A DNA stretch of 64,000 nucleotides, taken from assembly GCA_944320305.1 (NCBI GenBank), contig CALUGW010000040.1, positions 62,001 to 126,000 of the forward strand. Reading direction: 5' to 3'. The translations under genes were made by a program, and so were the position numbers. This document shows positions 1 to 64,000 of the stretch, in pieces. Source of the DNA: an uncultured Prevotella sp. Lineage in GTDB: Bacteria > Bacteroidota > Bacteroidia > Bacteroidales > Bacteroidaceae. How positions within the stretch are numbered: the first letter of the stretch is position 1; each line of letters starts with the position of its first letter. The notes beneath the pieces are model-generated. The model saw nothing but the letters and a program-made list of their open reading frames with translations, ran no database searches and was not told where the DNA came from.

Positions 1-33
1 CTTGTAACTCCAATAGAAAAAATGATAATGTGA
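1..33 (+). CDS. hisG: ATP phosphoribosyltransferase, C-terminal end only
   Basis: The window opens inside a gene: frame 1 reads LVTPIEKMIM and stops at TGA (31-33). This tail matches what I know of Bacteroidales long-form HisG, which catalyses the first step of histidine synthesis. The stop overlaps the GTG start of hisD by three bases, so hisG-hisD-hisC is probably one operon with coupled translation. Only ten residues are visible, so the call leans on the tail and the hisD context. Confidence 0.72.
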   Translation, partial: LVTPIEKMIM

Positions 34-1340
34 ACACCAGCCAGTTACGTATGGAAATAATAAAGTCTGCGAAAAAATCGCAATGGGCGGAAATTGTCAA
101 ACGGCCGAAAATCGACGTTGACAACCTGAATGCGACGGTGGCTGCCATTCTCAATGATGTCAAAAAGAATGGAGACGAGGCGGTCATAAAATATTGTGAA
201 AAATTTGACAGGGCCAGACTTCAGTCCTTGGCTGTAACGTCAAAGGAAATGGCTGAGGCTGAAAGCGCTGTGTCTGACGATTTAAAACAGGCAATGCTTC
301 TGGCTCACGCCAATATTGGGAAATTCCACTTGGAACAAAAATTCAGTCCGCGCAAGGTTGAAACTTCAAGGGGAGTGATGTGCTGGCAGAAAAGTGTTCC
401 AATACAAAACGTCGGACTATATATTCCTGGAGGCACTGCGCCATTGTTCAGCACCGTTCTTATGCTTGCCACGCCTGCAAGAATCGCCGGCTGCGAGGAA
501 ATAGTGTTGTGTACCCCACCCGATTCAGACGGAAGAGTACATCCGGCAATTCTCGTTGCAGCGCGCATTTCTGGAGTTACTCAAATATTCAAGGCCGGCG
601 GAGTGCAGGCCATTGGCGCCATGGCCTATGGAACAGAAACAATACCCAAGGTGTCCAAAATCTTCGGTCCGGGCAACAGCTATGTCATGGCTGCCAAGCA
701 GCAAGTAAGTCTGCATGATGTAGCAATTGATATGCCCGCCGGTCCGTCTGAAGTATGTGTTATCGCCGATGAGAGCGCGACTCCTGGATTCGTGGCAGCA
801 GATTTGCTTTCGCAGGCTGAGCATGGGCCGGATTCGCAAGTGCTGTTGATAACCACAAGCGAGAGAATTCTTGTTGAAGTGCAAGCTGAAATCAACAAGC
901 AACTTGCCGCACTTCCCCGCAGGACTATTGCAGAAAAGGCATTGGAGAGTAGCAAACTGGTACTGGTGGCAAACAGCGATGAGGCGATGGAATTGTCAAA
1001 TATGTATTCTCCGGAACACTTGATAATTCAGACGTCTGACAGTGAAAGCCTTGCAGAAAAGGTGATAAATGCCGGAAGTGTTTTTATCGGTAATTATGCT
1101 TGCGAGAGTGCGGGCGATTATGCAAGTGGCACAAACCACACTCTGCCGACACACGGTTACGCAAAAGCGTATAGTGGGGTGAACCTTGACAGCTTCTGCC
1201 GCAAAATAACATTCCAGCACATTACCGAGGAAGGAATCCGCAACATTGGCCCTGCGGTGGAATTAATGGCCGGCGCGGAATCGCTTTTCGCCCATAAAAA
1301 AGCAATGAGTATGAGATTGGACAGTCTCAATGGCAAATAG
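30..1340 (+). CDS. hisD: Histidinol dehydrogenase
   Basis: Catalyses the last two oxidations of histidine synthesis, L-histidinol to L-histidine, in the cytoplasm with zinc and NAD. The 436 residues match the usual family length. Visible motifs are the FGPGNSYV segment near residue 212, SQAEHGPDSQ (Gln and His used in zinc and substrate binding) near 262, SPEHL (Glu-His pair) near 330, and GTNHTLPTHGYAK near 370. The listed start is GTG at 30, overlapping the hisG stop; an in-frame ATG at 51 is the alternative, and neither has a clear ribosome binding site. hisC follows 32 bases downstream on the same strand. Confidence 0.97.
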   Translation: MNTSQLRMEIIKSAKKSQWAEIVKRPKIDVDNLNATVAAILNDVKKNGDEAVIKYCEKFDRARLQSLAVTSKEMAEAESAVSDDLKQAMLLAHANIGKFHLEQKFSPRKVETSRGVMCWQKSVPIQNVGLYIPGGTAPLFSTVLMLATPARIAGCEEIVLCTPPDSDGRVHPAILVAARISGVTQIFKAGGVQAIGAMAYGTETIPKVSKIFGPGNSYVMAAKQQVSLHDVAIDMPAGPSEVCVIADESATPGFVAADLLSQAEHGPDSQVLLITTSERILVEVQAEINKQLAALPRRTIAEKALESSKLVLVANSDEAMELSNMYSPEHLIIQTSDSESLAEKVINAGSVFIGNYACESAGDYASGTNHTLPTHGYAKAYSGVNLDSFCRKITFQHITEEGIRNIGPAVELMAGAESLFAHKKAMSMRLDSLNGK

Positions 1341-1372
1341 AACGCAATCATTAACACATCAACATTGAAAGA

Positions 1373-2407
1373 ATGAAACAGTTAAAAGATTTGACCCGTC
1401 CGAATATATGGAACCTGTCTCCTTACAGCTGCGCCCGCAATGAGTACAGCGGCAAGCAAGCGACTGTTTATCTTGACGCCAATGAGAATCCATACAATTC
1501 TCCTTTAAACAGATATCCGGATCCGCTGCAGACAGAGTTAAAAGCAAAGGTGGCGCATGTTAAGGGCATACCGGCAGAAGATATATTTTTAGGCAATGGC
1601 AGTGATGAGGCAATTGATCTGGTATATCGGTGTTTTACCCGTCCAGGACTGGACAATGTTGTTGCCATTTCACCGACTTATGGAATGTATAAAGTCTGTG
1701 CAGACATTAATGATGTGGAATACAGACCGGTTTTGTTGAATGATAAATTCATGTTGGACGCTGACAAACTGTTGGCTGCGTGCGACGGGAACACCAAAGC
1801 AATATGGCTGTGCACCCCCAACAATCCGACCGGAAACAATATTGGCAAAGATGCTGTAATGAAGATTCTTGACACGGTTGAGGGTATTGTTGTGATTGAT
1901 GAGGCATACAGTGACTTTTCAAAAGAGCGGCCGTTCAGATATGAAATTGCAAAATACCCAAACCTGATAGTTCTCAATACAATGAGCAAGGCATGGGGAT
2001 GTGCAGGCATCCGCCTGGGAATGGCTTTCGCCAATGCCGAGATTATAAATTTGTTCAACAAAGTAAAGTATCCTTACAATATCAGTTCTTTAACTCTAAA
2101 ATATGCGGTTGGTGCCATGAATGATCCATTTGAGGTTGACAAATGGGTGAAAATCATTCTGCAAGAAAGGGCGCGCATGATAGAGGCTTTCAATATGTTG
2201 CCTGTATGTGAAACCACATTCCCAACCGATTCGAATTTCTTCTTGGCAAAAATGAAGAACGCTGATGAGATTTACAAATACCTTCTTGGCAAAGGTATTG
2301 TTGTCAGGAATCGTAGCAAAGTGACGCTTTGTGACAACTGCTTAAGGATAACTGTCGGTACAAAAACAGAAAACAATGAGCTTCTGGCGGCACTTCGGCA
2401 GTATTGA
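1373..2407 (+). CDS. hisC: Histidinol-phosphate aminotransferase
   Basis: PLP-dependent transaminase making L-histidinol phosphate from imidazole acetol phosphate. The 344 residues are normal for a fold-type I HisC. Visible are [10 protein letters not shown] near the N-terminus, the PNNPTGN turn near residue 145, [10 protein letters not shown] with the PLP-contacting Asp and Tyr near 175, and [15 protein letters not shown] near 203 with the Schiff-base lysine. It follows hisD closely. No strong intrinsic terminator is seen directly downstream; the gap leads into a repeat array. hisB, usually next in Bacteroidales, is not here, so the operon appears to end at this gene. Confidence 0.96.
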
Positions 2408-2936
2408 CGGTCAGTCCGAAAAGTCGGTTGCGCCTTAGCGGCTGTTTTTCCACGGCAGACGAGGCGTCATGCCTTGGATAAGTGGGCAAACGGTATGGGA
2501 TAAGTTTACGCCTTTGGCAGAGTGTGCCACTTCACAAAAAAGACAACCAAAGACGCAGAGCGGCATGAAACACATTGTAAAACAGGGCATATTGCATTCT
2601 AAAATAGCCTGTTTCGCGCTGCAAAATGGCCTGTTTTGCAGTGCGAAACAGGTCATTTTAGTTTGAAGCCATATGCCACAAAACAGCTGTGAATCGGCGG
2701 GAAAGTCGGCATCTTGCCTTCAAAGTTGCAATAAAAGACGCCCGTCTGCTTACGATTTTCCGTGTGTCGCCGCAATGGGTAAAATCGAGACGGCTCACGG
2801 TCGTGTTCCGATTCCGGACAATCCGCCGCAACAATGTTTTCAGACAGTCCAAAAATGGAAACGGGTTTTCAGACTGACCCAGTATTGATGCAACCAACCG
2901 GGGAAGGCGGACATATTTGGATTTGACAAAAAACAA
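2408..2936. other. Gene-free gap between convergent hisC and kdgA
   Basis: About 590 bases lie between the hisC stop and the kdgA stop. The gap holds the 22-bp repeat array at 2577-2664 and the kdg terminator at 2937-2971. Short open frames on both strands (the longest about 105 codons, minus strand) resemble no family I know and look like chance frames. No RNA gene was recognised in the rest. Confidence 0.6.
2577..2664. repeat. 22-bp tandem repeat array, locus 1 (four units)
   Basis: Four consecutive 22-base units begin at 2577, 2599, 2621 and 2643. Unit 3 starts GCAAAATGGCC and ends TGTTTTGCAGT; the others differ at several columns but keep register. CTGCAAAA/TTTTGCAG form a perfect 8-bp hairpin around unit 3, nested in a longer imperfect one built from units 2 and 4 (AAAATAGCCTGTTTCGC against GCGAAACAGGTCATTTT). 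Same family as the arrays at 12056, 22149, 39528 and 54579. Confidence 0.85.
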
Positions 2937-2971
2937 GATGGTGTGCCATTGCACTGCCGTGGCACACCATC
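2937..2971 (-). terminator. Intrinsic terminator of the kdgK-kdgA operon
   Basis: A perfect 12-bp inverted repeat (GATGGTGTGCCA / TGGCACACCATC) with an 11-base loop; on the minus strand it is followed by CTTGTTTTTTG. It lies 29 bases past the kdgA stop. Confidence 0.9.
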
Positions 2972-2999
2972 TCAAAAATAAATACTGTGTGAGAAAGAC

Positions 3000-3668
3000 T
3001 TATGCGCGTGCTTTGGCAATATATCCCAAAGCCTCAACGCATTTGTCTGTAATAGCTTTCCAATTCTTTGCTGCTACGACATCTTTCGGGAACAATTTAG
3101 AACCCATACCGACGCAATAGACTCCAGCCTTAATCCATGATGTAAGATTCTCCTCGTCTGGAGACACGCCGCCGGTCACCATCAGTTTGGACCATGGCAT
3201 AGGAGCCATAAGTCCTTTGACAAGCTTCGGACCAAGAACATCGCCGGGGAATACCTTGCAGAGGTCACAGCCGGTCTCCTGGGCGAAACCAATCTCTGAC
3301 ACGCTTCCGCATCCGGGGGTGTAGGGAATAAGACGGCGGTTGCAAACTTTTGACACTTCAGGGTTGAACAGCGGGCCTACCACGAAGCATGCTCCGAGCT
3401 GAATGTAGAGAGCGGCAGTGGCCGGATCGACTACAGAACCAACGCCAAGAGCAAGCTCTGGGCACTCTGTGGCCGCATATTTCACAACTTCAGCAAAAAC
3501 CTCATGAGCGAAGTCGCCGCGGTTTGTGAACTCGAATGCGCGCACACCTCCGTCATAACATGCTTTAATCACTTGCTTGGCGACTTCTGCGTCTTTGTGA
3601 TAGAACACAGGTACCATACCTGTCTGGCCCATTTTTGCCAGAACTGCTATTTTATCAAATTTAGCCAT
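3000..3668 (-). CDS. kdgA: 2-keto-3-deoxy-6-phosphogluconate aldolase
   Basis: Class I aldolase that splits KDPG into pyruvate and glyceraldehyde 3-phosphate, the last step of hexuronate breakdown. The 222-residue KDPG/KHG aldolase barrel shows FEFTNRGD (catalytic Glu region) near residue 46, LGVGSVVDP near 75, [11 protein letters not shown] near 95, and [12 protein letters not shown] with the Schiff-base lysine near 140, then MVTGGVSP. Its ATG overlaps the last eight bases of the small DUF4177-like gene, so translation is probably coupled through kdgK, small gene and kdgA. A strong terminator follows at 2937-2971. Confidence 0.95.
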
Positions 3669-3819
3669 TTTGTTTAATCTGTTCTTTTTCTCGTTTGAAT
3701 ATCAGATACAGACCGAGGCAATAGGAGCATACTATCTCCCATCCCTCGTCTGCTAATTTATTGATGCTTGCTTCTTCGTTCCACAAAAAGCACTTCACCT
3801 TATATTCGTAATGTGGCAT
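3661..3819 (-). CDS. Small DUF4177-like protein inside the kdg operon
   Basis: A 52-codon frame fills the 153 bases between kdgK and kdgA. It begins [13 protein letters not shown], continues with [16 protein letters not shown], and ends [16 protein letters not shown]. The pattern YEYKV, then L-x-x-EGWE-(L/I)-V, then a hydrophobic stretch closing in FKRE, is that of the DUF4177 family, whose function I do not know. The ATG lies two bases after the kdgK stop and the TAA overlaps the kdgA start by eight bases, which is hard to explain unless the frame is translated. No signal peptide is seen; the segment LGLYLIF is too short for a sure membrane helix. A KDG kinase or aldolase accessory role is only a guess from position. 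Confidence 0.82.
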
Positions 3820-3821
3820 AT

Positions 3822-4847
3822 TTACCGCTGCACACGGCCGCTGGCATCACCGCCGGCAAGTGCCTCAACCTCCTCTTTGCTCACCATATTGAAGTCGCCG
3901 GGGATTGTGTGCTTCAGGGCAGAAGCGGCAACCGCAAACTCCAAGGCCATTCCCTGATTGTCGGGATAAGTCAGCAGGCCGTGGATGAGTCCGCCTGAGA
4001 ACGAGTCTCCGCCACCAACGCGGTCAATGATTGGCATTATGTCGTAATGCTTGCTCTGATAGAAATCCTTACCGTTGTATATCAGGGCTTTCCATCCGTT
4101 GTGCGTTGCTGAAAGCGACTCGCGAAGAGTTGACACAACATATTTGAAGCCAAACTCCTTCATCATGCCCTTGAAGATGCCGTAATAACCCTCAGCATCG
4201 GTTTTGCCACCCTCAACATCTGCGTCTGGCTTGAATCCGAGGCACAGCTGCGCATCCTCTTCATTGCCGATGCAGACGTCAACATATTTCATCAAAGGCT
4301 TCATGATGCTCTGAGCTTTCTCTGACGTCCAGAGCTTCTTGCGGAAGTTCAAATCTACAGAAACAGTCACGCCGTGACGCTTTGCAGCCTCACATGCCAA
4401 TTTTGTCAGTTCTGCCGCCTTGTCGCTTATGGCAGGAGTGATGCCGCTCCAGTGGAACCAGTCAGCACCTTCCATAATCTTGTCAAAGTCAAAATCTGTC
4501 GGATCAGCCTCCGCAATGGAGCTGCCGGCCCTGTCGTAAATTACTTTTGACGGGCGCATTGACGCACCGGTCTCAAGATAATAAATGCCTACGCGGTTAC
4601 CGCCACGTGCAATAAAGTCTGTATGAACGCCGAAACGACGAAGAGCGTTGACTGCACACTGGCCGATTTCGTGCTTGGGAAGCTTTGTCACAAAATAAGC
4701 ATCGTGGCCATAGTTTGCGCAGCTCACGGCAACATTTGCCTCACCTCCGCCATAAACGACATCGAAAACATCACTCTGAACAAATCTTTTCTGACCGGGA
4801 GAAGACAATCTGAGCATAATCTCTCCCAATGTTACAACTTTTGCCAT
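3822..4847 (-). CDS. kdgK: 2-keto-3-deoxygluconate kinase
   Basis: PfkB-family sugar kinase that phosphorylates 2-keto-3-deoxygluconate to KDPG. The 341 residues show the N-terminal TLGEIMLRLS strand, GGGEANVAVSCANYG (PfkB signature 1 region) near residue 33, VDLNFRKKLW near 165, and the C-terminal DRVGGGDSFSGGLIHGLL near 275 with the catalytic Asp and anion hole. It heads a tight minus-strand operon with the small gene at 3661-3819 and kdgA. A TAAATTTG element at 4895-4902 (minus) fits the -7 consensus TAnnTTTG, though I see no well-spaced -33 element. Confidence 0.94.
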   Translation of the reverse strand: MAKVVTLGEIMLRLSSPGQKRFVQSDVFDVVYGGGEANVAVSCANYGHDAYFVTKLPKHEIGQCAVNALRRFGVHTDFIARGGNRVGIYYLETGASMRPSKVIYDRAGSSIAEADPTDFDFDKIMEGADWFHWSGITPAISDKAAELTKLACEAAKRHGVTVSVDLNFRKKLWTSEKAQSIMKPLMKYVDVCIGNEEDAQLCLGFKPDADVEGGKTDAEGYYGIFKGMMKEFGFKYVVSTLRESLSATHNGWKALIYNGKDFYQSKHYDIMPIIDRVGGGDSFSGGLIHGLLTYPDNQGMALEFAVAASALKHTIPGDFNMVSKEEVEALAGGDASGRVQR

Positions 4848-5011
4848 AATGAAAAATATTTTTTAATTATGCGAAATAATTCAATTTCTGAGTACAAATT
4901 TAATATTAATTTCTCAAATCAGAAAGCAAAACCGACAAATTCTTTGTCCTGTCAAAGATATTTGCCCTGTGGAACTTGTTTTCGCATTTGCTGACTGACA
5001 TGAGCCAGACG

Positions 5012-5749
5012 CTAATGGTTTACGCCATAGCCGAACAGAGCGAAATCACCTTTCAAAGGATCGTCCGGGAAAATTTCAGCCAGCCGATGGGTCAGTTTTA
5101 TTGCCGCGCTCATGGACGCTGTTTTGCTGCTTAATAATCCAAGCTTGACAGATTCTTGCAGAACATGGGTGTCCAATGGCATAATAAGCGTTCTCTTGTC
5201 AATGAAACTGCTCCATAATCCCAAATCGACGGGCGATCCGTCACGCACCATCCACCGAAGGAACATACAGACGCGCTTACAGGCTGAAGCCGTATTTTTC
5301 GGGATAATCACCTCTATATTTCTTTCGGAAAAATAATCACAGATAGCTTTAACGGCCTGAAGTCCTGTTGTTGCCGTTTCCTGCACATATGCGCCGATTG
5401 AGCCGTAGTCTTTCAGCATATCCTGAAATGCCGATAAGAAAGTGTACATCGTATGCATTGTGTAGAGCCGGTAATAGCATTTGCTGCTATCATCCTGTAT
5501 GTAATTTGCGAACAAGCCGGACAGAACCCAGTTATAGACATCACCTCCTGAAGAGTCAAGAATGTACTGAATTTTGGGAAAGAACTGTTTGCGGTTGCCA
5601 TAACTCAGACAAGAAGCGACAAAAGCCAATGTTTCTTGGTTGTTTCTCCCGTTCACCTGATGCATGAACCAGCTGGGGTCTGCAGGCAGGAAATCCTCTG
5701 TTTCATATCTGTCGGCATACTCTTTCAGCAACAGCTCTATATATTCCAT
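5012..5749 (-). CDS. TIGR02757 / DUF2400 family protein
   Basis: A 245-residue protein matching the TIGR02757 (DUF2400) family, conserved in Bacteroidota but of unknown function. Family features recalled and seen are NQETLAFVASCLSYGNRKQ near residue 36, CKRVCMFLRWMVRDGSPVDLG near 158, and LIMPLDTHVLQESVKLGL near 188, with a C-terminal DFALFGYG. The HTHV/DFALFGYG end recalls helix-hairpin-helix DNA glycosylase folds, but I do not claim that activity. No signal peptide or membrane segment. It lies alone between the uxaB terminator and the kdg promoter region. Confidence 0.88.
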   Translation of the reverse strand: MEYIELLLKEYADRYETEDFLPADPSWFMHQVNGRNNQETLAFVASCLSYGNRKQFFPKIQYILDSSGGDVYNWVLSGLFANYIQDDSSKCYYRLYTMHTMYTFLSAFQDMLKDYGSIGAYVQETATTGLQAVKAICDYFSERNIEVIIPKNTASACKRVCMFLRWMVRDGSPVDLGLWSSFIDKRTLIMPLDTHVLQESVKLGLLSSKTASMSAAIKLTHRLAEIFPDDPLKGDFALFGYGVNH

Positions 5750-5766
5750 GATTTAAGCAGATAAAA

Positions 5767-5802
5767 AGTGGACTTCGATTGGAATACCAACCAAAGCCCA
5801 CT
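5767..5802 (-). terminator. Intrinsic terminator of uxaB
   Basis: On the minus strand AGTGGGCTTTGGTTGG pairs with CCAATCGAAGTCCACT (16 bp, with only G-U wobbles as exceptions) around a TATT loop, followed by five T residues. It lies about 35 bases past the uxaB stop. Confidence 0.93.
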
Positions 5803-5835
5803 GTCGAATTTATAATAAGGATAATCTCACTTTTA

Positions 5836-7275
5836 TTAAAGAATGGTCTTTACTGCCTCAAGCATACCTTTTTCCTGAATAAGGTCAAGGTATTGCTTAA
5901 CCAATGCGTTCAGCCCCTTAACCTCGTTAAGGTTTTCATTCCATATTGATGTTGCGCCAAGCACTCCGTCTGCAACTTTCTGTGTGTCGCCGGTAGCCCA
6001 AAGCTCTTTCAGCAGGTCCATGATTTCCTGTGAGTCGTTAGGAACAATCGGTGTTCCGTCTTCACGCTGGCCGCCTTTATAGTACGTAATGATTGCTGCC
6101 AATCCGAATACAAGACCGCGTGGAAGTTCGCCTTTGCGCTCAAGATAAACTTTTACGCCGGGAAGGTCGCGTGCGCAGAACTTGGGGAAAGAGTTGAGCA
6201 TGATGCTCGTAACCTGATGGTCAACATACGGATTGTCAAAACGCTCAAGCACGTCTTTCGCAAACTTCTCCAATTCTTCCATCGGAAGATCAAGTGTCTG
6301 CATCAGTTCGTCAAACTGAACCTTGTGGATGTATTTGCCGATCACCTCATGGTTGCAAGCGTCGCGCACGATGTTTACCCCGCTGAGGAAGGCAACGGGC
6401 GACAGAACGGTGTGCGGGCCATTGAGCAAAGTCACCTTGCGCTTGTGATAAGGCTCCTCCGACGGAACGAAGAGAACGTGCAGTCCGGCCTTGTCGGCAG
6501 GGAATTCATTAGCAATTTCCTTCGGAGCCTCGATTACCCACAAGTGGAAGTTCTCGGCCTGAACAACCATATTGTCGCGGTAGCTTATTTTCTCTTGAAT
6601 CTCTGCAATCTCTTTGCGCGGGAATCCCGGAACGATGCGGTCAACCAAAGTTGCATAGACACCGCAACTGTTGTCAAACCACTCCTTGAACTCTTTCGGG
6701 AGTTTCCACAATTCGATATATTTGTTTATGCAGTCTTTCAGCACATGGCCATTGAGGAAAATAAGCTCACAGGGGAATATGATAAGACCCTTTGTCGGGT
6801 CGCCATTGAATGTCTGCCAACGGCGGTACAACAGCTGCACAAGCTTGCCGGGGTAAGACGATGCCGGAGCATCTTCCAATTTGCAGGCAGGATCAAACGC
6901 GATACCGGCCTCTGTCGTGTTGGAAATGACGAATCTTATTTCAGGCTGGTCGGCCAGCGCCATGAACGCCTGGTTCTGAGTGTATGGATTCAAAGCTCGG
7001 CTTACAACATCAATACGCTCAAGAGTGTTGACAGGCTGACCGTTCTCACGCCCCTGCAGATTGACATGGTAAAGGCAATCCTGCCCGTTCAGCATGTCAA
7101 TCATGCCATGCTCCAATGGCTGTACGATTACGACAGAACCGTTAAAGTCTGTCTTCTGGTCCATGTTCCAAATAATCCAATCAACAAAAGCACGGAGGAA
7201 GTTTCCCTCACCAAATTGGATTACCTTTTCAGGCATAACGCTCTTAGGCGCAAAGTGTTTGTTTAATGGTTTCAT
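5836..7275 (-). CDS. uxaB: Tagaturonate reductase (altronate oxidoreductase)
   Basis: NADH-dependent reduction of D-tagaturonate to D-altronate in galacturonate catabolism. The 479 residues fit the mannitol dehydrogenase-type family: EKVIQFGEGNFLRAFVDW near residue 16 (nucleotide-binding start), VISNTTEAGIAFDP near 115, IIFPCELIFLNGHVLK near 160, and LLNGPHTVLSPVAFLSG near 285 (Lys/His catalytic region typical of the family lies around VTLLNGPHT). Monocistronic, with its own promoter (7310-7341) and terminator (5767-5802). Partners UxaA (51736) and KdgK/KdgA (3000-4847) are in the window; uronate isomerase UxaC is not. Confidence 0.94.
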   Translation of the reverse strand: MKPLNKHFAPKSVMPEKVIQFGEGNFLRAFVDWIIWNMDQKTDFNGSVVIVQPLEHGMIDMLNGQDCLYHVNLQGRENGQPVNTLERIDVVSRALNPYTQNQAFMALADQPEIRFVISNTTEAGIAFDPACKLEDAPASSYPGKLVQLLYRRWQTFNGDPTKGLIIFPCELIFLNGHVLKDCINKYIELWKLPKEFKEWFDNSCGVYATLVDRIVPGFPRKEIAEIQEKISYRDNMVVQAENFHLWVIEAPKEIANEFPADKAGLHVLFVPSEEPYHKRKVTLLNGPHTVLSPVAFLSGVNIVRDACNHEVIGKYIHKVQFDELMQTLDLPMEELEKFAKDVLERFDNPYVDHQVTSIMLNSFPKFCARDLPGVKVYLERKGELPRGLVFGLAAIITYYKGGQREDGTPIVPNDSQEIMDLLKELWATGDTQKVADGVLGATSIWNENLNEVKGLNALVKQYLDLIQEKGMLEAVKTIL

Positions 7276-7309
7276 AATAATGTGTTTAATTATGTTTCAG
7301 TGCGTAATG

Positions 7310-7341
7310 CAAAGATACGCTGTTTTCAGCAATAATGCAAA
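7310..7341 (-). promoter_or_regulatory. Bacteroidota-type promoter of uxaB
   Basis: Minus-strand TATCTTTG at 7310-7317 fits the -7 consensus TAnnTTTG, with TTTG at 7338-7341 about 20 bases upstream as the -33 element. The -7 box is about 35 bases before the uxaB ATG. Confidence 0.75.
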
Positions 7342-7453
7342 TAATTATTTCATAATTTACAACGTAAACCTTTACGTTTTTTCATTGACATGAGCCACCG
7401 CGTCATTAGCGGCCTGCAAAATGCCGACTTGCGGAAAACTGTGCCAGCGGGTC

Positions 7454-8077
7454 TCACAGTTCAATTCCGATGGAATCCATGGCTTTTTGAGCCTGTAGGC
7501 TGTTTTGCTCATTGAGTCCGGCAAAGCGCACAACACTTGCAAAGGCCGCTTTTCCGACTGTCAATGATTTGCTGCAAATTGCGGACATAGCCCTTGCCAG
7601 AAACTCATCGGCCACCTGTTTCTCCGGCACAAATCCTTTCATAAACATACGCGACAGCACATGAAAGCCGCACAGCTGGCGCAACTCGTCTTCAGAAGCA
7701 ATCCATTTTAAGGATTCATTTTTTACAAACGGAATATATTGATAGAGGTTCATGGACGCCTGTTCTGCGATTTCAACAGTCTCTGTCTGAGAAATCCAGG
7801 CGTCAACATCTTCTGGGCGCATTTCTTCTGCAGGCATTATCAGAGTGGCAAGAATCTTGCACTCACGAATGTTTTCTTTCCACAATGCAATTGCCAATCC
7901 ATAATCCTTGCCGTATTTTTTTGATATTTCCTTGAGTGCAGGCAGATCCACGCCCCAATTAAGACGGTAGTGCAGACCCTTCTCTCTCATGGACTGGGCA
8001 ACCACGCCGTTCATAATCAGTCTGAAAGAACGCTTGATTTCCCCCACCCTGTCATCAGCTTTAATATTTTCATTCAT
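7454..8077 (-). CDS. AlkD-like DNA alkylation repair protein
   Basis: A 207-residue all-helical protein resembling the short AlkD/DUF HEAT-repeat DNA alkylation repair proteins common in Bacteroidales. Features seen are LHYRLNWGVDLPALKEISKKYG near residue 37, LAIALWKENIRECKILATLIM near 60 (the helix pair typical of AlkD, W-x-S/N-x-x-x-E-x-R), and MRPEDVDAWI near 88. AlkD glycosylases remove alkylated purines; in these short relatives activity has not, to my knowledge, been shown. Cytoplasmic, no signal. It lies after dipeptidyl peptidase III on the same strand, 73 bases downstream of its stop. Confidence 0.82.
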   Translation of the reverse strand: MNENIKADDRVGEIKRSFRLIMNGVVAQSMREKGLHYRLNWGVDLPALKEISKKYGKDYGLAIALWKENIRECKILATLIMPAEEMRPEDVDAWISQTETVEIAEQASMNLYQYIPFVKNESLKWIASEDELRQLCGFHVLSRMFMKGFVPEKQVADEFLARAMSAICSKSLTVGKAAFASVVRFAGLNEQNSLQAQKAMDSIGIEL

Positions 8078-8150
8078 AAGCCTTAATGTCAGTCTGTTAT
8101 CATGCTATTATATAATATAAAAACATATAATACAATCCGAATGCGACTTG

Positions 8151-10100
8151 TCAAATCAATGCAGAATAATCCCGGCTGTATCGCAGCATCTGGGAAACGT
8201 AACTTTCTGTGTAATCTGCCTTGATATCCGTTATTGACCCGGTAAGTGCATCACGGACTGGAACGAGTACCGGATTTATGAAGCCTTTGTAAGGGGCGAT
8301 ATTCAACCCCTCATAACGTTTGAGCACTTCGCTATGGAGCTGTCCGTCAACCCGCACGGCATATTTCTCCACCAGATCATGCGCGGCAATATAGTCGCCT
8401 TCGCTTTTTATGCGCTGTATTTCAGCCAAGAGTTCTGCAAACAGCCTGCGCAATTCGGCATAATCGCAGATTCTGACATACGTTTTTCCTGCATTCTCCA
8501 CCAATTCAACGGCATTGCCATTGTGGCGGCACCAGTTGGCAATAAGGGCCCGGTTGCGCATATGCGCCTCCTCGATGGCGGCTCCCGGGGCAATACGAAC
8601 AAGCTGCGTCATCAGGCCGTTCATAATATATGTGTAATACTGTGACTTATATGCCTCAGAATCAGGAAGCAGCCCCAGCTCCACCATCTTGCTGTCGCCC
8701 ATAAAATACAAAGCATAAAGATCTGCCCTCGCCTCTTCAATGGTGTTGCCGTAAGCTTTCAAGGCATCCGGATCTGTTCCCGGCAGCAGCTTGCCGCTGC
8801 CGTGCCCAAGGCACTCGTGCATATCTGTGTGTAAGTCGTCGCACACGTCGCCGTATTCTTTAATAAGCCGGAGCGTCTCGCTGTCAATCACGAACTCATC
8901 ATAAAACCCATTGCCGCGCGCGGCTTTGTTGTATGCCTCAGTGAGATTCCCGATGGTGACACTTTTGCTTCCATACTGTGCCCGTATCCAATCAGCGTTT
9001 GGCAGGTTTATTCCTATGGCAGTCGAGGGGTACTCATCGCCGCCCAACATCGCCGCGTTCACCACACTGGCACTTATCCCGACGACCTTGTCTTTGCGGA
9101 AGCGCGCATCGACAGGTGAATGATCTTCAAACCATTGTGCGTTGGCACTGATGATGCGGGTTCGTTCTGTCGCCACCTCGTCCTTAAACTCCACGATTCC
9201 TTCCCACGAGCCTTTAAGGCCGAGCGGATCGCCATACACTTCAATGAACCCATTGATGAAATCCACTGTGCCTGAAACGGCTTTTACCCATTCTATCGAA
9301 TATTCATCAAATGTATGTAAGTCTCCTGTTTTATAATACTTTATGAGTTTGTTTATGACATCAGCCTGTGCTTTGTTTTCCGCCACTTCGCAGGCTTTCT
9401 CAAGCCAAAACACAATGTGTTCAATGGCCTTTCCATAAAGGCCGCCTGACTTGTATGTCTGCTCAAAAATCCGTCCGTCGCGCTTGACAAGTTTGGAATT
9501 CAGCCCGAACGACGGCGGGCATTCACCGAATTCCGCTTTTTTCTCCATGTAATATCGCTCCGCCTCGTTCTGGCTCACGCCGTCATAGAAGTTGCAGGCC
9601 GACGTTGCTAGCAGGTCAACGCCGGGTGCCTTGTTCACCCGCTTTGGAAGAACTGCGGGGTCAAACATTACAGGCACAAGCTCATCACACAGTTCTTCAA
9701 CTTTCTGACCATCGCCAAGAGGAAGACGGGAGGCATCGGCAGAAAGGACAGATGTCCTGAAATAATCCTCGCTGAACTTTGGAACGAACTTGTCGCATCC
9801 GTAATGATGGTATATTCCGTTGGAGAACCACACGCGTTCAAGATATTCTTCAAGTGCCTTGAAATCAGCAGATTTGCGGTCCGCGTTACTGCTTGTATAG
9901 ACGGCTTCAAGCGTCTTTCTGATTTTGAGGTTGTATTTTCCGAACTGGTCGAAAGTTATATCGCGTCCCCACAGTGTGGCTTCCGAGAGGCAATAAATCA
10001 GCTTTTTCTGCCGCAGAGACAGCTGCTCGAACCCATTCAAGCGGTAGCGCAACATCTGGATGTCGGCAAATCTGATATCTGTAAAATTGAATTGTTCCAT
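8151..10100 (-). CDS. Dipeptidyl peptidase III family metallopeptidase (M49)
   Basis: Zinc dipeptidyl peptidase that releases dipeptides from oligopeptide N-termini. The key motif HECLGH (HEXXXH form typical of M49) followed by GSGK lies about two thirds in, and the second motif EEARADLYALYFMGD about 55 residues later supplies the third ligand. No signal peptide, so cytosolic. The open frame extends 24 codons further to 10172, overlapping the AraC gene; I prefer the ATG at 10100 (MEQFNFTDIRFADIQML) because homologues as I recall begin near this RFADIQ segment, giving about 649 residues. Such proteins are sometimes misnamed dihydrofolate reductase in databases. Confidence 0.93.
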   Translation of the reverse strand: MEQFNFTDIRFADIQMLRYRLNGFEQLSLRQKKLIYCLSEATLWGRDITFDQFGKYNLKIRKTLEAVYTSSNADRKSADFKALEEYLERVWFSNGIYHHYGCDKFVPKFSEDYFRTSVLSADASRLPLGDGQKVEELCDELVPVMFDPAVLPKRVNKAPGVDLLATSACNFYDGVSQNEAERYYMEKKAEFGECPPSFGLNSKLVKRDGRIFEQTYKSGGLYGKAIEHIVFWLEKACEVAENKAQADVINKLIKYYKTGDLHTFDEYSIEWVKAVSGTVDFINGFIEVYGDPLGLKGSWEGIVEFKDEVATERTRIISANAQWFEDHSPVDARFRKDKVVGISASVVNAAMLGGDEYPSTAIGINLPNADWIRAQYGSKSVTIGNLTEAYNKAARGNGFYDEFVIDSETLRLIKEYGDVCDDLHTDMHECLGHGSGKLLPGTDPDALKAYGNTIEEARADLYALYFMGDSKMVELGLLPDSEAYKSQYYTYIMNGLMTQLVRIAPGAAIEEAHMRNRALIANWCRHNGNAVELVENAGKTYVRICDYAELRRLFAELLAEIQRIKSEGDYIAAHDLVEKYAVRVDGQLHSEVLKRYEGLNIAPYKGFINPVLVPVRDALTGSITDIKADYTESYVSQMLRYSRDYSALI

Positions 10101-10155
10101 TTTCTGTTGTGTTTTGTTCTTTATGATCCAAAGCCGCTGGTCCGGCTCCGCCGCC

Positions 10156-10596
10156 TCAGTTTTCTTTTTCATGCCTGTTGTCGGCCAACGCTTCCTTGCG
10201 ATAGTGCAGAGGGGTTTTCCCCGTTACTCGGGTGAACGACGTGTAAAACGACTGCCTGTTTGCAAAACCGACCATATAGCCTACCTCGTCCATTTTCAAA
10301 TCCGCGAACCGCTTGTCGCTCAATATGGCTTTGGCGTCTTCCACACGAAGCCCATTAATAAAAGATGTGTAATTCTTATTGAAGCGCATTCTCATTGTGG
10401 CGGAAATGTATCTCGTGTTGGTGTGCAGTTCCTCTGCCAGTTTCTTCACCGAAAAATTTCTGTCTTTGTATCTCTTGTCGGCAATCACCACTTTCTCGAC
10501 TTTCTCTTTCAAAATGTCCAGAAGCTTTGGGTTGACAAGCATCTTGTAGTCCTGTTTCTCTTCCTCTGTTCCGTCTTCGGCATTGTGTGTTGTCAT
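10156..10596 (-). CDS. Stand-alone AraC-type DNA-binding protein
   Basis: A 146-residue protein that is essentially just an AraC/XylS C-terminal domain. Two helix-turn-helix units are visible: FSVKKLAEELHTNTRYISATMRM near residue 48 in pieces, and LKMDEVGYMVGFANRQSF then YTSFTRVTGKTPLHYRK near 100-135. There is no ligand-binding domain, signal or membrane segment; the first 25 residues are charged and probably disordered. It precedes the dipeptidyl peptidase gene on the same strand with a 55-base gap (if that gene starts at 10100). TATCTTTG at 10618-10625 (minus) is a likely -7 box directly upstream. Targets unknown. Confidence 0.9.
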   Translation of the reverse strand: MTTHNAEDGTEEEKQDYKMLVNPKLLDILKEKVEKVVIADKRYKDRNFSVKKLAEELHTNTRYISATMRMRFNKNYTSFINGLRVEDAKAILSDKRFADLKMDEVGYMVGFANRQSFYTSFTRVTGKTPLHYRKEALADNRHEKEN

Positions 10597-10725
10597 ATCG
10601 TAAATATTGAACGGTCACAAAGATACGAAAAAATAAGCGTTCCAGAATGAAAAACGGCCTGAATTTTCAATTAATGAGGGAAATTAGTTATGCCGAATAA
10701 AGCACAGGCAGGTGCAGCAAAAGAA

Positions 10726-11844
10726 TCAGCCACCGGCGTCTTCCCGTATTACAATTGATTTGAAATAATCTTTCAGCACACCACCATAACGGTTTTGCGA
10801 GTCGCTCACCATTATTATCACTCTGCCGCCATCATGCAATTCCGGTCCAAGACACATTCCCTCGTAATTCGCCAGGTTGTAGCGGAACAGGCGCAACCGC
10901 GTTCTGAACTCGTGCAGCAACGTTTTTTGCAGTGTTCCGCCGACAGGAACTTTCGTCGGGTCTGCGACAAACATTTTGATGTTGACCCACGATCCCAGCT
11001 TCAGACGTGACACATAGAACTCGCGCTCCATGACGATCAGGCGTCCGTCGTCAAGGGCGCACACCTCGCTCACTCCCATCGCATATTCACGCGGACGCCT
11101 CTTTGCAAGGGGCTTGTCCATATTGTAGAAATACATCCCAGTCTGCTCCAGGCTGTCATTGAAGCACATTAGCCGCAAGCGGTTTTCTGTAGGGTTGCTG
11201 TATGACGCCTGGCCTCCGTCACAGGCCAATGTGCTCTCCGTCACGGTCCACAGCTTGTGCGTGTTGGCATTGTATGACAAAGACTCGAGTCCATAATTTT
11301 CTGTGGCTAAGGAGATTTCGTCAGGCAGTTCAAGCTTTCTGCCGGTATGTTGCCCGTTTAGCTCGTACTCCAGAACCTCATTGCCGTTTTCACCGCAAAC
11401 AAAAAGTGTATTGGTTGACGGGAGATAAGCAATGCCTTCCTGGTCTCTGTTAGGTCTGCCGGAAGAAACAAAGTCTAATTTTTCCACCGCACGTATTTTT
11501 CCAGAAACAGAATCAACATCTATTTCAAAAATAAAGAACCCATCGGTCTCCGACTTGTCGCTTACCACGGCATAACGCTTGTCGCCGAGCCAGGTTATCC
11601 CGCTGTAATTGCCCGGTGGTACGGTGGATTTGAATGAATGCTGTCTGTGTGTCCTCACCAGCTCAACTCCCGTCCCGCAGGTTATATCAGCCGGAAGCGC
11701 GTCGCCGCCGTGTGCATCAGTAGTAACGGCAAGAGCTGCAATGGTAAAGAATGCACCTCCAACTGACGATACAATCGCTTGTACATGATTATTCGTTTCC
11801 AATATGCCATTATGCCGCATCAGCCTGAAGATTGAAGTTTCCAT
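10726..11844 (-). CDS. Esterase-like activity of phytase family protein
   Basis: A 372-residue beta-propeller-like protein of the Phytase-like (PF13449) type. Seen are NYSGITWLGDKRYAVVSDKS near residue 78, RDQEGIAYLPSTNTLFVCGENGN near 133 in pieces, NYGLESLSYNANTHKLWTVTE near 183 in pieces, GVSEVCALDDGRLIVMERE near 257, and NYEGMCLGPELHDGGRVIIMVSDSQNR near 327 in pieces, the repeated E-G/E-S turns typical of this family. A hydrophobic stretch near residues 26-42 (VSSVGGAFFTIAALAVT) ending in TDAHG suggests export. Substrate unknown. The start is uncertain because the first 25 residues are unusual for a signal peptide; M9 is an alternative. Confidence 0.85.
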   Translation of the reverse strand: METSIFRLMRHNGILETNNHVQAIVSSVGGAFFTIAALAVTTDAHGGDALPADITCGTGVELVRTHRQHSFKSTVPPGNYSGITWLGDKRYAVVSDKSETDGFFIFEIDVDSVSGKIRAVEKLDFVSSGRPNRDQEGIAYLPSTNTLFVCGENGNEVLEYELNGQHTGRKLELPDEISLATENYGLESLSYNANTHKLWTVTESTLACDGGQASYSNPTENRLRLMCFNDSLEQTGMYFYNMDKPLAKRRPREYAMGVSEVCALDDGRLIVMEREFYVSRLKLGSWVNIKMFVADPTKVPVGGTLQKTLLHEFRTRLRLFRYNLANYEGMCLGPELHDGGRVIIMVSDSQNRYGGVLKDYFKSIVIREDAGG

Positions 11845-12253
11845 GCTTTTTTATCAGTTTGTCCGTTTATGCCGGCAGCTTGCTTTCCCTACGGCTTAGG
11901 GCTGTTCCGCAAAAAAATGGAATCTGCATAAATATCGAACATTAGCGCATAAATATTGACAGCCGGTGCACCTCTTATCGGCAGATAAATGCATAACGAG
12001 CCGTCTTTTTTGCCACAGGAGACCGGCTCTGTAAATTGTTGATATTCAACAAATTGCAAAACAGGCCATTTTGCTCTTCAAAATGGCCTGTTTTAGAGCA
12101 TGAAATGGCCTATATCACAATGCGAAATGACCCATATTGAAAATCACAATGGCCGGTTCCAGCTTTTCGTGTGCCTCAGAATGTGCAAAAATGTGCGTTG
12201 GTCGGTCTGGCTGTGCCGTGTGTCGCATTGCATATTTATACAAGTCCGGAACT
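11845..12253. other. Gene-free gap with repeat array locus 2
   Basis: Between the SPFH stop and the phytase-like start (both minus). Besides the 22-bp array (12056-12165) it has a small dyad TTGTTGA-TAT-TCAACAA just before the array and a GAGCCG/CGGCTC hairpin near 12000. The first 200 bases presumably carry the promoter of the phytase-like gene, but I cannot pick a clear -7 box. The one long plus-strand frame reaching into the SPFH gene is its antisense shadow. Confidence 0.55.
12056..12165. repeat. 22-bp tandem repeat array, locus 2 (five units)
   Basis: Five units in strict register start at 12056, 12078, 12100, 12122 and 12144. Units 1 and 2 form a perfect 16-bp inverted repeat, AAAACAGGCCATTTTG (12058-12073) against CAAAATGGCCTGTTTT (12079-12094) with a 5-base loop. 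Units 4 and 5 are more degenerate. With TTTT following on both strands the hairpin could also end transcription after the SPFH gene, though that is inference. Confidence 0.87.
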
Positions 12254-13198
12254 CTACTCAGCCTTGAACAATTCTTTTATTCCGCCGATGCTGCCCATCA
12301 GATTCGTCGCCTCGTATGGCAGATAAACGGTTTTTGTCTTGTCGCCTTGTGCTATTTCCTCAAGGGTCTTGATGTATTTCTGTGCCAGAAGATAGTTGGC
12401 CGGATTTGTAGAGTCGCCCACAGCCTCAGTTATCTTGCGTATGGCGATAGCCTCGGCCTCAGCCTTGCGTATGCGCGCCTGAGCTTCGCCCTCAGCGTTC
12501 AGGATGGCTTCCTGCTTGGCCGCCTCGGCCCTGTTGATGGTTGCCATTTTCTCTCCCTCAGACTGAAGTATGTCGGCCGCTTTCTTGCCTTCGCTGGTCA
12601 GTATGGTCGCCCGCTTGTTCCGCTCGGCCTGCATCTGTTTTTCCATGGCGGCAAGCACGCTGGCCGGCGGTGTTATGTCCTGCAGCTCCACGCGGTTTAT
12701 CTTTATTCCCCACTTGTTGGTGGCGTCGTCAAGCACGGAGCGCAGCTTCGTGTTGATGGTGTCGCGGCTTGTCAGTGTCTCGTCAAGCTCAAGCTCTCCG
12801 ATGATGTTTCGCAGCGTTGTCTGGGTCAGTTTCTCAATCGCATTCGGCAGATTGTTTATCTCGTAGACCGCCTTGAACGGGTCTACAATCTGGAAATACA
12901 GCAGTGCGTTGATTTCTGTCTGCACATTGTCTTTTGTAATGACGTTCTGCTTGGGGAAATCGTACACCTGCTCGCGCAGGTCAATTACAGAAGAATAGGC
13001 ATAACGCCCGCGCTGGAGAACGACAATTTCCTTGGCTCTGTCTATGAATGGGATTATCAGGTTGATGCCCGGTGGCAGCGTGGCATGGTATCTTCCGAGC
13101 CGCTCCACAATCTTTGTCTCTGACTGCGGTATGATAACCAGAGCCATCTTAGCGAAAATCAGTACGCACACAACGCACACAATCAATACATAAATCAT
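12254..13198 (-). CDS. SPFH/Band 7 domain membrane protein (stomatin/paraslipin, QmcA-like)
   Basis: A 314-residue stomatin-type protein thought to scaffold membrane microdomains. One N-terminal membrane segment (IYVLIVCVVCVLIFAKMALV) is followed by the Band 7 core: ETKIVERLGRYHATLPPGIN, then LREQVYDFPKQNVITKDNV, then DETLTSRDTINTKLRSVLDD near residue 135, and an Ala/Glu-rich coiled coil (ILNAEGEAQARIRKAEAEA) near 235. It is paired with an NfeD protein immediately upstream (stop of nfeD three bases before), the classic SPFH-NfeD partnership. The partner in E. coli is QmcA with YbbK neighbours; membrane quality control is the usual proposal. Confidence 0.95.
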   Translation of the reverse strand: MIYVLIVCVVCVLIFAKMALVIIPQSETKIVERLGRYHATLPPGINLIIPFIDRAKEIVVLQRGRYAYSSVIDLREQVYDFPKQNVITKDNVQTEINALLYFQIVDPFKAVYEINNLPNAIEKLTQTTLRNIIGELELDETLTSRDTINTKLRSVLDDATNKWGIKINRVELQDITPPASVLAAMEKQMQAERNKRATILTSEGKKAADILQSEGEKMATINRAEAAKQEAILNAEGEAQARIRKAEAEAIAIRKITEAVGDSTNPANYLLAQKYIKTLEEIAQGDKTKTVYLPYEATNLMGSIGGIKELFKAE

Positions 13199-13200
13199 AG

Positions 13201-13656
13201 TTATCTGTCTGTTTTTGTTACTGTCAGTATTATGCTTTCGCGTCCGGTCACAATGACACGCTCCCCTTTTTTAATCTCATCTCCGTTGTCGGTTCTTGCT
13301 TTCCAGTCATCGCCGTCAATGGCCACACGTCCGTACCCCATGTGCTCAATGGTCTGGCTGACGATTCCGGTGCGCCCAATCAGGGCATCCGCATTGCTGA
13401 GCCTTCTGTCTCCGCTGCGCCCGTTCAGATAGTTCAGCGCGAGCGGACGCACCAGAAATATTCCAATTGCGGTGAATATCACAAACACAGCCAGCTGCAA
13501 ATAGAACCCTCCAAAGAGTGTTGCCAGCGCGCCGCAGAGTGCGCCAAAAGCAAAACAAACAATGAAAAATCCACCCGTACAAAGCTCCACAATCAAGCAC
13601 AGAACCGTAATAACCAGCCAAAATGCACAAAGATTTTCAGCAATGCACTCTATCAT
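13201..13656 (-). CDS. NfeD family membrane protein
   Basis: Short NfeD protein of about 151 residues: two or three membrane helices (FWLVITVLCLIVELCTGGFF; FGALCGALATLFGGFY; LAVFVIFTAIGIFLV) followed by a C-terminal OB-fold domain with LIGRTGIVSQTIE, GYGRVAIDGDDWKARTD and KKGERVIVTG. These OB domains partner SPFH proteins, and the SPFH gene follows three bases later. The frame runs on to an ATG at 13740, but a -7-like TAACTTTA at 13683-13690 (minus) lies inside that extension and homologues start near the first helix, so I prefer ATG 13656 (MIECIAENL). Confidence 0.92.
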   Translation of the reverse strand: MIECIAENLCAFWLVITVLCLIVELCTGGFFIVCFAFGALCGALATLFGGFYLQLAVFVIFTAIGIFLVRPLALNYLNGRSGDRRLSNADALIGRTGIVSQTIEHMGYGRVAIDGDDWKARTDNGDEIKKGERVIVTGRESIILTVTKTDR

Positions 13657-13682
13657 AAACAATAATTTTGATTTAACCGCAG

Positions 13683-13690
13683 TAAAGTTA
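13683..13690 (-). promoter_or_regulatory. Possible -7 element of the nfeD-SPFH operon
   Basis: Minus-strand TAACTTTA differs from TAnnTTTG at the last base only and lies 27 bases before the preferred nfeD ATG. It supports the shorter start. No clear -33 element. Confidence 0.4.
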
Positions 13691-13943
13691 ATAAATATTC
13701 TCCACACACGCAAATAATCCCGCCTGTATTTTGAGTTCATTTAAACTTTTCCCGAAAAGTCTTTTTCCATTTCCTGTTTGTATAAGACAAGCCACAGCCG
13801 GAAATCGTTAGCAAGCTCTTCTTGCCCTCGCCAGCATAGTCTTTGGGGAACTTTTCGGTCAGCGACAGCACAGTCGTCCGCCCCGCATCCTGCCATGCTC
13901 ACCTTTCCTGCGCTGCGGCAGCCTGGTGTGTCACGCCGTGTTG

Positions 13944-14852
13944 TCACCGCAACAGTAACCCGTCGCCAACTTTTATCTGGTAGTCAGGAGAGAGTCGGTT
14001 TATTTTGTAAAGGCTCTTCAATTTTATTCCGTAGAGCTGGGAAATCGTGTACATAGACTCTCCCGCACGGACATAGTGAAGTCTGCCTTTGTATTCTTTG
14101 GGTGCTTTGGACTGTTTCTTCTTCAGATAGATAATGTCTCCTTCCGCCAAAACATCGTCGCGGTCGCGCTCGTTATACTTCGCCAGCGAACGGGCAGATA
14201 TTCCAAGCTCTTTTGAAAGGCTTTTGAAGGTGTCGCCTTGTTTGGCCTTTATGTAGTAATTCTTGTTGAATGCATAAATGGGGTGCAGAATGCCATTCAC
14301 GGCGACATCCTTTGCGTGGCGGGCAAAGAACTTGTCATAGCTTGTCGCAGTGTCATATTTGTAAAGCTTGTATAACTTTATGATGTCAATAAGCCGCTCT
14401 GCGTATTTCGGATTTGTCGCATATCCGGCCGCTTTAAGCCCGCGCGCCCAACCTTTATAGTCTGTTATTTTGAGTCTGAAAAGATTCTGGTATCTACGGC
14501 CGCTGGCAAGAAACCGGGAATGATCCTCGTAACTTTCATACACATTTTTATAGGCCCTGAAGCATTCGTCTTCCGCATCATCATCGTAATAGACTTTGCG
14601 TCCGCGCCAGCCATGGCACTTAATGCCAAAATGATTGTTGCCCCGCCGGGCCAGCTCGCTGCGGCCCGCGCCTGACTCAAATACGCCCTGAGCCAGCGTT
14701 ATGCTTGCCGGTATGCGGTATTTCATCATCTGTTCAATTGCCAAATCCTTATATTGATCAAAATATTGCTGGTAACTCTGATTCCACCGCACTTGTGCTG
14801 TCAGGGCAGCAGCAAGCGAAAACAAAGAAATCAGCATGAACAATCTTTTCAT
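13944..14852 (-). CDS. Glucosaminidase with LysM repeats
   Basis: Secreted peptidoglycan hydrolase of 302 residues. Signal peptide MKRLFMLISLFSLAAALTAQ. Domain 1, about residues 25-165, is a GH73-type glucosaminidase: YRIPASITLAQGVFESGAG with the catalytic Glu, NNHFGIKCHGW, DECFRAYKNVYESYEDHSRF and AAGYATNPKYAERLI. Domain 2 has two LysM motifs, about 208-250 (YIKAKQGDTFKSLSKELGI) and 258-302 (YVRAGESMYTISQLYGIKL). It acts in the periplasm on glycan strands during wall turnover. Its promoter (TATTTTTG, 14873-14880) faces that of cdd. Confidence 0.94.
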   Translation of the reverse strand: MKRLFMLISLFSLAAALTAQVRWNQSYQQYFDQYKDLAIEQMMKYRIPASITLAQGVFESGAGRSELARRGNNHFGIKCHGWRGRKVYYDDDAEDECFRAYKNVYESYEDHSRFLASGRRYQNLFRLKITDYKGWARGLKAAGYATNPKYAERLIDIIKLYKLYKYDTATSYDKFFARHAKDVAVNGILHPIYAFNKNYYIKAKQGDTFKSLSKELGISARSLAKYNERDRDDVLAEGDIIYLKKKQSKAPKEYKGRLHYVRAGESMYTISQLYGIKLKSLYKINRLSPDYQIKVGDGLLLR

Positions 14853-14872
14853 AAAAGAAGTCTATTTTGTTG

Positions 14873-14921
14873 CAAAAATACTCAAAACAATTCATATACT
14901 AATGCTTTTTCATTAAATTTG
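14873..14921. promoter_or_regulatory. Divergent -7 elements for the glucosaminidase and cdd genes
   Basis: Minus-strand TATTTTTG (14873-14880) points to the glucosaminidase; plus-strand TAAATTTG (14914-14921) points to cdd, 20 bases before its ATG. Both fit TAnnTTTG. -33 elements are not convincing. Confidence 0.6.
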
Positions 14922-14940
14922 CGACAAAATTAGGTTTATT

Positions 14941-15417
14941 ATGGAAGAAGTAATAATACAATCTGTCATCCGCTCGTGCAAATTGGAAGAGCTGGACGAA
15001 AAAGAGCGCCAGCTTGTAGAAGCAGCGATAAAGGCAACCGGCAATTCTTATGCGCCCTACTCTAATTTTCATGTTGGCAGCGCCGTGCTTCTGGAGAATT
15101 CCGCTGTCGTCATCGGATGCAATCAGGAGAATGCGGCCTTTCCCGTGACATTATGCGCTGAACGCACAGCCTTGTTCTCCGCCGGGGCGCAATACCCCGA
15201 CGTGCCGGTTGTATCCATTGCCATTGCGGCAAGGAATTCGGAGGGGCTTGTACCCGATCCGGTGACGCCATGCGGCAGTTGCAGGCAAGCGCTTGTTGAG
15301 GCGGAGCAACGCTTCAAGCGCAGAATCCGCGTCTTGCTCTATGGAACCAAGCGTGTTTTTGTTGTAGACGGAATCTCCAATCTCCTGCCGCTCTCATTTA
15401 CAGACGGCCAGATGTAG
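14941..15417 (+). CDS. cdd: Cytidine deaminase
   Basis: Zinc hydrolase converting cytidine and deoxycytidine to uridine and deoxyuridine for pyrimidine salvage. The 158-residue single-domain form shows SYAPYSNFHVGSAVLLE near residue 37, the catalytic CAERTALFSAG near 70 (Cys ligand and proton-shuttle Glu), and PCGSCRQALVE near 105 (two Cys ligands), so all three zinc cysteines are present. Plus-strand single gene; it converges on the beta-helix lipoprotein with only six bases between stops. Confidence 0.97.
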   Translation: MEEVIIQSVIRSCKLEELDEKERQLVEAAIKATGNSYAPYSNFHVGSAVLLENSAVVIGCNQENAAFPVTLCAERTALFSAGAQYPDVPVVSIAIAARNSEGLVPDPVTPCGSCRQALVEAEQRFKRRIRVLLYGTKRVFVVDGISNLLPLSFTDGQM

Positions 15418-15423
15418 ACGGCG

Positions 15424-16884
15424 TTATTCAAGCTCTTTGTATTGGTAACAGCCAATGTCGGGTGCGGTTCCGCGCTCGTTGCCCTCCCTGTCCATAGGAT
15501 AGTCATTCAGAGGCAGGGCGCGTCCACGTGCCGTTGATAGTGAGTCGAGGTGAAAATCGTAATATTGCAGCTCTGAATCTATGTCTGCAAAATTGTCCGC
15601 CCCATTCACACTGTCTTCCTGCGACTCAAAGAGCACATTGACAAAAGGCTTCAACTGTGCGGAGTCTTCTATTTCGCCTGTCCGCAAAATACAGTTCGTG
15701 AACTGATAGTTGAAGACGACAGACGAATCACGCGACTGCCCCATGACCTCATCGGCAGAATATCCTGTGATGATTGTGTTGCGGCATTCCATTCCGTAGA
15801 GCGGATAACTAAAGCCACCATTGTAATTACAGAACCTGAAAGCCACGCCTCGATCGCCTTCGAACGGATAGAACTGGGCTATTGTGCAATAGGTGAATGA
15901 CGCCCGCCCGCCATATAATGCGACACAGTCTCCCAGCGTATTTGTTATCTGGCTGTTGGCAACTTCTATATTTGAATTATAGGCTGACAGCCCGTTTCCA
16001 TTGCAATTGTGGAGTATAACGTTCTCAAGCACAAGCCGGGGGCTTATTGAGTCGTATGCCGCCGAGTCACATACAATGCCGTCGTCAGTGCCATGAATGT
16101 CAGCAAAGACAATCTCATTGCCAGAAGAAGATGAATGGATGCGGATGCCTTTCCACTGTCCGCTCACACGGTCGTAAGGCAGATAGTCGAACATCCAGTC
16201 CGTGCGGTCGCCGCGCAGCGTCACATTTTCTGCCGCTGTTCCATTAATCAGAAGTTTCCCGTAAACATCTATTCCCGCTCCTTTGTGGAAATACAAGGTT
16301 GCGGGAGAGTTTATTCTGAGCGTCACTCCGCTGTCCACTTTCAGTCCGCCGTATATAACAATAGGGGTTGTTCCGGTTATTACAGAGTCTCTGCTGATTG
16401 TAACGTCATGGCACAGCAAAGCGTCCCACGAATAAGCGCGGAGGTTTACTTTTTGTTCAACGCCGCTCTCAAGCGAAAAAATGAGGTTGTCCTCTACAAG
16501 CTGCGGCAATTCCGAATGATTGCGAGGGGAGGTAAGCTCGACAAAAACACGTATGCTGTCACCTCCCCTGACTTCCAGATTGTGGACAAGACTCCCCTGG
16601 GTGTTGTCAAGATAAGAACCATCCACGTTGACTCTGAAACCACTCTGGTTGCCTCGCTGGAGCCGCACTTGGCGCAATCTCAGCCCTTCGTCATTGTGAT
16701 TGTACACCCAGAATGTGTAGGTCGGGGTCGGAACTGTGCTGAACACGGTGTCAAGCGAGACCGTGTCGCGAGAAAAAGAAAGTATATCTGACCGGTTCGT
16801 GGAGAACGAATCGCTATCGTCGCATGACTGGAGCGAGACCAATGACGCTGCGATAAGCATGAAAAATAATAGCCGTTTCATCAT
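15424..16884 (-). CDS. Right-handed beta-helix lipoprotein
   Basis: About 486 residues. The N-terminus MMKRLLFFMLIAASLVSLQSC ends in a lipobox-like Ser-Leu-Gln-Ser-Cys, so it is probably a lipoprotein anchored at Cys and exposed in the periplasm or at the surface. Residues about 160-400 contain repeated short strands with N and G turns (for example AYNSNIEVANSQITNTLGD, YGGRASFTYCTIAQF, CRNTIITGYSADE) typical of parallel beta-helix folds. The C-terminus DIGCYQYKE resembles the choice-of-anchor end seen in Bacteroidota. Function unknown; carbohydrate binding is possible. The open frame extends upstream to 17055 but would run into rubrerythrin, so the ATG at 16884 is chosen (16881 is equally possible). 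Confidence 0.85.
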   Translation of the reverse strand: MMKRLLFFMLIAASLVSLQSCDDSDSFSTNRSDILSFSRDTVSLDTVFSTVPTPTYTFWVYNHNDEGLRLRQVRLQRGNQSGFRVNVDGSYLDNTQGSLVHNLEVRGGDSIRVFVELTSPRNHSELPQLVEDNLIFSLESGVEQKVNLRAYSWDALLCHDVTISRDSVITGTTPIVIYGGLKVDSGVTLRINSPATLYFHKGAGIDVYGKLLINGTAAENVTLRGDRTDWMFDYLPYDRVSGQWKGIRIHSSSSGNEIVFADIHGTDDGIVCDSAAYDSISPRLVLENVILHNCNGNGLSAYNSNIEVANSQITNTLGDCVALYGGRASFTYCTIAQFYPFEGDRGVAFRFCNYNGGFSYPLYGMECRNTIITGYSADEVMGQSRDSSVVFNYQFTNCILRTGEIEDSAQLKPFVNVLFESQEDSVNGADNFADIDSELQYYDFHLDSLSTARGRALPLNDYPMDREGNERGTAPDIGCYQYKELE

Positions 16885-16924
16885 AGTGATAAAACGGCTA
16901 TTACAGCTTTTTATTGTACTGTGA

Positions 16925-17488
16925 TCACTTCTTATCGCCAAAATAGCGCTCATAGAGTCCGATAAAGCCGGCGCAGTGGCGCGCCTCGTCTTTTGCCATC
17001 TCGTGAACCGTGTCGTGGGTGGCGTCCATACCTGCCGCCTTTGCATTCTTTGCAATGCGGAACTTGTCCTCGCAGGCCCCTTTCTCTGCCGCGATACGTG
17101 CCTTGAGGTTGCTCTTGGTGTCCTTCAGCACATCGCCGAGAAGCTCAGCAAACTTAGAAGCGTGCTCTGCTTCCTCAAAAGCATAGCGCTTGTAAGCCTC
17201 TGCAATCTCAGGATAGCCCTCGCGGTCTGCCTGACGGCTCATGGCAAGATACATTCCAACCTCACCGCACTCTCCGTTGAAGTGCGCCTCAAGATCCTTG
17301 ATCATTTCTTCATTGGCACCCTCCTTGCGGGCTGCACCGAGAACGTGCATTGTTGCGAATGTGGCCTGCCCGTCGTCTGACAGCTCCACAAACTTTGAAG
17401 CCGGAGCCTTACAGATCGGGCACTGCTCAGGAGCATTCTCGCCCTCGTAGATGTAACCACAGACAGAGCAAATAAATTTCTTCTTCAT
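16925..17488 (-). CDS. Rubrerythrin (reverse type, rubredoxin domain first)
   Basis: A 187-residue peroxide-scavenging iron protein. Unlike classical rubrerythrin, the rubredoxin-like domain is N-terminal: [20 protein letters not shown] supplies four Cys ligands for the Fe(SCys)4 centre. The ferritin-like four-helix part follows, with [26 protein letters not shown] (E-x-x-H) near residue 108, and [14 protein letters not shown] near 165 (second E-x-x-H type). It reduces hydrogen peroxide in anaerobes, using electrons from NADH via rubredoxin or flavodoxin. Strong promoter upstream (17519-17549). Confidence 0.95.
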
Positions 17489-17518
17489 AATGTATTTGTT
17501 TTAAATCCTATGTAAATG

Positions 17519-17549
17519 CAAAGATAGTTATAATTTGCGTCATCCGCAA
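17519..17549 (-). promoter_or_regulatory. Bacteroidota-type promoter of rubrerythrin
   Basis: Minus-strand TATCTTTG (17519-17526) with TTG at 17547-17549, spacing 20 bases, 30 bases before the ATG. It begins within 30 bases of the end of the truncated pectinesterase tail. Confidence 0.72.
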
Positions 17550-17574
17550 GACTGTTAAGCAATATTAATATTAT

Positions 17575-18585
17575 TTATTCTTTCCATTTTGCGCCGTCAC
17601 GCATAACGAAACGTATTGTCTTGTTTTGCGGAACAGACGGTTTGTCCCATTCACCGGGAAACAGCTGGATGGTTGTTTCCTTGCCTTCGGGCGCCTTGTC
17701 AACAGCTTCCTGCACACTGAAGAAATCCCCCACTCCATTCCGCGCCACCGAGAAATCATAATCCAGCAGGTGCTTTTTCAGAGCCGGCACTTCTTCGGCC
17801 ACCGCACCTGCAAGCAGTCTGGCCACCACGTGTGCCCCGTAGACATTATAATGAGTGTTGTCCTGTCTGCCTTTGGGCACAGAGGGTTCTTCTCCCGGAT
17901 AAAACCACATATGGAGTTTCTTTGACTGTTCGCGCCCGAGACCTTGTTCCAAATCGTGTGTAATCTTGTTTGCGTCAACAAACGCCACGCCCATTTCGCT
18001 GGCAACATTGCGCGGTGAGAATCGGTAATCGCCATGGGTGTCAACCAGCACGTCTCCCTCTTCCGCTGTTTTGCTGCCTTTCGTCTGGCCTGTTGTGTTC
18101 CTCAGCGCCTCATCGTCGTCATTCTTTGGTGCCTCTTTCATAAAATTGCGCCGCACAACACAGCTGAACAGAACCGGGATGCCCCCTTTATCACGTGTCT
18201 CGCGAACAAATTTTCTAAGATTCTCGTCGAATGTCGTTCCTGGGTCAGTGTGACGGTCGGGGTTGGACTTCTCGTCGTTATGCCCAAACTGAATGAACAC
18301 ATAATCGCCGGGCTTTATCCTGTCAACCACTTTCTGCCACCGCCCTTCATCAATAAAACTTTTCGACGAGCGCCCGTTGACGGCATGATTCTCAACACGA
18401 ATGCCCTCGTCAAAATAACAGGGAAGAGCCATGCCCCACCCTCTTTCCTTGTTGCCGTTCTTGAGGCTTTTGTTGGCCATGGTCGAGTCACCAATCATAA
18501 AGACCGTCACCGCCGTGTCTGGTTTGAAAGAATACAATGCCAGCAAAGTGGCCATAATCCATAAAAATAATCTTGATTTTCTCAT
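17575..18585 (-). CDS. Rhamnogalacturonan acetylesterase with a vestigial pectinesterase tail
   Basis: Secreted SGNH/GDSL esterase (CE12 type) that removes acetyl groups from rhamnogalacturonan I of pectin. After a signal peptide (MRKSRLFLWIMATLLALYSF) block I VFMIGDSTMANKS with the catalytic Ser lies near residue 29, block III YVFIQFGHNDEKS near 95, and DNTHYNVYGAHVVARLLAG with Asp and His near 250. From about residue 280 it changes: YDFSVARNGVGDFFSVQEAV and ETTIQLFPGEWDKP resemble the first strands of a pectin methylesterase (CE8), but the frame stops after about 55 residues, so no catalytic pectinesterase core is present. Related Bacteroidales genes fuse both enzymes, so this looks like a decayed fusion. 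Fits the galacturonate genes nearby. Confidence 0.9.
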   Translation of the reverse strand: MRKSRLFLWIMATLLALYSFKPDTAVTVFMIGDSTMANKSLKNGNKERGWGMALPCYFDEGIRVENHAVNGRSSKSFIDEGRWQKVVDRIKPGDYVFIQFGHNDEKSNPDRHTDPGTTFDENLRKFVRETRDKGGIPVLFSCVVRRNFMKEAPKNDDDEALRNTTGQTKGSKTAEEGDVLVDTHGDYRFSPRNVASEMGVAFVDANKITHDLEQGLGREQSKKLHMWFYPGEEPSVPKGRQDNTHYNVYGAHVVARLLAGAVAEEVPALKKHLLDYDFSVARNGVGDFFSVQEAVDKAPEGKETTIQLFPGEWDKPSVPQNKTIRFVMRDGAKWKE

Positions 18586-18673
18586 ATGCGAAGTAAATTA
18601 CATAATATGACTTTTGGCAAAAAGATGTGTCTGACCCAATGGGAGCACAACGTTCCCGGGAGCTTTAAGCCAT

Positions 18674-18734
18674 TTGAAATTAACGGACAAATGCCCGCCT
18701 GCCGGCAGTCAAAGGCACTGTCCGTTAATTTCAA
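18674..18734. repeat. Perfect 16-bp inverted repeat downstream of hisS
   Basis: TTGAAATTAACGGACA (18674-18689) is repeated in inverse at 18719-18734, with a 29-base loop that itself holds the palindrome CTGCCGGCAG. It lies between the hisS stop and the acetylesterase start. There is no T-run on either strand, so it is not a classical intrinsic terminator; a Rho-type or structured 3' end, or an operator of the downstream gene, are alternatives. Confidence 0.75.
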
Positions 18735-18805
18735 CAAATAATACGAGTCACAATGGTGCCACGCTCAGCAAATTCAGACTTTGCGTCATTTATCCGGATG
18801 CCTCA

Positions 18806-20176
18806 TTAAAATTGAGGCGTGACAATCTCAACCAGCTTGTCCGAGGAAACCGTCTGCTGTTCGCCTGTGACCATATTCTTGACCGTCACCATGCCGTTTG
18901 CTATCTCATTTTCGCCCACCAGAGCAACAAACGGTATGCCTTTGGCATTGGCATAGCTCATCTGCTTCTTCATCTTTGCCGCGTCGGGATACAGCTCTGT
19001 GCGCACGCCGGCAGCTCTTGCCGCTGCTGCCAGAGGCAGGCAGGCGGCACTCTCGCGCCCGCCAAAGTTGATGAATAGCAGCTGTGTGCCGGCCATTGCG
19101 TCTTTGGGATAAAGGTCCAGGGCGTTGAGCACATCAAAAATGCGGTCGGCCCCGAAAGAGATTCCCACTCCGCTAAGCCCCGGCATACCGAATATTCCCG
19201 TCAGGTTGTCGTAACGTCCGCCGCCGGTTATGCTGCCCATGGGGGTGTCAAGCGCCTTGACCTCGAAGATGGCCCCGGTATAATAATTCAGGCCACGGGC
19301 AAGAGTAAGGTCCAGCTCAATCTGATTGTTGAGCTTAACGGACTTCAGCGAGTCGAGAATGAAGCGGGTCTCCTCCACGCCTTTCAGTCCGGTCTCATTG
19401 CCGCTCAGCACATCTGATATTGCAGCCAGCTTCTCTTCGTTGGTGCCTTCAAGCCTGATTATCGGTTGGAGTTTCAGAACAGACTCCTCGCTTATGCCGC
19501 AGTCACGCAACTCGGCATTGACTCCGTCAAGCCCGATTTTTTCAAGTTTGTCAATGGCAACAGTGATGTCAACCATCTTTTCCGGCGCACCGATGGCGTC
19601 GGCAATGCCGGAAAGAATCTTGCGGTTGTTGATTTTAATCACCACCCGCACCCCGAAGCGGGTGAACACCTCGTCTACAATCTGCATCAGCTCAACCTCG
19701 TTGAGCAGCGAGTCGCTGCCCACCACGTCGGCGTCGCACTGGTAGAACTCGCGGTAGCGCCCTTTCTGCGGACGGTCGGCACGCCAAACGGGCTGAATCT
19801 GATAGCGCTTGAAGGGCAGCTGAAGCTCGTCGCGGTGCATCACCACGTAACGGGCGAACGGCACTGTCAGGTCGTAGCGGAGTCCTTTCTCACAAAGGCG
19901 CGATGCCAAGTGCGGCGTGTTGCGTTCTTCAAGCTCGCTGTCTGTGACCTTGCTCAGAAAGTCTCCGCTGTTCAGCACCTTGAACAACAGCTTGTCGCCT
20001 TCCTCGCCGTATTTTCCCATAAGGGTCTGGAGGGTCTCCATGGCGGGAGTCTCAATCTGCTGGTACCCGTAAACAGAGAATACCGAGCGGATGGTGTTGA
20101 AAATATAGTTGCGCTTTGACATCTCCACAGGCGAGAAGTCGCGCGTGCCTTTGGGTATGCTTGTTTTTTGTGCCAT
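18806..20176 (-). CDS. hisS: Histidyl-tRNA synthetase
   Basis: Class II synthetase charging tRNA-His. About 456 residues with [18 protein letters not shown] at the start, motif 2 region [19 protein letters not shown] near residue 115, the histidine loop [16 protein letters not shown] near 270, [12 protein letters not shown] motif 3 near 300, and a C-terminal anticodon-binding domain. I prefer the ATG at 20176 over the GTG at 20179; the ATG shares one base with the purA stop (TGATG), so translation is likely coupled. Operon order fur-purA-hisS. Confidence 0.97.
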
Positions 20177-21447
20177 CACTTCCTTACTATTGTCTGTTCC
20201 CTGTCAGGGCCGATTGAGATAATCTTTATCGGAGTCTCAAGCTGTGTCTCGAGGAACGCTATGTAATCATTGAACTCCTTCGGGAACTGGCTCTCGTCGG
20301 TGAACTTTGTCATGTCTGTCTTCCAGCCCGGCATCTCGGTGTAGACCGGCTCAATGTCGTCCGATATGTCGTAAGGGAAATAGTCAATCTGCTTGCCGTG
20401 CTGACGGTATGCCACACAGGCTTTTATGGTGTCGAATCCGTCGAGGACATCGCTTTTCATCATTATCAGCTTGGTGACGCCGTTGACCATTATCGCGTAT
20501 TTCAGAGCAACGAGGTCAATCCAGCCGCAGCGGCGCTCACGCCCAGTCACAGCTCCATACTCATGGCCGAGCTGCCTTATCGTGCTTCCGGTCTCGTCGA
20601 AAAGTTCCGTCGGGAAAGGACCTGCGCCGACTCTTGTGCAGTATGCCTTCATGATGCCGAACACGTCGCCTATCTTGTTAGGGCCGATGCCCAGGCCGGT
20701 GCACGCTCCGCCGCAGATTGTGTTTGACGATGTTACAAACGGGTATGACCCGAAGTCAACGTCGAGCATTGTGCCCTGCGCTCCCTCGCAGAGCACGCTC
20801 TTGCCTTCTTTCAGCAGGCCGTTCACCTCATGCTCCGAGTCAACGATATTGAAAGTGCGCAGATAATCGATTCCCTCCATCCATTTTTTCTCGACGTCGG
20901 TGATGTCATACTCATATCCCATCGACTTGAGAATGGCCTCGTGGCGCGCCTTGCATGCCTGGTATCTGGCGGCGAAATCCTCGAAAATGTCTCCCACGCG
21001 CAGACCGTTTCTTGATATTTTGTCCGTGTAGGTCGGACCGATGCCTTTGCCCGTCGTGCCCACTTTGCTCTTGCCCTTGGCAGCCTCGTAGGCGGCGTCG
21101 AGCACTCTGTGGGTGGGCATGATGAGGTGGGCCTTCTTCGATATGTGCAGGCGGTCGCGCAGATTGTGGCCGCTGGCTTCGAGCGCTTTTGCCTCGTCCA
21201 TGAACAGGTCGGGGGCCAGCACAACGCCGTTGCCTATGATATTGACCTTTCCGCCCTGGAATATGCCCGACGGGATGCTGCGCAGAACATACTTCTGCCC
21301 CTCGAACTCCAGCGTGTGGCCGGCGTTGGGGCCGCCCTGGAAGCGGGCGACAACATCATATTGTGGAGTCAGAACATCGACCACCTTTCCTTTTCCCTCA
21401 TCGCCCCACTGGAGTCCCAGCAGGACATCTACTTTACCTTTGTTCAT
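20176..21447 (-). CDS. purA: Adenylosuccinate synthetase
   Basis: GTP-dependent first committed step of AMP synthesis from IMP. About 423 residues. Seen are [19 protein letters not shown] (P-loop with catalytic Asp) at the start, [10 protein letters not shown] with the catalytic His near 37, [16 protein letters not shown] near 125, and [22 protein letters not shown] near 220 in pieces. The frame runs to 21489, but [14 protein letters not shown] at 21447 matches the normal start; it overlaps the fur stop by 14 bases. Lies between fur and hisS in a coupled cluster. Confidence 0.97.
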
Positions 21448-21949
21448 TGCTATTGTTGTTCTTTTGTGATTTCTGTTTTTTCTGTTCACTGCTTTTCTTT
21501 CGCGTCAGCTTGGCCTGGCAGGCGCTGCACACGCCGTAGACATAAAGCGAGTAGCCTTCTTTGCGAAATCGCCTGAGATGCAGACGCCCGACCGCCTCCG
21601 CGACCTCTGCTGACTTAATCTCCATTATCCCGCCACAGATTGTGCACACCCGGTGGCAGTGGCTGCCGCTGTTGTGGCAGGCCTCATACCGTGTGGCGCC
21701 CTGAAAGCGGTGGCGTATGACCAGCCGCAGGCTCACAAAGAGCCTCATTGTGTTGTAGAGTGTGGCTCTGCTGACCTGGAATGTGCCGTCTGCCGCAAGT
21801 TTTGCCCCCAGCTCGTCGATGGTGAAATATTTCCCCATGGCGAACACGGCGTCCAATATCGCATACCGTTCGGGAGTCTTGCGATAGCTGTTGGCCTCGA
21901 GGCATTCTGTCAGCCTCTGGTGCAATGCCTCCCTCACACTCTCTTTCAT
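21434..21949 (-). CDS. Fur family transcriptional regulator
   Basis: A 171-residue ferric uptake regulator-type repressor. The winged helix covers about residues 20-85 (RKTPERYAILDAVFAMGKYF; FQVSRATLYNTMRLFVSLRL). The dimerisation domain shows CHNSGSHCHRVCTICGG and later CSACQAKL, two CxxC pairs that form the structural zinc site. Whether it senses iron, zinc or peroxide (Fur, Zur or PerR) cannot be told from sequence alone. The C-terminus is a Lys/Ser/Asn-rich tail. First gene of fur-purA-hisS; a TAACTTTG -7 box lies at 21978-21985 (minus). Confidence 0.92.
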   Translation of the reverse strand: MKESVREALHQRLTECLEANSYRKTPERYAILDAVFAMGKYFTIDELGAKLAADGTFQVSRATLYNTMRLFVSLRLVIRHRFQGATRYEACHNSGSHCHRVCTICGGIMEIKSAEVAEAVGRLHLRRFRKEGYSLYVYGVCSACQAKLTRKKSSEQKKQKSQKNNNSNEQR

Positions 21950-22148
21950 AACACTGTGCTCTGTTTCATAAACCGTACAAAGTTACACAAAATAGCCGAA
22001 ACGGACGAATAAAACCAGCACAATTGCTTCTCCTGCCGACATATGTCATGCGGTTTTAGGCCGTATTTTAACACTTCCAAAATCAGCGAAATAGAAATCA
22101 GGAAGTACAAAAAAGTGTTTTATCTTGACAAACAGCCGCCACTCTTTT

Positions 22149-22258
22149 CCCAAACAAGCCATATTACTCTGCAATATAGGACATTTTGCACTGCAATATA
22201 GGCCATATTGCAGCGCTATTAAGGCCGTTTGGCAGTGTCATTAAGGCCGTTTTGCATA
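22149..22258. repeat. 22-bp tandem repeat array, locus 3 (five units plus a decayed sixth)
   Basis: Units start at 22149, 22171, 22193, 22215 and 22237; a sixth, badly decayed one may follow at 22259. Here the units run mainly as direct repeats: GCAATATAGGCC appears in unit 3, GCAATATAGGAC in unit 2, and TTAAGGCCGTTT in units 4 and 5, each followed by a TTGCA or TGGCA end. This direct orientation distinguishes it from loci 2, 4 and 5, where neighbours are inverted. Confidence 0.87.
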
Positions 22259-22316
22259 GCCGGAAGGCGGTTTTCGGGGGCCGGAGGGATTGTTTCGGGT
22301 GCTGAAAAAGTTGCGC

Positions 22317-22361
22317 AATTGGGCTAATTGAGCCAATAAGTCTAATCAGTCCAGTTAGTTA
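22317..22361. repeat. Degenerate 9-bp tandem repeat
   Basis: Five 9-base units in a row: AATTGGGCT, AATTGAGCC, AATAAGTCT, AATCAGTCC, AGTTAGTTA. Short AT-rich tandem tracts like this can vary in copy number. No gene overlaps it. Confidence 0.65.
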
Positions 22362-22573
22362 CGATTGCACACTCAGGATTGGCGTATTTGCGGCCAGAAG
22401 ACAAATTGTTTTTAAATACGCGAATTTTGAGGGTGTCAGAGCGGCATTGTTTTAACTTGTGTTTAAAATGATTAATTGCCTGTCGGCGGCAAGCAGCCCG
22501 CCTTGGCTTTGCCCGCACGTCAATGCGAAATTGTCTGCCAAAGCGGAAAAACGCAGATGAGCGGCGACAAATG

Positions 22574-22635
22574 GCAAATCCGCTTTTGCCCCCATGCTGC
22601 ACATGATGCCTTGATGGTTGCAAAAGCGGATTTGC
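22574..22635. repeat. Perfect 16-bp inverted repeat after the FadL-like gene
   Basis: GCAAATCCGCTTTTGC (22574-22589) and its exact inverse (22620-22635) enclose a 30-base loop, 20 bases past the FadL-like stop. It could end that transcript although no T-run follows. Architecture (16-bp arms, about 30-base loop) resembles the one at 18674. Confidence 0.72.
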
Positions 22636-22655
22636 AAGGCTGAACGCCTGCTGCC

Positions 22656-24239
22656 TCACAAAGTATAGCCCAAAGTAAGAAGCAGCTGATGGCGCTTGTT
22701 GTCAACATCTGCCGGCGTGCACATATTGCTGATTTCAGCCTGCTGGCTGCCCACGCTATATGACGTGAACGGATAAAAATCGCCTTTGGTTATTGTGTAC
22801 TGGTACGCCAGGTCGATATTGAATTTCTTCACCGTGTAGCCCAGTCCGCAGGTCACACGGTTTGTTGCTTTCCAATTGGTATAGTCGGTTGCCGATGAAT
22901 AATAGCTTCCGGGCGAATCGATGGAGAAGTCCTTGAATCCGTTCTTGTTATACATCGGCGAGACATAATTATAGCCCAAGCGGATGGCCACGTCATGGCG
23001 TGGCTTGTACTCTGCGCCTATTTTAAAGGTGCTCACGCCTTTAAGGACAAAATCCGTATGATTGTTCATTCCGCGGTCGCTGCTGCTCGTCTCGTAATAA
23101 TCGTCGTAATACCAGTCGTAACCGCCGCCGTCATTGATGCGGGTGTCGGTCTTGCCGTAATTGGCAAAGTTGTACTCAGCGCCGATTGCAAAGCTGCGGC
23201 CCACTGTTGTGCCTACGCTCAGCCCGAACTGCCACGGTGTTCTCAACTTGAAATCATAAGCGTCCTCTATTGACCCTATGCCATAGAGCCCGGAACTTGT
23301 GTTGTTCCCGATTGTGGTGAAGTTGCGCGTGCTCAGGTCGTACCATATTGGCGTGGCGACAGACAGTCCGACCCTAAATGGAGAATTCTTCAACGGGCGG
23401 AAAATCACGCCCATCTTCACGTCCACGCCGGTGCCTGATATGATTCTGCTGTCTGCCACGGTGACTCCCGGCGCAGCCTCAGCCCCTGTCGGAACAATTG
23501 TTTCTGAATATTCGCTGTAGCTGTTGTAATTCACATCGTGTATACCAATGGTCAGTCCCAAATACACGCGGTCATCAATGTTTCCGCTGATGTTGAGGTC
23601 ATAGACGCCGATGTAGCCGTTGCCGCCACGCCGGAATGCGTAGCCGGAAGCGTCTCTGAAACCATAGACGGGGTTGCCAGACACGTCGAATGTTGTCAGC
23701 ATGGCGTTATAATAGAGGTAATCGACGGTATTGAACAGGTTGCTCCTGCCTAACACCTCGCCTTGCCGGATGTCCATGTCGATAAGGCCGGCTTCGTGCT
23801 TCAGGTATGACAGTTTGTTCTGCGACGCTCCCGACAGGCTGCCGGAGGCGGCAAGAATATGGTTGAAGTTGGTGCTCTTGTGATAATTGAACGCCACGTT
23901 AACGAATGACCTCTTGCCGCTGCGGTGTGAAAACACGAAGCCTGCCTGGTCAAAACTCATGTTTGTCTTGCTCGCGTCCGCAAAATCAGACACTCCGGGC
24001 TGCGTGACGAAGCCGAAAGACACCTGTGCCGACGAATGGCGGAAAAGGCCGATGCCGGCAGGGTTGGAACTGATGGCCGACAAATCGGCGCCCAAAGCCC
24101 CCATGGCACCACCCATGCCGACATAGCGGGCTGTGCCGTTAAGATCCTGAGTTATCAGACGTGCGTTCTCGTATGTCTCCTGAGCCGAAACTGTTCCGGC
24201 CAGAACTGCGGCCAGAGCAAATATTATATTTCTTGTCAT
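22656..24239 (-). CDS. OmpP1/FadL-like outer-membrane protein
   Basis: A 527-residue outer-membrane beta-barrel. Signal peptide MTRNIIFALAAVLAGTVSAQ, then QDLNGTARYVGMGGAMGALG and ADLSAISSNPAGIGLFRHS, the N-terminal hatch-like motif shared by FadL/OmpP1 transport proteins and related Bacteroidota barrels (the NPAG turn). The rest alternates aromatic and polar residues with Y/F-rich strands, ending KRHQLLLTLGYTL, with a terminal aromatic/Leu consistent with BAM recognition. Uptake of hydrophobic compounds is the family role; the substrate here is unknown. The next gene upstream on the same strand (24299) may share its transcript. Confidence 0.88.
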   Translation of the reverse strand: MTRNIIFALAAVLAGTVSAQETYENARLITQDLNGTARYVGMGGAMGALGADLSAISSNPAGIGLFRHSSAQVSFGFVTQPGVSDFADASKTNMSFDQAGFVFSHRSGKRSFVNVAFNYHKSTNFNHILAASGSLSGASQNKLSYLKHEAGLIDMDIRQGEVLGRSNLFNTVDYLYYNAMLTTFDVSGNPVYGFRDASGYAFRRGGNGYIGVYDLNISGNIDDRVYLGLTIGIHDVNYNSYSEYSETIVPTGAEAAPGVTVADSRIISGTGVDVKMGVIFRPLKNSPFRVGLSVATPIWYDLSTRNFTTIGNNTSSGLYGIGSIEDAYDFKLRTPWQFGLSVGTTVGRSFAIGAEYNFANYGKTDTRINDGGGYDWYYDDYYETSSSDRGMNNHTDFVLKGVSTFKIGAEYKPRHDVAIRLGYNYVSPMYNKNGFKDFSIDSPGSYYSSATDYTNWKATNRVTCGLGYTVKKFNIDLAYQYTITKGDFYPFTSYSVGSQQAEISNMCTPADVDNKRHQLLLTLGYTL

Positions 24240-24298
24240 TTGCTTTGCTTTATTTTAAAACTGGATTGACGATGACTATAGAATCCGGCACAGAAAAA

Positions 24299-25108
24299 CT
24301 ATCTGCGCCCGCCGAACCGCCCGCCGGAGCGTGCGCCTCCGAAACTGCCTCCACTGCGTGGGCTGCTGAAGCTGCCGCCGCTTCGCGTACCTCTGAAACT
24401 TCCGCCGGAATTAAAAGAAGGCCGCTGCGGCTGAGTGTTGACCCGTGTGGAGTTTTGATTTCTCATGAAACGTCTGTTTGTGTTGGCACGTGATGATGTT
24501 TCCGTGCGGTAATTGCGTGCAGAGCTGAAGCCAGTGCGGCTGCCGAACCGTCCGCCGCGGCTTACACTTCCGTGATTGCGCGTTCCTGTAATTCCGCGGT
24601 ACGGACGGTAATAAGACACCACCGGCCAATAGTGATGGTAATGCGGATACCAGCCGTAGTACCACCGCGAATAGTACCAGCCGCCATGCCACCACGGATC
24701 GTAGGCATACCACATTCCGTAATACCACGGATCAGACCACCGCCAATAGTCATAACGTCCGTCTGTATATCCGGCCCAATAGGGATCCCACCATGAGTAA
24801 TCATCAAAACGGCTCATTTTTCGTGTGCAGGCATAGTCTTCAGTCGAATCGGGGTAGACGCCCACGCCACCATCAAACTCTATGATGTCGTTGCCGGCCG
24901 AGTCAATCTCCTGGACATATGAGCCGCGGCGGTTGTACTCGTCCACATCCCTTTCGCTGCCGCAATAATAGACAGCCGACGGCATTTCATGAGGCTCGGG
25001 CATCAGTTCCGCTGGCTCTTCAGACGGAACAAAATACATATCGTCTTGGGCTGACAGCCCACACGTGCCAATGAGCGACAATAAAAATATTATTGACAGT
25101 CTGTTCAT
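24299..25108 (-). CDS. Secreted aromatic- and Arg/Gly-rich protein of unknown function
   Basis: 269 residues in three parts. Signal peptide MNRLSIIFLLSLIGTCGLSAQ. Residues about 22-105 are acidic (VPSEEPAELMPEPHEMP). Residues about 105-170 are extremely rich in Trp, Tyr and His: DDYSWWDPYWAGYTDGRYDY, WHGGWYYSRWYYGWYPHY. Residues about 175-269 are a Ser/Arg/Gly low-complexity tail with repeats of the type SGGSFGGARSGG, ending GGRFGGRR. I do not recognise a named family, though Bacteroidota have similar W/Y-then-RG proteins. Position right after the FadL-like gene upstream on the same strand may mean envelope function. A minus-strand TAACTTTG at 25186-25193 may be its -7 box. Confidence 0.8.
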   Translation of the reverse strand: MNRLSIIFLLSLIGTCGLSAQDDMYFVPSEEPAELMPEPHEMPSAVYYCGSERDVDEYNRRGSYVQEIDSAGNDIIEFDGGVGVYPDSTEDYACTRKMSRFDDYSWWDPYWAGYTDGRYDYWRWSDPWYYGMWYAYDPWWHGGWYYSRWYYGWYPHYHHYWPVVSYYRPYRGITGTRNHGSVSRGGRFGSRTGFSSARNYRTETSSRANTNRRFMRNQNSTRVNTQPQRPSFNSGGSFRGTRSGGSFSSPRSGGSFGGARSGGRFGGRR

Positions 25109-25235
25109 AATCTCATCATTTAAACGTTATTTAATGACAGAATCGCATTATCCCACCTTTAATCCATCCGTTATTGCTAACATTGCAAAGTTAAGGAAAA
25201 AACTCAAACATATATGTTGTTTCGGCGTTTTTTTG

Positions 25236-25243
25236 TATTTTTG
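25236..25243 (+). promoter_or_regulatory. -7 element of prmA
   Basis: TATTTTTG fits TAnnTTTG, 20 bases before the prmA ATG; TTG at 25217-25219 is a poorly spaced -33 candidate. Confidence 0.55.
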
Positions 25244-25263
25244 CAAGTCTAATTAACAAGAAT

Positions 25264-26121
25264 ATGAAATATTACGAAGTGCTTTTCACCGTAAATGCCA
25301 CAGGCACTCTTAAACAAGACACTTGCGACCTGCTGGCATCGGTCTGCGGCGAGATTGGATTTGAGGCATTTGAAGAAACTGACGGCGGCATGAAAGGATA
25401 CGTCCAGACCGGAGTTTATGATGAAGAAGGCCTGCGCAATATTGTCAATGACTTTCCAATCGACAATGTTGAAATCTCATATAACATCAGTGAGGCTGAG
25501 AACAAAGACTGGAATGAGCAGTGGGAACAGGCTGGCTTTGAGCCGATAACGGTGAGAGACATATGCTGCATTCACGACGGGAGGCATCTTCCGCAGAACG
25601 AATACCCGCTGACCGTGGAAATCAACGCAAGACAGGCGTTTGGAACCGGCACGCATGAGACAACAAGGATGATGGTCGCAACGTTGCTGGAAACAGAGCT
25701 TTCAGGGAAAAAGGTGCTTGATTGCGGATGCGGAACAGGCATTCTGGGAATAGTGTCACTTAAACTTGGGGCGGCGTGTGTGCTTGGGTATGACATTGAC
25801 GAATGGAGTGTGGAAAACACTTTGCACAATGCAGCGGTCAACAAGGTGTCCGATTCATACGAAGTCAGGCTTGGTGACGCCGGCATTATCAAAGAAACGG
25901 CCAACAGATATGATGTGGTGCTGGCCAACATCAACCGCAACATATTGCTCAATGACATGGAGGCATTCAAGAGCGCGATGGCAGACAATGGCATCCTGAT
26001 GCTGAGTGGATTCTATAAAGAGGACTCCGGCATCATTGAGCGGGAAGCCAACAGGCATGGAATGACACTTGTCGGCACAAAGACAGAAAACGGCTGGTGC
26101 TGCATGACGTTCAAGAACTGA
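25264..26121 (+). CDS. prmA: Ribosomal protein L11 methyltransferase
   Basis: SAM-dependent trimethylation of ribosomal protein L11. 285 residues. N-terminal L11-recognition domain (YYEVLFTVNATGTLKQDTCD), then the linker NARQAFGTGTHETTRMM near residue 123, the SAM motif I VLDCGCGTGILGIVSLKLGA near 150, DIDEWSVENTLHNA near 178 (motif II acidic residue), and VLANINRNILLNDM near 222 (motif IV N-I-N). Single plus-strand gene, convergent with the GH25 gene across the MITE-like element. Confidence 0.96.
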   Translation: MKYYEVLFTVNATGTLKQDTCDLLASVCGEIGFEAFEETDGGMKGYVQTGVYDEEGLRNIVNDFPIDNVEISYNISEAENKDWNEQWEQAGFEPITVRDICCIHDGRHLPQNEYPLTVEINARQAFGTGTHETTRMMVATLLETELSGKKVLDCGCGTGILGIVSLKLGAACVLGYDIDEWSVENTLHNAAVNKVSDSYEVRLGDAGIIKETANRYDVVLANINRNILLNDMEAFKSAMADNGILMLSGFYKEDSGIIEREANRHGMTLVGTKTENGWCCMTFKN

Positions 26122-26136
26122 CGCAAGAATTATCAA

Positions 26137-26270
26137 TAAGTAGCTGTTCAAAATTAATTGCCATCAAATTGGTGTGCTATTGCAGCCCATAAGAGTGCAC
26201 AAGGTGGTGGCAAAGATATAAAGAATATCTGCAAGGTATGTGACACCGATTAATTTTGAACAGCTGCTTA
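26137..26270. mobile_element. MITE-like 134-bp element between prmA and the lysozyme gene
   Basis: Ends are 22-base inverted repeats with one mismatch: TAAG(T/C)AGCTG followed by TTCAAAATTAAT, at 26137-26158 and inverse at 26249-26270. No transposase fits inside. The end sequence AGCTGTTCAAAATTAAT resembles termini of Bacteroidota insertion sequences as I remember them, but I cannot name one and see no clear target duplication. The right end supplies the TAA stop of the GH25 gene. A long-looped bidirectional terminator is the alternative reading. Confidence 0.55.
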
Positions 26271-27131
26271 GTACAAATAATCGTCGTCTTCTTCATTGCC
26301 GCCGCCGCTGCCTATCGTAAGCTGCAGCAAGTCGTAATAGCTGCCGTTATAGATGTCAAGGTCCACATATCCTTTTATCCCTGGAAGTCTTCCGCAGTCT
26401 GTGTGCTGCCAGAACTTCCACTTTCCCTTGTATTCCACTTTGTCAACATAATAATGCGCGATCCAATAAGGATATGTGTCAAATATGGAATCGCTGAGAT
26501 ATGCTTTTTTGAATTTGTAATAGGTGTATATTATTGGTTTTACGCCATAGTGACGTTCCACCAGTCTTAACCAGGTGAGAACACTTTTCTTGAAGTCCTC
26601 CGGGCTTTGGCCTTTGGCCTTGTGCTCAACATCAAGCACCGGAGGCAGGTCGCCCTCCTCGAGCTGGACATTCTTCAGAAAGAACTCCGCTTGTGCCCGT
26701 CCTGTTGACATCGTACTCCAGAAGTGATATGCCCCGCGGACAAAACCGTACTCGCGCGCCATATAAAAGTTGTCCTCAAAGCGCTTGTCTATATTGCTCG
26801 CGCCCTCTGTCGCCTTTATCATGACGAAACGTACAGGATATTTGTTTATCATGCCATTGTTGCGCAACGCCTCCCAGTCAATCTCACCTTGATGATGGCT
26901 GATGTCTATGCCATGTATCTCATAACCGGAAGGATAGTCGGCGTCACCATATAAAGCACGCCACCTGAAGCCGAACGGGCTGACAAAGAAATAATAAAAA
27001 GCCCAAATGTATGCCACCACCACTATACCGCCACCAAGCCACCACGCCCATCCGGGCATAATGCTTAGCAGTCTTGACAACAGCGGATGATGCTCGCGCC
27101 AGCGGGAACGCCTGGCGCGTGCCTTGTTCAT
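26268..27131 (-). CDS. GH25 family lysozyme (muramidase)
   Basis: Membrane-anchored or exported peptidoglycan hydrolase, about 287 residues. A basic N-terminus (MNKARARRSRWREHH) leads into one membrane helix (WWLGGGIVVVAYIWAFYYFF), then the GH25 barrel: HGIDISHHQGEIDWEAL near residue 80 (first catalytic Asp), FVMIKATEGASNIDKRF, GFVRGAYHFWS, and PPVLDVEHK near 190 with the catalytic Glu. The end is Asp/Glu-rich (NEEDDDYLY). The frame begins at a GTG at 27167; the ATG at 27131 is preferred. Its stop codon lies in the terminal repeat of the MITE-like element, so the natural C-terminus may have been altered by insertion. Confidence 0.9.
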   Translation of the reverse strand: MNKARARRSRWREHHPLLSRLLSIMPGWAWWLGGGIVVVAYIWAFYYFFVSPFGFRWRALYGDADYPSGYEIHGIDISHHQGEIDWEALRNNGMINKYPVRFVMIKATEGASNIDKRFEDNFYMAREYGFVRGAYHFWSTMSTGRAQAEFFLKNVQLEEGDLPPVLDVEHKAKGQSPEDFKKSVLTWLRLVERHYGVKPIIYTYYKFKKAYLSDSIFDTYPYWIAHYYVDKVEYKGKWKFWQHTDCGRLPGIKGYVDLDIYNGSYYDLLQLTIGSGGGNEEDDDYLY

Positions 27132-27272
27132 TATATGGCGGCTTCTTGATCCGCGTGGGGCTGACACAGTTTGGGGATGTTTCGTGATGTATCAAAAAGT
27201 GTGCAGACATTATGCTGATGAGGCTGACATAAGCCATGGCATAATGCCTGCACCTGTGCATTTAAGTATGAT

Positions 27273-28919
27273 TTATTCTCCAGACTGTTCGAGACTCAGC
27301 GTCATGGTGGGCTGGTCGCACACTACGCTCGGCCCCCAATACTGTATTGGGCCAGGATAAACGTAGCACGTTTCTTTGGCCCACTTGTCACGATTGGCGA
27401 CAAAAGTCTTGAATGGATTGCCGTTCAGATCGACCAGGGCTTTGCGGATAACAGGCTTCATGGCACCGTTCCGGCGTTCGATATTCATCATCATCGTAAT
27501 TGGCACGCCGCCGGCAATCCACTTTTCCGCAGGCTCTGTCGTGTTCTTGACAATGGCCATATAGCCCGTTTTGCCATTGGCAATAAGCTGTGCCGCACTG
27601 GCTCCAAGGGAATAGCAATAATCAGCATCGAAGTTTGACGGTGCCGCACAACGTCCTTCGTAGCCGAAGAAATGATGTTGAGCAGCAAAGGCGCCAGAAT
27701 ATTTGCCCTCTTCTTTCCATTTCTCAAGTTTTGCGGCACACATGTCTGAAAGAAGTTTTTCTGTTTCAATCAATGAAACCTGAACATTTCCATGTGGGTC
27801 GCGGTCCAAAGACAGTTGGCGGGCAACATCCGTCGGCAGTGTCTCAAAAGTCTTTGCATTGCCTTCCGAAAGATGGGATATAATGTATTCACGCTGCGAC
27901 TTCTTGTCAAGGTCTCTGTATTCATTGCCGTGTTCGGCCAGCAGGTCGTTAAGTTCCTGTATCAAACGTCCTATTGCAGGGATAAACTCTATCAGCCCTT
28001 CAGGAACAATAACAGTACCGAAGTTCTTCCCCTGAGAAGCACGATAAGCAATTATCTCGCACAAATTCTCAACAATCTGGTTGAGAGTCATGTCTTTTGC
28101 CTCAACCTCTTCTGATATGATGCAGGCGTTAGGCTGGCACTGAAGGGCGCATTCCAGTGCAATGTGGCTTGCGCTACGCCCCATAACCTTTATAAAATGC
28201 CAATATTTGCGGGCTGAATTGCAGTCGCGCTCTATATTTCCGATTAATTCCGCATAAGTCTTTGTGGCAGTGTCAAAGCCAAAGGAGGTTTCTATCTGCT
28301 CATTTTTCAAGTCACCATCAATTGTTTTGGGGCAGCCTATAACCTGAACGCCGCATTTTTTTGCTGCATAATATTCTGCCAGGACACAAGCGTTTGTATT
28401 TGAATCGTCCCCTCCAATTATCACCAACGCATTTATTTCCAGCTCTTTAAGAATCTCCAATCCTTTCTCGAACTGTTCAACTTTCTCCAACTTGGTTCTT
28501 CCAGAGCCAATCATATCAAAGCCGCCCGTGTTGCGGTAATCATTGATAATGTTTTCTGTCAGTTCAATATAATTATGGTCAACAAGACCACTCGGCCCCA
28601 TAAGAAAACCATAAAGGCGATTGTTTGGATTTATTCTTTTTATCTGGTCAAACAATCCGCAGATGACATTGTGGCCTCCAGGCGCCTGTCCGCCGCTCAG
28701 AATCACTCCGACATTCATCAGTCTGTCACTGACAGTACCGCTTTCTTCAAACTCCACAACCGGCATTCCATAAGTGTTTGGGAACAGCCGTTTGATTTCA
28801 TTCTGATCAGCCACACTTTGCGTAGCCTCACCTTCTTTCACTTTCACTGCTCCTTGAAGAGCCTTTGGCAATTTAGGCCGATAAGCAGCCCTTTCAATCT
28901 GCAATGCACTTTTTTCCAT
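27273..28919 (-). CDS. pfp: Diphosphate-fructose-6-phosphate 1-phosphotransferase
   Basis: Reversible, PPi-using phosphofructokinase of the long (plant-type beta subunit) form, 548 residues. Seen are [21 protein letters not shown] near residue 72 in pieces, [11 protein letters not shown] near 105, [20 protein letters not shown] near 165 (GGDD, the Asp that selects PPi over ATP), [20 protein letters not shown] near 195 with the catalytic PKTIDGD, and [15 protein letters not shown] near 243. Common in anaerobic Bacteroidales, where it serves glycolysis and gluconeogenesis. Monocistronic. Confidence 0.95.
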
Positions 28920-29097
28920 AATATATATTTACGCTAATTCTTCAAAATCAAATTAATGGACAACTTCTTGCCGGCCGTTGGCCCACAAATATCTCCATGA
29001 GCCGATTTGCGAGTGCAAAAATAAACATTTCCACGCAAAACGAAACAACGGATTAAACTCAAGACGGATATTTTAATATTTTTTTTATTGTATATTA

Positions 29098-29127
29098 TTG
29101 TTTGTAACAATAAAATGCTTATCTTTG
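29098..29127 (+). promoter_or_regulatory. Promoter of the 91-residue gene and acyltransferase operon
   Basis: TTG at 29098-29100, 19-base spacer, TATCTTTG at 29120-29127: a textbook Bacteroidota sigma-AB promoter. It implies an untranslated leader of about 80 bases, which contains a small CCTGC/GCAGG hairpin before the Shine-Dalgarno sequence. Confidence 0.8.
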
Positions 29128-29196
29128 ACGTGGCAATAAAAATTGTCACACACAATCCTGCGGAAATTTTGCAGGCTGAATAATAATTGTAATTTT

Positions 29197-29204
29197 AAAG
29201 GAGG
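29197..29204 (+). promoter_or_regulatory. Unusually strong Shine-Dalgarno sequence
   Basis: AAAGGAGG, 9 bases before the ATG at 29214. Most genes in this window, as is normal for Bacteroidota, have AT-rich leaders and no such site. Confidence 0.75.
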
Positions 29205-29213
29205 ATTTTTGCT

Positions 29214-29489
29214 ATGGCTAATAAAAGAAACTTGAAGAAAAACATTAAAAACGTTTGCACATCACTTTTTGCAGAATGCGTGGCAGTATCATTATATGCG
29301 ACAGACAACAAAAAGATTAATCTCGACCCCTTGTTCTTTTCTATTTTAAAACTTGAAGACAACTACTTGAAGAGAGTCTCTCATGTCGAGCCGGGAATGA
29401 AGGCAAAAGATTATTTCAAGGATTTAAAAACCAGATTTATTTCGGAAGTGACAGAAATCACTGACCAAATCAACGCTTTATATTCTTAA
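29214..29489 (+). CDS. Conserved hypothetical protein, 91 residues
   Basis: A small basic, helical protein (MANKRNLKKNIKNVCTSLFA at the start; VEPGMKAKDYFKDLKTRFIS later) without signal peptide or membrane segment. I recall similar proteins of about 90 residues in many Bacteroidales, sometimes next to acyltransferases, with no known function. It has its own consensus promoter and a strong AAAGGAGG ribosome binding site, so it is probably well expressed. The acyltransferase follows nine bases later, so the two form an operon. The Lys-rich start suggests nucleic acid or ribosome contact, but that is a guess. Confidence 0.85.
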   Translation: MANKRNLKKNIKNVCTSLFAECVAVSLYATDNKKINLDPLFFSILKLEDNYLKRVSHVEPGMKAKDYFKDLKTRFISEVTEITDQINALYS

Positions 29490-29497
29490 CGTTTCTT

Positions 29498-30052
29498 ATG
29501 GTGCGCTCTTTTTGTAAATGGCTTTTGTACAAACGATGGGGATGGAAGACATATGTCACACAACCGCATCCTGAAAAATACATCATTTGTCTGGCTCCTC
29601 ACACCAGCAATTGGGATTTTGTCATCGGGATGCTGTATTCCAGAGCAGAAGGAATCAAGTGTAATTTTCTTATGAAAAAAGAATGGTTTGTATGGCCATT
29701 GGGTTCCATTTTCAGAAAGTTAGGCGGTATTCCGGTGTGGCGTTCCAAACACTGCAACATGACAGACAACCTGGCACATGAAGCCCAAAGAGCGAAGGTG
29801 TTCCATCTTTGTATCACCCCGGAAGGCACACGGTCAGCCACAGCGGATTGGCGCAAAGGCTTTTATTACATAGCAACAAAATCAAATATACCAATATTGC
29901 TTTACGGACTTGACTATAAATCAAAATTAATAGAATGCACACACACCATTGTCGCAAACGGGAAAATTGACGAGCAGATGTGTGAAATCAAGCATTATTA
30001 CAAAAGATTTAACGGACTGAAGCCGGAGAACTTCACAATTGGCGCTGTGTGA
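29498..30052 (+). CDS. 1-acyl-sn-glycerol-3-phosphate acyltransferase family protein
   Basis: Short PlsC-family acyltransferase, 184 residues. Motif I is APHTSNWDFVIGML near residue 30 (HX4D catalytic pair as H-T-S-N-W-D), motif II is near GSIFRKLGGIPVWRSKH (G-G-I-P-V-x-R), and motif III is ITPEGTRSATADWRKGFYYI (P-E-G-T-R-S). Such short forms in Bacteroidota transfer an acyl chain to a glycerophosphate-type or aminolipid acceptor; the exact acceptor is unknown. It overlaps the extended frame of the following amidase-like gene but not its real start. Confidence 0.9.
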   Translation: MVRSFCKWLLYKRWGWKTYVTQPHPEKYIICLAPHTSNWDFVIGMLYSRAEGIKCNFLMKKEWFVWPLGSIFRKLGGIPVWRSKHCNMTDNLAHEAQRAKVFHLCITPEGTRSATADWRKGFYYIATKSNIPILLYGLDYKSKLIECTHTIVANGKIDEQMCEIKHYYKRFNGLKPENFTIGAV

Positions 30053-30087
30053 TATACGCGCCCCAAAGATTCCTTAGAGACACGAAA

Positions 30088-32997
30088 ATGAAAATCTCAA
30101 AAACCATTATTACTGTTATCACTTCTATTGTATTTTCAGGAGCAGTATGCAATGGCCAAACAAAGGCTCAGGAAAAAAAGATGGTAAAAAAACTCGAAGC
30201 TTATTTTGAGAAATACAAGCCAAAGAAACAAAAATTAATCCAGACGCCCAAAATGACAGGATATGCCCTTGACAATAACAACAAAACATTGACGATCAAT
30301 GTGGACCGTAGCTTTTCAGAGCAGGAATTCACAGAAAAGACAACCGAAGATATTTACAAGCAAATACGCAAGGGGCTTCCGAAACCGTTCAAAAAATATT
30401 CTATAACAGTTATGACAAACGGTATGTCTATAGAGGAGCTTGTGCCTCACAGCATCAGCAGAAGACATGACGGAACAAACTTGTGGGGAGATATTGAATA
30501 CAAGGGTGTGCCCTGGGTGTCAAATGCATCTGCCCCATATACCCCAACTCATGGTCTTTACAACAGACACATTTCGCTGTGGGCCAGCCATGGATATTTT
30601 TACGATCAGAAGAAAGACAAATGGAGGTGGCAAAGGCCTAAATTATTTGGAACAACAGAAGATTTGTTTACGCCTACAATAGTCATTCCATATCTTATTC
30701 CAATGTTGGAGAATGCTGGCGCAACAGTGTTTACTCCACGCGAGCGTGACTGGCAGAAGAACGAAATAATTGTTGACAACGATGACATTACACATGGGAC
30801 AAGATATATTGAAATAAATTCAAAGTGTGCTTGGACAACCACCGGCATAAAGGGTTTTGCCCAGCATAACGGCAAGTACATTGACGGGGAGAATCCGTTT
30901 GAGGCAGGTACAGCACGTATGGCCCAAACGACAAAAAGTAAAAAAAAGTATAGTTTGATATCATATCAGCCAAACTTTCCTGAAGAAGGCCGTTATGCGG
31001 TTTATGTGAGCTATCAGACAACTGCCAGCAGTATTGATGACGCTTCTTACACAGTTTGGCACAAAGGCGAGAAAACGGAATTCCGTGTAAACCAGCAGAT
31101 GGGCGGAGGAACATGGGTTTATCTCGGCACATTCTGTTTTGACAAAGGTAGCAATGAGTTCAATAGAGTCGTGCTGACGAACTACAGCACGCAAAAAGGC
31201 ATAGTCACAGCCGATGCCGTAAGATTTGGCGGCGGCATGGGAAACGTTGAGCGCGGCGGACGGACCAGTGGTATGCCCCGAAGCATGGAAGGAGCCAGAT
31301 ATTATGCACAATGGGCGGGAATGCCTTATTCTGTCTACAGCACAAGAAACGGAGAAAATGATTACGCAGACGACATAAATGTAAGGTCTCTTATGACAAA
31401 TTTCTTGGGTGGAGGCTCATGCTATATGCCGTCAGCAAAAGGTCTGAAAGTTCCTATCGAATTGTCTCTTGCAATCCATAGCGACGCGGGCTATTCTGCC
31501 GACGGCGTCGGACTGATAGGCTCTTTGGCCATCTGTACCACCAGGTTTAATGATGGAAGGCTCAATGCGGGAATCTCGCGTCTTGCTTCGCGCGATTTTG
31601 CAAGCGCCTTGCTTTCTAACACAACTCGTGACCTGCAATATAAATATGGTGTGTGGAACAGGCGCAAGCTTCTGGACAAGAATTATTCCGAGACGCGATT
31701 GCCCGGCATTCCGAGTGCAATCATCGAGACAATGTCGCACCAGAATTTTCCTGATATGCGTTATGGCCAGGACCCAAACTTTAAGTTCACGCTTGCGCGC
31801 TCAATTTATAAAACAATTCTCAGGTATGTTTCAGAACAGCACGGACGCCCATACGCCGTAACGCCACTCACACCGGCAAATTTCAGAATTGAGCTTGCTG
31901 ACAATGGCAAGGCCCGCCTAAGCTGGGATGCCGTGGATGATCCTCAGGAAGCCTCCTCTCACCCCATCGGATATATTGTCTATACCGGTTATGGCCACTC
32001 TGACTTTGACAATGGCAAATACATCAAGTCAAAAACAACCTATGACATCGAGCTTGACCCTGGAGTTCTTTACAGTTTCAAGGTTGAGGCCGTGACACGC
32101 GGCGGCAAAAGTTTCCCCACAGAAACCCTCTGTGCGCTTTATGAGCCAAATGCGGAGAAGAGCATCCTGATTGTGAACGGTTTCCACCGCCTGTCCTCGC
32201 CTGCTGTGCGTGACAACGCATACGAACAAGGATTTGACTTTGATGTTGACCCAGGTGTGAGCCTCGGTTCTACCGGCGGATGGGTTGGCCGACAGACGTG
32301 CTTCGACCGCGACAGAATGGGCATTGAAGACGAAACCGGTTTGGGATGGAGCAATGATGACTTTACCGGAATGTTCGTTGCAGGCAACAATATGGATTAT
32401 GCCAAAAAGCACGCGGAGGCAATAACGCCCGCACGCAAGTACAATATTGTGAGCTGTTCCAGCAGTGCCATTGAGAGCGGGCGTATGGATTTGGCTAAAT
32501 ATCAGATGATAGACCTTGTGCTCGGACTTGAACGCAATGACGGCCACAGTCTGAAATATTACAAAACATTTTCCACAATGATGCAGAACAAGCTCAGGGA
32601 ATACACATCAAAGGGCGGTGCGCTGCTTGTGAGCGGAGCGTACATCGGCAGCGATATGGCGGAAGAGAAAGAGCGGAAATTCCTTGCCGACGTCTTAAAA
32701 TGCCAATATGGTGGCATCACCCGTACCAAAGGACAACCTATTTACGGCTTAGGGACAGACATGAATATTTTTGACAGTATCAATGAGGAGCATTACTGCG
32801 TGACCTCTTCAGAAGTTCTCAACCACAACGGGACAAGTTTTGCCGCTCTCCGATATCCTGACGGACAAAGTGCGGGAGTAGCATATCTTGGTGCTGATTA
32901 TCGTTCTTTTGTGATGGGCTTTCCGATTGAATGCATCAAGGATTCTGAAAAGATGAGCGCGATAATGCTCGGTATTGTCAAGTTTCTGCTTGAATGA
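30088..32997 (+). CDS. Large secreted amidase-like protein with Golvesin-type and FN3 domains
   Basis: About 969 residues. Signal peptide MKISKTIITVITSIVFSGAV. Middle residues about 230-390 hold a Golvesin C-terminal-like domain (FPEEGRYAVYVSYQT; YLGTFCFDKGS; GIVTADAVRFGGG). An N-acetylmuramoyl-L-alanine-amidase-like part wraps it: LSLAIHSDAGY near 475 (metal-binding His) and PSAIIETMSHQNFPDMRYG near 565 (Glu region). Then a fibronectin type III domain (ANFRIELADNGKARLSWDAV; YSFKVEAVTRGGKSFP) and a C-terminal Rossmann-like region. Related proteins are annotated xanthan lyase in Bacteroides, for which I know no strong proof. Start chosen at ATG 30088; the longer frame from 30049 overlaps the acyltransferase. 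Confidence 0.82.
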   Translation: MKISKTIITVITSIVFSGAVCNGQTKAQEKKMVKKLEAYFEKYKPKKQKLIQTPKMTGYALDNNNKTLTINVDRSFSEQEFTEKTTEDIYKQIRKGLPKPFKKYSITVMTNGMSIEELVPHSISRRHDGTNLWGDIEYKGVPWVSNASAPYTPTHGLYNRHISLWASHGYFYDQKKDKWRWQRPKLFGTTEDLFTPTIVIPYLIPMLENAGATVFTPRERDWQKNEIIVDNDDITHGTRYIEINSKCAWTTTGIKGFAQHNGKYIDGENPFEAGTARMAQTTKSKKKYSLISYQPNFPEEGRYAVYVSYQTTASSIDDASYTVWHKGEKTEFRVNQQMGGGTWVYLGTFCFDKGSNEFNRVVLTNYSTQKGIVTADAVRFGGGMGNVERGGRTSGMPRSMEGARYYAQWAGMPYSVYSTRNGENDYADDINVRSLMTNFLGGGSCYMPSAKGLKVPIELSLAIHSDAGYSADGVGLIGSLAICTTRFNDGRLNAGISRLASRDFASALLSNTTRDLQYKYGVWNRRKLLDKNYSETRLPGIPSAIIETMSHQNFPDMRYGQDPNFKFTLARSIYKTILRYVSEQHGRPYAVTPLTPANFRIELADNGKARLSWDAVDDPQEASSHPIGYIVYTGYGHSDFDNGKYIKSKTTYDIELDPGVLYSFKVEAVTRGGKSFPTETLCALYEPNAEKSILIVNGFHRLSSPAVRDNAYEQGFDFDVDPGVSLGSTGGWVGRQTCFDRDRMGIEDETGLGWSNDDFTGMFVAGNNMDYAKKHAEAITPARKYNIVSCSSSAIESGRMDLAKYQMIDLVLGLERNDGHSLKYYKTFSTMMQNKLREYTSKGGALLVSGAYIGSDMAEEKERKFLADVLKCQYGGITRTKGQPIYGLGTDMNIFDSINEEHYCVTSSEVLNHNGTSFAALRYPDGQSAGVAYLGADYRSFVMGFPIECIKDSEKMSAIMLGIVKFLLE

Positions 32998-33052
32998 TCA
33001 TTCTTTGATCTGATGGAATGGTGTCAACAATGCTCCATAAGCAAGCAATAAT

Positions 33053-34330
33053 ATGTCAAACAGAATGAAGAAAACAAGCTTTATAATGCTGATGCTGCTG
33101 GCAGTGGCGTGTGCGGCCAACAGCAGGAATACAATATACAGCCCTCAGGTCAAGACGCTCCAGGTGGTGGTAAATCAGGACTGGCTGTCTCCGCCGGTAA
33201 TGAAATTGAACAGTGGTGATGTCTTGGACATCAGTTTCGACGAGCTTTCGCACAACTACCACCGTTTTGTCTACAAGATTGAACATTGCGAGGCAGACTG
33301 GTCTGTGTCCGACGGGCTGTTTGAGAGCGACTATCTTGAGGGATTCAACAACAATCCGATAGAAAATTACCAGAACTCCATCAACACAACCGTTCTGTAC
33401 ACTCATTATTCCCTGAGAATCCCTAACGACAAATGCAGGCTTAAGATGAGCGGAAACTACCGCCTCACAGTCTTTGACGAGGACAATGGGAACGAAAAAA
33501 TACTTGAGGCCGAGTTCATGGTTGTGGAGCCGCTGATGCAAATCGGCCTGGAGGTGACGACGAACACAGACATCGATTTGAACGACAGCCACCAGCAACT
33601 GTCGATGAATCTCAGCTACGGCCCGATAAACATAACCAACAACACCGAGCAGATTTACACCGTCGTAACACAAAACGCAAACTCTGTCGGTGCAAAAATA
33701 AATGTCAGGCCCAACATCATCAACAACCGTGGAATGCAGTGGAGCCACAACAGGGAACTCATTTTTGACGCAGGCAACGAATACCATAAATACGAGATTC
33801 TTGCGCTCAGTCATCCAACAATGGGTATTGACCGCATTGTGTGGGACGGGCATCACTATCACGTCTACCCGTTCATGGCTGTTCCACGCCCAAATTATCT
33901 TTATGACCACGACGCCAACGGTGCCTTTTACATACGCAACAGCGACAACATAGAGAACGACTATACATGCGACTATGCCTATGTGCACTACAAACTGAAG
34001 TCGCCGTATGCCGAAAACACAACCCTCGCGGTAGACGGATGGTGGACGACTGACAGCAGCAGAGACAATTACACAATGTCTTATGACCAGACAGACGGAA
34101 CATACAACGCCACTCTGCTGCAGAAGCAAGGCTACTACTCCTACCGCTTCATCGGCATCGACAACACAGGAATGGCTGTCATACCGCCCAGCGAGGGCAG
34201 CTTCTATCAGACAGAGAACCGCTACCAGGCGTATGTCTACTACAGGGGAACAGGCGACCGCACATGGCGGCTTGTTGGTTACAGGCAGATAGGGTTTCAA
34301 AGCGACAACATTCCTGGCGTGTCTTTCTGA
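33053..34330 (+). CDS. DUF5103 protein, type IX secretion system plug protein
   Basis: 425 residues, secreted (signal-like MKKTSFIMLMLLAVACAANS from residue 5). The DUF5103 family includes the plug that closes the SprA translocon of the type IX secretion system. Family traits recognised: LDISFDELSHNYHRFVYKIE near residue 60, the VYKIEHC-x-ADW segment, LRIPNDKCRLKMSGNYRLTV near 120, and the C-terminal GYRQIGFQSDN. The ATG at 33065 (MKKTSF) is an alternative start 12 bases in. No other T9SS gene is in the window. It follows the amidase-like gene by 55 bases on the same strand and might be cotranscribed. The 427-codon minus-strand frame opposite is a shadow. Confidence 0.87.
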   Translation: MSNRMKKTSFIMLMLLAVACAANSRNTIYSPQVKTLQVVVNQDWLSPPVMKLNSGDVLDISFDELSHNYHRFVYKIEHCEADWSVSDGLFESDYLEGFNNNPIENYQNSINTTVLYTHYSLRIPNDKCRLKMSGNYRLTVFDEDNGNEKILEAEFMVVEPLMQIGLEVTTNTDIDLNDSHQQLSMNLSYGPINITNNTEQIYTVVTQNANSVGAKINVRPNIINNRGMQWSHNRELIFDAGNEYHKYEILALSHPTMGIDRIVWDGHHYHVYPFMAVPRPNYLYDHDANGAFYIRNSDNIENDYTCDYAYVHYKLKSPYAENTTLAVDGWWTTDSSRDNYTMSYDQTDGTYNATLLQKQGYYSYRFIGIDNTGMAVIPPSEGSFYQTENRYQAYVYYRGTGDRTWRLVGYRQIGFQSDNIPGVSF

Positions 34331-34563
34331 CTGTAGCATACAGACAAAAGGGGCGCATTATTATTCCGGAGTCCCTTCTTTGGGGGCAAGAATATCATTT
34401 GCCACAAACTGTCTGTTGGATTTTCCACCGACGGCAATAGCAGAAATCAATGTAGACTAACAATCAAAAGACCGTATAACATAAAAAGCACAGACTGATT
34501 TCACAACCAGCCCGCGCCATATTAAAACTAAACAAATACTTTATGAATCTCTAAGTTTAATAA

Positions 34564-35058
34564 TCAGAGTTTGTCTTTGATTGATTCCAGCCACGAATCA
34601 ATGCGTTCGTCTGTCTTGTCGTCTTCATTGACTTCGTCAAGTGGCAGTCCTACGAACTCGCCGTCAACAACCGCTTCACTGCCTGTGAAATCATAACCGT
34701 CGACAGGAACACGCCCAACGAACACCGCCCCACTGTCTTTCAGCCCATTATACAACACGCCTAATGCGCTGACAAAGGTGTCGGAATAAGACACTGAGTC
34801 GCCACACCCGAAAAGGGCTATAGTCTTGCCTTTTAAATCCGCACTTTGCAGAAGTTTCAGACCGGCATACCAATCGTCCTGCAATTCTCCGTCTCCCCAT
34901 GTTGATGTTCCGATTATCAGATTTGTGTTTTCTTCAATCAAACCGTTGTCAAGGTTCTGAACATCAATGGCTGTGGCGTTCAGTCTTGCCGCAAGTTTTT
35001 CAGCTATGGCCTGACAGGTTCCGGTAGAAGAGCCATAAATCACAACTGTTTTATTCAT
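34564..35058 (-). CDS. fldA: Flavodoxin
   Basis: FMN electron carrier of 164 residues, long-chain type. The phosphate loop is YGSSTGTCQAIAEKLAARL near residue 9, the first FMN-contacting aromatic is in GTSTWGDGELQDDWYAG near 50, and ALFGCGDSVSYSDTFVSALG near 83 gives the second isoalloxazine loop with the Tyr. Supplies electrons at low potential, for example to pyruvate:ferredoxin-linked or peroxide-reducing enzymes. Own promoter at 35098-35128. Convergent with the DUF5103 gene. Confidence 0.96.
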   Translation of the reverse strand: MNKTVVIYGSSTGTCQAIAEKLAARLNATAIDVQNLDNGLIEENTNLIIGTSTWGDGELQDDWYAGLKLLQSADLKGKTIALFGCGDSVSYSDTFVSALGVLYNGLKDSGAVFVGRVPVDGYDFTGSEAVVDGEFVGLPLDEVNEDDKTDERIDSWLESIKDKL

Positions 35059-35097
35059 TTCTATTTATCTGTTTTTGATTATTGAACTTTCTGTTTG

Positions 35098-35128
35098 CAA
35101 AGTTACTTGTTTGACCTCAACTTTGCAA
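35098..35128 (-). promoter_or_regulatory. Flavodoxin promoter
   Basis: Minus-strand TAACTTTG at 35098-35105 with TTG at 35126-35128, spacing 20 bases; 40 bases before the ATG. Confidence 0.7.
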
Positions 35129-35327
35129 TACTCAAAAACGAGTGTTTTCCCAATTGAGGCCATCACCCTTTTAACTATAAAACATTAACTTTCAAAGGTG
35201 AGCAAGACTATTACGGCCAGGCGCAGATACCGACTTTCAACTAAACACAACCGCAAATCACCTCTATGCCGTCAAGCCCAATCCAAATATATAGAAAGCC
35301 TTTAGCCAGATAAGAACAACAAAAAAA

Positions 35328-35387
35328 TGTCCGCAAACTGTCTTTTTTCAAGGTTCCAGATTCCCTTGGCAAGACAAAGTGCGGACA
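35328..35387 (-). terminator. Terminator of the DUF4270 operon
   Basis: Bulged long hairpin: TGTCCGCA/TGCGGACA outside, TGTCTT/AAGACA and CAAGG/CCTTG inside; on the minus strand seven T residues follow directly. About 75 bases after the 43-residue gene. Confidence 0.85.
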
Positions 35388-35461
35388 ATGCAATTGACAC
35401 TATTAAGCCTACAAGATTGTGCCTGCTGTCATTTTAAACAACTGAACACGCCCAGCCCAGG

Positions 35462-35593
35462 CTACAAAGCCTCATCTTCCGGGCGCGTCAACAGTGGTGA
35501 AGCTTTTTGCGGCAGATGCCTCTTCTTTCTGTAAAAAGCCTCTTTGCGCCGCAAATACTTCTCCATCTGCCGTTCCAAATAATTGTCTGCCAT
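35462..35593 (-). CDS. Small basic protein, 43 residues, behind DUF4270
   Basis: A 44-codon frame, MADNYLERQMEKYLRRKEAF then YRKKRHLPQKASPLLTRPED and EAL. It begins 13 bases after the DUF4270 stop and ends before a strong terminator, so it sits inside a transcript. I recall small Bacteroidales proteins with the same MADNYLE-(K/R)-x-M-E-x-Y start, some annotated loosely as dehydrogenase, which points to real conservation, but I cannot verify that here. The sequence is an amphipathic, highly charged helix with a Pro-rich end, no signal peptide. Function unknown. Confidence 0.68.
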   Translation of the reverse strand: MADNYLERQMEKYLRRKEAFYRKKRHLPQKASPLLTRPEDEAL

Positions 35594-35606
35594 TCCGATC
35601 TCAAGC

Positions 35607-37064
35607 TCAGTTATCCGTCAGTCTGTTGTATATTACACTGATTTTTATCGGCTCATGCGGATTTGCAGAGCCTCCGACAAGCCTCGCGCTCCTAAGAGAC
35701 ATATCGTTGGAAACATTAGTTATTGTCGACGACGAAGACGATGAACTGGACGAAGAGATTGAAACCGGCACAAGCACCGCCTTGTTCCAGTCTGCAGAGG
35801 CATTGCCTGCCCTCTTTGCGTCATACATTCTTGTTATCAAATTAGAGACATTATTGAATGTATATGTGTTGTAATTACTGTTGTAAGTGCCAAGGAACGC
35901 AGTCGTGTTGTCAGGAATGTTCTTGTTCTCGAAAAAGCTGTACAAGCTGTCTTTGGGCAGCATCAGGACTTGTGTCGGTTCTCCAAAGGCATCGTCTTCC
36001 GTGGAGTTAAGACATGAGAAAACTATTCTGGCCCCACTTATGGTATCATTCTCGTGATTGTACTTGATTTGGTCAACAGGCAACGTCACTTCTGTGAAAA
36101 TGCCTGCCGGAGATTTCAGATGCGTGCATGTGTTGTCATCTGCCAACTGCCGCAGCCTGGATTTGTCGGTATCGATATGTGTGGTCTGAATCACCTCTTC
36201 CGTTCCGGACAACAACGCTGTACCGTTGATAACACTGTCTTCGCTCAGATAACGGTAATGGAACACCAGCTCTGTCAGATAAACTTCTGACATTACACCG
36301 AGACCATCGGTAGACTGTATGTAGAATCCCGGACAAACATTGTGGATAAAGTTATATGAGTTTTTGAAATACTCAGGATTCTCATAGAACTTATGCATGA
36401 GATAAGTTCCGTAATTTTTATATTCTTTGCCGTCCGTGTCAACATATCTGTCGTTAAGCGGAATCATGACAGACTCCATGTTGGTCTTGTTGTGTATCAA
36501 CGCCCGCGCACTGTCGCTCAGATTCAGGTCAAGAGTCGTGTACACTTTGTTCTTTTTTATGCCGCGCCCGTCATTTCTCAACAAGCCGGAGGCCACCGGG
36601 TCAAAGTTGGAATAATACAGTTGGCCTTCCTCGATCGGCTTTGCCATCTCATGGGCGGTAAGCCGCATTGAGTTGAGCGTGTCGCCGACTGACGAGTAAA
36701 AATAAATCTGCAGACGGCATGAGTCTGCTATTATGTCACCGTTTTCCACACTCACAATACTGTCTTTGTCCGGCAGAAACGGTGTGCCATCAAGCGACTC
36801 CAGCAGCGCGAACTGTGTCGTGTAACTGCTCGTCACGTATGTTCCGGTCTCCGGGTCTTTGATTTTTCCAAGATAACTGTATTGGTTTCTGGACAGCACG
36901 GAGTCTGCGACGAGTGACCGCGTAGAAACCATGAAAGTGTCAGTAAGAATCTCGAATCTGTCTGCAGAACTTGTAAGCGAGTTGCCTAAATTATCTGTTG
37001 TGTCATCGCATGAAAGAAAAGCCATCGCAGTGACGGCCATTCCTATCATAAATTTTAATTTCAT
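35607..37064 (-). CDS. DUF4270 domain lipoprotein
   Basis: A 485-residue outer-envelope lipoprotein. The N-terminus MKLKFMIGMAVTAMAFLSCDD has a lipobox-like end (F-L-S-C) and Cys 19. The DUF4270 region begins with STRSLVADSVLSRNQYSYLG and GKIKDPETGTYVTSSYTTQF, a pattern I know from this family, and continues in jelly-roll-like strands. A run of serines (SISSSSSSSSSS) at about 440 is a low-complexity linker. Function unknown; family members are widespread in Bacteroidota beside the short glycogen synthase, as here (37113). Confidence 0.9.
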   Translation of the reverse strand: MKLKFMIGMAVTAMAFLSCDDTTDNLGNSLTSSADRFEILTDTFMVSTRSLVADSVLSRNQYSYLGKIKDPETGTYVTSSYTTQFALLESLDGTPFLPDKDSIVSVENGDIIADSCRLQIYFYSSVGDTLNSMRLTAHEMAKPIEEGQLYYSNFDPVASGLLRNDGRGIKKNKVYTTLDLNLSDSARALIHNKTNMESVMIPLNDRYVDTDGKEYKNYGTYLMHKFYENPEYFKNSYNFIHNVCPGFYIQSTDGLGVMSEVYLTELVFHYRYLSEDSVINGTALLSGTEEVIQTTHIDTDKSRLRQLADDNTCTHLKSPAGIFTEVTLPVDQIKYNHENDTISGARIVFSCLNSTEDDAFGEPTQVLMLPKDSLYSFFENKNIPDNTTAFLGTYNSNYNTYTFNNVSNLITRMYDAKRAGNASADWNKAVLVPVSISSSSSSSSSSTITNVSNDMSLRSARLVGGSANPHEPIKISVIYNRLTDN

Positions 37065-37112
37065 ATCAGATGCGTTAATCCTGTAACTTGTGTCAACAAT
37101 GTCGTGATATTG

Positions 37113-37910
37113 TCAAATCTTATTGTAGAACTCCTCGTAAGCGTCGGCAAACTCTTTCCCCGGATAATCCAGAACGGGCACGTTGCAGCCTTTTGCGTAA
37201 TCAACGAGACCGGGGAATATGTTTTCGCCTCCCTCTATGACACCGTCGGAATAGTCAATAGCCAGTTTGCCCAACTCCTCAAATCCGAAATTGTCGTCAT
37301 ATTTTTCCAGTAGCTCCGCGCTGGCCTCACGAAACTCAAGATTCTTCTTGAAGTTGTTTCCCAAATCTTTTTTCAACGCTTTCGAGAACAAAGATGTCAC
37401 AATCTTTGTGTTGGCAAACGACGGCTCTTCACGATAAGCAGTCTTGACATAGAACGGAACGACAGCACCCATCCAGCCCTGGCAATGGATTATCTCTGGC
37501 ACCCATCTCAGCTTTTTCACTGTCTCAAGGACACCGCGTGCAAAGAATATTGCCCTCTCACCATTGTCCGGATAATCCTCGCCAGACTCGTCGACATCCA
37601 TCTGGCGTCTCATAAAGTAATCGTCGTTATCTATGAAATAGACCTGGATGCGTGACGCCTGAATCGAGGCCACTTTGATTATCAGCGGGTGGTCCGTGTC
37701 GTTGATGATGAGGTTCATGCCCGACAGGCGGATAACCTCGTGCAACTGCCCCCTGCGCTCGTTGATATTGCCCCACTTCGGCATGAAAGTACGAATCTCA
37801 TGTCCCTTTTCTTGCATGGCCTGGGGCAGTTCTCTACCCATTAATGAAAGTTCGCTATCCGGCACGTATGGAGAGATTTCCTGATTAATGAATAATATTT
37901 TCTTTGCCAT
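37113..37910 (-). CDS. Short glycogen/starch synthase (GT5 N-terminal half)
   Basis: About 265 residues, start MAKKILFINQEISPYVPDSE (ATG 37910; the frame to 37928 adds six residues). It matches the N-terminal Rossmann half of GT5 synthases: the opening strand with the acceptor/ADP-glucose loop, GHEIRTFMPKWGNINERRGQ, PDNGERAIFFARGVLETVKK and PEIIHCQGWMGAVVPFYVK. Full GlgA proteins have a second Rossmann domain of similar size, absent here, as is usual for the Bacteroidales panC-linked short form. Whether it makes glycogen alone is doubtful. Divergent from panC. Confidence 0.87.
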   Translation of the reverse strand: MAKKILFINQEISPYVPDSELSLMGRELPQAMQEKGHEIRTFMPKWGNINERRGQLHEVIRLSGMNLIINDTDHPLIIKVASIQASRIQVYFIDNDDYFMRRQMDVDESGEDYPDNGERAIFFARGVLETVKKLRWVPEIIHCQGWMGAVVPFYVKTAYREEPSFANTKIVTSLFSKALKKDLGNNFKKNLEFREASAELLEKYDDNFGFEELGKLAIDYSDGVIEGGENIFPGLVDYAKGCNVPVLDYPGKEFADAYEEFYNKI

Positions 37911-37930
37911 GATCTGTCGTTTTAACATTG

Positions 37931-37938
37931 CAAAGATA
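37931..37938 (-). promoter_or_regulatory. -7 element of the glycogen synthase/DUF4270 operon
   Basis: Minus-strand TATCTTTG, 21 bases before the glycogen synthase ATG. It lies within the longer reading frame, supporting the shorter start. Confidence 0.65.
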
Positions 37939-38085
37939 CAAAATTAATTTCGTATTTATAAATAAGGATAAAGGTTTTATGAAAAAATAAGGATTAATGA
38001 CGCACATTTTTCACTGTATTTTTCTTAGTTTGGCAAAAAAGTTGTTATTTTGCACCGCGAAAGACCGACGTTAATTTTTTCAGGA

Positions 38086-38934
38086 ATGAAAGTATTTCAA
38101 AGCATTGTAGAATTACAGAACGAGCTTTTTGACGCTCGGAAGCAAGGCAAGACCATCGGACTTGTGCCAACAATGGGGGCACTGCACGACGGCCACGCCT
38201 CGTTGGTGAAAAGAAGTGTAAAGGATAACGATTTAACCGTTGTGTCAGTGTTCGTCAACCCAACGCAGTTCAACGACAAAAACGACTTGCAGAGCTATCC
38301 GCGCGATTTGGACTCTGACTGCAAACTGCTTGACTCGTGCGGCGCCGACTATGTGTTTGCGCCGTCTGTCGAAGAGATGTATCCGCAACCGGACAAACGC
38401 CATTTTGAGTTCCCGCCGGTGACGACAGTGATGGAAGGCGCACATCGCCCGGGACATTTCAACGGAGTGTGCCAAGTGGTCAGCCGACTGTTTTACATTG
38501 TAAGGCCGCAAAAAGCATATTTCGGCGAGAAAGACTGGCAGCAGATTGCCGTCGTGAAAGCTCTCGTTAAATATCTTTCGCTGAACATTGACATTGTGGA
38601 ATGCCCTATAATACGCGACAAAGACGGGCTGGCCATGTCAAGCCGTAACGCGCTGCTCTCCGCAGACGAGCGGGCCATCGCCCCTGAAATATACAAGACT
38701 CTGGCCGAAAGCGTAAAGTTCGCACAGTCGCACAGCATTCAGGAAACCCACGACATGGTTGTAAGCCGCATAAACTCCACCGACGGACTTGACGTTGAAT
38801 ATTTCTCCATCGTGGACGGAGACACCCTGCTGGATGTAAACTCGTGGGACGAGTCGCAGCACATCGTGGGCTGTGTTACCGTGTTTTGCGGCAAGCGTCC
38901 AGTCAGACTGATTGACCATATTAAATACAAATAA
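38086..38934 (+). CDS. panC: Pantothenate synthetase
   Basis: ATP-dependent condensation of pantoate and beta-alanine. About 282 residues from ATG 38086. Motifs: [15 protein letters not shown] near residue 28 (HxGH-type nucleotide site), [20 protein letters not shown] near 58, [17 protein letters not shown] near 122, [14 protein letters not shown] near 147 (KDxQQ) and [15 protein letters not shown] near 180 (KMSKS-like). The longer frame begins with a TTG at 38050 and is not used. panD follows five bases later, giving the classic panC-panD pair. Confidence 0.96.
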
Positions 38935-38938
38935 CGCC

Positions 38939-39283
38939 ATGATGATAGAAGTTCTGAAATCCAAGTTGCACTGTGTCACAGTCACAGAGGCCAACCTTAA
39001 TTACATGGGCAGCATAACCATTGACGAAGACCTTATGGATGCCGCCGGAATGATTGAGGGGGAGAAAGTGCAGATTGTAGACAACAACAACGGGGAGAGA
39101 TTTGAAACTTATATAATAAAGGGCGAGCGCGGCTCCGGCGCCATCTGTCTCAACGGCGCTGCGGCACGCAAGGTGCAGGTCGGCGATGTGTGCATAATCA
39201 TAGCATACGCCCTGATGGACTTTGAGGAAGCCAGGCGTTACAAACCGACGATAGTCTTCCCGCAGAAAGGCAACAAGCTCTGA
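38939..39283 (+). CDS. panD: Aspartate 1-decarboxylase
   Basis: Pyruvoyl enzyme making beta-alanine from aspartate for pantothenate. About 114 residues. The self-cleavage Gly-Ser lies in [20 protein letters not shown]; with the first ATG of the double start (38939) the Ser is residue 25, as in E. coli, which favours that start. Other features are [10 protein letters not shown] and [20 protein letters not shown] with the conserved NGAAAR segment. Ends before the 22-bp repeat array. Confidence 0.96.
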
Positions 39284-39527
39284 ACTCCACGCCTGCAAGC
39301 CCGTAAATGCCAAGCAAGGCAAGACATTGCCCGATTCTGGCGCAATATAATTCAGAATTAAGCAGAAGAGACAAGGGCAGGCAATACAGCAAAGGCGCAA
39401 TAAAAGCAAAACCGCAAGGACAAGAGTGCATAAATATACAACTCAAAACAGCAGGCAACGCCCCGGACAATGGACAGGAAACTGCCGCAGGGCACAGGTT
39501 TTATGGCGGCACAGGCTTGCTGATTTT

Positions 39528-39615
39528 CCAATATAGGCCGTTTGGGCTTCCCAAACGGGTCTTTTTGCCTCCTAATATAGGCCATTTTGCAATGCAAAAT
39601 GGCCTATATTACAAT
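39528..39615. repeat. 22-bp tandem repeat array, locus 4 (four units, 39-bp perfect palindrome)
   Basis: Units start at 39528, 39550, 39572 and 39594. Units 3 and 4 together make a perfect 39-base palindrome, 39573-39611: 19-base arms beginning TAATATAGGCC around a single central A. Units 1 and 2 form a second hairpin, CCGTTTGGG-CTT-CCCAAACGG. The array is thus two head-to-head pairs. Confidence 0.88.
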
Positions 39616-39754
39616 CATCTGAGTATCAAGCCGTTACGTCTGTGACGCTTGATCTGCAAAAATTATTTGAAAAATCTGTTTTCAAGGGTTCCATTCTTCT
39701 TCACACTTGAATATTAATGCAGGCGGGAAGGAATATTTATGCACAAACAAAAAA

Positions 39755-39789
39755 ATCCCGACAGACAGCGCAATCGCATCCGTCGGGAT
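39755..39789 (-). terminator. Terminator of the methylmalonyl-CoA operon
   Basis: ATCCCGAC/GTCGGGAT hairpin with a 19-base loop, followed on the minus strand by TTTTTTT. 20 bases after the biotin carrier stop. Confidence 0.9.
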
Positions 39790-39809
39790 ATGGAATAACC
39801 AACTAAATC

Positions 39810-40235
39810 TTATTCGATGGCAACCAGAGGGTCGCCCTCCATCACACTCTGGCCTGGCTTGACGAGAATGGCGGCCACCTTGCCGGCCTTTTCAGCCTCA
39901 AGATTGTTGGCCATCTTCATTGCCTCAAGCACAACAACAGTGTCACCGGCCTTTACCTCATCGCCTACAGCAACGGTTATTTCTGTAATAACACCAGGCA
40001 GCGGAGCCTTTACGGCATTCTGGTAAGAGGCCTTGGCACCTGTGGCCGGAGCGGCTGCCTCAACCTTCTGCTCCACCGGATGAACTTTCACCTTGGGCTT
40101 TTCTGGCTTGGCCTCTGCCTCCATCTCCACTTTGTACTGCTCGCCGTTGACAGTAACGTCAGCCACATTATCCTCAATGGCACCGATGCTGACTTCATAT
40201 TTTTTGCCGTTGATAGTATAATTATATTTCTTCAT
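39810..40235 (-). CDS. Biotin carboxyl carrier protein of a methylmalonyl/propionyl-CoA carboxylase
   Basis: 141 residues in three parts: an N-terminal beta strand cap (YNYTINGKKYEVSIGAIED), a Pro/Lys/Ala-rich linker about residues 45-75 (PKVKVHPVEQKVEAAAPATG), and the biotinyl domain with the canonical VVLEAMKMANNLEAEKAG, biotinylated at the Lys of EAMKM. Carries the carboxyl group between the MmdA transferase and its partner. Last gene of the mce-mmdA-small gene-carrier operon, followed by a strong terminator. Biotin carboxylase and the beta (OadB-like) subunit are not here. Confidence 0.93.
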   Translation of the reverse strand: MKKYNYTINGKKYEVSIGAIEDNVADVTVNGEQYKVEMEAEAKPEKPKVKVHPVEQKVEAAAPATGAKASYQNAVKAPLPGVITEITVAVGDEVKAGDTVVVLEAMKMANNLEAEKAGKVAAILVKPGQSVMEGDPLVAIE

Positions 40236-40245
40236 TGGTCGGATT

Positions 40246-40407
40246 TTAAATTTTAGGATTTCCCGTCATTGACAGAGCGTGTCCGTTCCACTCAGTGAAA
40301 TGATCTCTGATTGTTATTTTCCCGGACTCTCTGTCATGGACATTGTTCCCCATAAACTCATGCAGTGCCATCGAAATGGCTGCGAAAACCTCTTTGTCCT
40401 CTTTCAT
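40246..40407 (-). CDS. OadG-like soluble tail protein, without membrane anchor
   Basis: A 53-codon frame from ATG 40407 (MKEDKEVFAAISMALHEFM, then GNNVHDRESGKITIRDHFTE, then WNGHALSMTGNPKI) between mmdA and the biotin carrier gene, 11 bases before the latter. The E-x-x-AAI-x-x-AL then VHD-x-ES-x-x-ITI then W pattern matches the C-terminal cytosolic end of Bacteroidota OadG-type subunits of sodium-pumping decarboxylases as I remember them. A usual OadG starts with a membrane helix and is longer; none is visible here. The frame is open 15 codons further to 40452 without a convincing start or helix. It may be a genuine shortened subunit or a decayed remnant. Confidence 0.72.
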   Translation of the reverse strand: MKEDKEVFAAISMALHEFMGNNVHDRESGKITIRDHFTEWNGHALSMTGNPKI

Positions 40408-40482
40408 AAAAGTCACAAAAATCAACCACTGGCACCATCTGACATGGGGCATACCATGTCATGGCGCCGGTGGTGTAATATT

Positions 40483-42048
40483 TTACATCGGAATATTGCC
40501 ATGCTTCTTGGCCGGAAGACTCTCACGCTTTGTTGAGAGCTGAGCCAGTGCGCGACATATGCGGAAACGGGTGTTGCGCGGTTCTATCACATCGTCGATA
40601 TAGCCGTATTTGGCTGCCTGATACGGCGTTGCGAACATATCGTTGTACTCCTCTTCCTTCTCGGCAAGGAATGCCTCAACATCCTCACCTGCCGCTTTCT
40701 TTTCCTTGGCTTCTTTAGCGCAAAGAACTGCAACGGCACCAGAGGCGCCCATCACGGCAATCTCGGCCGACGGCCAGGCATAATTCAGGTCTGCACGCAA
40801 TTGCTTGCAGCCCATCACGATGTGGCTGCCTCCGTAACTCTTGCGCAATGTCACTGTTATCTTTGGCACTGTGGCCTCACCGTAAGCGTAAAGCAGCTGC
40901 GCTCCGTGCAGGATAACCGCATTGTACTCCTGACCGGTTCCTGGCAGGAAGCCGGGAACATCGACAAGTGAGACAATAGGAATGTTGAAAGCGTCGCAGA
41001 ATCTCACAAAGCGCGCACCCTTTCGGCTTGCGTTGACATCAAGCACACCGGCATAGCACGACGGCTGGTTGGCAACGATGCCAACGCTCTGTCCGTTGAA
41101 ACGTGCAAAGCCAATGATGATGTTCTTTGCAAATTTGGGCTGCACCTCGAAGAACTCACCGTCATCAACAATGGCCGAGATGACCTTGTACATATTGTAA
41201 GCCTCATTCGGGTTTTCTGGAATAATCTCGTTCAGAGAATCCTCAAGACGGTCTATCGGGTCTGTACACTCCTTGCGCGGAGCAGTCTCCATATTGTTTG
41301 ACGGGATGTAGCTCAGCAGAGTCCTGATCATCTGCATGGCCTCTTCTTCTGTGGCGGCAGTAAAATGGGTGACGCCGCTCTTTGTGGAATGCACGCTCGC
41401 ACCACCCAGATGCTCCTGGTCGATGTCCTCGCCTGTGACGGTCTTCACTACCTTCGGGCCTGTCAGGAACATATAGGAGGTGTTTTCCATCATGAGTGTG
41501 AAATCGGTAAGAGCCGGAGAATACACGGCGCCACCGGCACAAGGACCAAAGATTCCGCTGATCTGAGGAATCACACCTGAAGCAAGTATGTTGCGCTCAA
41601 ATATCTCACCGAATCCGGCCAGAGCGCAAATACCTTCCTGAATGCGTGCGCCGCCGGAATCATTAAGACCGATCACAGGAGCGCCCATCTTCATGGCCAT
41701 GTCCATTATTTTGCAGATCTTCTGTGCCATCGTCTCGGACAACGACCCGCCGTTGACTGTGAAATCCTGCGCAAAGATAAACACCAGGCGTCCGTCGATA
41801 GTTCCAGAGCCGGCCACGACACCGTCACCGAGATATTGCTTCTTCTCCATGCCGAAGTTTGTGCAGCGGTGGAGCTTGAACATATCGTACTCTTCGAAAC
41901 TTCCTTCATCAAGCAACATATCTATACGCTCGCGCGCTGTATATTTGCCACGGGCGTGCTGTTTCTCTATGGCTTTCTCGCCACCGCCCATACGTGCAAT
42001 CTCACGCTTCTCGATAAGCTGCTTGATCTTCTCTAATTGCTTGCTCAT
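40483..42048 (-). CDS. mmdA: Methylmalonyl-CoA/propionyl-CoA carboxyltransferase alpha subunit
   Basis: Carboxyltransferase of about 521 residues in the succinate-to-propionate route. Features: [20 protein letters not shown] near residue 30, [46 protein letters not shown] near 130 (the first oxyanion-hole region), [19 protein letters not shown] near 195, [20 protein letters not shown] near 390 and [14 protein letters not shown] near 425. The upstream GTG in the frame at 42075 overlaps mce, so ATG 42048 ([11 protein letters not shown]) is used. Operon mce-mmdA-OadG-like-biotin carrier. Confidence 0.94.
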
Positions 42049-42064
42049 TTGTGTATTATTTAAT

Positions 42065-42469
42065 TTAATGTTCACAAAGTTCTGTCAAAATTCCCACTGT
42101 AGATTTCGGGTGCAGGAATGCGATGTTCAGGTTTTCAGCTCCCTTGCGCGGTGCTTTGTCTATCAGGCGTATGCCCTTCTCGTCACATTCGGCAAGAGCG
42201 TTGGCCACTCCGTCCTCAATGCAGAATGCCACATGATGCACCCCGTGGTTGCCTTTGTCAAGCCACTTCTGGATTGTACTGTCCGGAGAAGTGGGCTCCA
42301 GAAGCTCCAGTTTAACCTCACCACACTTCAGGAAAGCGGTCTTCACTTTCTGGTCAGCCACCTCCTCAATGTTATAGCACTTGAGTCCCAAAACATTTTC
42401 AAAGTACGGAAGTGACTCTTCAATACTTTGAACGGCAATGCCTAAATGTTCAATGTGTGAAATCTTCAT
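42065..42469 (-). CDS. mce: Methylmalonyl-CoA epimerase
   Basis: Interconverts (R)- and (S)-methylmalonyl-CoA. 134 residues of the glyoxalase/VOC fold: [20 protein letters not shown] at the start with the first metal His, [20 protein letters not shown] near residue 43, [20 protein letters not shown] near 72 (second His), and [20 protein letters not shown]. The carboxylate ligand near the end (Glu in LTELCEH) fits the family. First gene of the operon with mmdA 17 bases behind. Confidence 0.95.
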
Positions 42470-42603
42470 TATTGATGTAATTTTGTTAGGGTAATGAAAT
42501 TTTCATTTATTTAATTATGCAAAGATAGACAATATTATCTACATTGTAAAATTATAAGTCGAAAAGATTGTTAAGCCCTGCCCCACGAATGTCCGTTACG
42601 AAT

Positions 42604-42637
42604 CAGCCCGGACTGTCTATGATGACAATTCGGGCTG
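42604..42637. other. Stable hairpin, 14 bp with G-U pairs
   Basis: CAGCCCGGACTGTC pairs with GACAATTCGGGCTG around a TATGAT hexaloop; the two non-identical pairs are G-U on the plus strand. It lies 33 bases after the C69 peptidase stop. No T-run follows on either strand, so it is not a classical terminator; a Rho-linked 3' hairpin is plausible. Confidence 0.5.
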
Positions 42638-42669
42638 AAACGCAATACATCTGGTATTTTTTTGAAAGA

Positions 42670-44319
42670 TCAATCCGCCGCAGGCAGGCAGTTTTTATTT
42701 GACAGTCTAAGCATCTCCCGCGCAAACTTTTTCGGGTATCCCGGACGTTCAACAGGGGCGCCCAAGCCGTCTTTGGTTCTTACAAAACGGCCATTCAAAA
42801 CAGGTTTGACAGTCATGTCATTGTGTCTGACAATCAGAAAAACGGCCAATTGCTTCCACCTGTCCAGCATCTGCTGCGCTTTTTCTGTTGAATAATGTTC
42901 TACAAAAGCGGCCGCATCAGCAGGGCTTGATTCGTGCAGTCTCAGTGCCTTTGCCTCGACAGACGGTTGTTCTTTAAAATAAGACGCATCCAATGAGTCT
43001 CGCACTTCGCGCAAATCAGAAAACATCTGTTCGTAACGTGGGTAAACCATGTTGCTGACCCAGTTCTGAATCCAGAAAGCATTATCGGCAGAAAATGTCA
43101 CAGCATCGGCGCCAGGAGTGTTGTAACACTCCGGCACTTTGCTCATGCTGCAATATATCGGAGTGAACGGAACCATGTTCGCATCATCATTGGCGAACCA
43201 AAGCACTCCACCAATCTCGCGTGGCAGCCAAGAACGCATCTGGCTGACAAAGACAAATCCTGACTGCTGGGTTGAAACAGGGCGTTCATTGAAGCATTTC
43301 AGCCCGTCCACCTCATACTCCAGAGGTGTCGGTCTGTAAGGCATCTGCCAAATACCACCGCCAATGTCGCCGTCCTTGCCGAGTGAGAACGGCGTGTTTT
43401 CATAATGGTCGCGCATCGCCGCCTCCATGTCTGCAACCGTCAGTTTCTTATCCGGAACAACCCATAACGGCATCGGTTCTGCATCTGCAACTATTCCTTC
43501 AACATACGGGACATATTTGTCCATGCCGTCCGCAACACGGTTGAAAAAGCTCCAGACACGAGCCTCGCACCACCTTCTGCAACCGAAATCGGGCGCAGCA
43601 TAAGTCATGCAGAAATTAAAATCAGCATCCTTGCCGTCATACCACCCTTTAGAACGCGCGAAATCAACAACATTTTTGGAGCACATCACGTTTTCTTTGT
43701 CACGGCTGTCAAATGTTCTGATGCGGCTTTGGTTCGCATGGGCACAAACGGCGTTGTCTGGAATGCGCACCGCCACCCAAACCACGCTCTTGCTTCCAGG
43801 GCCACACCCCATCATCTCCATTATCCAGGCTTCGTCAGGGTCGCATATTGTAAACGTCTCACCTTCACTGTTATAACCATATTCTTCTGCCAAAGAAGTC
43901 ATAACCTTTATCGCTTCCCTGGCAGAGCGTGACCGCTGCAAGCCAATATACATTAAGGAACCGTAGTCAATAATGCCTGTGGAGTCTACCATCTCAGGCC
44001 TGCCGCCAAAAGTGGTTTCCGCTATTGTGACCTGGAACTCGTTGATATTTCCAACAACGTTATATGTTTGATGCGCTTCCGGAATCTGTCCTTGGTACTC
44101 ATTTGTGTCCCAATTGTAAATCTTGCGCATGGTGCCTTTGGGGTGAATTCCTGCCGGATAATGACACAGCGATTGGAACATTCCGTAATCATCCGCACTG
44201 TAAGAGCACATTACCGAGCCGTCTGCACTTGCAGCTTTGCCAACTATAAAATTTGTACAGCCGTAAGAACAGACAGTAAAGCCTGTCATAACGACCAATG
44301 TCAATAAGAACTTGTTCAT
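42670..44319 (-). CDS. C69 family dipeptidase
   Basis: N-terminal nucleophile peptidase of 549 residues. A short signal (MNKFLLTLVVMTGFTVCSYG) ends directly before CTNFIVGKAASADGSVMCS, so Cys 21 becomes the N-terminal catalytic nucleophile after cleavage. Other features are CTFAI-like TFTICDPDEAWIMEMMGCG near residue 155, VRIPDNAVCAHANQSRIR near 185, CRRWCEARVWSFFN near 248, and a PYRPTPLEYEVDGLKCFNER region. Releases dipeptides in the periplasm or outside. Near the M23/nadC pair on the same strand, 45 bases after the M23 stop is its own start region. Confidence 0.93.
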   Translation of the reverse strand: MNKFLLTLVVMTGFTVCSYGCTNFIVGKAASADGSVMCSYSADDYGMFQSLCHYPAGIHPKGTMRKIYNWDTNEYQGQIPEAHQTYNVVGNINEFQVTIAETTFGGRPEMVDSTGIIDYGSLMYIGLQRSRSAREAIKVMTSLAEEYGYNSEGETFTICDPDEAWIMEMMGCGPGSKSVVWVAVRIPDNAVCAHANQSRIRTFDSRDKENVMCSKNVVDFARSKGWYDGKDADFNFCMTYAAPDFGCRRWCEARVWSFFNRVADGMDKYVPYVEGIVADAEPMPLWVVPDKKLTVADMEAAMRDHYENTPFSLGKDGDIGGGIWQMPYRPTPLEYEVDGLKCFNERPVSTQQSGFVFVSQMRSWLPREIGGVLWFANDDANMVPFTPIYCSMSKVPECYNTPGADAVTFSADNAFWIQNWVSNMVYPRYEQMFSDLREVRDSLDASYFKEQPSVEAKALRLHESSPADAAAFVEHYSTEKAQQMLDRWKQLAVFLIVRHNDMTVKPVLNGRFVRTKDGLGAPVERPGYPKKFAREMLRLSNKNCLPAAD

Positions 44320-44364
44320 ATATTCTGTCTCTGTTTTATTGCAAAATAAATTTCAATACATCTC

Positions 44365-46011
44365 TTAATACAAGATATTGTCTTTCACAACAGCCGTGTT
44401 GTTGCGGTTGTCAACGACTTCAAACTTTATTTCATGCCGCTTTCCCGTTCTGCGCACCGGTGTACATTCAAGATTACAAACCACGACATTGCTTTTGTCA
44501 AGTCTTTCAAAAAGTACAAAACATCCGTCCACATAGCCCTTGAAAGACTTCAAGCCGCTGCCACTGTCTGCTATTTTGTAACGGATCGTCTTGTCGGCAT
44601 TCCATCTGCCACGGCTCAGCGGAGTGATTTCCGGCGGTGTGTCATCGTTGGCAATGTGGTAAGCAACGCCAAGCTCACGCACAGATGCTGTGACCCAGCC
44701 GTTGTGATATGCTCCGCCACAATAGCGCCCGTCACTTGTTTCAATATAAAGCTTTTCCGGGTGAGACACCGTGCCTGCAACGGCGATTGAAAGTTCCGCC
44801 CACGACATTAACGGTATGACTTTGTCGCAAAACAGGTAATTCGGCGAGAGCGATGACGGACAATCCAGCCTTCGCGGAGCAAGTGTGATGTCTTCCGCCA
44901 AAGTTCCGCGAGGCAGCACAAGCAGACAGCCGGGCATCGACACTCTTGAAAGCCTGTCATAACGCACTGCGACACAGGATGCAGCACGTTTTGGGGTGCC
45001 AAAGGCTGTCCTCTCCCCTGTCACAACGAACTTGTAGACAGCCGTATTCCCGAAATAATCCGAAAGGCGGTATTCAATATGGTAATCGCGTTCTTCGCTA
45101 AACTCAACAATTCCGCGACTACAGTCAGCAGAAACAAAGGGTATGGTTACACCTGGCAGAATGAACGATCTGGCATACCAGACACCATAACGGCAATAAT
45201 GATCGTAATCAAACAAGTAATTAATCTGACGGTTGAACATTGGAGGCAGATTGTCCACAGTACTTCGAAAAACCTCTTCACCGTCAACAAACAATGCTGT
45301 CTCACGCACGCCATATCTGTTGTAAGTGGCCTCCATATAATCATTTGCCCAAATCCCGAAGCCTACTTTTCCCCACGCCGTAAAGCGGTGTGGCAGCTCA
45401 TGTGACGAGAATCCATAAGAACGCTTTATCGGACTACCGTCAAACACCCCCTCCCCTTTTACAGGATAAGCCATAAAGGCATGGGCAATCGGCGGCTGAC
45501 TGTCGTTGACAGCCCATCCGATAACATCCAGCGGATCCTTGATATGCCCGTTCTTTGCATCATGCAGCTCCAAATGCAGATGCGGCGCAGAGCTTGCGCC
45601 GGTATTGCCGCTAACCGCAACAAACTGTCCGCGGGCGACAGGACATACCGATGGAGCAAGACGCACGTCGGCAATACTAGCCCCGTTGGCATACTGCCAT
45701 TTGCGCAGTTCCTTTGTAATACGCGGCGCAAATGACTTCAAATGGCAATAAACACTGACATTCCCGTCTGGATGCGTGATGTAAAGAGCATTGCCAAAGC
45801 CGTTTAGGCCCACTGTTATGCGGCTCACGTATCCGTCAGAAATGGCCGACAGCTTCTTTCCTTCCACTCCACCGGTCTTTATGTCAATACCACAGTGAAA
45901 GTGATTGGGGCGTGGCTCACCAAAATTTCCGGCAAGCACAACATCGTAATCAACCGGCGAAGAATAAGCAAAGCGGACTGCCAACAGCAGTCCGACTATA
46001 GCACTCAACAT
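44365..46011 (-). CDS. M23 family metallopeptidase
   Basis: Exported peptidoglycan endopeptidase-like protein, 548 residues. Signal-like MLSAIVGLLLAVRFAYSS, then the M23 core: RPNHFHCGIDIKTGGVEGKK (H-x8-D pair) near residue 38, GLNGFGNALYITHPDGNVSV, and ASSAPHLHLELHDAKNG near 145 (HLHLE, H-x-H). The remaining 380 residues are beta-rich and unknown. Its ATG overlaps the nadC stop by seven bases, so translation is coupled to nadC; I see no functional link other than operon position. Confidence 0.93.
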   Translation of the reverse strand: MLSAIVGLLLAVRFAYSSPVDYDVVLAGNFGEPRPNHFHCGIDIKTGGVEGKKLSAISDGYVSRITVGLNGFGNALYITHPDGNVSVYCHLKSFAPRITKELRKWQYANGASIADVRLAPSVCPVARGQFVAVSGNTGASSAPHLHLELHDAKNGHIKDPLDVIGWAVNDSQPPIAHAFMAYPVKGEGVFDGSPIKRSYGFSSHELPHRFTAWGKVGFGIWANDYMEATYNRYGVRETALFVDGEEVFRSTVDNLPPMFNRQINYLFDYDHYCRYGVWYARSFILPGVTIPFVSADCSRGIVEFSEERDYHIEYRLSDYFGNTAVYKFVVTGERTAFGTPKRAASCVAVRYDRLSRVSMPGCLLVLPRGTLAEDITLAPRRLDCPSSLSPNYLFCDKVIPLMSWAELSIAVAGTVSHPEKLYIETSDGRYCGGAYHNGWVTASVRELGVAYHIANDDTPPEITPLSRGRWNADKTIRYKIADSGSGLKSFKGYVDGCFVLFERLDKSNVVVCNLECTPVRRTGKRHEIKFEVVDNRNNTAVVKDNILY

Positions 46012-46853
46012 GCCTTAAAGCTCATGTCCAGACACTTTACAGAATGCGTGAGGGCGCCAACCGACACAAAATCTACGCCACATTCGGCGTACTGGCGTAT
46101 TGTGTCAAACGTTATGCCGCCACTTGATTCCGTCTCATACTTCCCGCCGATAATCTCAACAGCCTTTTTTGTGTCTTCCACTGAGAAATTATCCAGCATG
46201 ATTCTGTCAACGCCGCCCTGTGCCAAAACCTCTTTTATTTCTTCAAAGTTACGCACTTCGATTTCAATCTTCAGGTTGAGCTGCTTGTCTTCAAGATATT
46301 TGTGGCACCGTGCTATCGCATTGCTGATACCTCCGCAGAAATCAACATGGTTGTCTTTTAGCAGTATCATGTCAAACAATCCTATGCGATGATTGCACCC
46401 GCCGCCTATTTTGACAGCTTGCTTCTCAAGCATACGCATTCCCGGTGTGGTCTTGCGTGTGTCAAGCACTCTGGTTTTTGTTCCTTTCAGCAACTCGACA
46501 TATCGGTTTGTTGTTGTGGCAATGCCGCTCATGCGCTGCATGATGTTCAGCATCAGCCTCTCGGTCTGCAACAGAGACCTCACTTTGCCTGTCACAACCA
46601 TTGCCACATCGCCAGGTTCAACCCTTGCGCCATCTTCCATCAGCACCTCGACTTCAAGCTCCGGGTCAAATCTGCGGAACACCTCCTGTGCCACTTTTAC
46701 ACCGGCAAGAATGCCACGCTCTTTTATAAGCAACTTTGACTTGCCGATGGCCTCGTCGGGAATACAGCACAGAGTGGTGTGGTCGCCGTCACCAATATCT
46801 TCCGCAAAAGCCAGATCTATAAGTCTGTCTTCCAGTTCATCTACACTCAACAT
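46005..46853 (-). CDS. nadC: Nicotinate-nucleotide pyrophosphorylase (carboxylating)
   Basis: Forms nicotinate mononucleotide from quinolinate and PRPP in NAD synthesis. 282 residues. Seen are FAEDIGDGDHTTLCCIP near residue 14, ERLMLNIMQRMSGIATTTN near 98, TRKTTPGMRMLEKQAVKIGG near 132 with the TRKT-x-PG motif, HRIGLFDMILLKDNHV near 155 and VDRIMLDNFSVEDTKKAV near 215. Overlaps the M23 gene that follows. nadA and nadB are not in the window. Confidence 0.97.
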   Translation of the reverse strand: MLSVDELEDRLIDLAFAEDIGDGDHTTLCCIPDEAIGKSKLLIKERGILAGVKVAQEVFRRFDPELEVEVLMEDGARVEPGDVAMVVTGKVRSLLQTERLMLNIMQRMSGIATTTNRYVELLKGTKTRVLDTRKTTPGMRMLEKQAVKIGGGCNHRIGLFDMILLKDNHVDFCGGISNAIARCHKYLEDKQLNLKIEIEVRNFEEIKEVLAQGGVDRIMLDNFSVEDTKKAVEIIGGKYETESSGGITFDTIRQYAECGVDFVSVGALTHSVKCLDMSFKAC

Positions 46854-46903
46854 TTTACTTTATTATTTTGATTAAAACAAATCGGAATATCTCCAAATCC
46901 CAA

Positions 46904-47386
46904 TTACAGATACACCCCAACGCCTACCCGCAAACCAATTGTACTATAATCTCCATGATTCTTGAACGACTGGTTGTAATAAATCTCGGGTTCTATTGTG
47001 ACTTTCTCATTTAAGAAAAAAGCATATCCGACCTGTATGCCGGGCATAAAATCATCATAATCGTCACCAGCGTGCACATAACTCATGCCGGCTCCAAGAT
47101 ACAGACCGTTCTGAACTATATAATATCTCGCGCCTAATGCAGCATTGAATGACGAAGGAATGTCATGCTTCTTGTCATACCCCAACTGAGCAGTGACCAT
47201 CCAATTGTCCTCAAAAATATATCCGCCTTTTGCTTCAATTCCGAAACTGCCTTTTGACAAGCCGTTATAGCTCAAATCCATACTTGAAACAGACGCGCCA
47301 ACATACTTTTTGCCCGACTCAAACTGGGCAAAAGATGCCGCAGAAACAAACATGGCCATAAACATGGCCAAAAGAACCTTTCTCAT
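46904..47386 (-). CDS. Small outer-membrane beta-barrel protein
   Basis: About 160 residues from ATG 47386 (MRKVLLAMFMAMFVSAASFA signal peptide). Eight alternating amphipathic strands (for example FGIEAKGGYIFEDNWMVTAQ, ALGARYYIVQNGLYLGAGMS, VGYAFFLNEKVTIEPEIYYN) and the C-terminal VGVGVYL with an aromatic close to the end suggest an OmpA/OmpX-like 8-stranded barrel (outer membrane beta-barrel domain, PF13505 type). Function unknown. The frame extends ten codons to 47416 but the signal peptide fixes the start. Confidence 0.88.
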   Translation of the reverse strand: MRKVLLAMFMAMFVSAASFAQFESGKKYVGASVSSMDLSYNGLSKGSFGIEAKGGYIFEDNWMVTAQLGYDKKHDIPSSFNAALGARYYIVQNGLYLGAGMSYVHAGDDYDDFMPGIQVGYAFFLNEKVTIEPEIYYNQSFKNHGDYSTIGLRVGVGVYL

Positions 47387-47577
47387 ATCCAATTTTTCTA
47401 AAATTATCCATATCACAAATACTAAAATGCAGCGGACTGCCTGTCTCTGTCTGCCGAAACATCGAATGCAGCATTAAAAACAAACATTCATTCCACAGCC
47501 AGCAAGCGTTACCGGCCACATTCAGCCATTGCATCTGCAAAAATAGCTATTTAATTCGAGAAATGGGAAAAATAATC

Positions 47578-47585
47578 ATAACTTT
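47578..47585 (+). promoter_or_regulatory. -7 element of the GHL10 glycosidase gene
   Basis: TAACTTTG, 22 bases before ATG 47608. It lies inside the longer reading frame from 47563, which therefore cannot be the real start if this promoter is used. Confidence 0.65.
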
Positions 47586-47607
47586 GCACACAAACAAGAA
47601 TAAAATC

Positions 47608-49299
47608 ATGCTTATCCGCCATACAAGACGCATATTTGCAACAGTGCTATTGTCCTTATTGTGCCTGTCCGCATTATCTTCAACAACAACTTATCCGTTT
47701 CCCAAATACGAGGCAAGAGCCGTTTGGCTGACCACTATCGGAGGTCTTGACTGGCCGCAGACATATTCAAATTCGCCTGAAACGGAACAAATACAGAAAC
47801 GTGAGCTGTGCCGTATTCTTGACAAGCTGCAAGCCGCCAACGTTAATATAGTGCTGCTTCAGACAAGAATCCGTGGCACTGTCATATATCCTTCGGCATT
47901 TGAGCCTTGGGACGGGTGCCTTTCAGGACGTCCCGGGGTGTCGCCCGGTTACGATGCCCTCAAATTCGCTATAGAAGAATGCCACAAGCGTGGAATGGAA
48001 CTCCACGCATGGGTTGTAGCCATACCTGTTGGCAAATGGAACGCGGCCGGCTGCTCAAAGATAAGGAAAGGATATCCGGCGCTGGCACACAGAATCGGCG
48101 CAGAAGGCTATCTTGATCCGGAACGGGTCGGCACTGCCGATTATTTGGCCAGAATCTGCACTGAAATTACCGAGAACTATGATGTCGACGGCATTCATCT
48201 TGACTACATCCGCTACCCTGAGAATTGGAACAAACGGATTGACAGAAGCGCAGGACGCGCCAATATAACAAGAATTGTAAGACGGATATACGCCGCCGTG
48301 AAAGCCTCCAAGCCGTGGGTGAAGCTGAGCTGCTCGCCTGTCGGCAAGCACAGCGATTTGCAAAGATACAGCAGCCACGGCTGGAACGCATACCACAAAG
48401 TGTGCCAGGATGCTCAAGGATGGCTGGCCGAGGGCATAATGGATGCCATTTTCCCAATGATGTATTTCAAGGGGAACCAATTTTATCCGTTCGCTTTTGA
48501 CTGGCTCGAGAACAGCCGGGGACGCATTGTCGGTGCAGGGCTCGGCCTGTATTTCCTTTCACCACGCGAAAGAGATTGGGATTCAGAGGTGATAAAGCGC
48601 GAGCTGCATGTGCTGCGCCGTCATGGTATCGGCCACGCCTATTTCAGAAGCAAGTTTTTTACAGACAATACGAAGGGTGTTTATAATTTTTCCAAAGACG
48701 TGATAGACCCTGTACCGGCACTTGTGCCGCCGATGAAATGGCAATCGCCCACTCCACCCTCGGCACCGACAGCACTCAACGTGTCGCGCCATGCCGACAT
48801 GGACATTCTTTCATGGGGAAGCGCGAAAGACAATTCCGACGGTCCCTACCTGACATATAACATTTATGCCTCTGAGCAATATCCTGTCGATACACACGAC
48901 TCAAGAAACATACTGGCTGTACGCCAAAAAAAGCAAGAAATTGCAATACCGCACCAAACAACCGCAACAGAACTGAATTATGCTGTTACGGCAGTTGACA
49001 GATACGGCAATGAAAGCGCCGCAATTGCAAGTCTTCGGAAACATACCATGACAGCAAGCACTGCCAGTCTGCTTGACAATGACGGAATGACAATGCGAAT
49101 ACCGGTCAACAGGAATACAACAGACGCAGACCTGATAATAATTGAAAGCCTGCAAGGCGTCATCGTGGCCACGCGCCAACTCAATGACAGTGTTAACATC
49201 TCCGACATACCCTGCGGTTTTTATGTGCTGAAAACCCTCAATGAAAAAGGTATAGCCCACAGGCTGGGCCTCTTCACTGTAAAGCGTTTGCAGAGATAA
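47608..49299 (+). CDS. Family 10-like glycosyl hydrolase (GHL10)
   Basis: Secreted glycosidase-like protein of about 563 residues. Signal peptide MLIRHTRRIFATVLLSLLCL, then the GHL10 barrel: EARAVWLTTIGGLDWPQTYS, ANVNIVLLQTRIRGTVIYPS, ECHKRGMELHAWVVAIPVG, YDVDGIHLDYIRYPENW near residue 200 (acidic residues at the barrel mouth), GIMDAIFPMMYFKGNQFYPF. A C-terminal fibronectin III-like domain begins near PSAPTALNVSRHADMDILSW. Relatives (DUF187, YngK) act on peptidoglycan or cell-wall glycans. Substrate not determined. Single plus-strand gene. Confidence 0.9.
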   Translation: MLIRHTRRIFATVLLSLLCLSALSSTTTYPFPKYEARAVWLTTIGGLDWPQTYSNSPETEQIQKRELCRILDKLQAANVNIVLLQTRIRGTVIYPSAFEPWDGCLSGRPGVSPGYDALKFAIEECHKRGMELHAWVVAIPVGKWNAAGCSKIRKGYPALAHRIGAEGYLDPERVGTADYLARICTEITENYDVDGIHLDYIRYPENWNKRIDRSAGRANITRIVRRIYAAVKASKPWVKLSCSPVGKHSDLQRYSSHGWNAYHKVCQDAQGWLAEGIMDAIFPMMYFKGNQFYPFAFDWLENSRGRIVGAGLGLYFLSPRERDWDSEVIKRELHVLRRHGIGHAYFRSKFFTDNTKGVYNFSKDVIDPVPALVPPMKWQSPTPPSAPTALNVSRHADMDILSWGSAKDNSDGPYLTYNIYASEQYPVDTHDSRNILAVRQKKQEIAIPHQTTATELNYAVTAVDRYGNESAAIASLRKHTMTASTASLLDNDGMTMRIPVNRNTTDADLIIIESLQGVIVATRQLNDSVNISDIPCGFYVLKTLNEKGIAHRLGLFTVKRLQR

Positions 49300-49339
49300 T
49301 TGGCGGCGGCACGTGTTTCCACGCTTCCGGCTACGGGTT

Positions 49340-50458
49340 CTATTCTTCGATGTGTGTCAGCGAATGTGCGAAAGAAGCCACAAAACTCGTCAGGGCTTCC
49401 GCCGGATAGAAGTTGAAGAAACGCGCAAGATGCTTTGCCTGCCATGTCATCGCCCCCATGTTGCTTGTGCGCACAAATATGTTTTTCCCCTGAGTGAAAT
49501 ACCACTCTTCGTTATGATTGGCGGTAAGCAAGAATATGTCATCCACTATTTTATCGATTCCCAAGCCAAGTTTTCTGCCGACAAACAGCATTTCGTCTTT
49601 ATCAAATCCGAACAACTCTGTCAACAGCGCGCCTTCCACTTCCGCCATCCGTCCCAGACCAAGCACGGAAATCCACTTTTTCAGTTTCCCGTAATCCACA
49701 TCGTCTCCGGCGTTTCTGACAAGCATTCCCAGGTCTATCACCTGTTTCAGACTGATGCCGTCATTGATTATATAGCGCGCGATCCGCAAGACAGCCAGCA
49801 GCAGCCTCAGCGTTGCCGGAACCACCTCAATCTTTGTGTCTTCTATGCGGATATATTCAGAGTCGCAGCAACTTATCTCGCTGCTAATGATGTTCTGCAG
49901 CTTTCGGTTCAGAAAAGAGTTCGTAAGCCGCTGCGCGGTGGTGTAGTGCTCCACCGTCAGCCCGTTCCATGTATAGATCAACGTGCCCTTTTCCGTCCGG
50001 CTTACGGCTTTTCCGTTCTCCTTTGCCCAGGCTTCGGCCTTGTCTGCCTGCGGCTTATAAGGGAAAAAAATGTCCACATCGCCACAGGTGCGGTGCAGCG
50101 GATTGCCGTAAAGCGTTGCCGCGCCGACCCCATGAAGCATGATGGGGCGCAACTGTTCTTTGTTGAAAATGCCGAACAGCTCCGCCATGGGAGCGTAAGC
50201 CGCCCGATTGGCATTTTCTGTCTCTTCTGCTGTTTTGCGCCATTTGTCCGCAAGTGCCGGCGGAATCTGCAGGAAGAAATCCTCCGCACAGTTGTTTATA
50301 CCGTCATTGATCAGTGCTGCCACACTGTGCATGAGCGATATGTTGTACAGCCGGTTCCATTTCCATGGCGACATCGGCTCTATCGACTCTGAGGCTGTTC
50401 CAAAAGCCCCGCTCCGCAGCAACCGGAAAAAGTTGCGCTGTATAACGTCCGTCTTCAT
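49340..50458 (-). CDS. Nucleotidyltransferase family protein
   Basis: About 372 residues of the uncharacterised nucleotidyltransferase family (PF14907 type). The core motif is LHGVGAATLYGNPLHRTCGD then VDIFFPYK near residue 105, the G-x-D-x-D form of a nucleotidyltransferase metal site (G-D-V-D-I). The C-terminal part is helical. Start ATG 50458 overlaps the nhaC stop by four bases (ATGA); the longer frame to 50737 lies inside nhaC. Substrate unknown; its place behind uxaA-nhaC has no obvious reason. Confidence 0.85.
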   Translation of the reverse strand: MKTDVIQRNFFRLLRSGAFGTASESIEPMSPWKWNRLYNISLMHSVAALINDGINNCAEDFFLQIPPALADKWRKTAEETENANRAAYAPMAELFGIFNKEQLRPIMLHGVGAATLYGNPLHRTCGDVDIFFPYKPQADKAEAWAKENGKAVSRTEKGTLIYTWNGLTVEHYTTAQRLTNSFLNRKLQNIISSEISCCDSEYIRIEDTKIEVVPATLRLLLAVLRIARYIINDGISLKQVIDLGMLVRNAGDDVDYGKLKKWISVLGLGRMAEVEGALLTELFGFDKDEMLFVGRKLGLGIDKIVDDIFLLTANHNEEWYFTQGKNIFVRTSNMGAMTWQAKHLARFFNFYPAEALTSFVASFAHSLTHIEE

Positions 50459-51735
50459 TTTGAGAATCTCCGAGGATACCTGAACACAATCGAAGCCACA
50501 GTGGCGAGTCCTATTGCGAATGGATAGTACAGATAAGGAATGAGGCTCACAGGGTTTACCGCCGCCAGCCCGGCTCCCATCAGTATCTGCGCGCCATATG
50601 GGATCACTCCCTGAACACAGCACGACATTGTGTCGAGTATGCTCGCGCACTTGCGGTTGTCCACTCCATAGCGGTCGCCGATGTGCTTTGCTATGTTCCC
50701 CACTGTTATTATCGCCACGGTGTTGTTTGCCGTGCAAATGTTCACGACACCCACCAGCGCCGCAATGCTCAGCTCTGCGCCCCGCATGCTCCTTACGTGT
50801 TTCGTGATGACTTTAATGATGCAGTCAATGCCGCCGCGCTCTTTTATAAGTTCCAGCATTCCGGCGGCAAGCATTGTTATTATGATCAGCTCGCCCATGC
50901 CTGTGATGCCGGCGCCCATTGCCTGGAGCCAGCCGAACACGCTGAAAGAGCCGTCCGCAATGCCTATCAGCCCTGTCAATGCAATGCCGAGGGTGAGCAC
51001 GGCCATCACGTTCATGCCGAAAATGGCTGTGACAAGCACCACGACATATGGCAGCACTTTCACCACATCTGCCTCCGGAACTGCGGCCGGCGCCTGGATG
51101 TCTGTGCCGAGCAAGGCATAAAGCGCAAGAATGATCACCGCCGGAGGAATTGTTATGAAAGCGTTCACTCTGAACTTGTCGCTCAGACGGCAGCCCTGGG
51201 TCGATGTCGCGGCGATTGTCGTGTCAGAGATAAACGACAGATTGTCTCCAAAAAACGAACCGCCCACGACAACGGCCGTCAGCATCGGCACGTCGGCTCC
51301 TGTCGAGTGGGCGATGCCTGCGGCTATCGGGGCAAGGGCCACAATCGTTCCCACGCTCGTGCCGATTGACAGCGAAATGAAGCAGGAGGCCAGAAAAAGC
51401 CCCGGCAGCAGCAGTCCGTCCGGCAACAGGGCGAGAGTGAGGTTGACCGCTGCGTCAATGCACCCCATCATCTTGGCGCTGTTGGCAAATGCTCCGGCCA
51501 GGATGAAAATCCACAGCATAAGCATCATGTTGTCAGTGCTGGCGCCACGGCTGAAGATGTCTATGCGGCGCCGGAGCGGCATTCCGCCGCTCACGGCAAC
51601 AGCATAGACAGACGATATCATGAATGCCACTGTTATCGGCACCTTGTAAAAGTCGCCCGCAATGACCGAGACTCCGAGATACAAGGCCACGAACACTATC
51701 AGCGGGCTGAGGGCTATGAAGCCTTTGCGGTCCAT
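50455..51735 (-). CDS. NhaC-type Na+/H+ antiporter
   Basis: A 426-residue membrane protein with about ten helices. Conserved segments are GTSVGTIVALAPIAAGIAHS near residue 125, VVVGGSFFGDNLSFISDTTI near 155 (the NhaC/ArsB-type acidic loop DNLS-FISD) and GVVNICTANNTVAIITVGNI near 320. Antiports Na+ (or another cation) for protons, or a malate/lactate-type exchange in some NhaC relatives. It starts directly at the uxaA stop and overlaps the next gene, so transport linked to altronate use is possible but unproven. Confidence 0.9.
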   Translation of the reverse strand: MDRKGFIALSPLIVFVALYLGVSVIAGDFYKVPITVAFMISSVYAVAVSGGMPLRRRIDIFSRGASTDNMMLMLWIFILAGAFANSAKMMGCIDAAVNLTLALLPDGLLLPGLFLASCFISLSIGTSVGTIVALAPIAAGIAHSTGADVPMLTAVVVGGSFFGDNLSFISDTTIAATSTQGCRLSDKFRVNAFITIPPAVIILALYALLGTDIQAPAAVPEADVVKVLPYVVVLVTAIFGMNVMAVLTLGIALTGLIGIADGSFSVFGWLQAMGAGITGMGELIIITMLAAGMLELIKERGGIDCIIKVITKHVRSMRGAELSIAALVGVVNICTANNTVAIITVGNIAKHIGDRYGVDNRKCASILDTMSCCVQGVIPYGAQILMGAGLAAVNPVSLIPYLYYPFAIGLATVASIVFRYPRRFSK

Positions 51736-53229
51736 TCAGAGTGTCACTCCGTTCTTGAAGATGGCTATCTCGCGGTAGCCGTTGGCCTCGTTGCGCGCTT
51801 TCTCGCCGCTTGCCACTGCCAGCACCTTGCCTATGAAGTCGCGCACAAGCTCCTTCATCGGCCTGCCCTCCACAAGCTGCCCCGCGTTGAAGTCAATCCA
51901 GTTGGGCTTGCGGGCTGCCAGTGTGGGGTTGGTGGCAATCTTCATTGTGGGCACGAAAGTGCCGAAAGGCGTGCCCCGCCCTGTTGTGAAGAGCACTATC
52001 TGGCATCCCGCAGAGGCGAGCGCCGTGGCGGCCACCAGGTCGTTGCCCGGAGCCGACAGCAGGTTCAGGCCGCTTTCGCTCAGCCTGTCGCCATATTCGA
52101 GCACACCGCTCACCGGCGCCCTGCCGCACTTCTGCGTACACCCCAGAGCCTTGTCTTCCAGAGTCGATATGCCGCCGGCTTTGTTTCCCGGCGAAGGATT
52201 CTCACCAACCGGCTCGCCGTGGCTCAGGAAATACTCCTTGAAGTTGTTGACCATGCTCACGGTCTTTTCAAACAGCTCCTCATTCTTGCAGCGGTTCATC
52301 AGTATTGTCTCCGCGCCGAACATCTCAGGCACCTCCGTCAGGATTGTTGTGCCGCCCTGGGCCACGAGCCAGTCGGAAAACTCGCCCACAAGCGGATTGG
52401 CCGTTATGCCGCTGAAGCCGTCGCTGCCGCCGCATTTCAGGCCCACGCGCAACTTGCTCACGGGCACATCCTGCCGCTCGTCGGCCTTTGCCTTGGCATA
52501 GAGACCGCGCAGTATCTCCATGCCGGCCGCCAGCTCGTCGCCCTCCACTTTCTGCACTACAAGGAACTTCACGCGCTCCCTGTCATAGTCGCCCAGCAGT
52601 TCTTCAAACTGGTCCGGCTGGTTGTTCTCGCAGCCGAGCCCCAGCACCAGCACGCCTCCGGCGTTGGGGTGCAGCACGATGTCGCGCAGAATCTTGCGCG
52701 TGTTCTCGTGGTCGCCGCTGAGCTGGGAGCAGCCGTAGTTGTGGTGCCAGGCATAAATTGAGTCCACACCCTGGCAGCCTGTCTCCTGCTGGAGCATGGC
52801 GGCCAGTTTCTCCGCAATGCCGTTTACGCACCCCACCGTCGGCACAATCCATATCTCATTGCGGGTGCCCACCTCGCCGCCGGCTCTCACATAGCCCTTA
52901 AAGCTCAGCTTTTCGTCCTTGATGTCAAGTGCCTCACTCACAGGATTGTAAGTGTATTCCAGCGTTCCGGCCAGATTTGTCTTCAAATTGTGCTCGTTAA
53001 CCCAGTCGCCCGCCTTGAGGCTCTCTGCCGCATGGCCTATGGGGTAGCCGTATTTTATGATGTCTGCGCCCTTGCCTGTGTCTTTGATAAGTATTTTGTG
53101 GCCGGCGGGTGTGTCCTGGCTCACAGTTATTTCAGCTCCGTCAACTTCTATTTTTGTTCCCTTTGCGACGGGCTGCAGGCAGACGACCACAGTGTCTGCC
53201 GGATTGATTTTTATGAAAGTCTGTTCCAT
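51736..53229 (-). CDS. uxaA: Altronate dehydratase
   Basis: Converts D-altronate to 2-keto-3-deoxygluconate. 497 residues with the SAF domain at the N-terminus (VVVCLQPVAKGTKIEVDGAE, then AGHKILIKDTGKGADIIKYG with the conserved His/Lys) and the large catalytic domain: GCVNGIAEKLAAML near residue 130, HNYGCSQLSGDHENTRKIL near 160, GLGCENNQPDQFEE near 200, KCGGSDGFSGITANPLVG near 275 and TTGRGTPFGTFVPTMKIATN near 420 with metal-site cysteines in the GC motifs. It follows the LacI regulator by 47 bases and abuts nhaC. Product feeds KdgK at 3822. Confidence 0.95.
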   Translation of the reverse strand: MEQTFIKINPADTVVVCLQPVAKGTKIEVDGAEITVSQDTPAGHKILIKDTGKGADIIKYGYPIGHAAESLKAGDWVNEHNLKTNLAGTLEYTYNPVSEALDIKDEKLSFKGYVRAGGEVGTRNEIWIVPTVGCVNGIAEKLAAMLQQETGCQGVDSIYAWHHNYGCSQLSGDHENTRKILRDIVLHPNAGGVLVLGLGCENNQPDQFEELLGDYDRERVKFLVVQKVEGDELAAGMEILRGLYAKAKADERQDVPVSKLRVGLKCGGSDGFSGITANPLVGEFSDWLVAQGGTTILTEVPEMFGAETILMNRCKNEELFEKTVSMVNNFKEYFLSHGEPVGENPSPGNKAGGISTLEDKALGCTQKCGRAPVSGVLEYGDRLSESGLNLLSAPGNDLVAATALASAGCQIVLFTTGRGTPFGTFVPTMKIATNPTLAARKPNWIDFNAGQLVEGRPMKELVRDFIGKVLAVASGEKARNEANGYREIAIFKNGVTL

Positions 53230-53276
53230 AGTTATGGTATGTTTGTTAGTAATTCATCATGCATTCGTCTCCCGGT

Positions 53277-54344
53277 TCAGATTTGTGTCCGCCGGTAGAA
53301 GTCCACGTTCTCCTTTGTCAGAATCTCTATGGGCATATAGTTCACCGGCGTGATTTCCTTTTTCAGCACTATTGCCTCGAAGAGCGACTCCACGCATGCA
53401 TAGCCCTGCATATAACCGTGCTGGGCTATGAGAAACGATATCGAGCCTTGCCTCACGCACTCAGCGTTCTTGTTCACCATGTCGTAGCCCATGATCTGTA
53501 TGTTGCGTCTGTTGCTCCTCAACAGGAACTCGCCCACCAGATGGGCCTTTGAGTTGAACGTTATACAGTGGTGCACCTCCGGGTTGGCGGCGAAGAAGTC
53601 CTCGAGCATCTCGTCATACTCTGCCTTGTCCTTGTCCTCGGGCAGGTCCAGCTCGATGATGCCGGTGTCGGGGTAGTGGTCGCGCATATAGTGGCGGAAT
53701 CCGGTCTCGCGGTTCTCCTGCTGCTTGCTGGCCACGATGCCGTTCTTCGTCTGCTTCATCAGCATCACGCTCTTCTCGCCTCCGGCAATGAGCATGAGCA
53801 TCTTTCCGGCAAAATATCCGCAGCAGAACGAGTCCTGACCGTAGAACGACAGCGGCTTCAGGTCTGGCAGATAGGAGTCGAGCAGTATGAACGGTATGTT
53901 GCGCTCGTGCAGCACGTCGGTGAACCGCCTCGTTATGTCGAGCCGCGTCGGCACTATTATTATGCCGTCGGGATTCTGTGCAAGACACTCCTCCGTGACT
54001 TTCACAAACGTCTCAGGCTTGAAGCGTTTGTAGTACAGCATCTTGACGTTTATGTTGAAGTCGCGCCGACGGTCGCGCGCGCTCATAGCCCCCTCCTCTA
54101 TCTCGTCCCAATAGGCCTCGGTCTCGTGCTTGGGTATTATGCAGTAAAAGCTGTATGTCTTGTTATAAGCCAGGGCACTGGCATACATATTGGGGTGGTA
54201 GTCCATCTCCTTCAGTGCCTTCTCCACCTTTTCCCTGGCCGACTTCGACACGTTGGGCCTGTTGTGCAGCACCCTGTCCACCGTGCCCACAGACACGCCC
54301 GACTGCCGGGCGATGTCCTTTATTCTTATTTTGTCGGGAGTCAT
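53277..54344 (-). CDS. LacI family transcriptional regulator
   Basis: A 355-residue regulator. HTH domain about residues 7-27: IRIKDIARQSGVSVGTVDRV, hinge helix region RPNVSKSAREKVEKALKEMD, then YHPNMYASALA. The rest is a type I periplasmic-binding-like effector domain with DGIIIVPTRLDITRRF, NIPFILLDSYLPDL, GYFAGKMLMLIAGGEKSVML, and ENVDFYRR at the end. First gene before uxaA, so it probably senses a uronate (tagaturonate, altronate or galacturonate) and controls the lacI-uxaA-nhaC operon. The operator was not located with confidence. Confidence 0.92.
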   Translation of the reverse strand: MTPDKIRIKDIARQSGVSVGTVDRVLHNRPNVSKSAREKVEKALKEMDYHPNMYASALAYNKTYSFYCIIPKHETEAYWDEIEEGAMSARDRRRDFNINVKMLYYKRFKPETFVKVTEECLAQNPDGIIIVPTRLDITRRFTDVLHERNIPFILLDSYLPDLKPLSFYGQDSFCCGYFAGKMLMLIAGGEKSVMLMKQTKNGIVASKQQENRETGFRHYMRDHYPDTGIIELDLPEDKDKAEYDEMLEDFFAANPEVHHCITFNSKAHLVGEFLLRSNRRNIQIMGYDMVNKNAECVRQGSISFLIAQHGYMQGYACVESLFEAIVLKKEITPVNYMPIEILTKENVDFYRRTQI

Positions 54345-54578
54345 GTCTTCTGTGTTGTCTTAATCCGCTACAAAAATACCAATAAATTTTGAATTGTGCG
54401 AATGCACAGCGCAATATTTTGCCTTGCGGCCAACTTCGTTTAGGAAACGCCAGACGCTGCGCCAATGCTTTTGTGGGCCAAGACCGATGGCAGGCTGCCG
54501 ACAGACGGCGTTACTTGCAAATATGCAACTAAAAACAGCGCCGTGCGGGCGGATTCAGCCCACCTGCCGTTTTGTCTT

Positions 54579-54666
54579 GCAATATAGGCCATTTCATCCT
54601 GCAAAAAGGGCCATTTCGCAGTGCTAAACGGCCTATATTGCAAGACGGAATGACCTTTATCGCAAA
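54579..54666. repeat. 22-bp tandem repeat array, locus 5 (four units)
   Basis: Units start at 54579, 54601, 54623 and 54645. A perfect 17-bp inverted repeat, GTCTTGCAATATAGGCC (54574-54590) and inverse (54630-54646), links unit 1 with unit 3 around a 39-base centre. Unit 4 is the most decayed. Same register and consensus as the other four loci. Confidence 0.87.
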
Positions 54667-54837
54667 GCGATGAATATCAGCGCGTTATGCGGCAAGGCGC
54701 ATTTAACGTTTTTAACTTAAAAATGTTAAGCCCGAACAGGGCGCAAACAGCTGTGCGCCGCCTTGAATGCGACATGTTTTCTCAAAACGCCCCCCAAATG
54801 AATGTCTACAATTTGCCAAATTTTCAAATAGCCGAAA

Positions 54838-54943
54838 GGCGTGTCTCGCATACCGTCACTCCGCTCCGACGCGGAATCCAGAATATCTGGCTGCTTGCAG
54901 GATTCCGCCCCGACGCGCCCTTAGACGGCATACAAGACACGCC
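54838..54943. repeat. 106-base nested inverted repeat
   Basis: Outer arms of 20 bases (54838-54857, GGCGTGTCTCGCATACCGTC; 54924-54943, GACGGCATACAAGACACGCC) match except three positions that become G-U pairs on a minus-strand transcript. Inner arms GCGGAATCC (54871-54879) and GGATTCCGC (54900-54908) are perfect. Probably a REP-like or structured RNA element; no T-run follows. Confidence 0.68.
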
Positions 54944-55100
54944 CTACTCTCCTTGAAGTATTTTGAAATTTGCGGATGTTCAAAAAAAGCAAAGCCGACG
55001 GACTGTTTTTTAACGAGACCGATATTGCCGTTTCGGCAAAAAATTACGACCTTTGCACCGGCCGGACCGCACCTACGCGGCGCCAAAACATAAAAAAGTC

Positions 55101-55712
55101 ATGGAGCGACATCCGTTTAAACCATTCTTGCCCGGACACGCCCGCCTGCTCATGCTCGGCACTTTCCCGCCGGCGCGGCGGCGCTGGTGCATGGACTTCT
55201 ATTATCCAAACTTCACCAACGACATGTGGCGCATATTCGGTCTGTGCTTCTTCGGCGACAAGAGTCATTTCATCATTCCGGGCGAGAAGCGCTTCGACGC
55301 AGAGCGTATCAAAGCGTTTCTGACCGAAAGGGGCATCGCGCTCTACGACACGGCCGTGGCGGTGAACCGCACGAAAAACACGGCGTCGGACAAAGACCTG
55401 GAGATTATAGAACCGACAGACCTCGACGATCTGCTCTCGCGACTGCCGGACTGCCGTACGGTGGTGACAGCCGGACAACTGGCCACCGCCGTGTTCTGCC
55501 GCCATTACGGCATCAGCGAGCCAAAGACCGGTGCCTGCGCCGAGTTCACCTTCAGCGGGCGGAGCGTCAGGCTCTACCGCATGCCCAGCTCGTCAAGGGC
55601 TTACCCCATGGCGGTGGAGCAAAAGGCCGCGAGCTACATGGCCGTCTTCGCCTCTGCGGGGCTTGTCCCTCTGGCCTCCGTGGCTACGGCCGAGGCTCTC
55701 CGTCAGCCGTGA
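55101..55712 (+). CDS. Uracil-DNA glycosylase family protein
   Basis: About 203 residues (ATG 55101, MERHPFKPFLPGHARLLMLG). The segment LLMLGTFPPARRRWCMDFYY and PNFTNDMWRIFGLCFFG resembles the G-x-x-P start of the UDG superfamily with the catalytic-loop-like NFTND, followed by VVTAGQLATAVFCRHYGISE and a C-terminal LYRMPSSSRAYPMAVEQKAA, where the P-S-S-S-R pattern is typical of MUG/thermophile-type families. Removes uracil or a mismatched base from DNA; exact substrate not known. The gene's end overlaps that of the HdeD-like gene by 29 bases, tail to tail. Confidence 0.82.
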   Translation: MERHPFKPFLPGHARLLMLGTFPPARRRWCMDFYYPNFTNDMWRIFGLCFFGDKSHFIIPGEKRFDAERIKAFLTERGIALYDTAVAVNRTKNTASDKDLEIIEPTDLDDLLSRLPDCRTVVTAGQLATAVFCRHYGISEPKTGACAEFTFSGRSVRLYRMPSSSRAYPMAVEQKAASYMAVFASAGLVPLASVATAEALRQP

Positions 55713-56316
55713 GGTCGGGAGCGGACGGTGTGCCGCCGCTCATCTTCTCCACCTGCTTTTTCCACGAGTAAATCTTCACGGAGTTTATAATCTCGGTGAC
55801 ACCATACAGCAGGCTGCACCACCCAAGGATGACCAGCGGCAGCGACGCGCTCTCCATCGGCTTGAACATCACGTACAGCCCGACCAGCAGCACTATCGAC
55901 GGGCAGACCCAATAGAGCGGAGTGAAGCGGCCCAGACGCCGCGCCGCCACGAGCGCCAGAAACTGGCTGACGGCTCCCAGAATCAGGACTGCGCCGAGAA
56001 CATACATCAGCCCCGCCACAAACATGGCAGGCCTGGCGGCCAGCAACGCGCCGAAGACAACGCTGCCTATGCCGACAACCGGCAGCGGCGGACGCCCGCC
56101 GGCCACCACGCGCCCCATCGCGTCGGTTATCGTGTAGCGCGAGGCGTTGCGGGCGGCGTTGAGCCAAGTTAAACACGAGATGACTCCCGACAGCAGGAAC
56201 AACGCCCCGATGGCCACTGTCAGCCACGTCACGGTGTTGTCGGGGTATTGGATGAGCAGCACTCCAACAATGATGGAGCACACCGCTCTGAGCAAAGCAC
56301 TACGCAGTATCTTCAT
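55684..56316 (-). CDS. HdeD/DUF308 family membrane protein
   Basis: About 210 residues with six membrane helices (for example AVCSIIVGVLLIQYPDNTVT; VTWLTVAIGALFLLSGVISC; VVGIGSVVFGALLAARPAMF; YVLGAVLILGAVSQFLALVA; VCPSIVLLVGLYVMFKPMES; LPLVILGWCSLLYGVTEIIN), the DUF308 pair-repeat typical of HdeD, an acid-stress membrane protein in enterics. Role here unknown. Start at ATG 56316 (MKILRSALL) as the longer frame begins before the first helix with a -7-like TAATTTTG at 56341-56348 (minus) nearby. Confidence 0.9.
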   Translation of the reverse strand: MKILRSALLRAVCSIIVGVLLIQYPDNTVTWLTVAIGALFLLSGVISCLTWLNAARNASRYTITDAMGRVVAGGRPPLPVVGIGSVVFGALLAARPAMFVAGLMYVLGAVLILGAVSQFLALVAARRLGRFTPLYWVCPSIVLLVGLYVMFKPMESASLPLVILGWCSLLYGVTEIINSVKIYSWKKQVEKMSGGTPSAPDLTADGEPRP

Positions 56317-56340
56317 AATCTTTATGGTTTTAGGATATTG

Positions 56341-56348
56341 CAAAATTA
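56341..56348 (-). promoter_or_regulatory. -7 element of the HdeD-like gene
   Basis: Minus-strand TAATTTTG fits TAnnTTTG, 24 bases before the preferred ATG. A small GCCGT-AAA-ACGGC hairpin with a following T-run on the plus strand lies just upstream. Confidence 0.5.
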
Positions 56349-56408
56349 CATATTAATAGCCGTAAAACGGCATTTTTTATCGATGTTTTTCACCAAAGGC
56401 AGAACAAA

Positions 56409-56921
56409 ATGACAACACTCTATCTTGCGCGCCACGGCGAGACCGAGGACAACGTGAACAGAATCATGCAGGGACAGACCCAAGGCCGGCTCACCGGCAA
56501 CGGTCTGCGGCAGGCCGCCGCGCTGCGCGACAGGCTCCGCGACGCCCGGATCGACGCCATCGTGGCGAGCGACCTGCGCCGCGCCATCGACACGGCCGCC
56601 GTCGTGGCCACCCCGCGCGGCATGACCGTGGAGACCACCCCGCTGCTCCGCGAACGCGACTGGGGCAGCTTTACCGGCCGCTTCATTCCGTCGCTCCGCG
56701 ACGAGCCGTGGCCCGACGACATTGAGAGCCTTGACGCGCTCAAGGCGCGGGCCGCCAGCTTCATGGAATGGCTCACCGGGCGTTGGCCCGGCATGGCCGT
56801 GCTGGCCGTGGGTCACGGCATAATAAACAAGGCCGTGCAGGCCGTGTACTTTGGCAAGCCCATGAGCGAGATTCCACGCATGGAGAACGCCGAGGTCAGG
56901 ATTCTGGAGCTTGCAAGATAG
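56409..56921 (+). CDS. Histidine phosphatase family protein
   Basis: Phosphoglycerate mutase-like phosphatase of 170 residues. The phosphohistidine motif LYLARHGETEDNVNRIMQGQ is at the start, VVATPRGMTVETTPLLRERD-type region near residue 60 gives the acid-base segment (ATPRG, LLRERDWGSFTGR), and AVLAVGHGIINKAVQAV near 137 carries the second catalytic His (VGHG). Substrate could be a sugar phosphate, alpha-ribazole phosphate or a nucleotide; not decidable. Very G+C-rich (77% in the line 56521-56580 by count). Confidence 0.92.
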   Translation: MTTLYLARHGETEDNVNRIMQGQTQGRLTGNGLRQAAALRDRLRDARIDAIVASDLRRAIDTAAVVATPRGMTVETTPLLRERDWGSFTGRFIPSLRDEPWPDDIESLDALKARAASFMEWLTGRWPGMAVLAVGHGIINKAVQAVYFGKPMSEIPRMENAEVRILELAR

Positions 56922-57009
56922 CTAAAATGTTTGCAAGTCAGTAAGCCAAAAGAAGAATTATCATGGCAGAATGTCAACAAACATTCAAAACTGTCACAAA
57001 ACAAAAAGA

Positions 57010-57056
57010 GTGTTCCGCATTCCACAGCATGATGCAAAATGCGGAATGCGGAACAC
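57010..57056 (-). terminator. Terminator at the end of the leucine operon
   Basis: Perfect 14-bp inverted repeat (GTGTTCCGCATTCC at 57010-57023; inverse at 57043-57056), followed on the minus strand by TCTTTTTGTTTTG. It lies 21 bases past the TPR gene stop and could also serve the phosphatase from the other side. Confidence 0.88.
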
Positions 57057-57076
57057 AGACAAATAGCACGGGTGAT

Positions 57077-57769
57077 TCAATCGGCGCACCTTTTGTACCA
57101 ATCGAGGAGCAGCCCACGTGGTGTGCCGCGGCTCACAATCTCGTCGAGAGCGGCGCGGGCCTCGCGCCTGCGCCCCATGAGCAGCAGCAGGTCGGCGCGT
57201 GAGAGACGGTAACCGGCATCGGCAGGCTGCAGGCATATGGCACGGTCCCAATCGTCGAGAGCTGCGGCGTAGGCTTTTTGGCCGCGCTCGAAGTCGGCGC
57301 GGGCGGCCCAGACCACCGCGCTGTCGGGGAAAAGCTCCACGAGGCGGTTGTAATGGTCCATGGCTGCTGCCGCGTCGCCAGCCCCCACAGCCACACGCGC
57401 CAGCCCAAGACGCGCCTCCATGTTCATTGGGGCGGCGGCGATCACAGCCTCATAGTCTGCGCGGGCGTCGGCCCAGCGGCGCAGACTGGCGCTGGCATAG
57501 GCTCTGTAGAAATGGGCGGCAATGCTCTGCGGATCCATGGCAAGCACGCGGGTGTATTCCTCGATGGCGTATTCCCACTGGCCAAGCTCTATGTTTACGG
57601 CAGCCTTGCGCAGGCGCAGGTCTGTAGAGCTTGGGTTGGCCTCTATCCGGCGGCTGAGGACGGCAAGCGAGTCGCGCCACTGTCCAGCCGTCTGCGCCGA
57701 CAAACTAAATGAGCACAACAGGAGCAAAATGGCGGCGGAAAGGCGTAGCAAGGACGCGAAAAGCGTCAT
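57077..57769 (-). CDS. Secreted TPR-repeat protein
   Basis: 230 residues. Signal peptide [20 protein letters not shown] ending SLSAQ, then about five tetratricopeptide repeats: [79 protein letters not shown], and [20 protein letters not shown] protein-interaction scaffold in the periplasm. Last gene of the leu operon, overlapping leuB by four bases (ATGA), although its product is exported and the leucine enzymes are not, so the link is probably only positional. Confidence 0.9.
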
Positions 57770-58833
57770 GGGCGTGCGTTCTTGATGTAGTCAACAATCC
57801 ACGTGCCCACCTCTGCCGTGCCGTAGCGGGCGCCGCCCTCTACCTGAATCTCCGGCGTGCGCACGCCGGCATCGAGCGATGCGTCCACTGCGCGGCGCAC
57901 GAGAGTGCCCTCGTCCTTAAGTCCAAAGTGCTCGAAGAGCATTGCCACCGACAGTATCTGGGCCAGCGGGTTGGCGATGTTCTGCCCCTTGGCCTGCGGC
58001 CACGAGCCGTGAACAGGCTCGAACACAGGGGTGCTCTCGCCTGTAGAGGCTGAAGGCAGCAGCCCCATGGAGCCTGAAATGCAGCTGCCCTCGTCTGTGA
58101 GGATGTCACCAAAGGTGTTCTCTGTGACCATCACATCGAAGAATGTGGGCTCTGTTATCATGCGCATGGCAGCGTTGTCAACGTACATATAGTCCACACG
58201 GACATCGGGCCACTGCGACTCCATCTCCTGTGCCACCTGCCGCCACAGACGGCTGGAGGCCAGAACGTTGGCCTTGTCGACCACTGTGAGGTGGTGGTGG
58301 CGACGGCGGGCATACTCAAAGCCCACCCTGAGAATGCGCTCCACTTCGGGGCGGGTGTAGAGATTTGTGTCGTAAGCCTTGTCGTTGTCCTGGTACTTCT
58401 CGCCGAAATACATTCCTCCGGTAAGCTCACGGATACATACAAAGTCGGCACCGCTCACCAACTCGGACCTGAGCGGCGACTTGTGCAGCAGACACTTGAA
58501 AGTCTGCACCGGGCGTATGTTGGCATAAAGGCCAAGCTTCTTGCGCATGGCGAGCAACCCTTGCTCGGGGCGCACCTTGGCCGTGGGGTCGTTGTCGAAG
58601 CGTGTGTCGCCCACAGCGGCAAAGAGCACTGCGTCGGCTTCACGGCAGATGCGGAAAGTGTCGTCGGGGAACGGGTCGCCCACGGCATCAATGGCTGCCG
58701 CGCCGCAGAGAGCCTCACGGTAGGTGAGTTTGTGGCCAAAGCACTCAGCCACGGCGTTGGCCACAGCCACGCCTTGTGTCATTATCTCCGGCCCGATACC
58801 ATCGCCGGGCAGGACTGCAATGTTGAGTTTCAT
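57766..58833 (-). CDS. leuB: 3-isopropylmalate dehydrogenase
   Basis: NAD-dependent oxidative decarboxylation of 3-isopropylmalate. 355 residues with [20 protein letters not shown] at the start, [20 protein letters not shown] near residue 73, [14 protein letters not shown] near 103, [14 protein letters not shown] near 135, [20 protein letters not shown] near 192, [14 protein letters not shown] near 217 and [20 protein letters not shown] near 245 (metal Asp cluster). Operon leuA-leuC-leuD-leuA2-leuB. Confidence 0.96.
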
Positions 58834-58860
58834 AAGCTGTTGTAATAATGTGTAAGGTTG

Positions 58861-60438
58861 TTATTTATTGTTTTTGCCGTTGTCTTCTATGATATTGAGC
58901 ATCTTGAAAGTGGCCTTGATGGCTGCCTCTGTCTGGTCGGCGTCAAGGCCGCGCGTGCGCAGCAGACGGTCGCCGCAGCGCCAGGTTATGACCGTCTGCA
59001 CCAAGGCATCGGTACGGCCTCCGGGAGGTATGCTGACGGCATAGTTCTCAAGGGTGGGAAATGTGCGTCCGAGAGCGTCGCGATAAATGCAGCGCAAGGC
59101 TTTGACGAATGCATCGTACTGTCCGTCGCCGGTGGACGAGGCTTCGTACTCGCGCCCACAGATGTTGACCTTGATGCTGGCAAGGGGCTTCAGCCCGGAG
59201 GCGAGCGAGACAACATAGCTCACCAGACGTATCTTGTCCTCGGGGGCGGTATGCTTGAGCACGTCGCTGACAATGAACGGCAGGTCCTCCTGGGTGACAA
59301 TCTCCTTGCGGTCGCCAAGTTCGGTTATGCGCCGGGTGATTTTCTGCGTCTGCTCCGGCGTGAGCTCCAGCCCAAGCTCCTCCAGATTGCGGGCTATGTT
59401 GGCCCGGCCGCTGGTCTTTCCCAAGGCATACTCGCGCCTGCGACCGAATCGTTCGGGCACAAGTTCATTGCAATATAGCCCGGCCTTGTTATCGCCGTCG
59501 GCATGGACACCGGCCACCTGCGTGAACACATTCTCCCCCACAATGGGCCGGTTGGGAGCCACGGCGATGCCGGAATAGCCCTCCACCATGCGGCTGACGG
59601 GGTTGAGTTCGCTCTCGTTGATGCCTGTGGCGGCATGGAACTGATCCTTGAGTATGACCTGCACGCTCGACAACGGAGCGTTTCCGCACCGCTCACCAAG
59701 GCCGTTGACAGTGACGTGCAGCCCCTTGGCTCCGCTGAGCACGGCGGCAAGAGAGTTGCTTACGGCCAGGTCGTAGTCGTTGTGGGCGTGGAAGTCAAAG
59801 TGAGTGCCGGGGTAGCGCTTTTGCATCTTGCGGAAATACTCTATCACCTGTAGCGGATTCATTATGCCGAGTGTGTCGGGAAGCATGAAGCGGCGGATGC
59901 CGGCGTCGCAGAGTCCGTCCATCATCGTATAGACATAGTCGGGCGAATCCTTCATGCCGTTGCTCCAGTCTTCGAGATAGAGATTCACGGTGAACCCTTT
60001 GCCGCGGGCATAGCCGATGGTGCGCAGGATGTCGTCAAGATGTTCATGAGGAGTCTTGTGCAGCTGGTTGCCGCAATGGCGCAACGATCCCTTGGCGAGC
60101 AAGTTTATCACCCGCCCTCCGCAACTGTCAATCCAGTCGACCGACAAATGTCCGTCAACAAAGCCGAGCACCTCCACCCGCTCCAGCATTCCGGCCTGAC
60201 GGGCGTAGCGGCAAATCATTGATACGGCATCGCGCTCGCCCTCGGACACTCTGGCCGAGGCCACTTCAATGCGGTCCACGCGGACATCCTTGAGCAGTTT
60301 GCGGGCTATCACAAGCTTCTCGTGCGGCAGGAACGACACGCCGCTGGTCTGCTCGCCGTCACGCAGCGTGCTGTCCATTATCTCAACATAAGGCTGGATA
60401 CGCCGATAGGAGCTGTTCACCTGTTGAGCTGTTCCCAT
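58861..60438 (-). CDS. Citramalate/2-isopropylmalate synthase homologue (second LeuA-type enzyme)
   Basis: A 525-residue member of the LeuA/CimA family. HMG-CoA lyase-like barrel: DSTLRDGEQTSGVSFLP near residue 22 (catalytic R-D and acid), FDFHAHNDYDLAVSNSLAAV near 202 (H-x-H metal ligands), GLGERCGNAPLSSVQ near 240, and AGVHADGDNKAGLYCN near 292. The C-terminal regulatory domain begins about 370. It overlaps leuD by 22 bases. Being a second synthase in an operon that already has leuA, it may use pyruvate to make citramalate (isoleucine route) with LeuC/LeuD/LeuB, but substrate choice is inference; a second isopropylmalate synthase is the alternative. Confidence 0.85.
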   Translation of the reverse strand: MGTAQQVNSSYRRIQPYVEIMDSTLRDGEQTSGVSFLPHEKLVIARKLLKDVRVDRIEVASARVSEGERDAVSMICRYARQAGMLERVEVLGFVDGHLSVDWIDSCGGRVINLLAKGSLRHCGNQLHKTPHEHLDDILRTIGYARGKGFTVNLYLEDWSNGMKDSPDYVYTMMDGLCDAGIRRFMLPDTLGIMNPLQVIEYFRKMQKRYPGTHFDFHAHNDYDLAVSNSLAAVLSGAKGLHVTVNGLGERCGNAPLSSVQVILKDQFHAATGINESELNPVSRMVEGYSGIAVAPNRPIVGENVFTQVAGVHADGDNKAGLYCNELVPERFGRRREYALGKTSGRANIARNLEELGLELTPEQTQKITRRITELGDRKEIVTQEDLPFIVSDVLKHTAPEDKIRLVSYVVSLASGLKPLASIKVNICGREYEASSTGDGQYDAFVKALRCIYRDALGRTFPTLENYAVSIPPGGRTDALVQTVITWRCGDRLLRTRGLDADQTEAAIKATFKMLNIIEDNGKNNK

Positions 60439-61007
60439 GCCTCTATCTTGTCCTTGTTCTGTATCAGATAGTCAATGTCGTCAAGACCGTTCATCAGACA
60501 GTGCTTCTTGTAAGCGTTAATTTCAAAACACTCGCTCCGCCCGGTGGACTTGTTGGTGACGGTCTGGTTTGGCAGGTCTACTTCCACTTCTGTCTTGGGG
60601 TTGGCTGATATGCTGTCGAACAGTTCCTTCAGGAACGGTTCCGACACCACCACCGGCAAAACGAAGTTGTTCAGCTCGTTGTTCTTGTGGATGTCGGCAA
60701 AGAAGCTGCTTATCACAACGCGGAAGCCATAGCCGGCAATAGCCCACGCCGCGTGCTCGCGGCTTGAGCCGGAACCAAAGTTCTTGCCCGCCACGAGGAT
60801 GCAGCCACTGTATGTAGGATCGTTGAGTACAAAGTCCTTTTTCAGTGTTCCGTCCTCGTTATAGCGCCAGTCGCGGAAGAGGTTGTCGCCAAATCCGGCC
60901 TTGTCTGTGGCCTTGAGGAATCTGGCGGGTATTATCTGGTCTGTGTCCACATTTTCCAATGGAAGCGGAACGCAGGTGCTTGTTATTACATTGAATTTCT
61001 GCTTCAT
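60417..61007 (-). CDS. leuD: 3-isopropylmalate dehydratase small subunit
   Basis: Swivelling domain partner of LeuC, 196 residues. Conserved LPLENVDTDQIIPARFLK near residue 17, GCILVAGKNFGSGSSREHAA near 68 (phosphate-binding GSGSSREHA), AIAGYGFRVVISSFFADIHK near 88 and NNFVLPVVVSEPF. Isomerises 2- to 3-isopropylmalate. Follows leuC by six bases and overlaps the next gene by 22 bases. Confidence 0.97.
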   Translation of the reverse strand: MKQKFNVITSTCVPLPLENVDTDQIIPARFLKATDKAGFGDNLFRDWRYNEDGTLKKDFVLNDPTYSGCILVAGKNFGSGSSREHAAWAIAGYGFRVVISSFFADIHKNNELNNFVLPVVVSEPFLKELFDSISANPKTEVEVDLPNQTVTNKSTGRSECFEINAYKKHCLMNGLDDIDYLIQNKDKIEAWEQLNR

Positions 61008-61013
61008 CTTGTT

Positions 61014-62408
61014 TCACATTAATGTACGTGGGTCTGTTATCACTCCTGTGACGGCGGCCGCTGCGGCAACAAGCGGCGAGGCGAGTATGGTGCGCGCACC
61101 AGGACCTTGCCGTCCCTCGAAGTTGCGGTTGCTTGTAGACACGCAGTACTTGCCGGCAGGAATCTTGTCGTCGTTCATTGCGAGACAAGCCGAGCATCCG
61201 GGCTGGCGAATCTCAAACCCGGCGCCGGTAAGAACTTTGTCAAGTCCCTCTTGACGGATCTGGCGCTCCACGGCCCATGAACCTGGAACGAGCCAGGCTG
61301 TGACACTGTCGGCCTTTCTGCGCCCCTTGACTATCGAGGCAAAAGCCCTAAAATCTTCTATACGCCCGTTGGTACACGCTCCGAGGAACACATAGTCAAT
61401 ATTGTGGCCGAGAAGCTTCTCGCCGGGGATGAAGCCCATATAGTCAAGCGACTTTGCAAACGAGGCACGTCCGGCCTCGCTGACATCATCCATCGAGGGA
61501 ATGGTGTCTGTAATGCCCATTCCCATGCCGGGGTTGGTGCCGTATGTCACCATAGGTTCTATGTCGGCGGCGGCGAAGCGCAGTTCTTTGTCAAACACGG
61601 CATCATCGCCACTACGCAATGTGCGCCAATAGGCCACAGCTTTATCCCAGTCGGCACCCTTGGGAGCGAACTCACGCCCCCTGATATACTCGAATGTGGT
61701 CTCGTCGGGGGCGATGAAGCCTCCCCTCGCCCCCATCTCAATCGAGAGATTGCACAGTGTGAGCCTTCCCTCCATGCTCATGTCGCGGACCACCTGGCCT
61801 GCGTATTCCACAAAATAGCCTGTCGCTCCTGAAGTGGTGAGCCTCGACATAAGGAACAGCGCAACATCCTTTGCCGTGACACCGGGAGCCAACTTGCCGT
61901 CAACCGTTATGCGCATTGACTTTGGCTTTTGCTGGAGAATACACTGTGAGGCCAGCACCATTTCAACTTCGCTTGTGCCGATGCCGAACGCAACGGCCCC
62001 GACAGCTCCGTGGGTCGATGTGTGTGAGTCGCCACAGACGATGGTCATTCCTGGAAGAGACAGCCCTTTCTCCGGACCGACAACATGGATGATACCGTTG
62101 TCGGGAGACATCATTCCGTAGTGGGTTAACCCGAACTCCTTGGCATTGGCCGCCAAAGCGTCTACCTGCTTGCGCGACACGGGATCCTCGATTGGCTTGT
62201 CCTGGTCGTGGGTTGGCGTGTTGTGGTCGGGCATACAGTATATCCGCTCCGGCCTGAAGCACCTCAGACCGCGGCTATGCATCCCGTCGAAAGCCTGCGG
62301 CGAGGTCACCTCGTGACAATAAAGCCTGTCGATATACAATTGTGTCGGCCCGTCTTCAATGGCCTGCACCACGTGCTTGTCCCATATTTTATCAAACAGT
62401 GTGTTCAT
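61014..62408 (-). CDS. leuC: 3-isopropylmalate dehydratase large subunit
   Basis: Aconitase-family iron-sulfur subunit, 464 residues. Features: [30 protein letters not shown] near residue 25, [20 protein letters not shown] near 130, [16 protein letters not shown] near 345 and [20 protein letters not shown] near 405; cysteines in LGACTN and GCSAC ligate the [4Fe-4S] cluster. Partner of LeuD next door; could also serve citramalate isomerisation. leuA lies six bases upstream. Confidence 0.97.
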
Positions 62409-62414
62409 CTTTCC

Positions 62415-63914
62415 TCACTTTCTGAATTTGTTTATACAATCAATGTAGGCCTCGACAGATGCGGTCACAATGTCAGTGTTGGCGCCGAAGCCGTAATAAA
62501 GGTTTCCGTCATATTCCACCTGCATATGCACTTTGCCGACATCGTCGGATCCCTTGCTGATGGCCTGTATGGTAAACTCCTTTAATGTCATCTGCTTGCG
62601 GATAATGCGTTTGAGTGCCTTGATGGCCGCGTCCACCGGACCGTTGCCTGTGGAAGACTCCTCAAACTTCTGTCCGGAAATGTCAAGCCCGACACTGGCC
62701 ACGCTTCTGACGCCCATGCCCGTTGTAACCTGCAGGTAATCGAGCTTCACGGCATGCGCCTCTGCCGTATCGGCGCCGGCAAGCATCAGTATGTCGTCGT
62801 CGTTGACCTCCTTCTTCTGGTCCGCCAGCTTCAGGAACTTCTGGTAAATCTTGTCTACGGCCTCCTCGTTGGGCAGCTTGACTCCAAGCACTCCGAGCCT
62901 GTACTTCAGGGCGGCGCGGCCAGAGCGGGCCGTGAGCACAATCGAGTTGTCATCCAAGCCGACATCCTTCGGATCCATTATCTCGTATGTCTGAACATTC
63001 TTCAGCACTCCGTCCTGGTGGATTCCGCTCGAATGGGCGAAAGCGTTCCGCCCAACCACAGCCTTGTTAGGCTGCACCGGCATATTCATCAGGCTCGACA
63101 CCATGCGGCTGGCAGGATATATCTTCGTGGTGTTGATGTTTGTGTCGATGTTTATATCCTTGTGGCAACGCAGAATCATGGCAATCTCCTCAAGCGAGGT
63201 GTTGCCGGCCCGCTCTCCGATGCCGTTAACAGTGACCTCCACCTGGCGTGCTCCGTTGAGCACTCCGCTCAGTGTGTTGGCCGTAGCCATGCCCAGGTCA
63301 TTGTGGCAGTGGGTCGAGATAATGGCCCGGTCTATTCCGTCAACATGCTCCACAAGGTATTTTATTTTCTCACCATATTCGCCAGGCAGACAGTAACCTG
63401 TCGTGTCTGGAATGTTGACAACAGTGGCACCGGCTTTGATCACAGCCTCAATAACCCGGGCCAGATACTCGTTGTCCGTGCGTCCGGCGTCCTCGGCATA
63501 GAACTCCACATCGTCTACAAACCTGCGGGCATACTTGACCGCAGCCACGGCGCGCTCTATAATCTCCTCGCGATTGCTGTTGAACTTATATCTTATGTGC
63601 GAGTCGCTCGTTCCTATTCCTGTATGGATACGCTTGTGCTTGGCATACTTAAGCGACTCTGCGGCCACGTCGATGTCTTTCTCAACGGCACGTGTCAGCG
63701 CACAGATGGTGGGCCATGTGACTGCCTTTGAAATTTCAATCACTGAATTGAAATCGCCAGGACTCGATATCGGGAATCCAGCCTCAATGACATCAACCCC
63801 CAATTGCTCCAGCATCTTGGCCACTTGTATCTTCTCAACTGTGTTCAGCTGACAGCCGGGCACCTGCTCGCCGTCACGAAGCGTGGTATCGAAAACAAAC
63901 AATCTGTCACTCAT
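62415..63914 (-). CDS. leuA: 2-isopropylmalate synthase
   Basis: Condenses acetyl-CoA with 2-ketoisovalerate, the committed step of leucine synthesis. About 499 residues from ATG 63914 ([17 protein letters not shown]). Catalytic [17 protein letters not shown] at the start, [20 protein letters not shown] near residue 100, [18 protein letters not shown] near 200 (H-x-H metal ligands), [19 protein letters not shown] near 233 and [17 protein letters not shown] near 288. Leucine-binding regulatory domain at the C-terminus ([19 protein letters not shown]). The frame begins at a TTG at 63923 which I do not use. Behind the attenuator at 63949-63975. Confidence 0.97.
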
Positions 63915-63948
63915 AATCTTCAAAAATTATTTATTACCAACTAAAAGA

Positions 63949-63975
63949 CCTTTCTCACAACAGGAGTGAGAAAGG
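63949..63975 (-). terminator. Leader terminator (attenuator) in front of leuA
   Basis: On the minus strand CCTTTCTCAC, loop TCCTGTT, GTGAGAAAGG (perfect 10-bp stem), then TCTTTTAG; about 35 bases before the leuA start. Placed between the promoter side and the first structural gene, it fits transcription attenuation. See the leader peptide at 63955-63999. Confidence 0.85.
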
Positions 63976-63999
63976 CCGGAAACTTATCTCTAAGCTTGA
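63955..63999 (-). CDS. C-terminal end of a putative leucine leader peptide (start outside window)
   Basis: In one minus-strand frame the sequence reads TCA AGC TTA GAG ATA AGT, then TTC CGG CCT TTC TCA, then CTC CTG TTG TGA: Ser-Ser-Leu-Glu-Ile-Ser-Phe-Arg-Pro-Phe-Ser-Leu-Leu-Leu-stop. The three terminal Leu codons fall in the loop and 5' arm of the terminator hairpin, so a ribosome stalled there for lack of leucine would keep the hairpin from forming. The start codon is beyond position 64000. Confidence 0.6.
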   Translation of the reverse strand, partial: SSLEISFRPFSLLL

Positions 64000-64000
64000 C

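Follow-up and report, generated by a model that had tools for sequence, protein, structure and literature searches.

Quasi-regularly spaced arrays of 22-bp near-palindromes in Prevotella genomes as candidate composite protein-binding elements

Introduction

Several 22-bp protein sites lie close together at the ends of the transposons Mu and Tn7, and IHF participates in Mu. BIME-1 binds IHF between its REPs, and the operators of ArgR are 18-bp palindromes 2–3 bp apart with a pitch of about two helical turns. Palindromic sites dispersed over the chromosome are known from the nucleoid-occlusion systems Noc and SlmA. How the topological domains of bacterial chromosomes, roughly 10 kb in size, are delimited has long been an unanswered question, and we know of no accepted sequence element with a spacing of about 10 kb for them. 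Porphyromonas gingivalis, the host of the BrickBuilt elements, belongs to the same order of bacteria as the genome studied here. BrickBuilt has a 23-nt unit (AGAYCATARTATCCTCTCRTRTG) with 1 to 22.8 repeats per element and is present in 19 copies (PMC4596501). As for REPs, their palindromes are reported as preserved (PMC2817692).

We analyzed a window of 64,000 nucleotides, meaning the whole stretch of DNA under study, from an uncultured Prevotella sp. A preliminary description had reported five arrays of 22-bp units in it and had offered three readings, namely REP- or MITE-type bricks, arrayed binding sites on one face of the helix, or structured RNA ends. This interpretation is partly supported: the second reading fits best with regard to pitch, symmetric half-sites, little covariation and an in-phase second palindrome. 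We tentatively propose that the arrays may be composite protein-binding elements, combining an array of dimer sites with a bending site, which are quasi-regularly placed and would most likely organise the chromosome.

Results and Discussion

All five arrays were found where they had been placed before, each in 22-base register (Table 1). From the 22 units claimed, 21 were recovered at a score of at least 9 by a profile iterated on the genome, the missed one being the unit at 12144, the last of array 2. The T at column 14, said to occur in every unit, is present in 98% of the 280 units that this profile finds in 859 kb. The scan of the source genome (Prevotellaceae, G000, completeness 99.93) that had been suggested revealed 61 arrays with at least three units in the 859 kb as well as 28 single-unit matches, and 188 of the 209 steps within arrays are exactly 22 bp. 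With the first profile, 144 units at score 12 were detected in 459 kb versus 7 in one Markov shuffle. Extrapolation leads to about 190 arrays for this genome, about 70 per megabase, and the arrays are short, mostly with 3–6 units. The absence of further copies, a lack of the 22-bp phase or an equal frequency in genes had been named as observations speaking against a family, and the arrays showed none of them. Spacers are indeed missing, the linkers being mostly 3 bp, and a CRISPR array was rejected since unique spacers of near-equal length are lacking.

Table 1: Features of the five arrays and their flanks in the window.
Feature	Position	Strand	Basis or remark
Array 1, class B, four 22-bp units (+--+)	2577..2661	.	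register check, genome profile
Complete class B element enclosing array 1, imperfect inverted GTCYGAAAA-type ends	2410..2850	+	copy comparison
Array 2, class D, four units above threshold and a degenerate fifth	12056..12162	.	register check, profile
F2i-type second palindrome AACnnnYTGAnnnTCARnnnGTT, abuts array 2	12033..12055	.	2 mismatches
Pair of GCATAAATAT sites in the left flank of class D, at 11926 and 11947 (21 bp apart)	11926..11956	.	
Array 3, class A, five units, all +	22149..22255	+	register check, profile
Motif in the left flank of class A, TTAACACTTC...GAAATAGAA	22068..22096	+	
Array 4, class D, four units (+++-)	39528..39612	.	register check, profile
F2i-type palindrome, abuts array 4 at right	39613..39635	.	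1 mismatch on minus strand
Class D left flank site GTGCATAAATAT at array 4	39426..39437	+	exact inverted partner 39733-39744
Array 5, class C, four units (++--)	54579..54663	.	register check, profile
Class C left flank site TTGCAAATATGCAACTAAAA at array 5	54515..54534	+	
F2i-type palindrome, abuts array 5 at right	54665..54687	.	2 mismatches on minus strand
Palindrome in the right flank of class C, TTAACGTTTTTAA / TTAAAAATGTTAA	54703..54729	.	

Each unit consists of a symmetric, near-palindromic 19-bp site and a 3-bp linker. The pitch is exactly 22 bp in 96 of 96 steps in P. lacticifex and in 92 of 96 in the genome G043, and the profiles of these two genomes and of the source genome were untrained on spacing. 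Neighbouring units had been regarded as often inverted. Long inverted repeats are present because the unit consensus is near-palindromic, but inversion itself is not above chance, with 93 of 188 adjacent 22-bp pairs in opposite orientation. Paired columns are mostly complementary at the level of independence (3-17, 0.48 vs 0.45 expected; 2-18, 0.74 vs 0.74). Non-independent pairs are 1-19, 5-15, 7-13 and 8-12 in the source genome, the first three with a small complementary excess, 3-17 and 9-11 in P. lacticifex and 8-12 in G043; the junction pair 13-7 of the source genome is non-independent as well (.51 vs.40 expected).

Selected hairpins are unlikely because the paired bases show so little covariation, and this bears directly on the idea that the arrays are structured RNA ends or terminators. 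The near-palindromes, the long inverted repeats and the few column pairs that are partly dependent would be in line with it. Yet complementarity is at chance level for most pairs, unit orientation is free, gene pairs show no consistent bias and no preference for the convergent ones, the pitch is exact at the DNA level and the window had 0 Rfam matches at the gathering score. We thus rejected hairpin or terminator RNA, a reading with hardly any probability left. Units of the same array are not clearly closer to each other than to those of different arrays in the source genome (identity.686/.681) or in P. lacticifex (.692/.712) and only somewhat closer in G043 (.697/.664, reached in 0 of 300 shuffles), which led us to reject recent minisatellite growth.

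The five arrays had been described as located in the largest gene-free gaps and not tied to one type of gene end, and in the source genome most arrays are outside genes. On five contigs with 57 arrays (four arrays on C5 stretches omitted), 54 have their midpoint outside open reading frames of at least 150 amino acids, such sequence being 16.5%, and three inside, and gene-pair orientations are without consistent bias. Distances between arrays are quasi-regular with a median of about 8–12 kb and a minimum of 6.4 kb in the source genome (800 kb tested). Spacings below 6 kb amount to 0 of 52 in the source genome, 0 of 23 in P. lacticifex, 5 of 26 in G043 and 6 of 49 in a fourth genome, G016, versus means of 17.0, 5.8, 9.6 and 16.7 after random placement into gene gaps. 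For P. lacticifex the coefficient of variation alone is weak (84 of 1000 random sets; 40 of 2000 when genes were called differently). In G016 the two longest array-free stretches contain a Mu-like prophage and a restriction-modification island, and subtracting both, with bounds set by eye, lowers the coefficient from.62 to.39. Long array-free stretches also exist in the source genome and P. lacticifex, which we count against an organising role.

Arrays between genes of every orientation and a symmetric, two-sided structure might also be expected from dispersed transcriptional insulators or roadblocks, where the bound array would halt read-through between transcription units. This is doubtful, as 54 gaps of the source genome carry an array versus 142 other gaps of at least 200 bp, even spacing is unexpected for such a function and there is no tie to convergent pairs.

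The five arrays of the window fall into four element classes, each with its own conserved flanks, which the preliminary description had missed. Class B is present in 8 copies of 437–441 bp in the fetched sequence of the source genome, with sharp borders and imperfect inverted ends, the latter observed in this class only. Classes A and C have fairly sharp borders too, class A with a long conserved right flank, and in classes C and D conservation is found mainly in short motifs with free spacers. The GCATAAATAT sites at array 2 have an inverted partner near 12229-12241. A second palindrome, which we take to resemble the IHF consensus, adjoins the arrays in 27 of 57 cases in the source genome, 23 of 27 in P. 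lacticifex, 30 of 36 in G043 and 37 of 50 in G016, versus 1 of 117, 4 of 59, 1 of 54 and 4 of 64 gaps without arrays, respectively (172 positions searched beside arrays, 148 in controls). Its distance from the array is fixed and in phase, mostly 11–13 or 33–35 bp and in G016 also 57–59 bp.

The class B copies in particular, together with the borders of classes A and C and the long right flank of class A, make it a serious rival that the arrays belong to non-autonomous MITE-like elements: the array would bind a transposition protein, target immunity would space the copies and genic insertions would be lost. Over-dispersion is expected from target immunity, two genomes rarely have an array in precisely the same position, and the ends of Mu and Tn7 carry several 22-bp transposase sites. 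On the other hand, inspection by eye of the ends of the 8 class B copies, the precise limits of which are uncertain, revealed no target-site duplication; copies look old in the source genome and P. lacticifex because units of one array have diverged about as much as units of different arrays; the flanks of classes C and D are kept mainly as short motifs; and G016 has the same anatomy as the source genome with a quite different unit sequence. Altogether we regard such spreading as possible but somewhat unlikely.

From the first of the earlier readings, the MITE-like appearance of class B stands, but its REP and BrickBuilt parts are hardly supported. The BrickBuilt consensus is by eye unrelated to the 22-bp profile (PMC4596501), so that identity was rejected; BrickBuilt has a leader and a tail with IS5-type TIRs, the published TIRs are GAGACCTTTGCA-like, and class B ends are GTCYGAAAA-like. 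REP or BIME elements generated by a Y1 transposase (RAYT) would match the extragenic location, the high copy number, the clustered palindromic units in mixed orientation, the lineage-specific sequence and the IHF-like neighbour. However, a search of the nearly complete source genome for the RAYT-like transposase that had been suggested returned nothing for PF01797 at E 0.001, while matches were obtained in 27 of the 40 genomes covered, and complementary covariation is low, unlike in REP palindromes, which are reported as preserved (PMC2817692). A RAYT/REP origin is thus largely refuted for this genome and very improbable as a reading.

The layout is common to four genomes, the source genome, P. 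lacticifex, G043 and G016. A de novo palindrome-period test (four centres, at least 22 pairs) gave period 22 in 21 test windows from 100 loci of relatives versus 0–8 for other periods and 11 at the harmonic 33, and in 25 test windows of P. lacticifex versus 0–2 elsewhere and 8 at 33. Several matches in relatives fall within long reading frames and probably arose by chance. The test fails to detect the arrays of G016, where the palindromes are weaker and period 22 was seen in 2 test windows. It gave 0 in 60 kb of G009, G006 and G007, and 1 at period 22 with 0–3 elsewhere in a sample of 196,558 bases that covers 16 further families of this order. No family-wide unit emerged from G003, and G010 has two or three convincing arrays only (124 units vs 115 in a shuffle).

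Conservation of arrays at the same place is weak. In a strict test of 16 gaps, arrays were present in both genomes in 0 and in one genome in 3. At block level 6 of 8 arrays of the source genome in syntenic blocks match at block ends, but three alone have an identical neighbouring gene, and of the 14 arrays that the other genome has in these blocks, 8 are without counterpart in the source genome. The one block common to the source genome and P. lacticifex is bordered by arrays on either side in each of the two, and for arrays at synteny breakpoints the odds are 2.2 (p 0.08), the counts being non-independent.

What has been computed is the pitch, the symmetry, the near-zero covariation, the composite anatomy, the intergenic over-dispersed placement and the four-genome layout. 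For the composite protein-binding elements that we favour, we infer that a symmetric dimeric DNA-binding protein would recognise the 19-bp near-palindromes. Given the exact 22-bp pitch, a small number of dimers, in most cases three to six, would line up along the same helix face, and an HU/IHF-type protein probably bends the adjoining DNA, as the second palindrome resembles a doubled IHF site. The elements would be held at quasi-regular distances in gene gaps of any orientation and would most likely serve as anchors of loops or supercoil domains rather than in the regulation of single genes. Against this reading we count the MITE-like class B copies, the weak conservation of array positions, the non-independent column pairs, the closer similarity of units within arrays in G043 and the weak coefficient of variation in P. 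lacticifex. The predicted reader protein must then have changed its specificity between lineages. It was not found among the candidates compared, two Lrp/AsnC paralogues in six genomes, which are unlikely readers since their recognition helices (SRAAIHQRVQ in Lrp1, SGAAIHQRIQ in Lrp2, by our own helix assignment) are identical in 6 of 6 genomes, where a reader would be expected to vary with the unit. Beside an HU gene the source genome codes for a protein with an HU domain, an apparent membrane span and a LysM domain. A bolder and distinctly improbable picture would be that evenly spaced anchors divide Prevotella chromosomes, with a fast-evolving dimeric reader, an HU/IHF-type bend and the HU-LysM protein as possible wall tether, fastening the chromosome about every ten kilobases. 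Of these anchors the DNA anatomy alone is established, and reader, tether and function are conjecture.

Conclusion

The arrays are a directly testable candidate for a domain element, as their positions are known, they are present in the cultured P. lacticifex JCM 34664 and long contigs are at hand. A constant layout with species-specific spelling of the sites hints at an undescribed mode of bacterial chromosome organisation. If the elements are instead mobile with immunity, they would offer a plain example from nature of how target immunity can determine the layout of an entire genome.

Compared with known systems, the sites of Mu and Tn7 are non-palindromic and located at element ends, whereas the arrays are symmetric and central. 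ArgR acts on few genes through two boxes, in contrast to about 70 arrays per megabase, and Noc and SlmA sites are single, fewer and not arrayed. The conjectured turnover of reader specificity between lineages might be likened to centromere or PRDM9-type turnover. With REP/BIME elements the arrays share the intergenic location, high copy number, near-palindromic clustered units in mixed orientation, lineage specificity and the IHF-like neighbour, but they differ in their fixed 22-bp pitch, few units, little covariation, missing RAYT match and even spacing at the kilobase scale. BrickBuilt elements likewise are intergenic and made of short tandem units without long spacers, but from a 23-nt brick instead of mostly 3–6 near-palindromes of 22 bp (PMC4596501).

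Results and Discussion

The preliminary description had reported five arrays of tandem units in exact 22-base register in the window, and both their positions and their register proved right. The genome scan proposed there, run with a profile that was seeded with the 22 units and refined iteratively over 858,751 bases of this genome (the window and 40 stretches), detected 298 units with a score of at least 9 in 89 groups, which comprise 61 arrays of at least three units and 28 single matches, the step being exactly 22 in 188 of 209 within-group steps. The window's genome, G000, consists of 41 contigs, and extrapolation to its 2.72 Mb gives about 190 arrays. A 63-base model (R1) gave at least 222 matches in the whole genome, a number that is no array count because matches on the two strands overlap and scoring covered 150 of 1454 candidates.

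The unit GCAAWAYRGGCCRTWTTGC has 19 bp followed by three loose bases, and its orientation is free, as 95 neighbouring pairs show the same and 93 the opposite orientation. The groups counted as arrays hold 3–6 units each. Four element classes (A–D) share this core and differ in their conserved flanks, and the flank motifs are rarely found without an array when a unit within 250 bp is taken as the measure (see table). Many P. lacticifex arrays have, as judged by eye, a special inverted pair of the CCAATACATG type as the outer half-sites of their first and last unit, which gives them the look of a bounded structure. A 33-bp tandem pair, separate from the arrays, is located within an open reading frame at 12434–12496 of the window.

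Element classes, flank motifs and candidate genes
Feature	Position	Assignment or count
Window array 1		class B
Window arrays 2 and 4		class D
Window array 3		class A
Window array 5		class C
A-left motif		19/19 matches within 250 bp of a unit
A-right motif		15/16 matches within 250 bp of a unit
B-left motif		8/9 matches within 250 bp of a unit
B-right motif		8/8 matches within 250 bp of a unit
C motif		13/15 matches within 250 bp of a unit
D motif		10/10 matches within 250 bp of a unit
HU and HU-LysM protein pair	L120:1176-2899 = G000:C3:21176-22899	

Related arrays are present in other genomes. P. lacticifex has 26 arrays of at least three units in 400 kb (96/96 steps of 22) and G043 has 36, 33 of them with at least three units (92/96 steps), the array density of both being biased upward because the stretches were chosen around matches. 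G016 belongs to the same genus and consists of one contig; its unit is GTAATTTGAnKCAAATTAC, and 50 arrays were found in 540 kb, with no array of three units in one shuffle. The pitch (154/170 steps of 22) is partly built in, as training of this profile relied on units having a neighbour 22 or 44 away. A profile trained likewise for G004 (unit GCAAAAGGCcGCCTTTTGC) gave 8 groups in 60 kb, 6 of them with 22-bp steps, and 66 units vs 26 in the shuffle. The signal in G010 is weak, and no genome-wide unit was found in 60 kb of G003, where two adjacent 22-bp palindrome arrays (L160:11303 and L160:19331) have unrelated sequences (TTATACACGTTTGTATAA and TTGTTCGCGAACAA). Period 22 is also prominent in relatives' loci without any consensus. 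As few candidates per genome were scored, the model searches give lower bounds: the window-type model matches at least 11 of 199 family genomes, its own included, and in the order-level search its own genome only, of 99, among the matches listed. The G016-type model matches at least 5 of the 199, with at least 1–5 matches each; the window's genome is not among the matches listed, and G004 alone is common to both lists. A GCGCGTATTTG-like motif in the outer right flank is common to class A and G016 elements and conserved despite their differing units. A 22-bp array of different sequence lies directly downstream of panC/panD-like genes in the Prevotella loci L058, L065, L081 and L100 (near 7200–7460), about the same place as window array 4. 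The protein that we take to be PanC-like has uncultured Prevotella (81%) and Marseilla massiliensis (79%) as best named relatives, and nearly all of its 80 matches listed are Prevotella or Prevotellaceae.

For the placement in the window's genome 57 arrays on five contigs were used, four on C5 stretches being excluded. Array midpoints fall outside ORFs of at least 150 aa in 54/57, 26/26, 27/33 and 50/50 cases (window's genome, P. lacticifex, G043 and G016, in this order throughout). Compared with 1000 runs of random placement in gene gaps of at least 200 bp, spacings below 6 kb are scarce, with 0/52, 0/23, 5/26 and 6/49 vs random means of 17.0 (least 8), 5.8, 9.6 and 16.7; 1, 9 and 0 runs were as low for the latter three. 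The spacing CV is.37,.63,.51 and.62 vs.83,.80,.78 and.83 at random, reached by 0, 84, 4 and 11 runs. The longest array-free stretch of G016 (42.9 kb) contains a Mu-like prophage (C1 about 118–151 kb; L153, L154, L248) that lies within an otherwise regular array run and has Portal_Mu and AAA_22 matches (five of 32 ORFs scanned). The second longest (26.9 kb) contains an island (C1 about 72.7–96.3 kb; L151, L152) with VapE-like, HTH_17 and type I restriction-modification matches (five of 19 ORFs scanned), and subtracting both, with bounds set by eye, brings the CV from.62 to.39. P. lacticifex has a 43-kb array-free gap, and the one long gap inspected in the window's genome (C40 154–184 kb) holds ordinary metabolic genes in the five of 20 ORFs scanned.

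Mobile elements with target immunity would be a less likely but serious alternative explanation. Class B is MITE-like, having 437–441 bp in all 8 copies found and imperfect inverted ends; no target duplication was seen by eye in these copies, and their internal mean pairwise identity is.65–.87 in 40-column windows. Class B copies keep at least 6.4 kb away from other arrays, for which either immunity or selection could be sufficient.

As to hairpin or protein site, in three genomes most paired columns show complementary letters at about the frequency expected if the columns were independent. An excess was seen in the window's genome at 1–19 (0.56 vs 0.46), 5–15 (0.56 vs 0.48) and 7–13 (0.41 vs 0.37) and between columns 13 and 7 of adjacent units (0.51 vs 0.40), and mutual information exceeds shuffles also at 8–12 there, at 3–17 and 9–11 in P. 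lacticifex and at 8–12 in G043. On balance, the half-sites look as if they are read separately, i.e. by a symmetric protein. Unit identity within vs between arrays is.686 vs.681,.692 vs.712 and.697 vs.664 in these three genomes, reached by 26, 300 and 0 of 300 label shuffles.

A second palindrome, F2i (AACnnnYTGAnnnTCARnnnGTT, up to 3 of 14 mismatches, within 70 bp), accompanies 27/57, 23/27, 30/36 and 37/50 arrays vs 1/117, 4/59, 1/54 and 4/64 array-free gaps, at 172 positions per array vs 148 per control. When no more than one mismatch is allowed, the first three genomes contain 20, 10 and 10 copies vs 0, 1 and 0 in a shuffle. Its centre lies mostly 11–13, 33–35 or (G016) 57–59 bp from the array edge, in steps of about two helical turns. 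Half of F2i fits what we take to be the IHF consensus, WATCARnnnnTTR, and the six genomes searched have 3–8 HU/IHF-family matches each. In the window's genome the gene of a 94-aa HU protein precedes that of a 479-aa protein, which carries a HU domain at its N-terminus, LysM at its C-terminus and, between the two, a hydrophobic stretch that looks by eye like a membrane span; the larger protein is, conjecturally, a candidate tether. HU-family matches with ORFs of comparable size also stand in tandem in G016, G004, G010 and G041. The two Lrp/AsnC proteins per genome are unlikely to explain the changing unit, as what we take to be the recognition helix of each is identical in 6/6 genomes.

Conclusion

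In summary, the arrays are real and form a family of composite elements with even spacing, and searches of the open full-text literature found no description of such arrays in Prevotella. The elements look like protein-binding sites. That they organise the chromosome is our best guess, rated at somewhat below an even chance; a recheck of synteny and covariation lowered it slightly and slightly raised that of MITE-like mobility.
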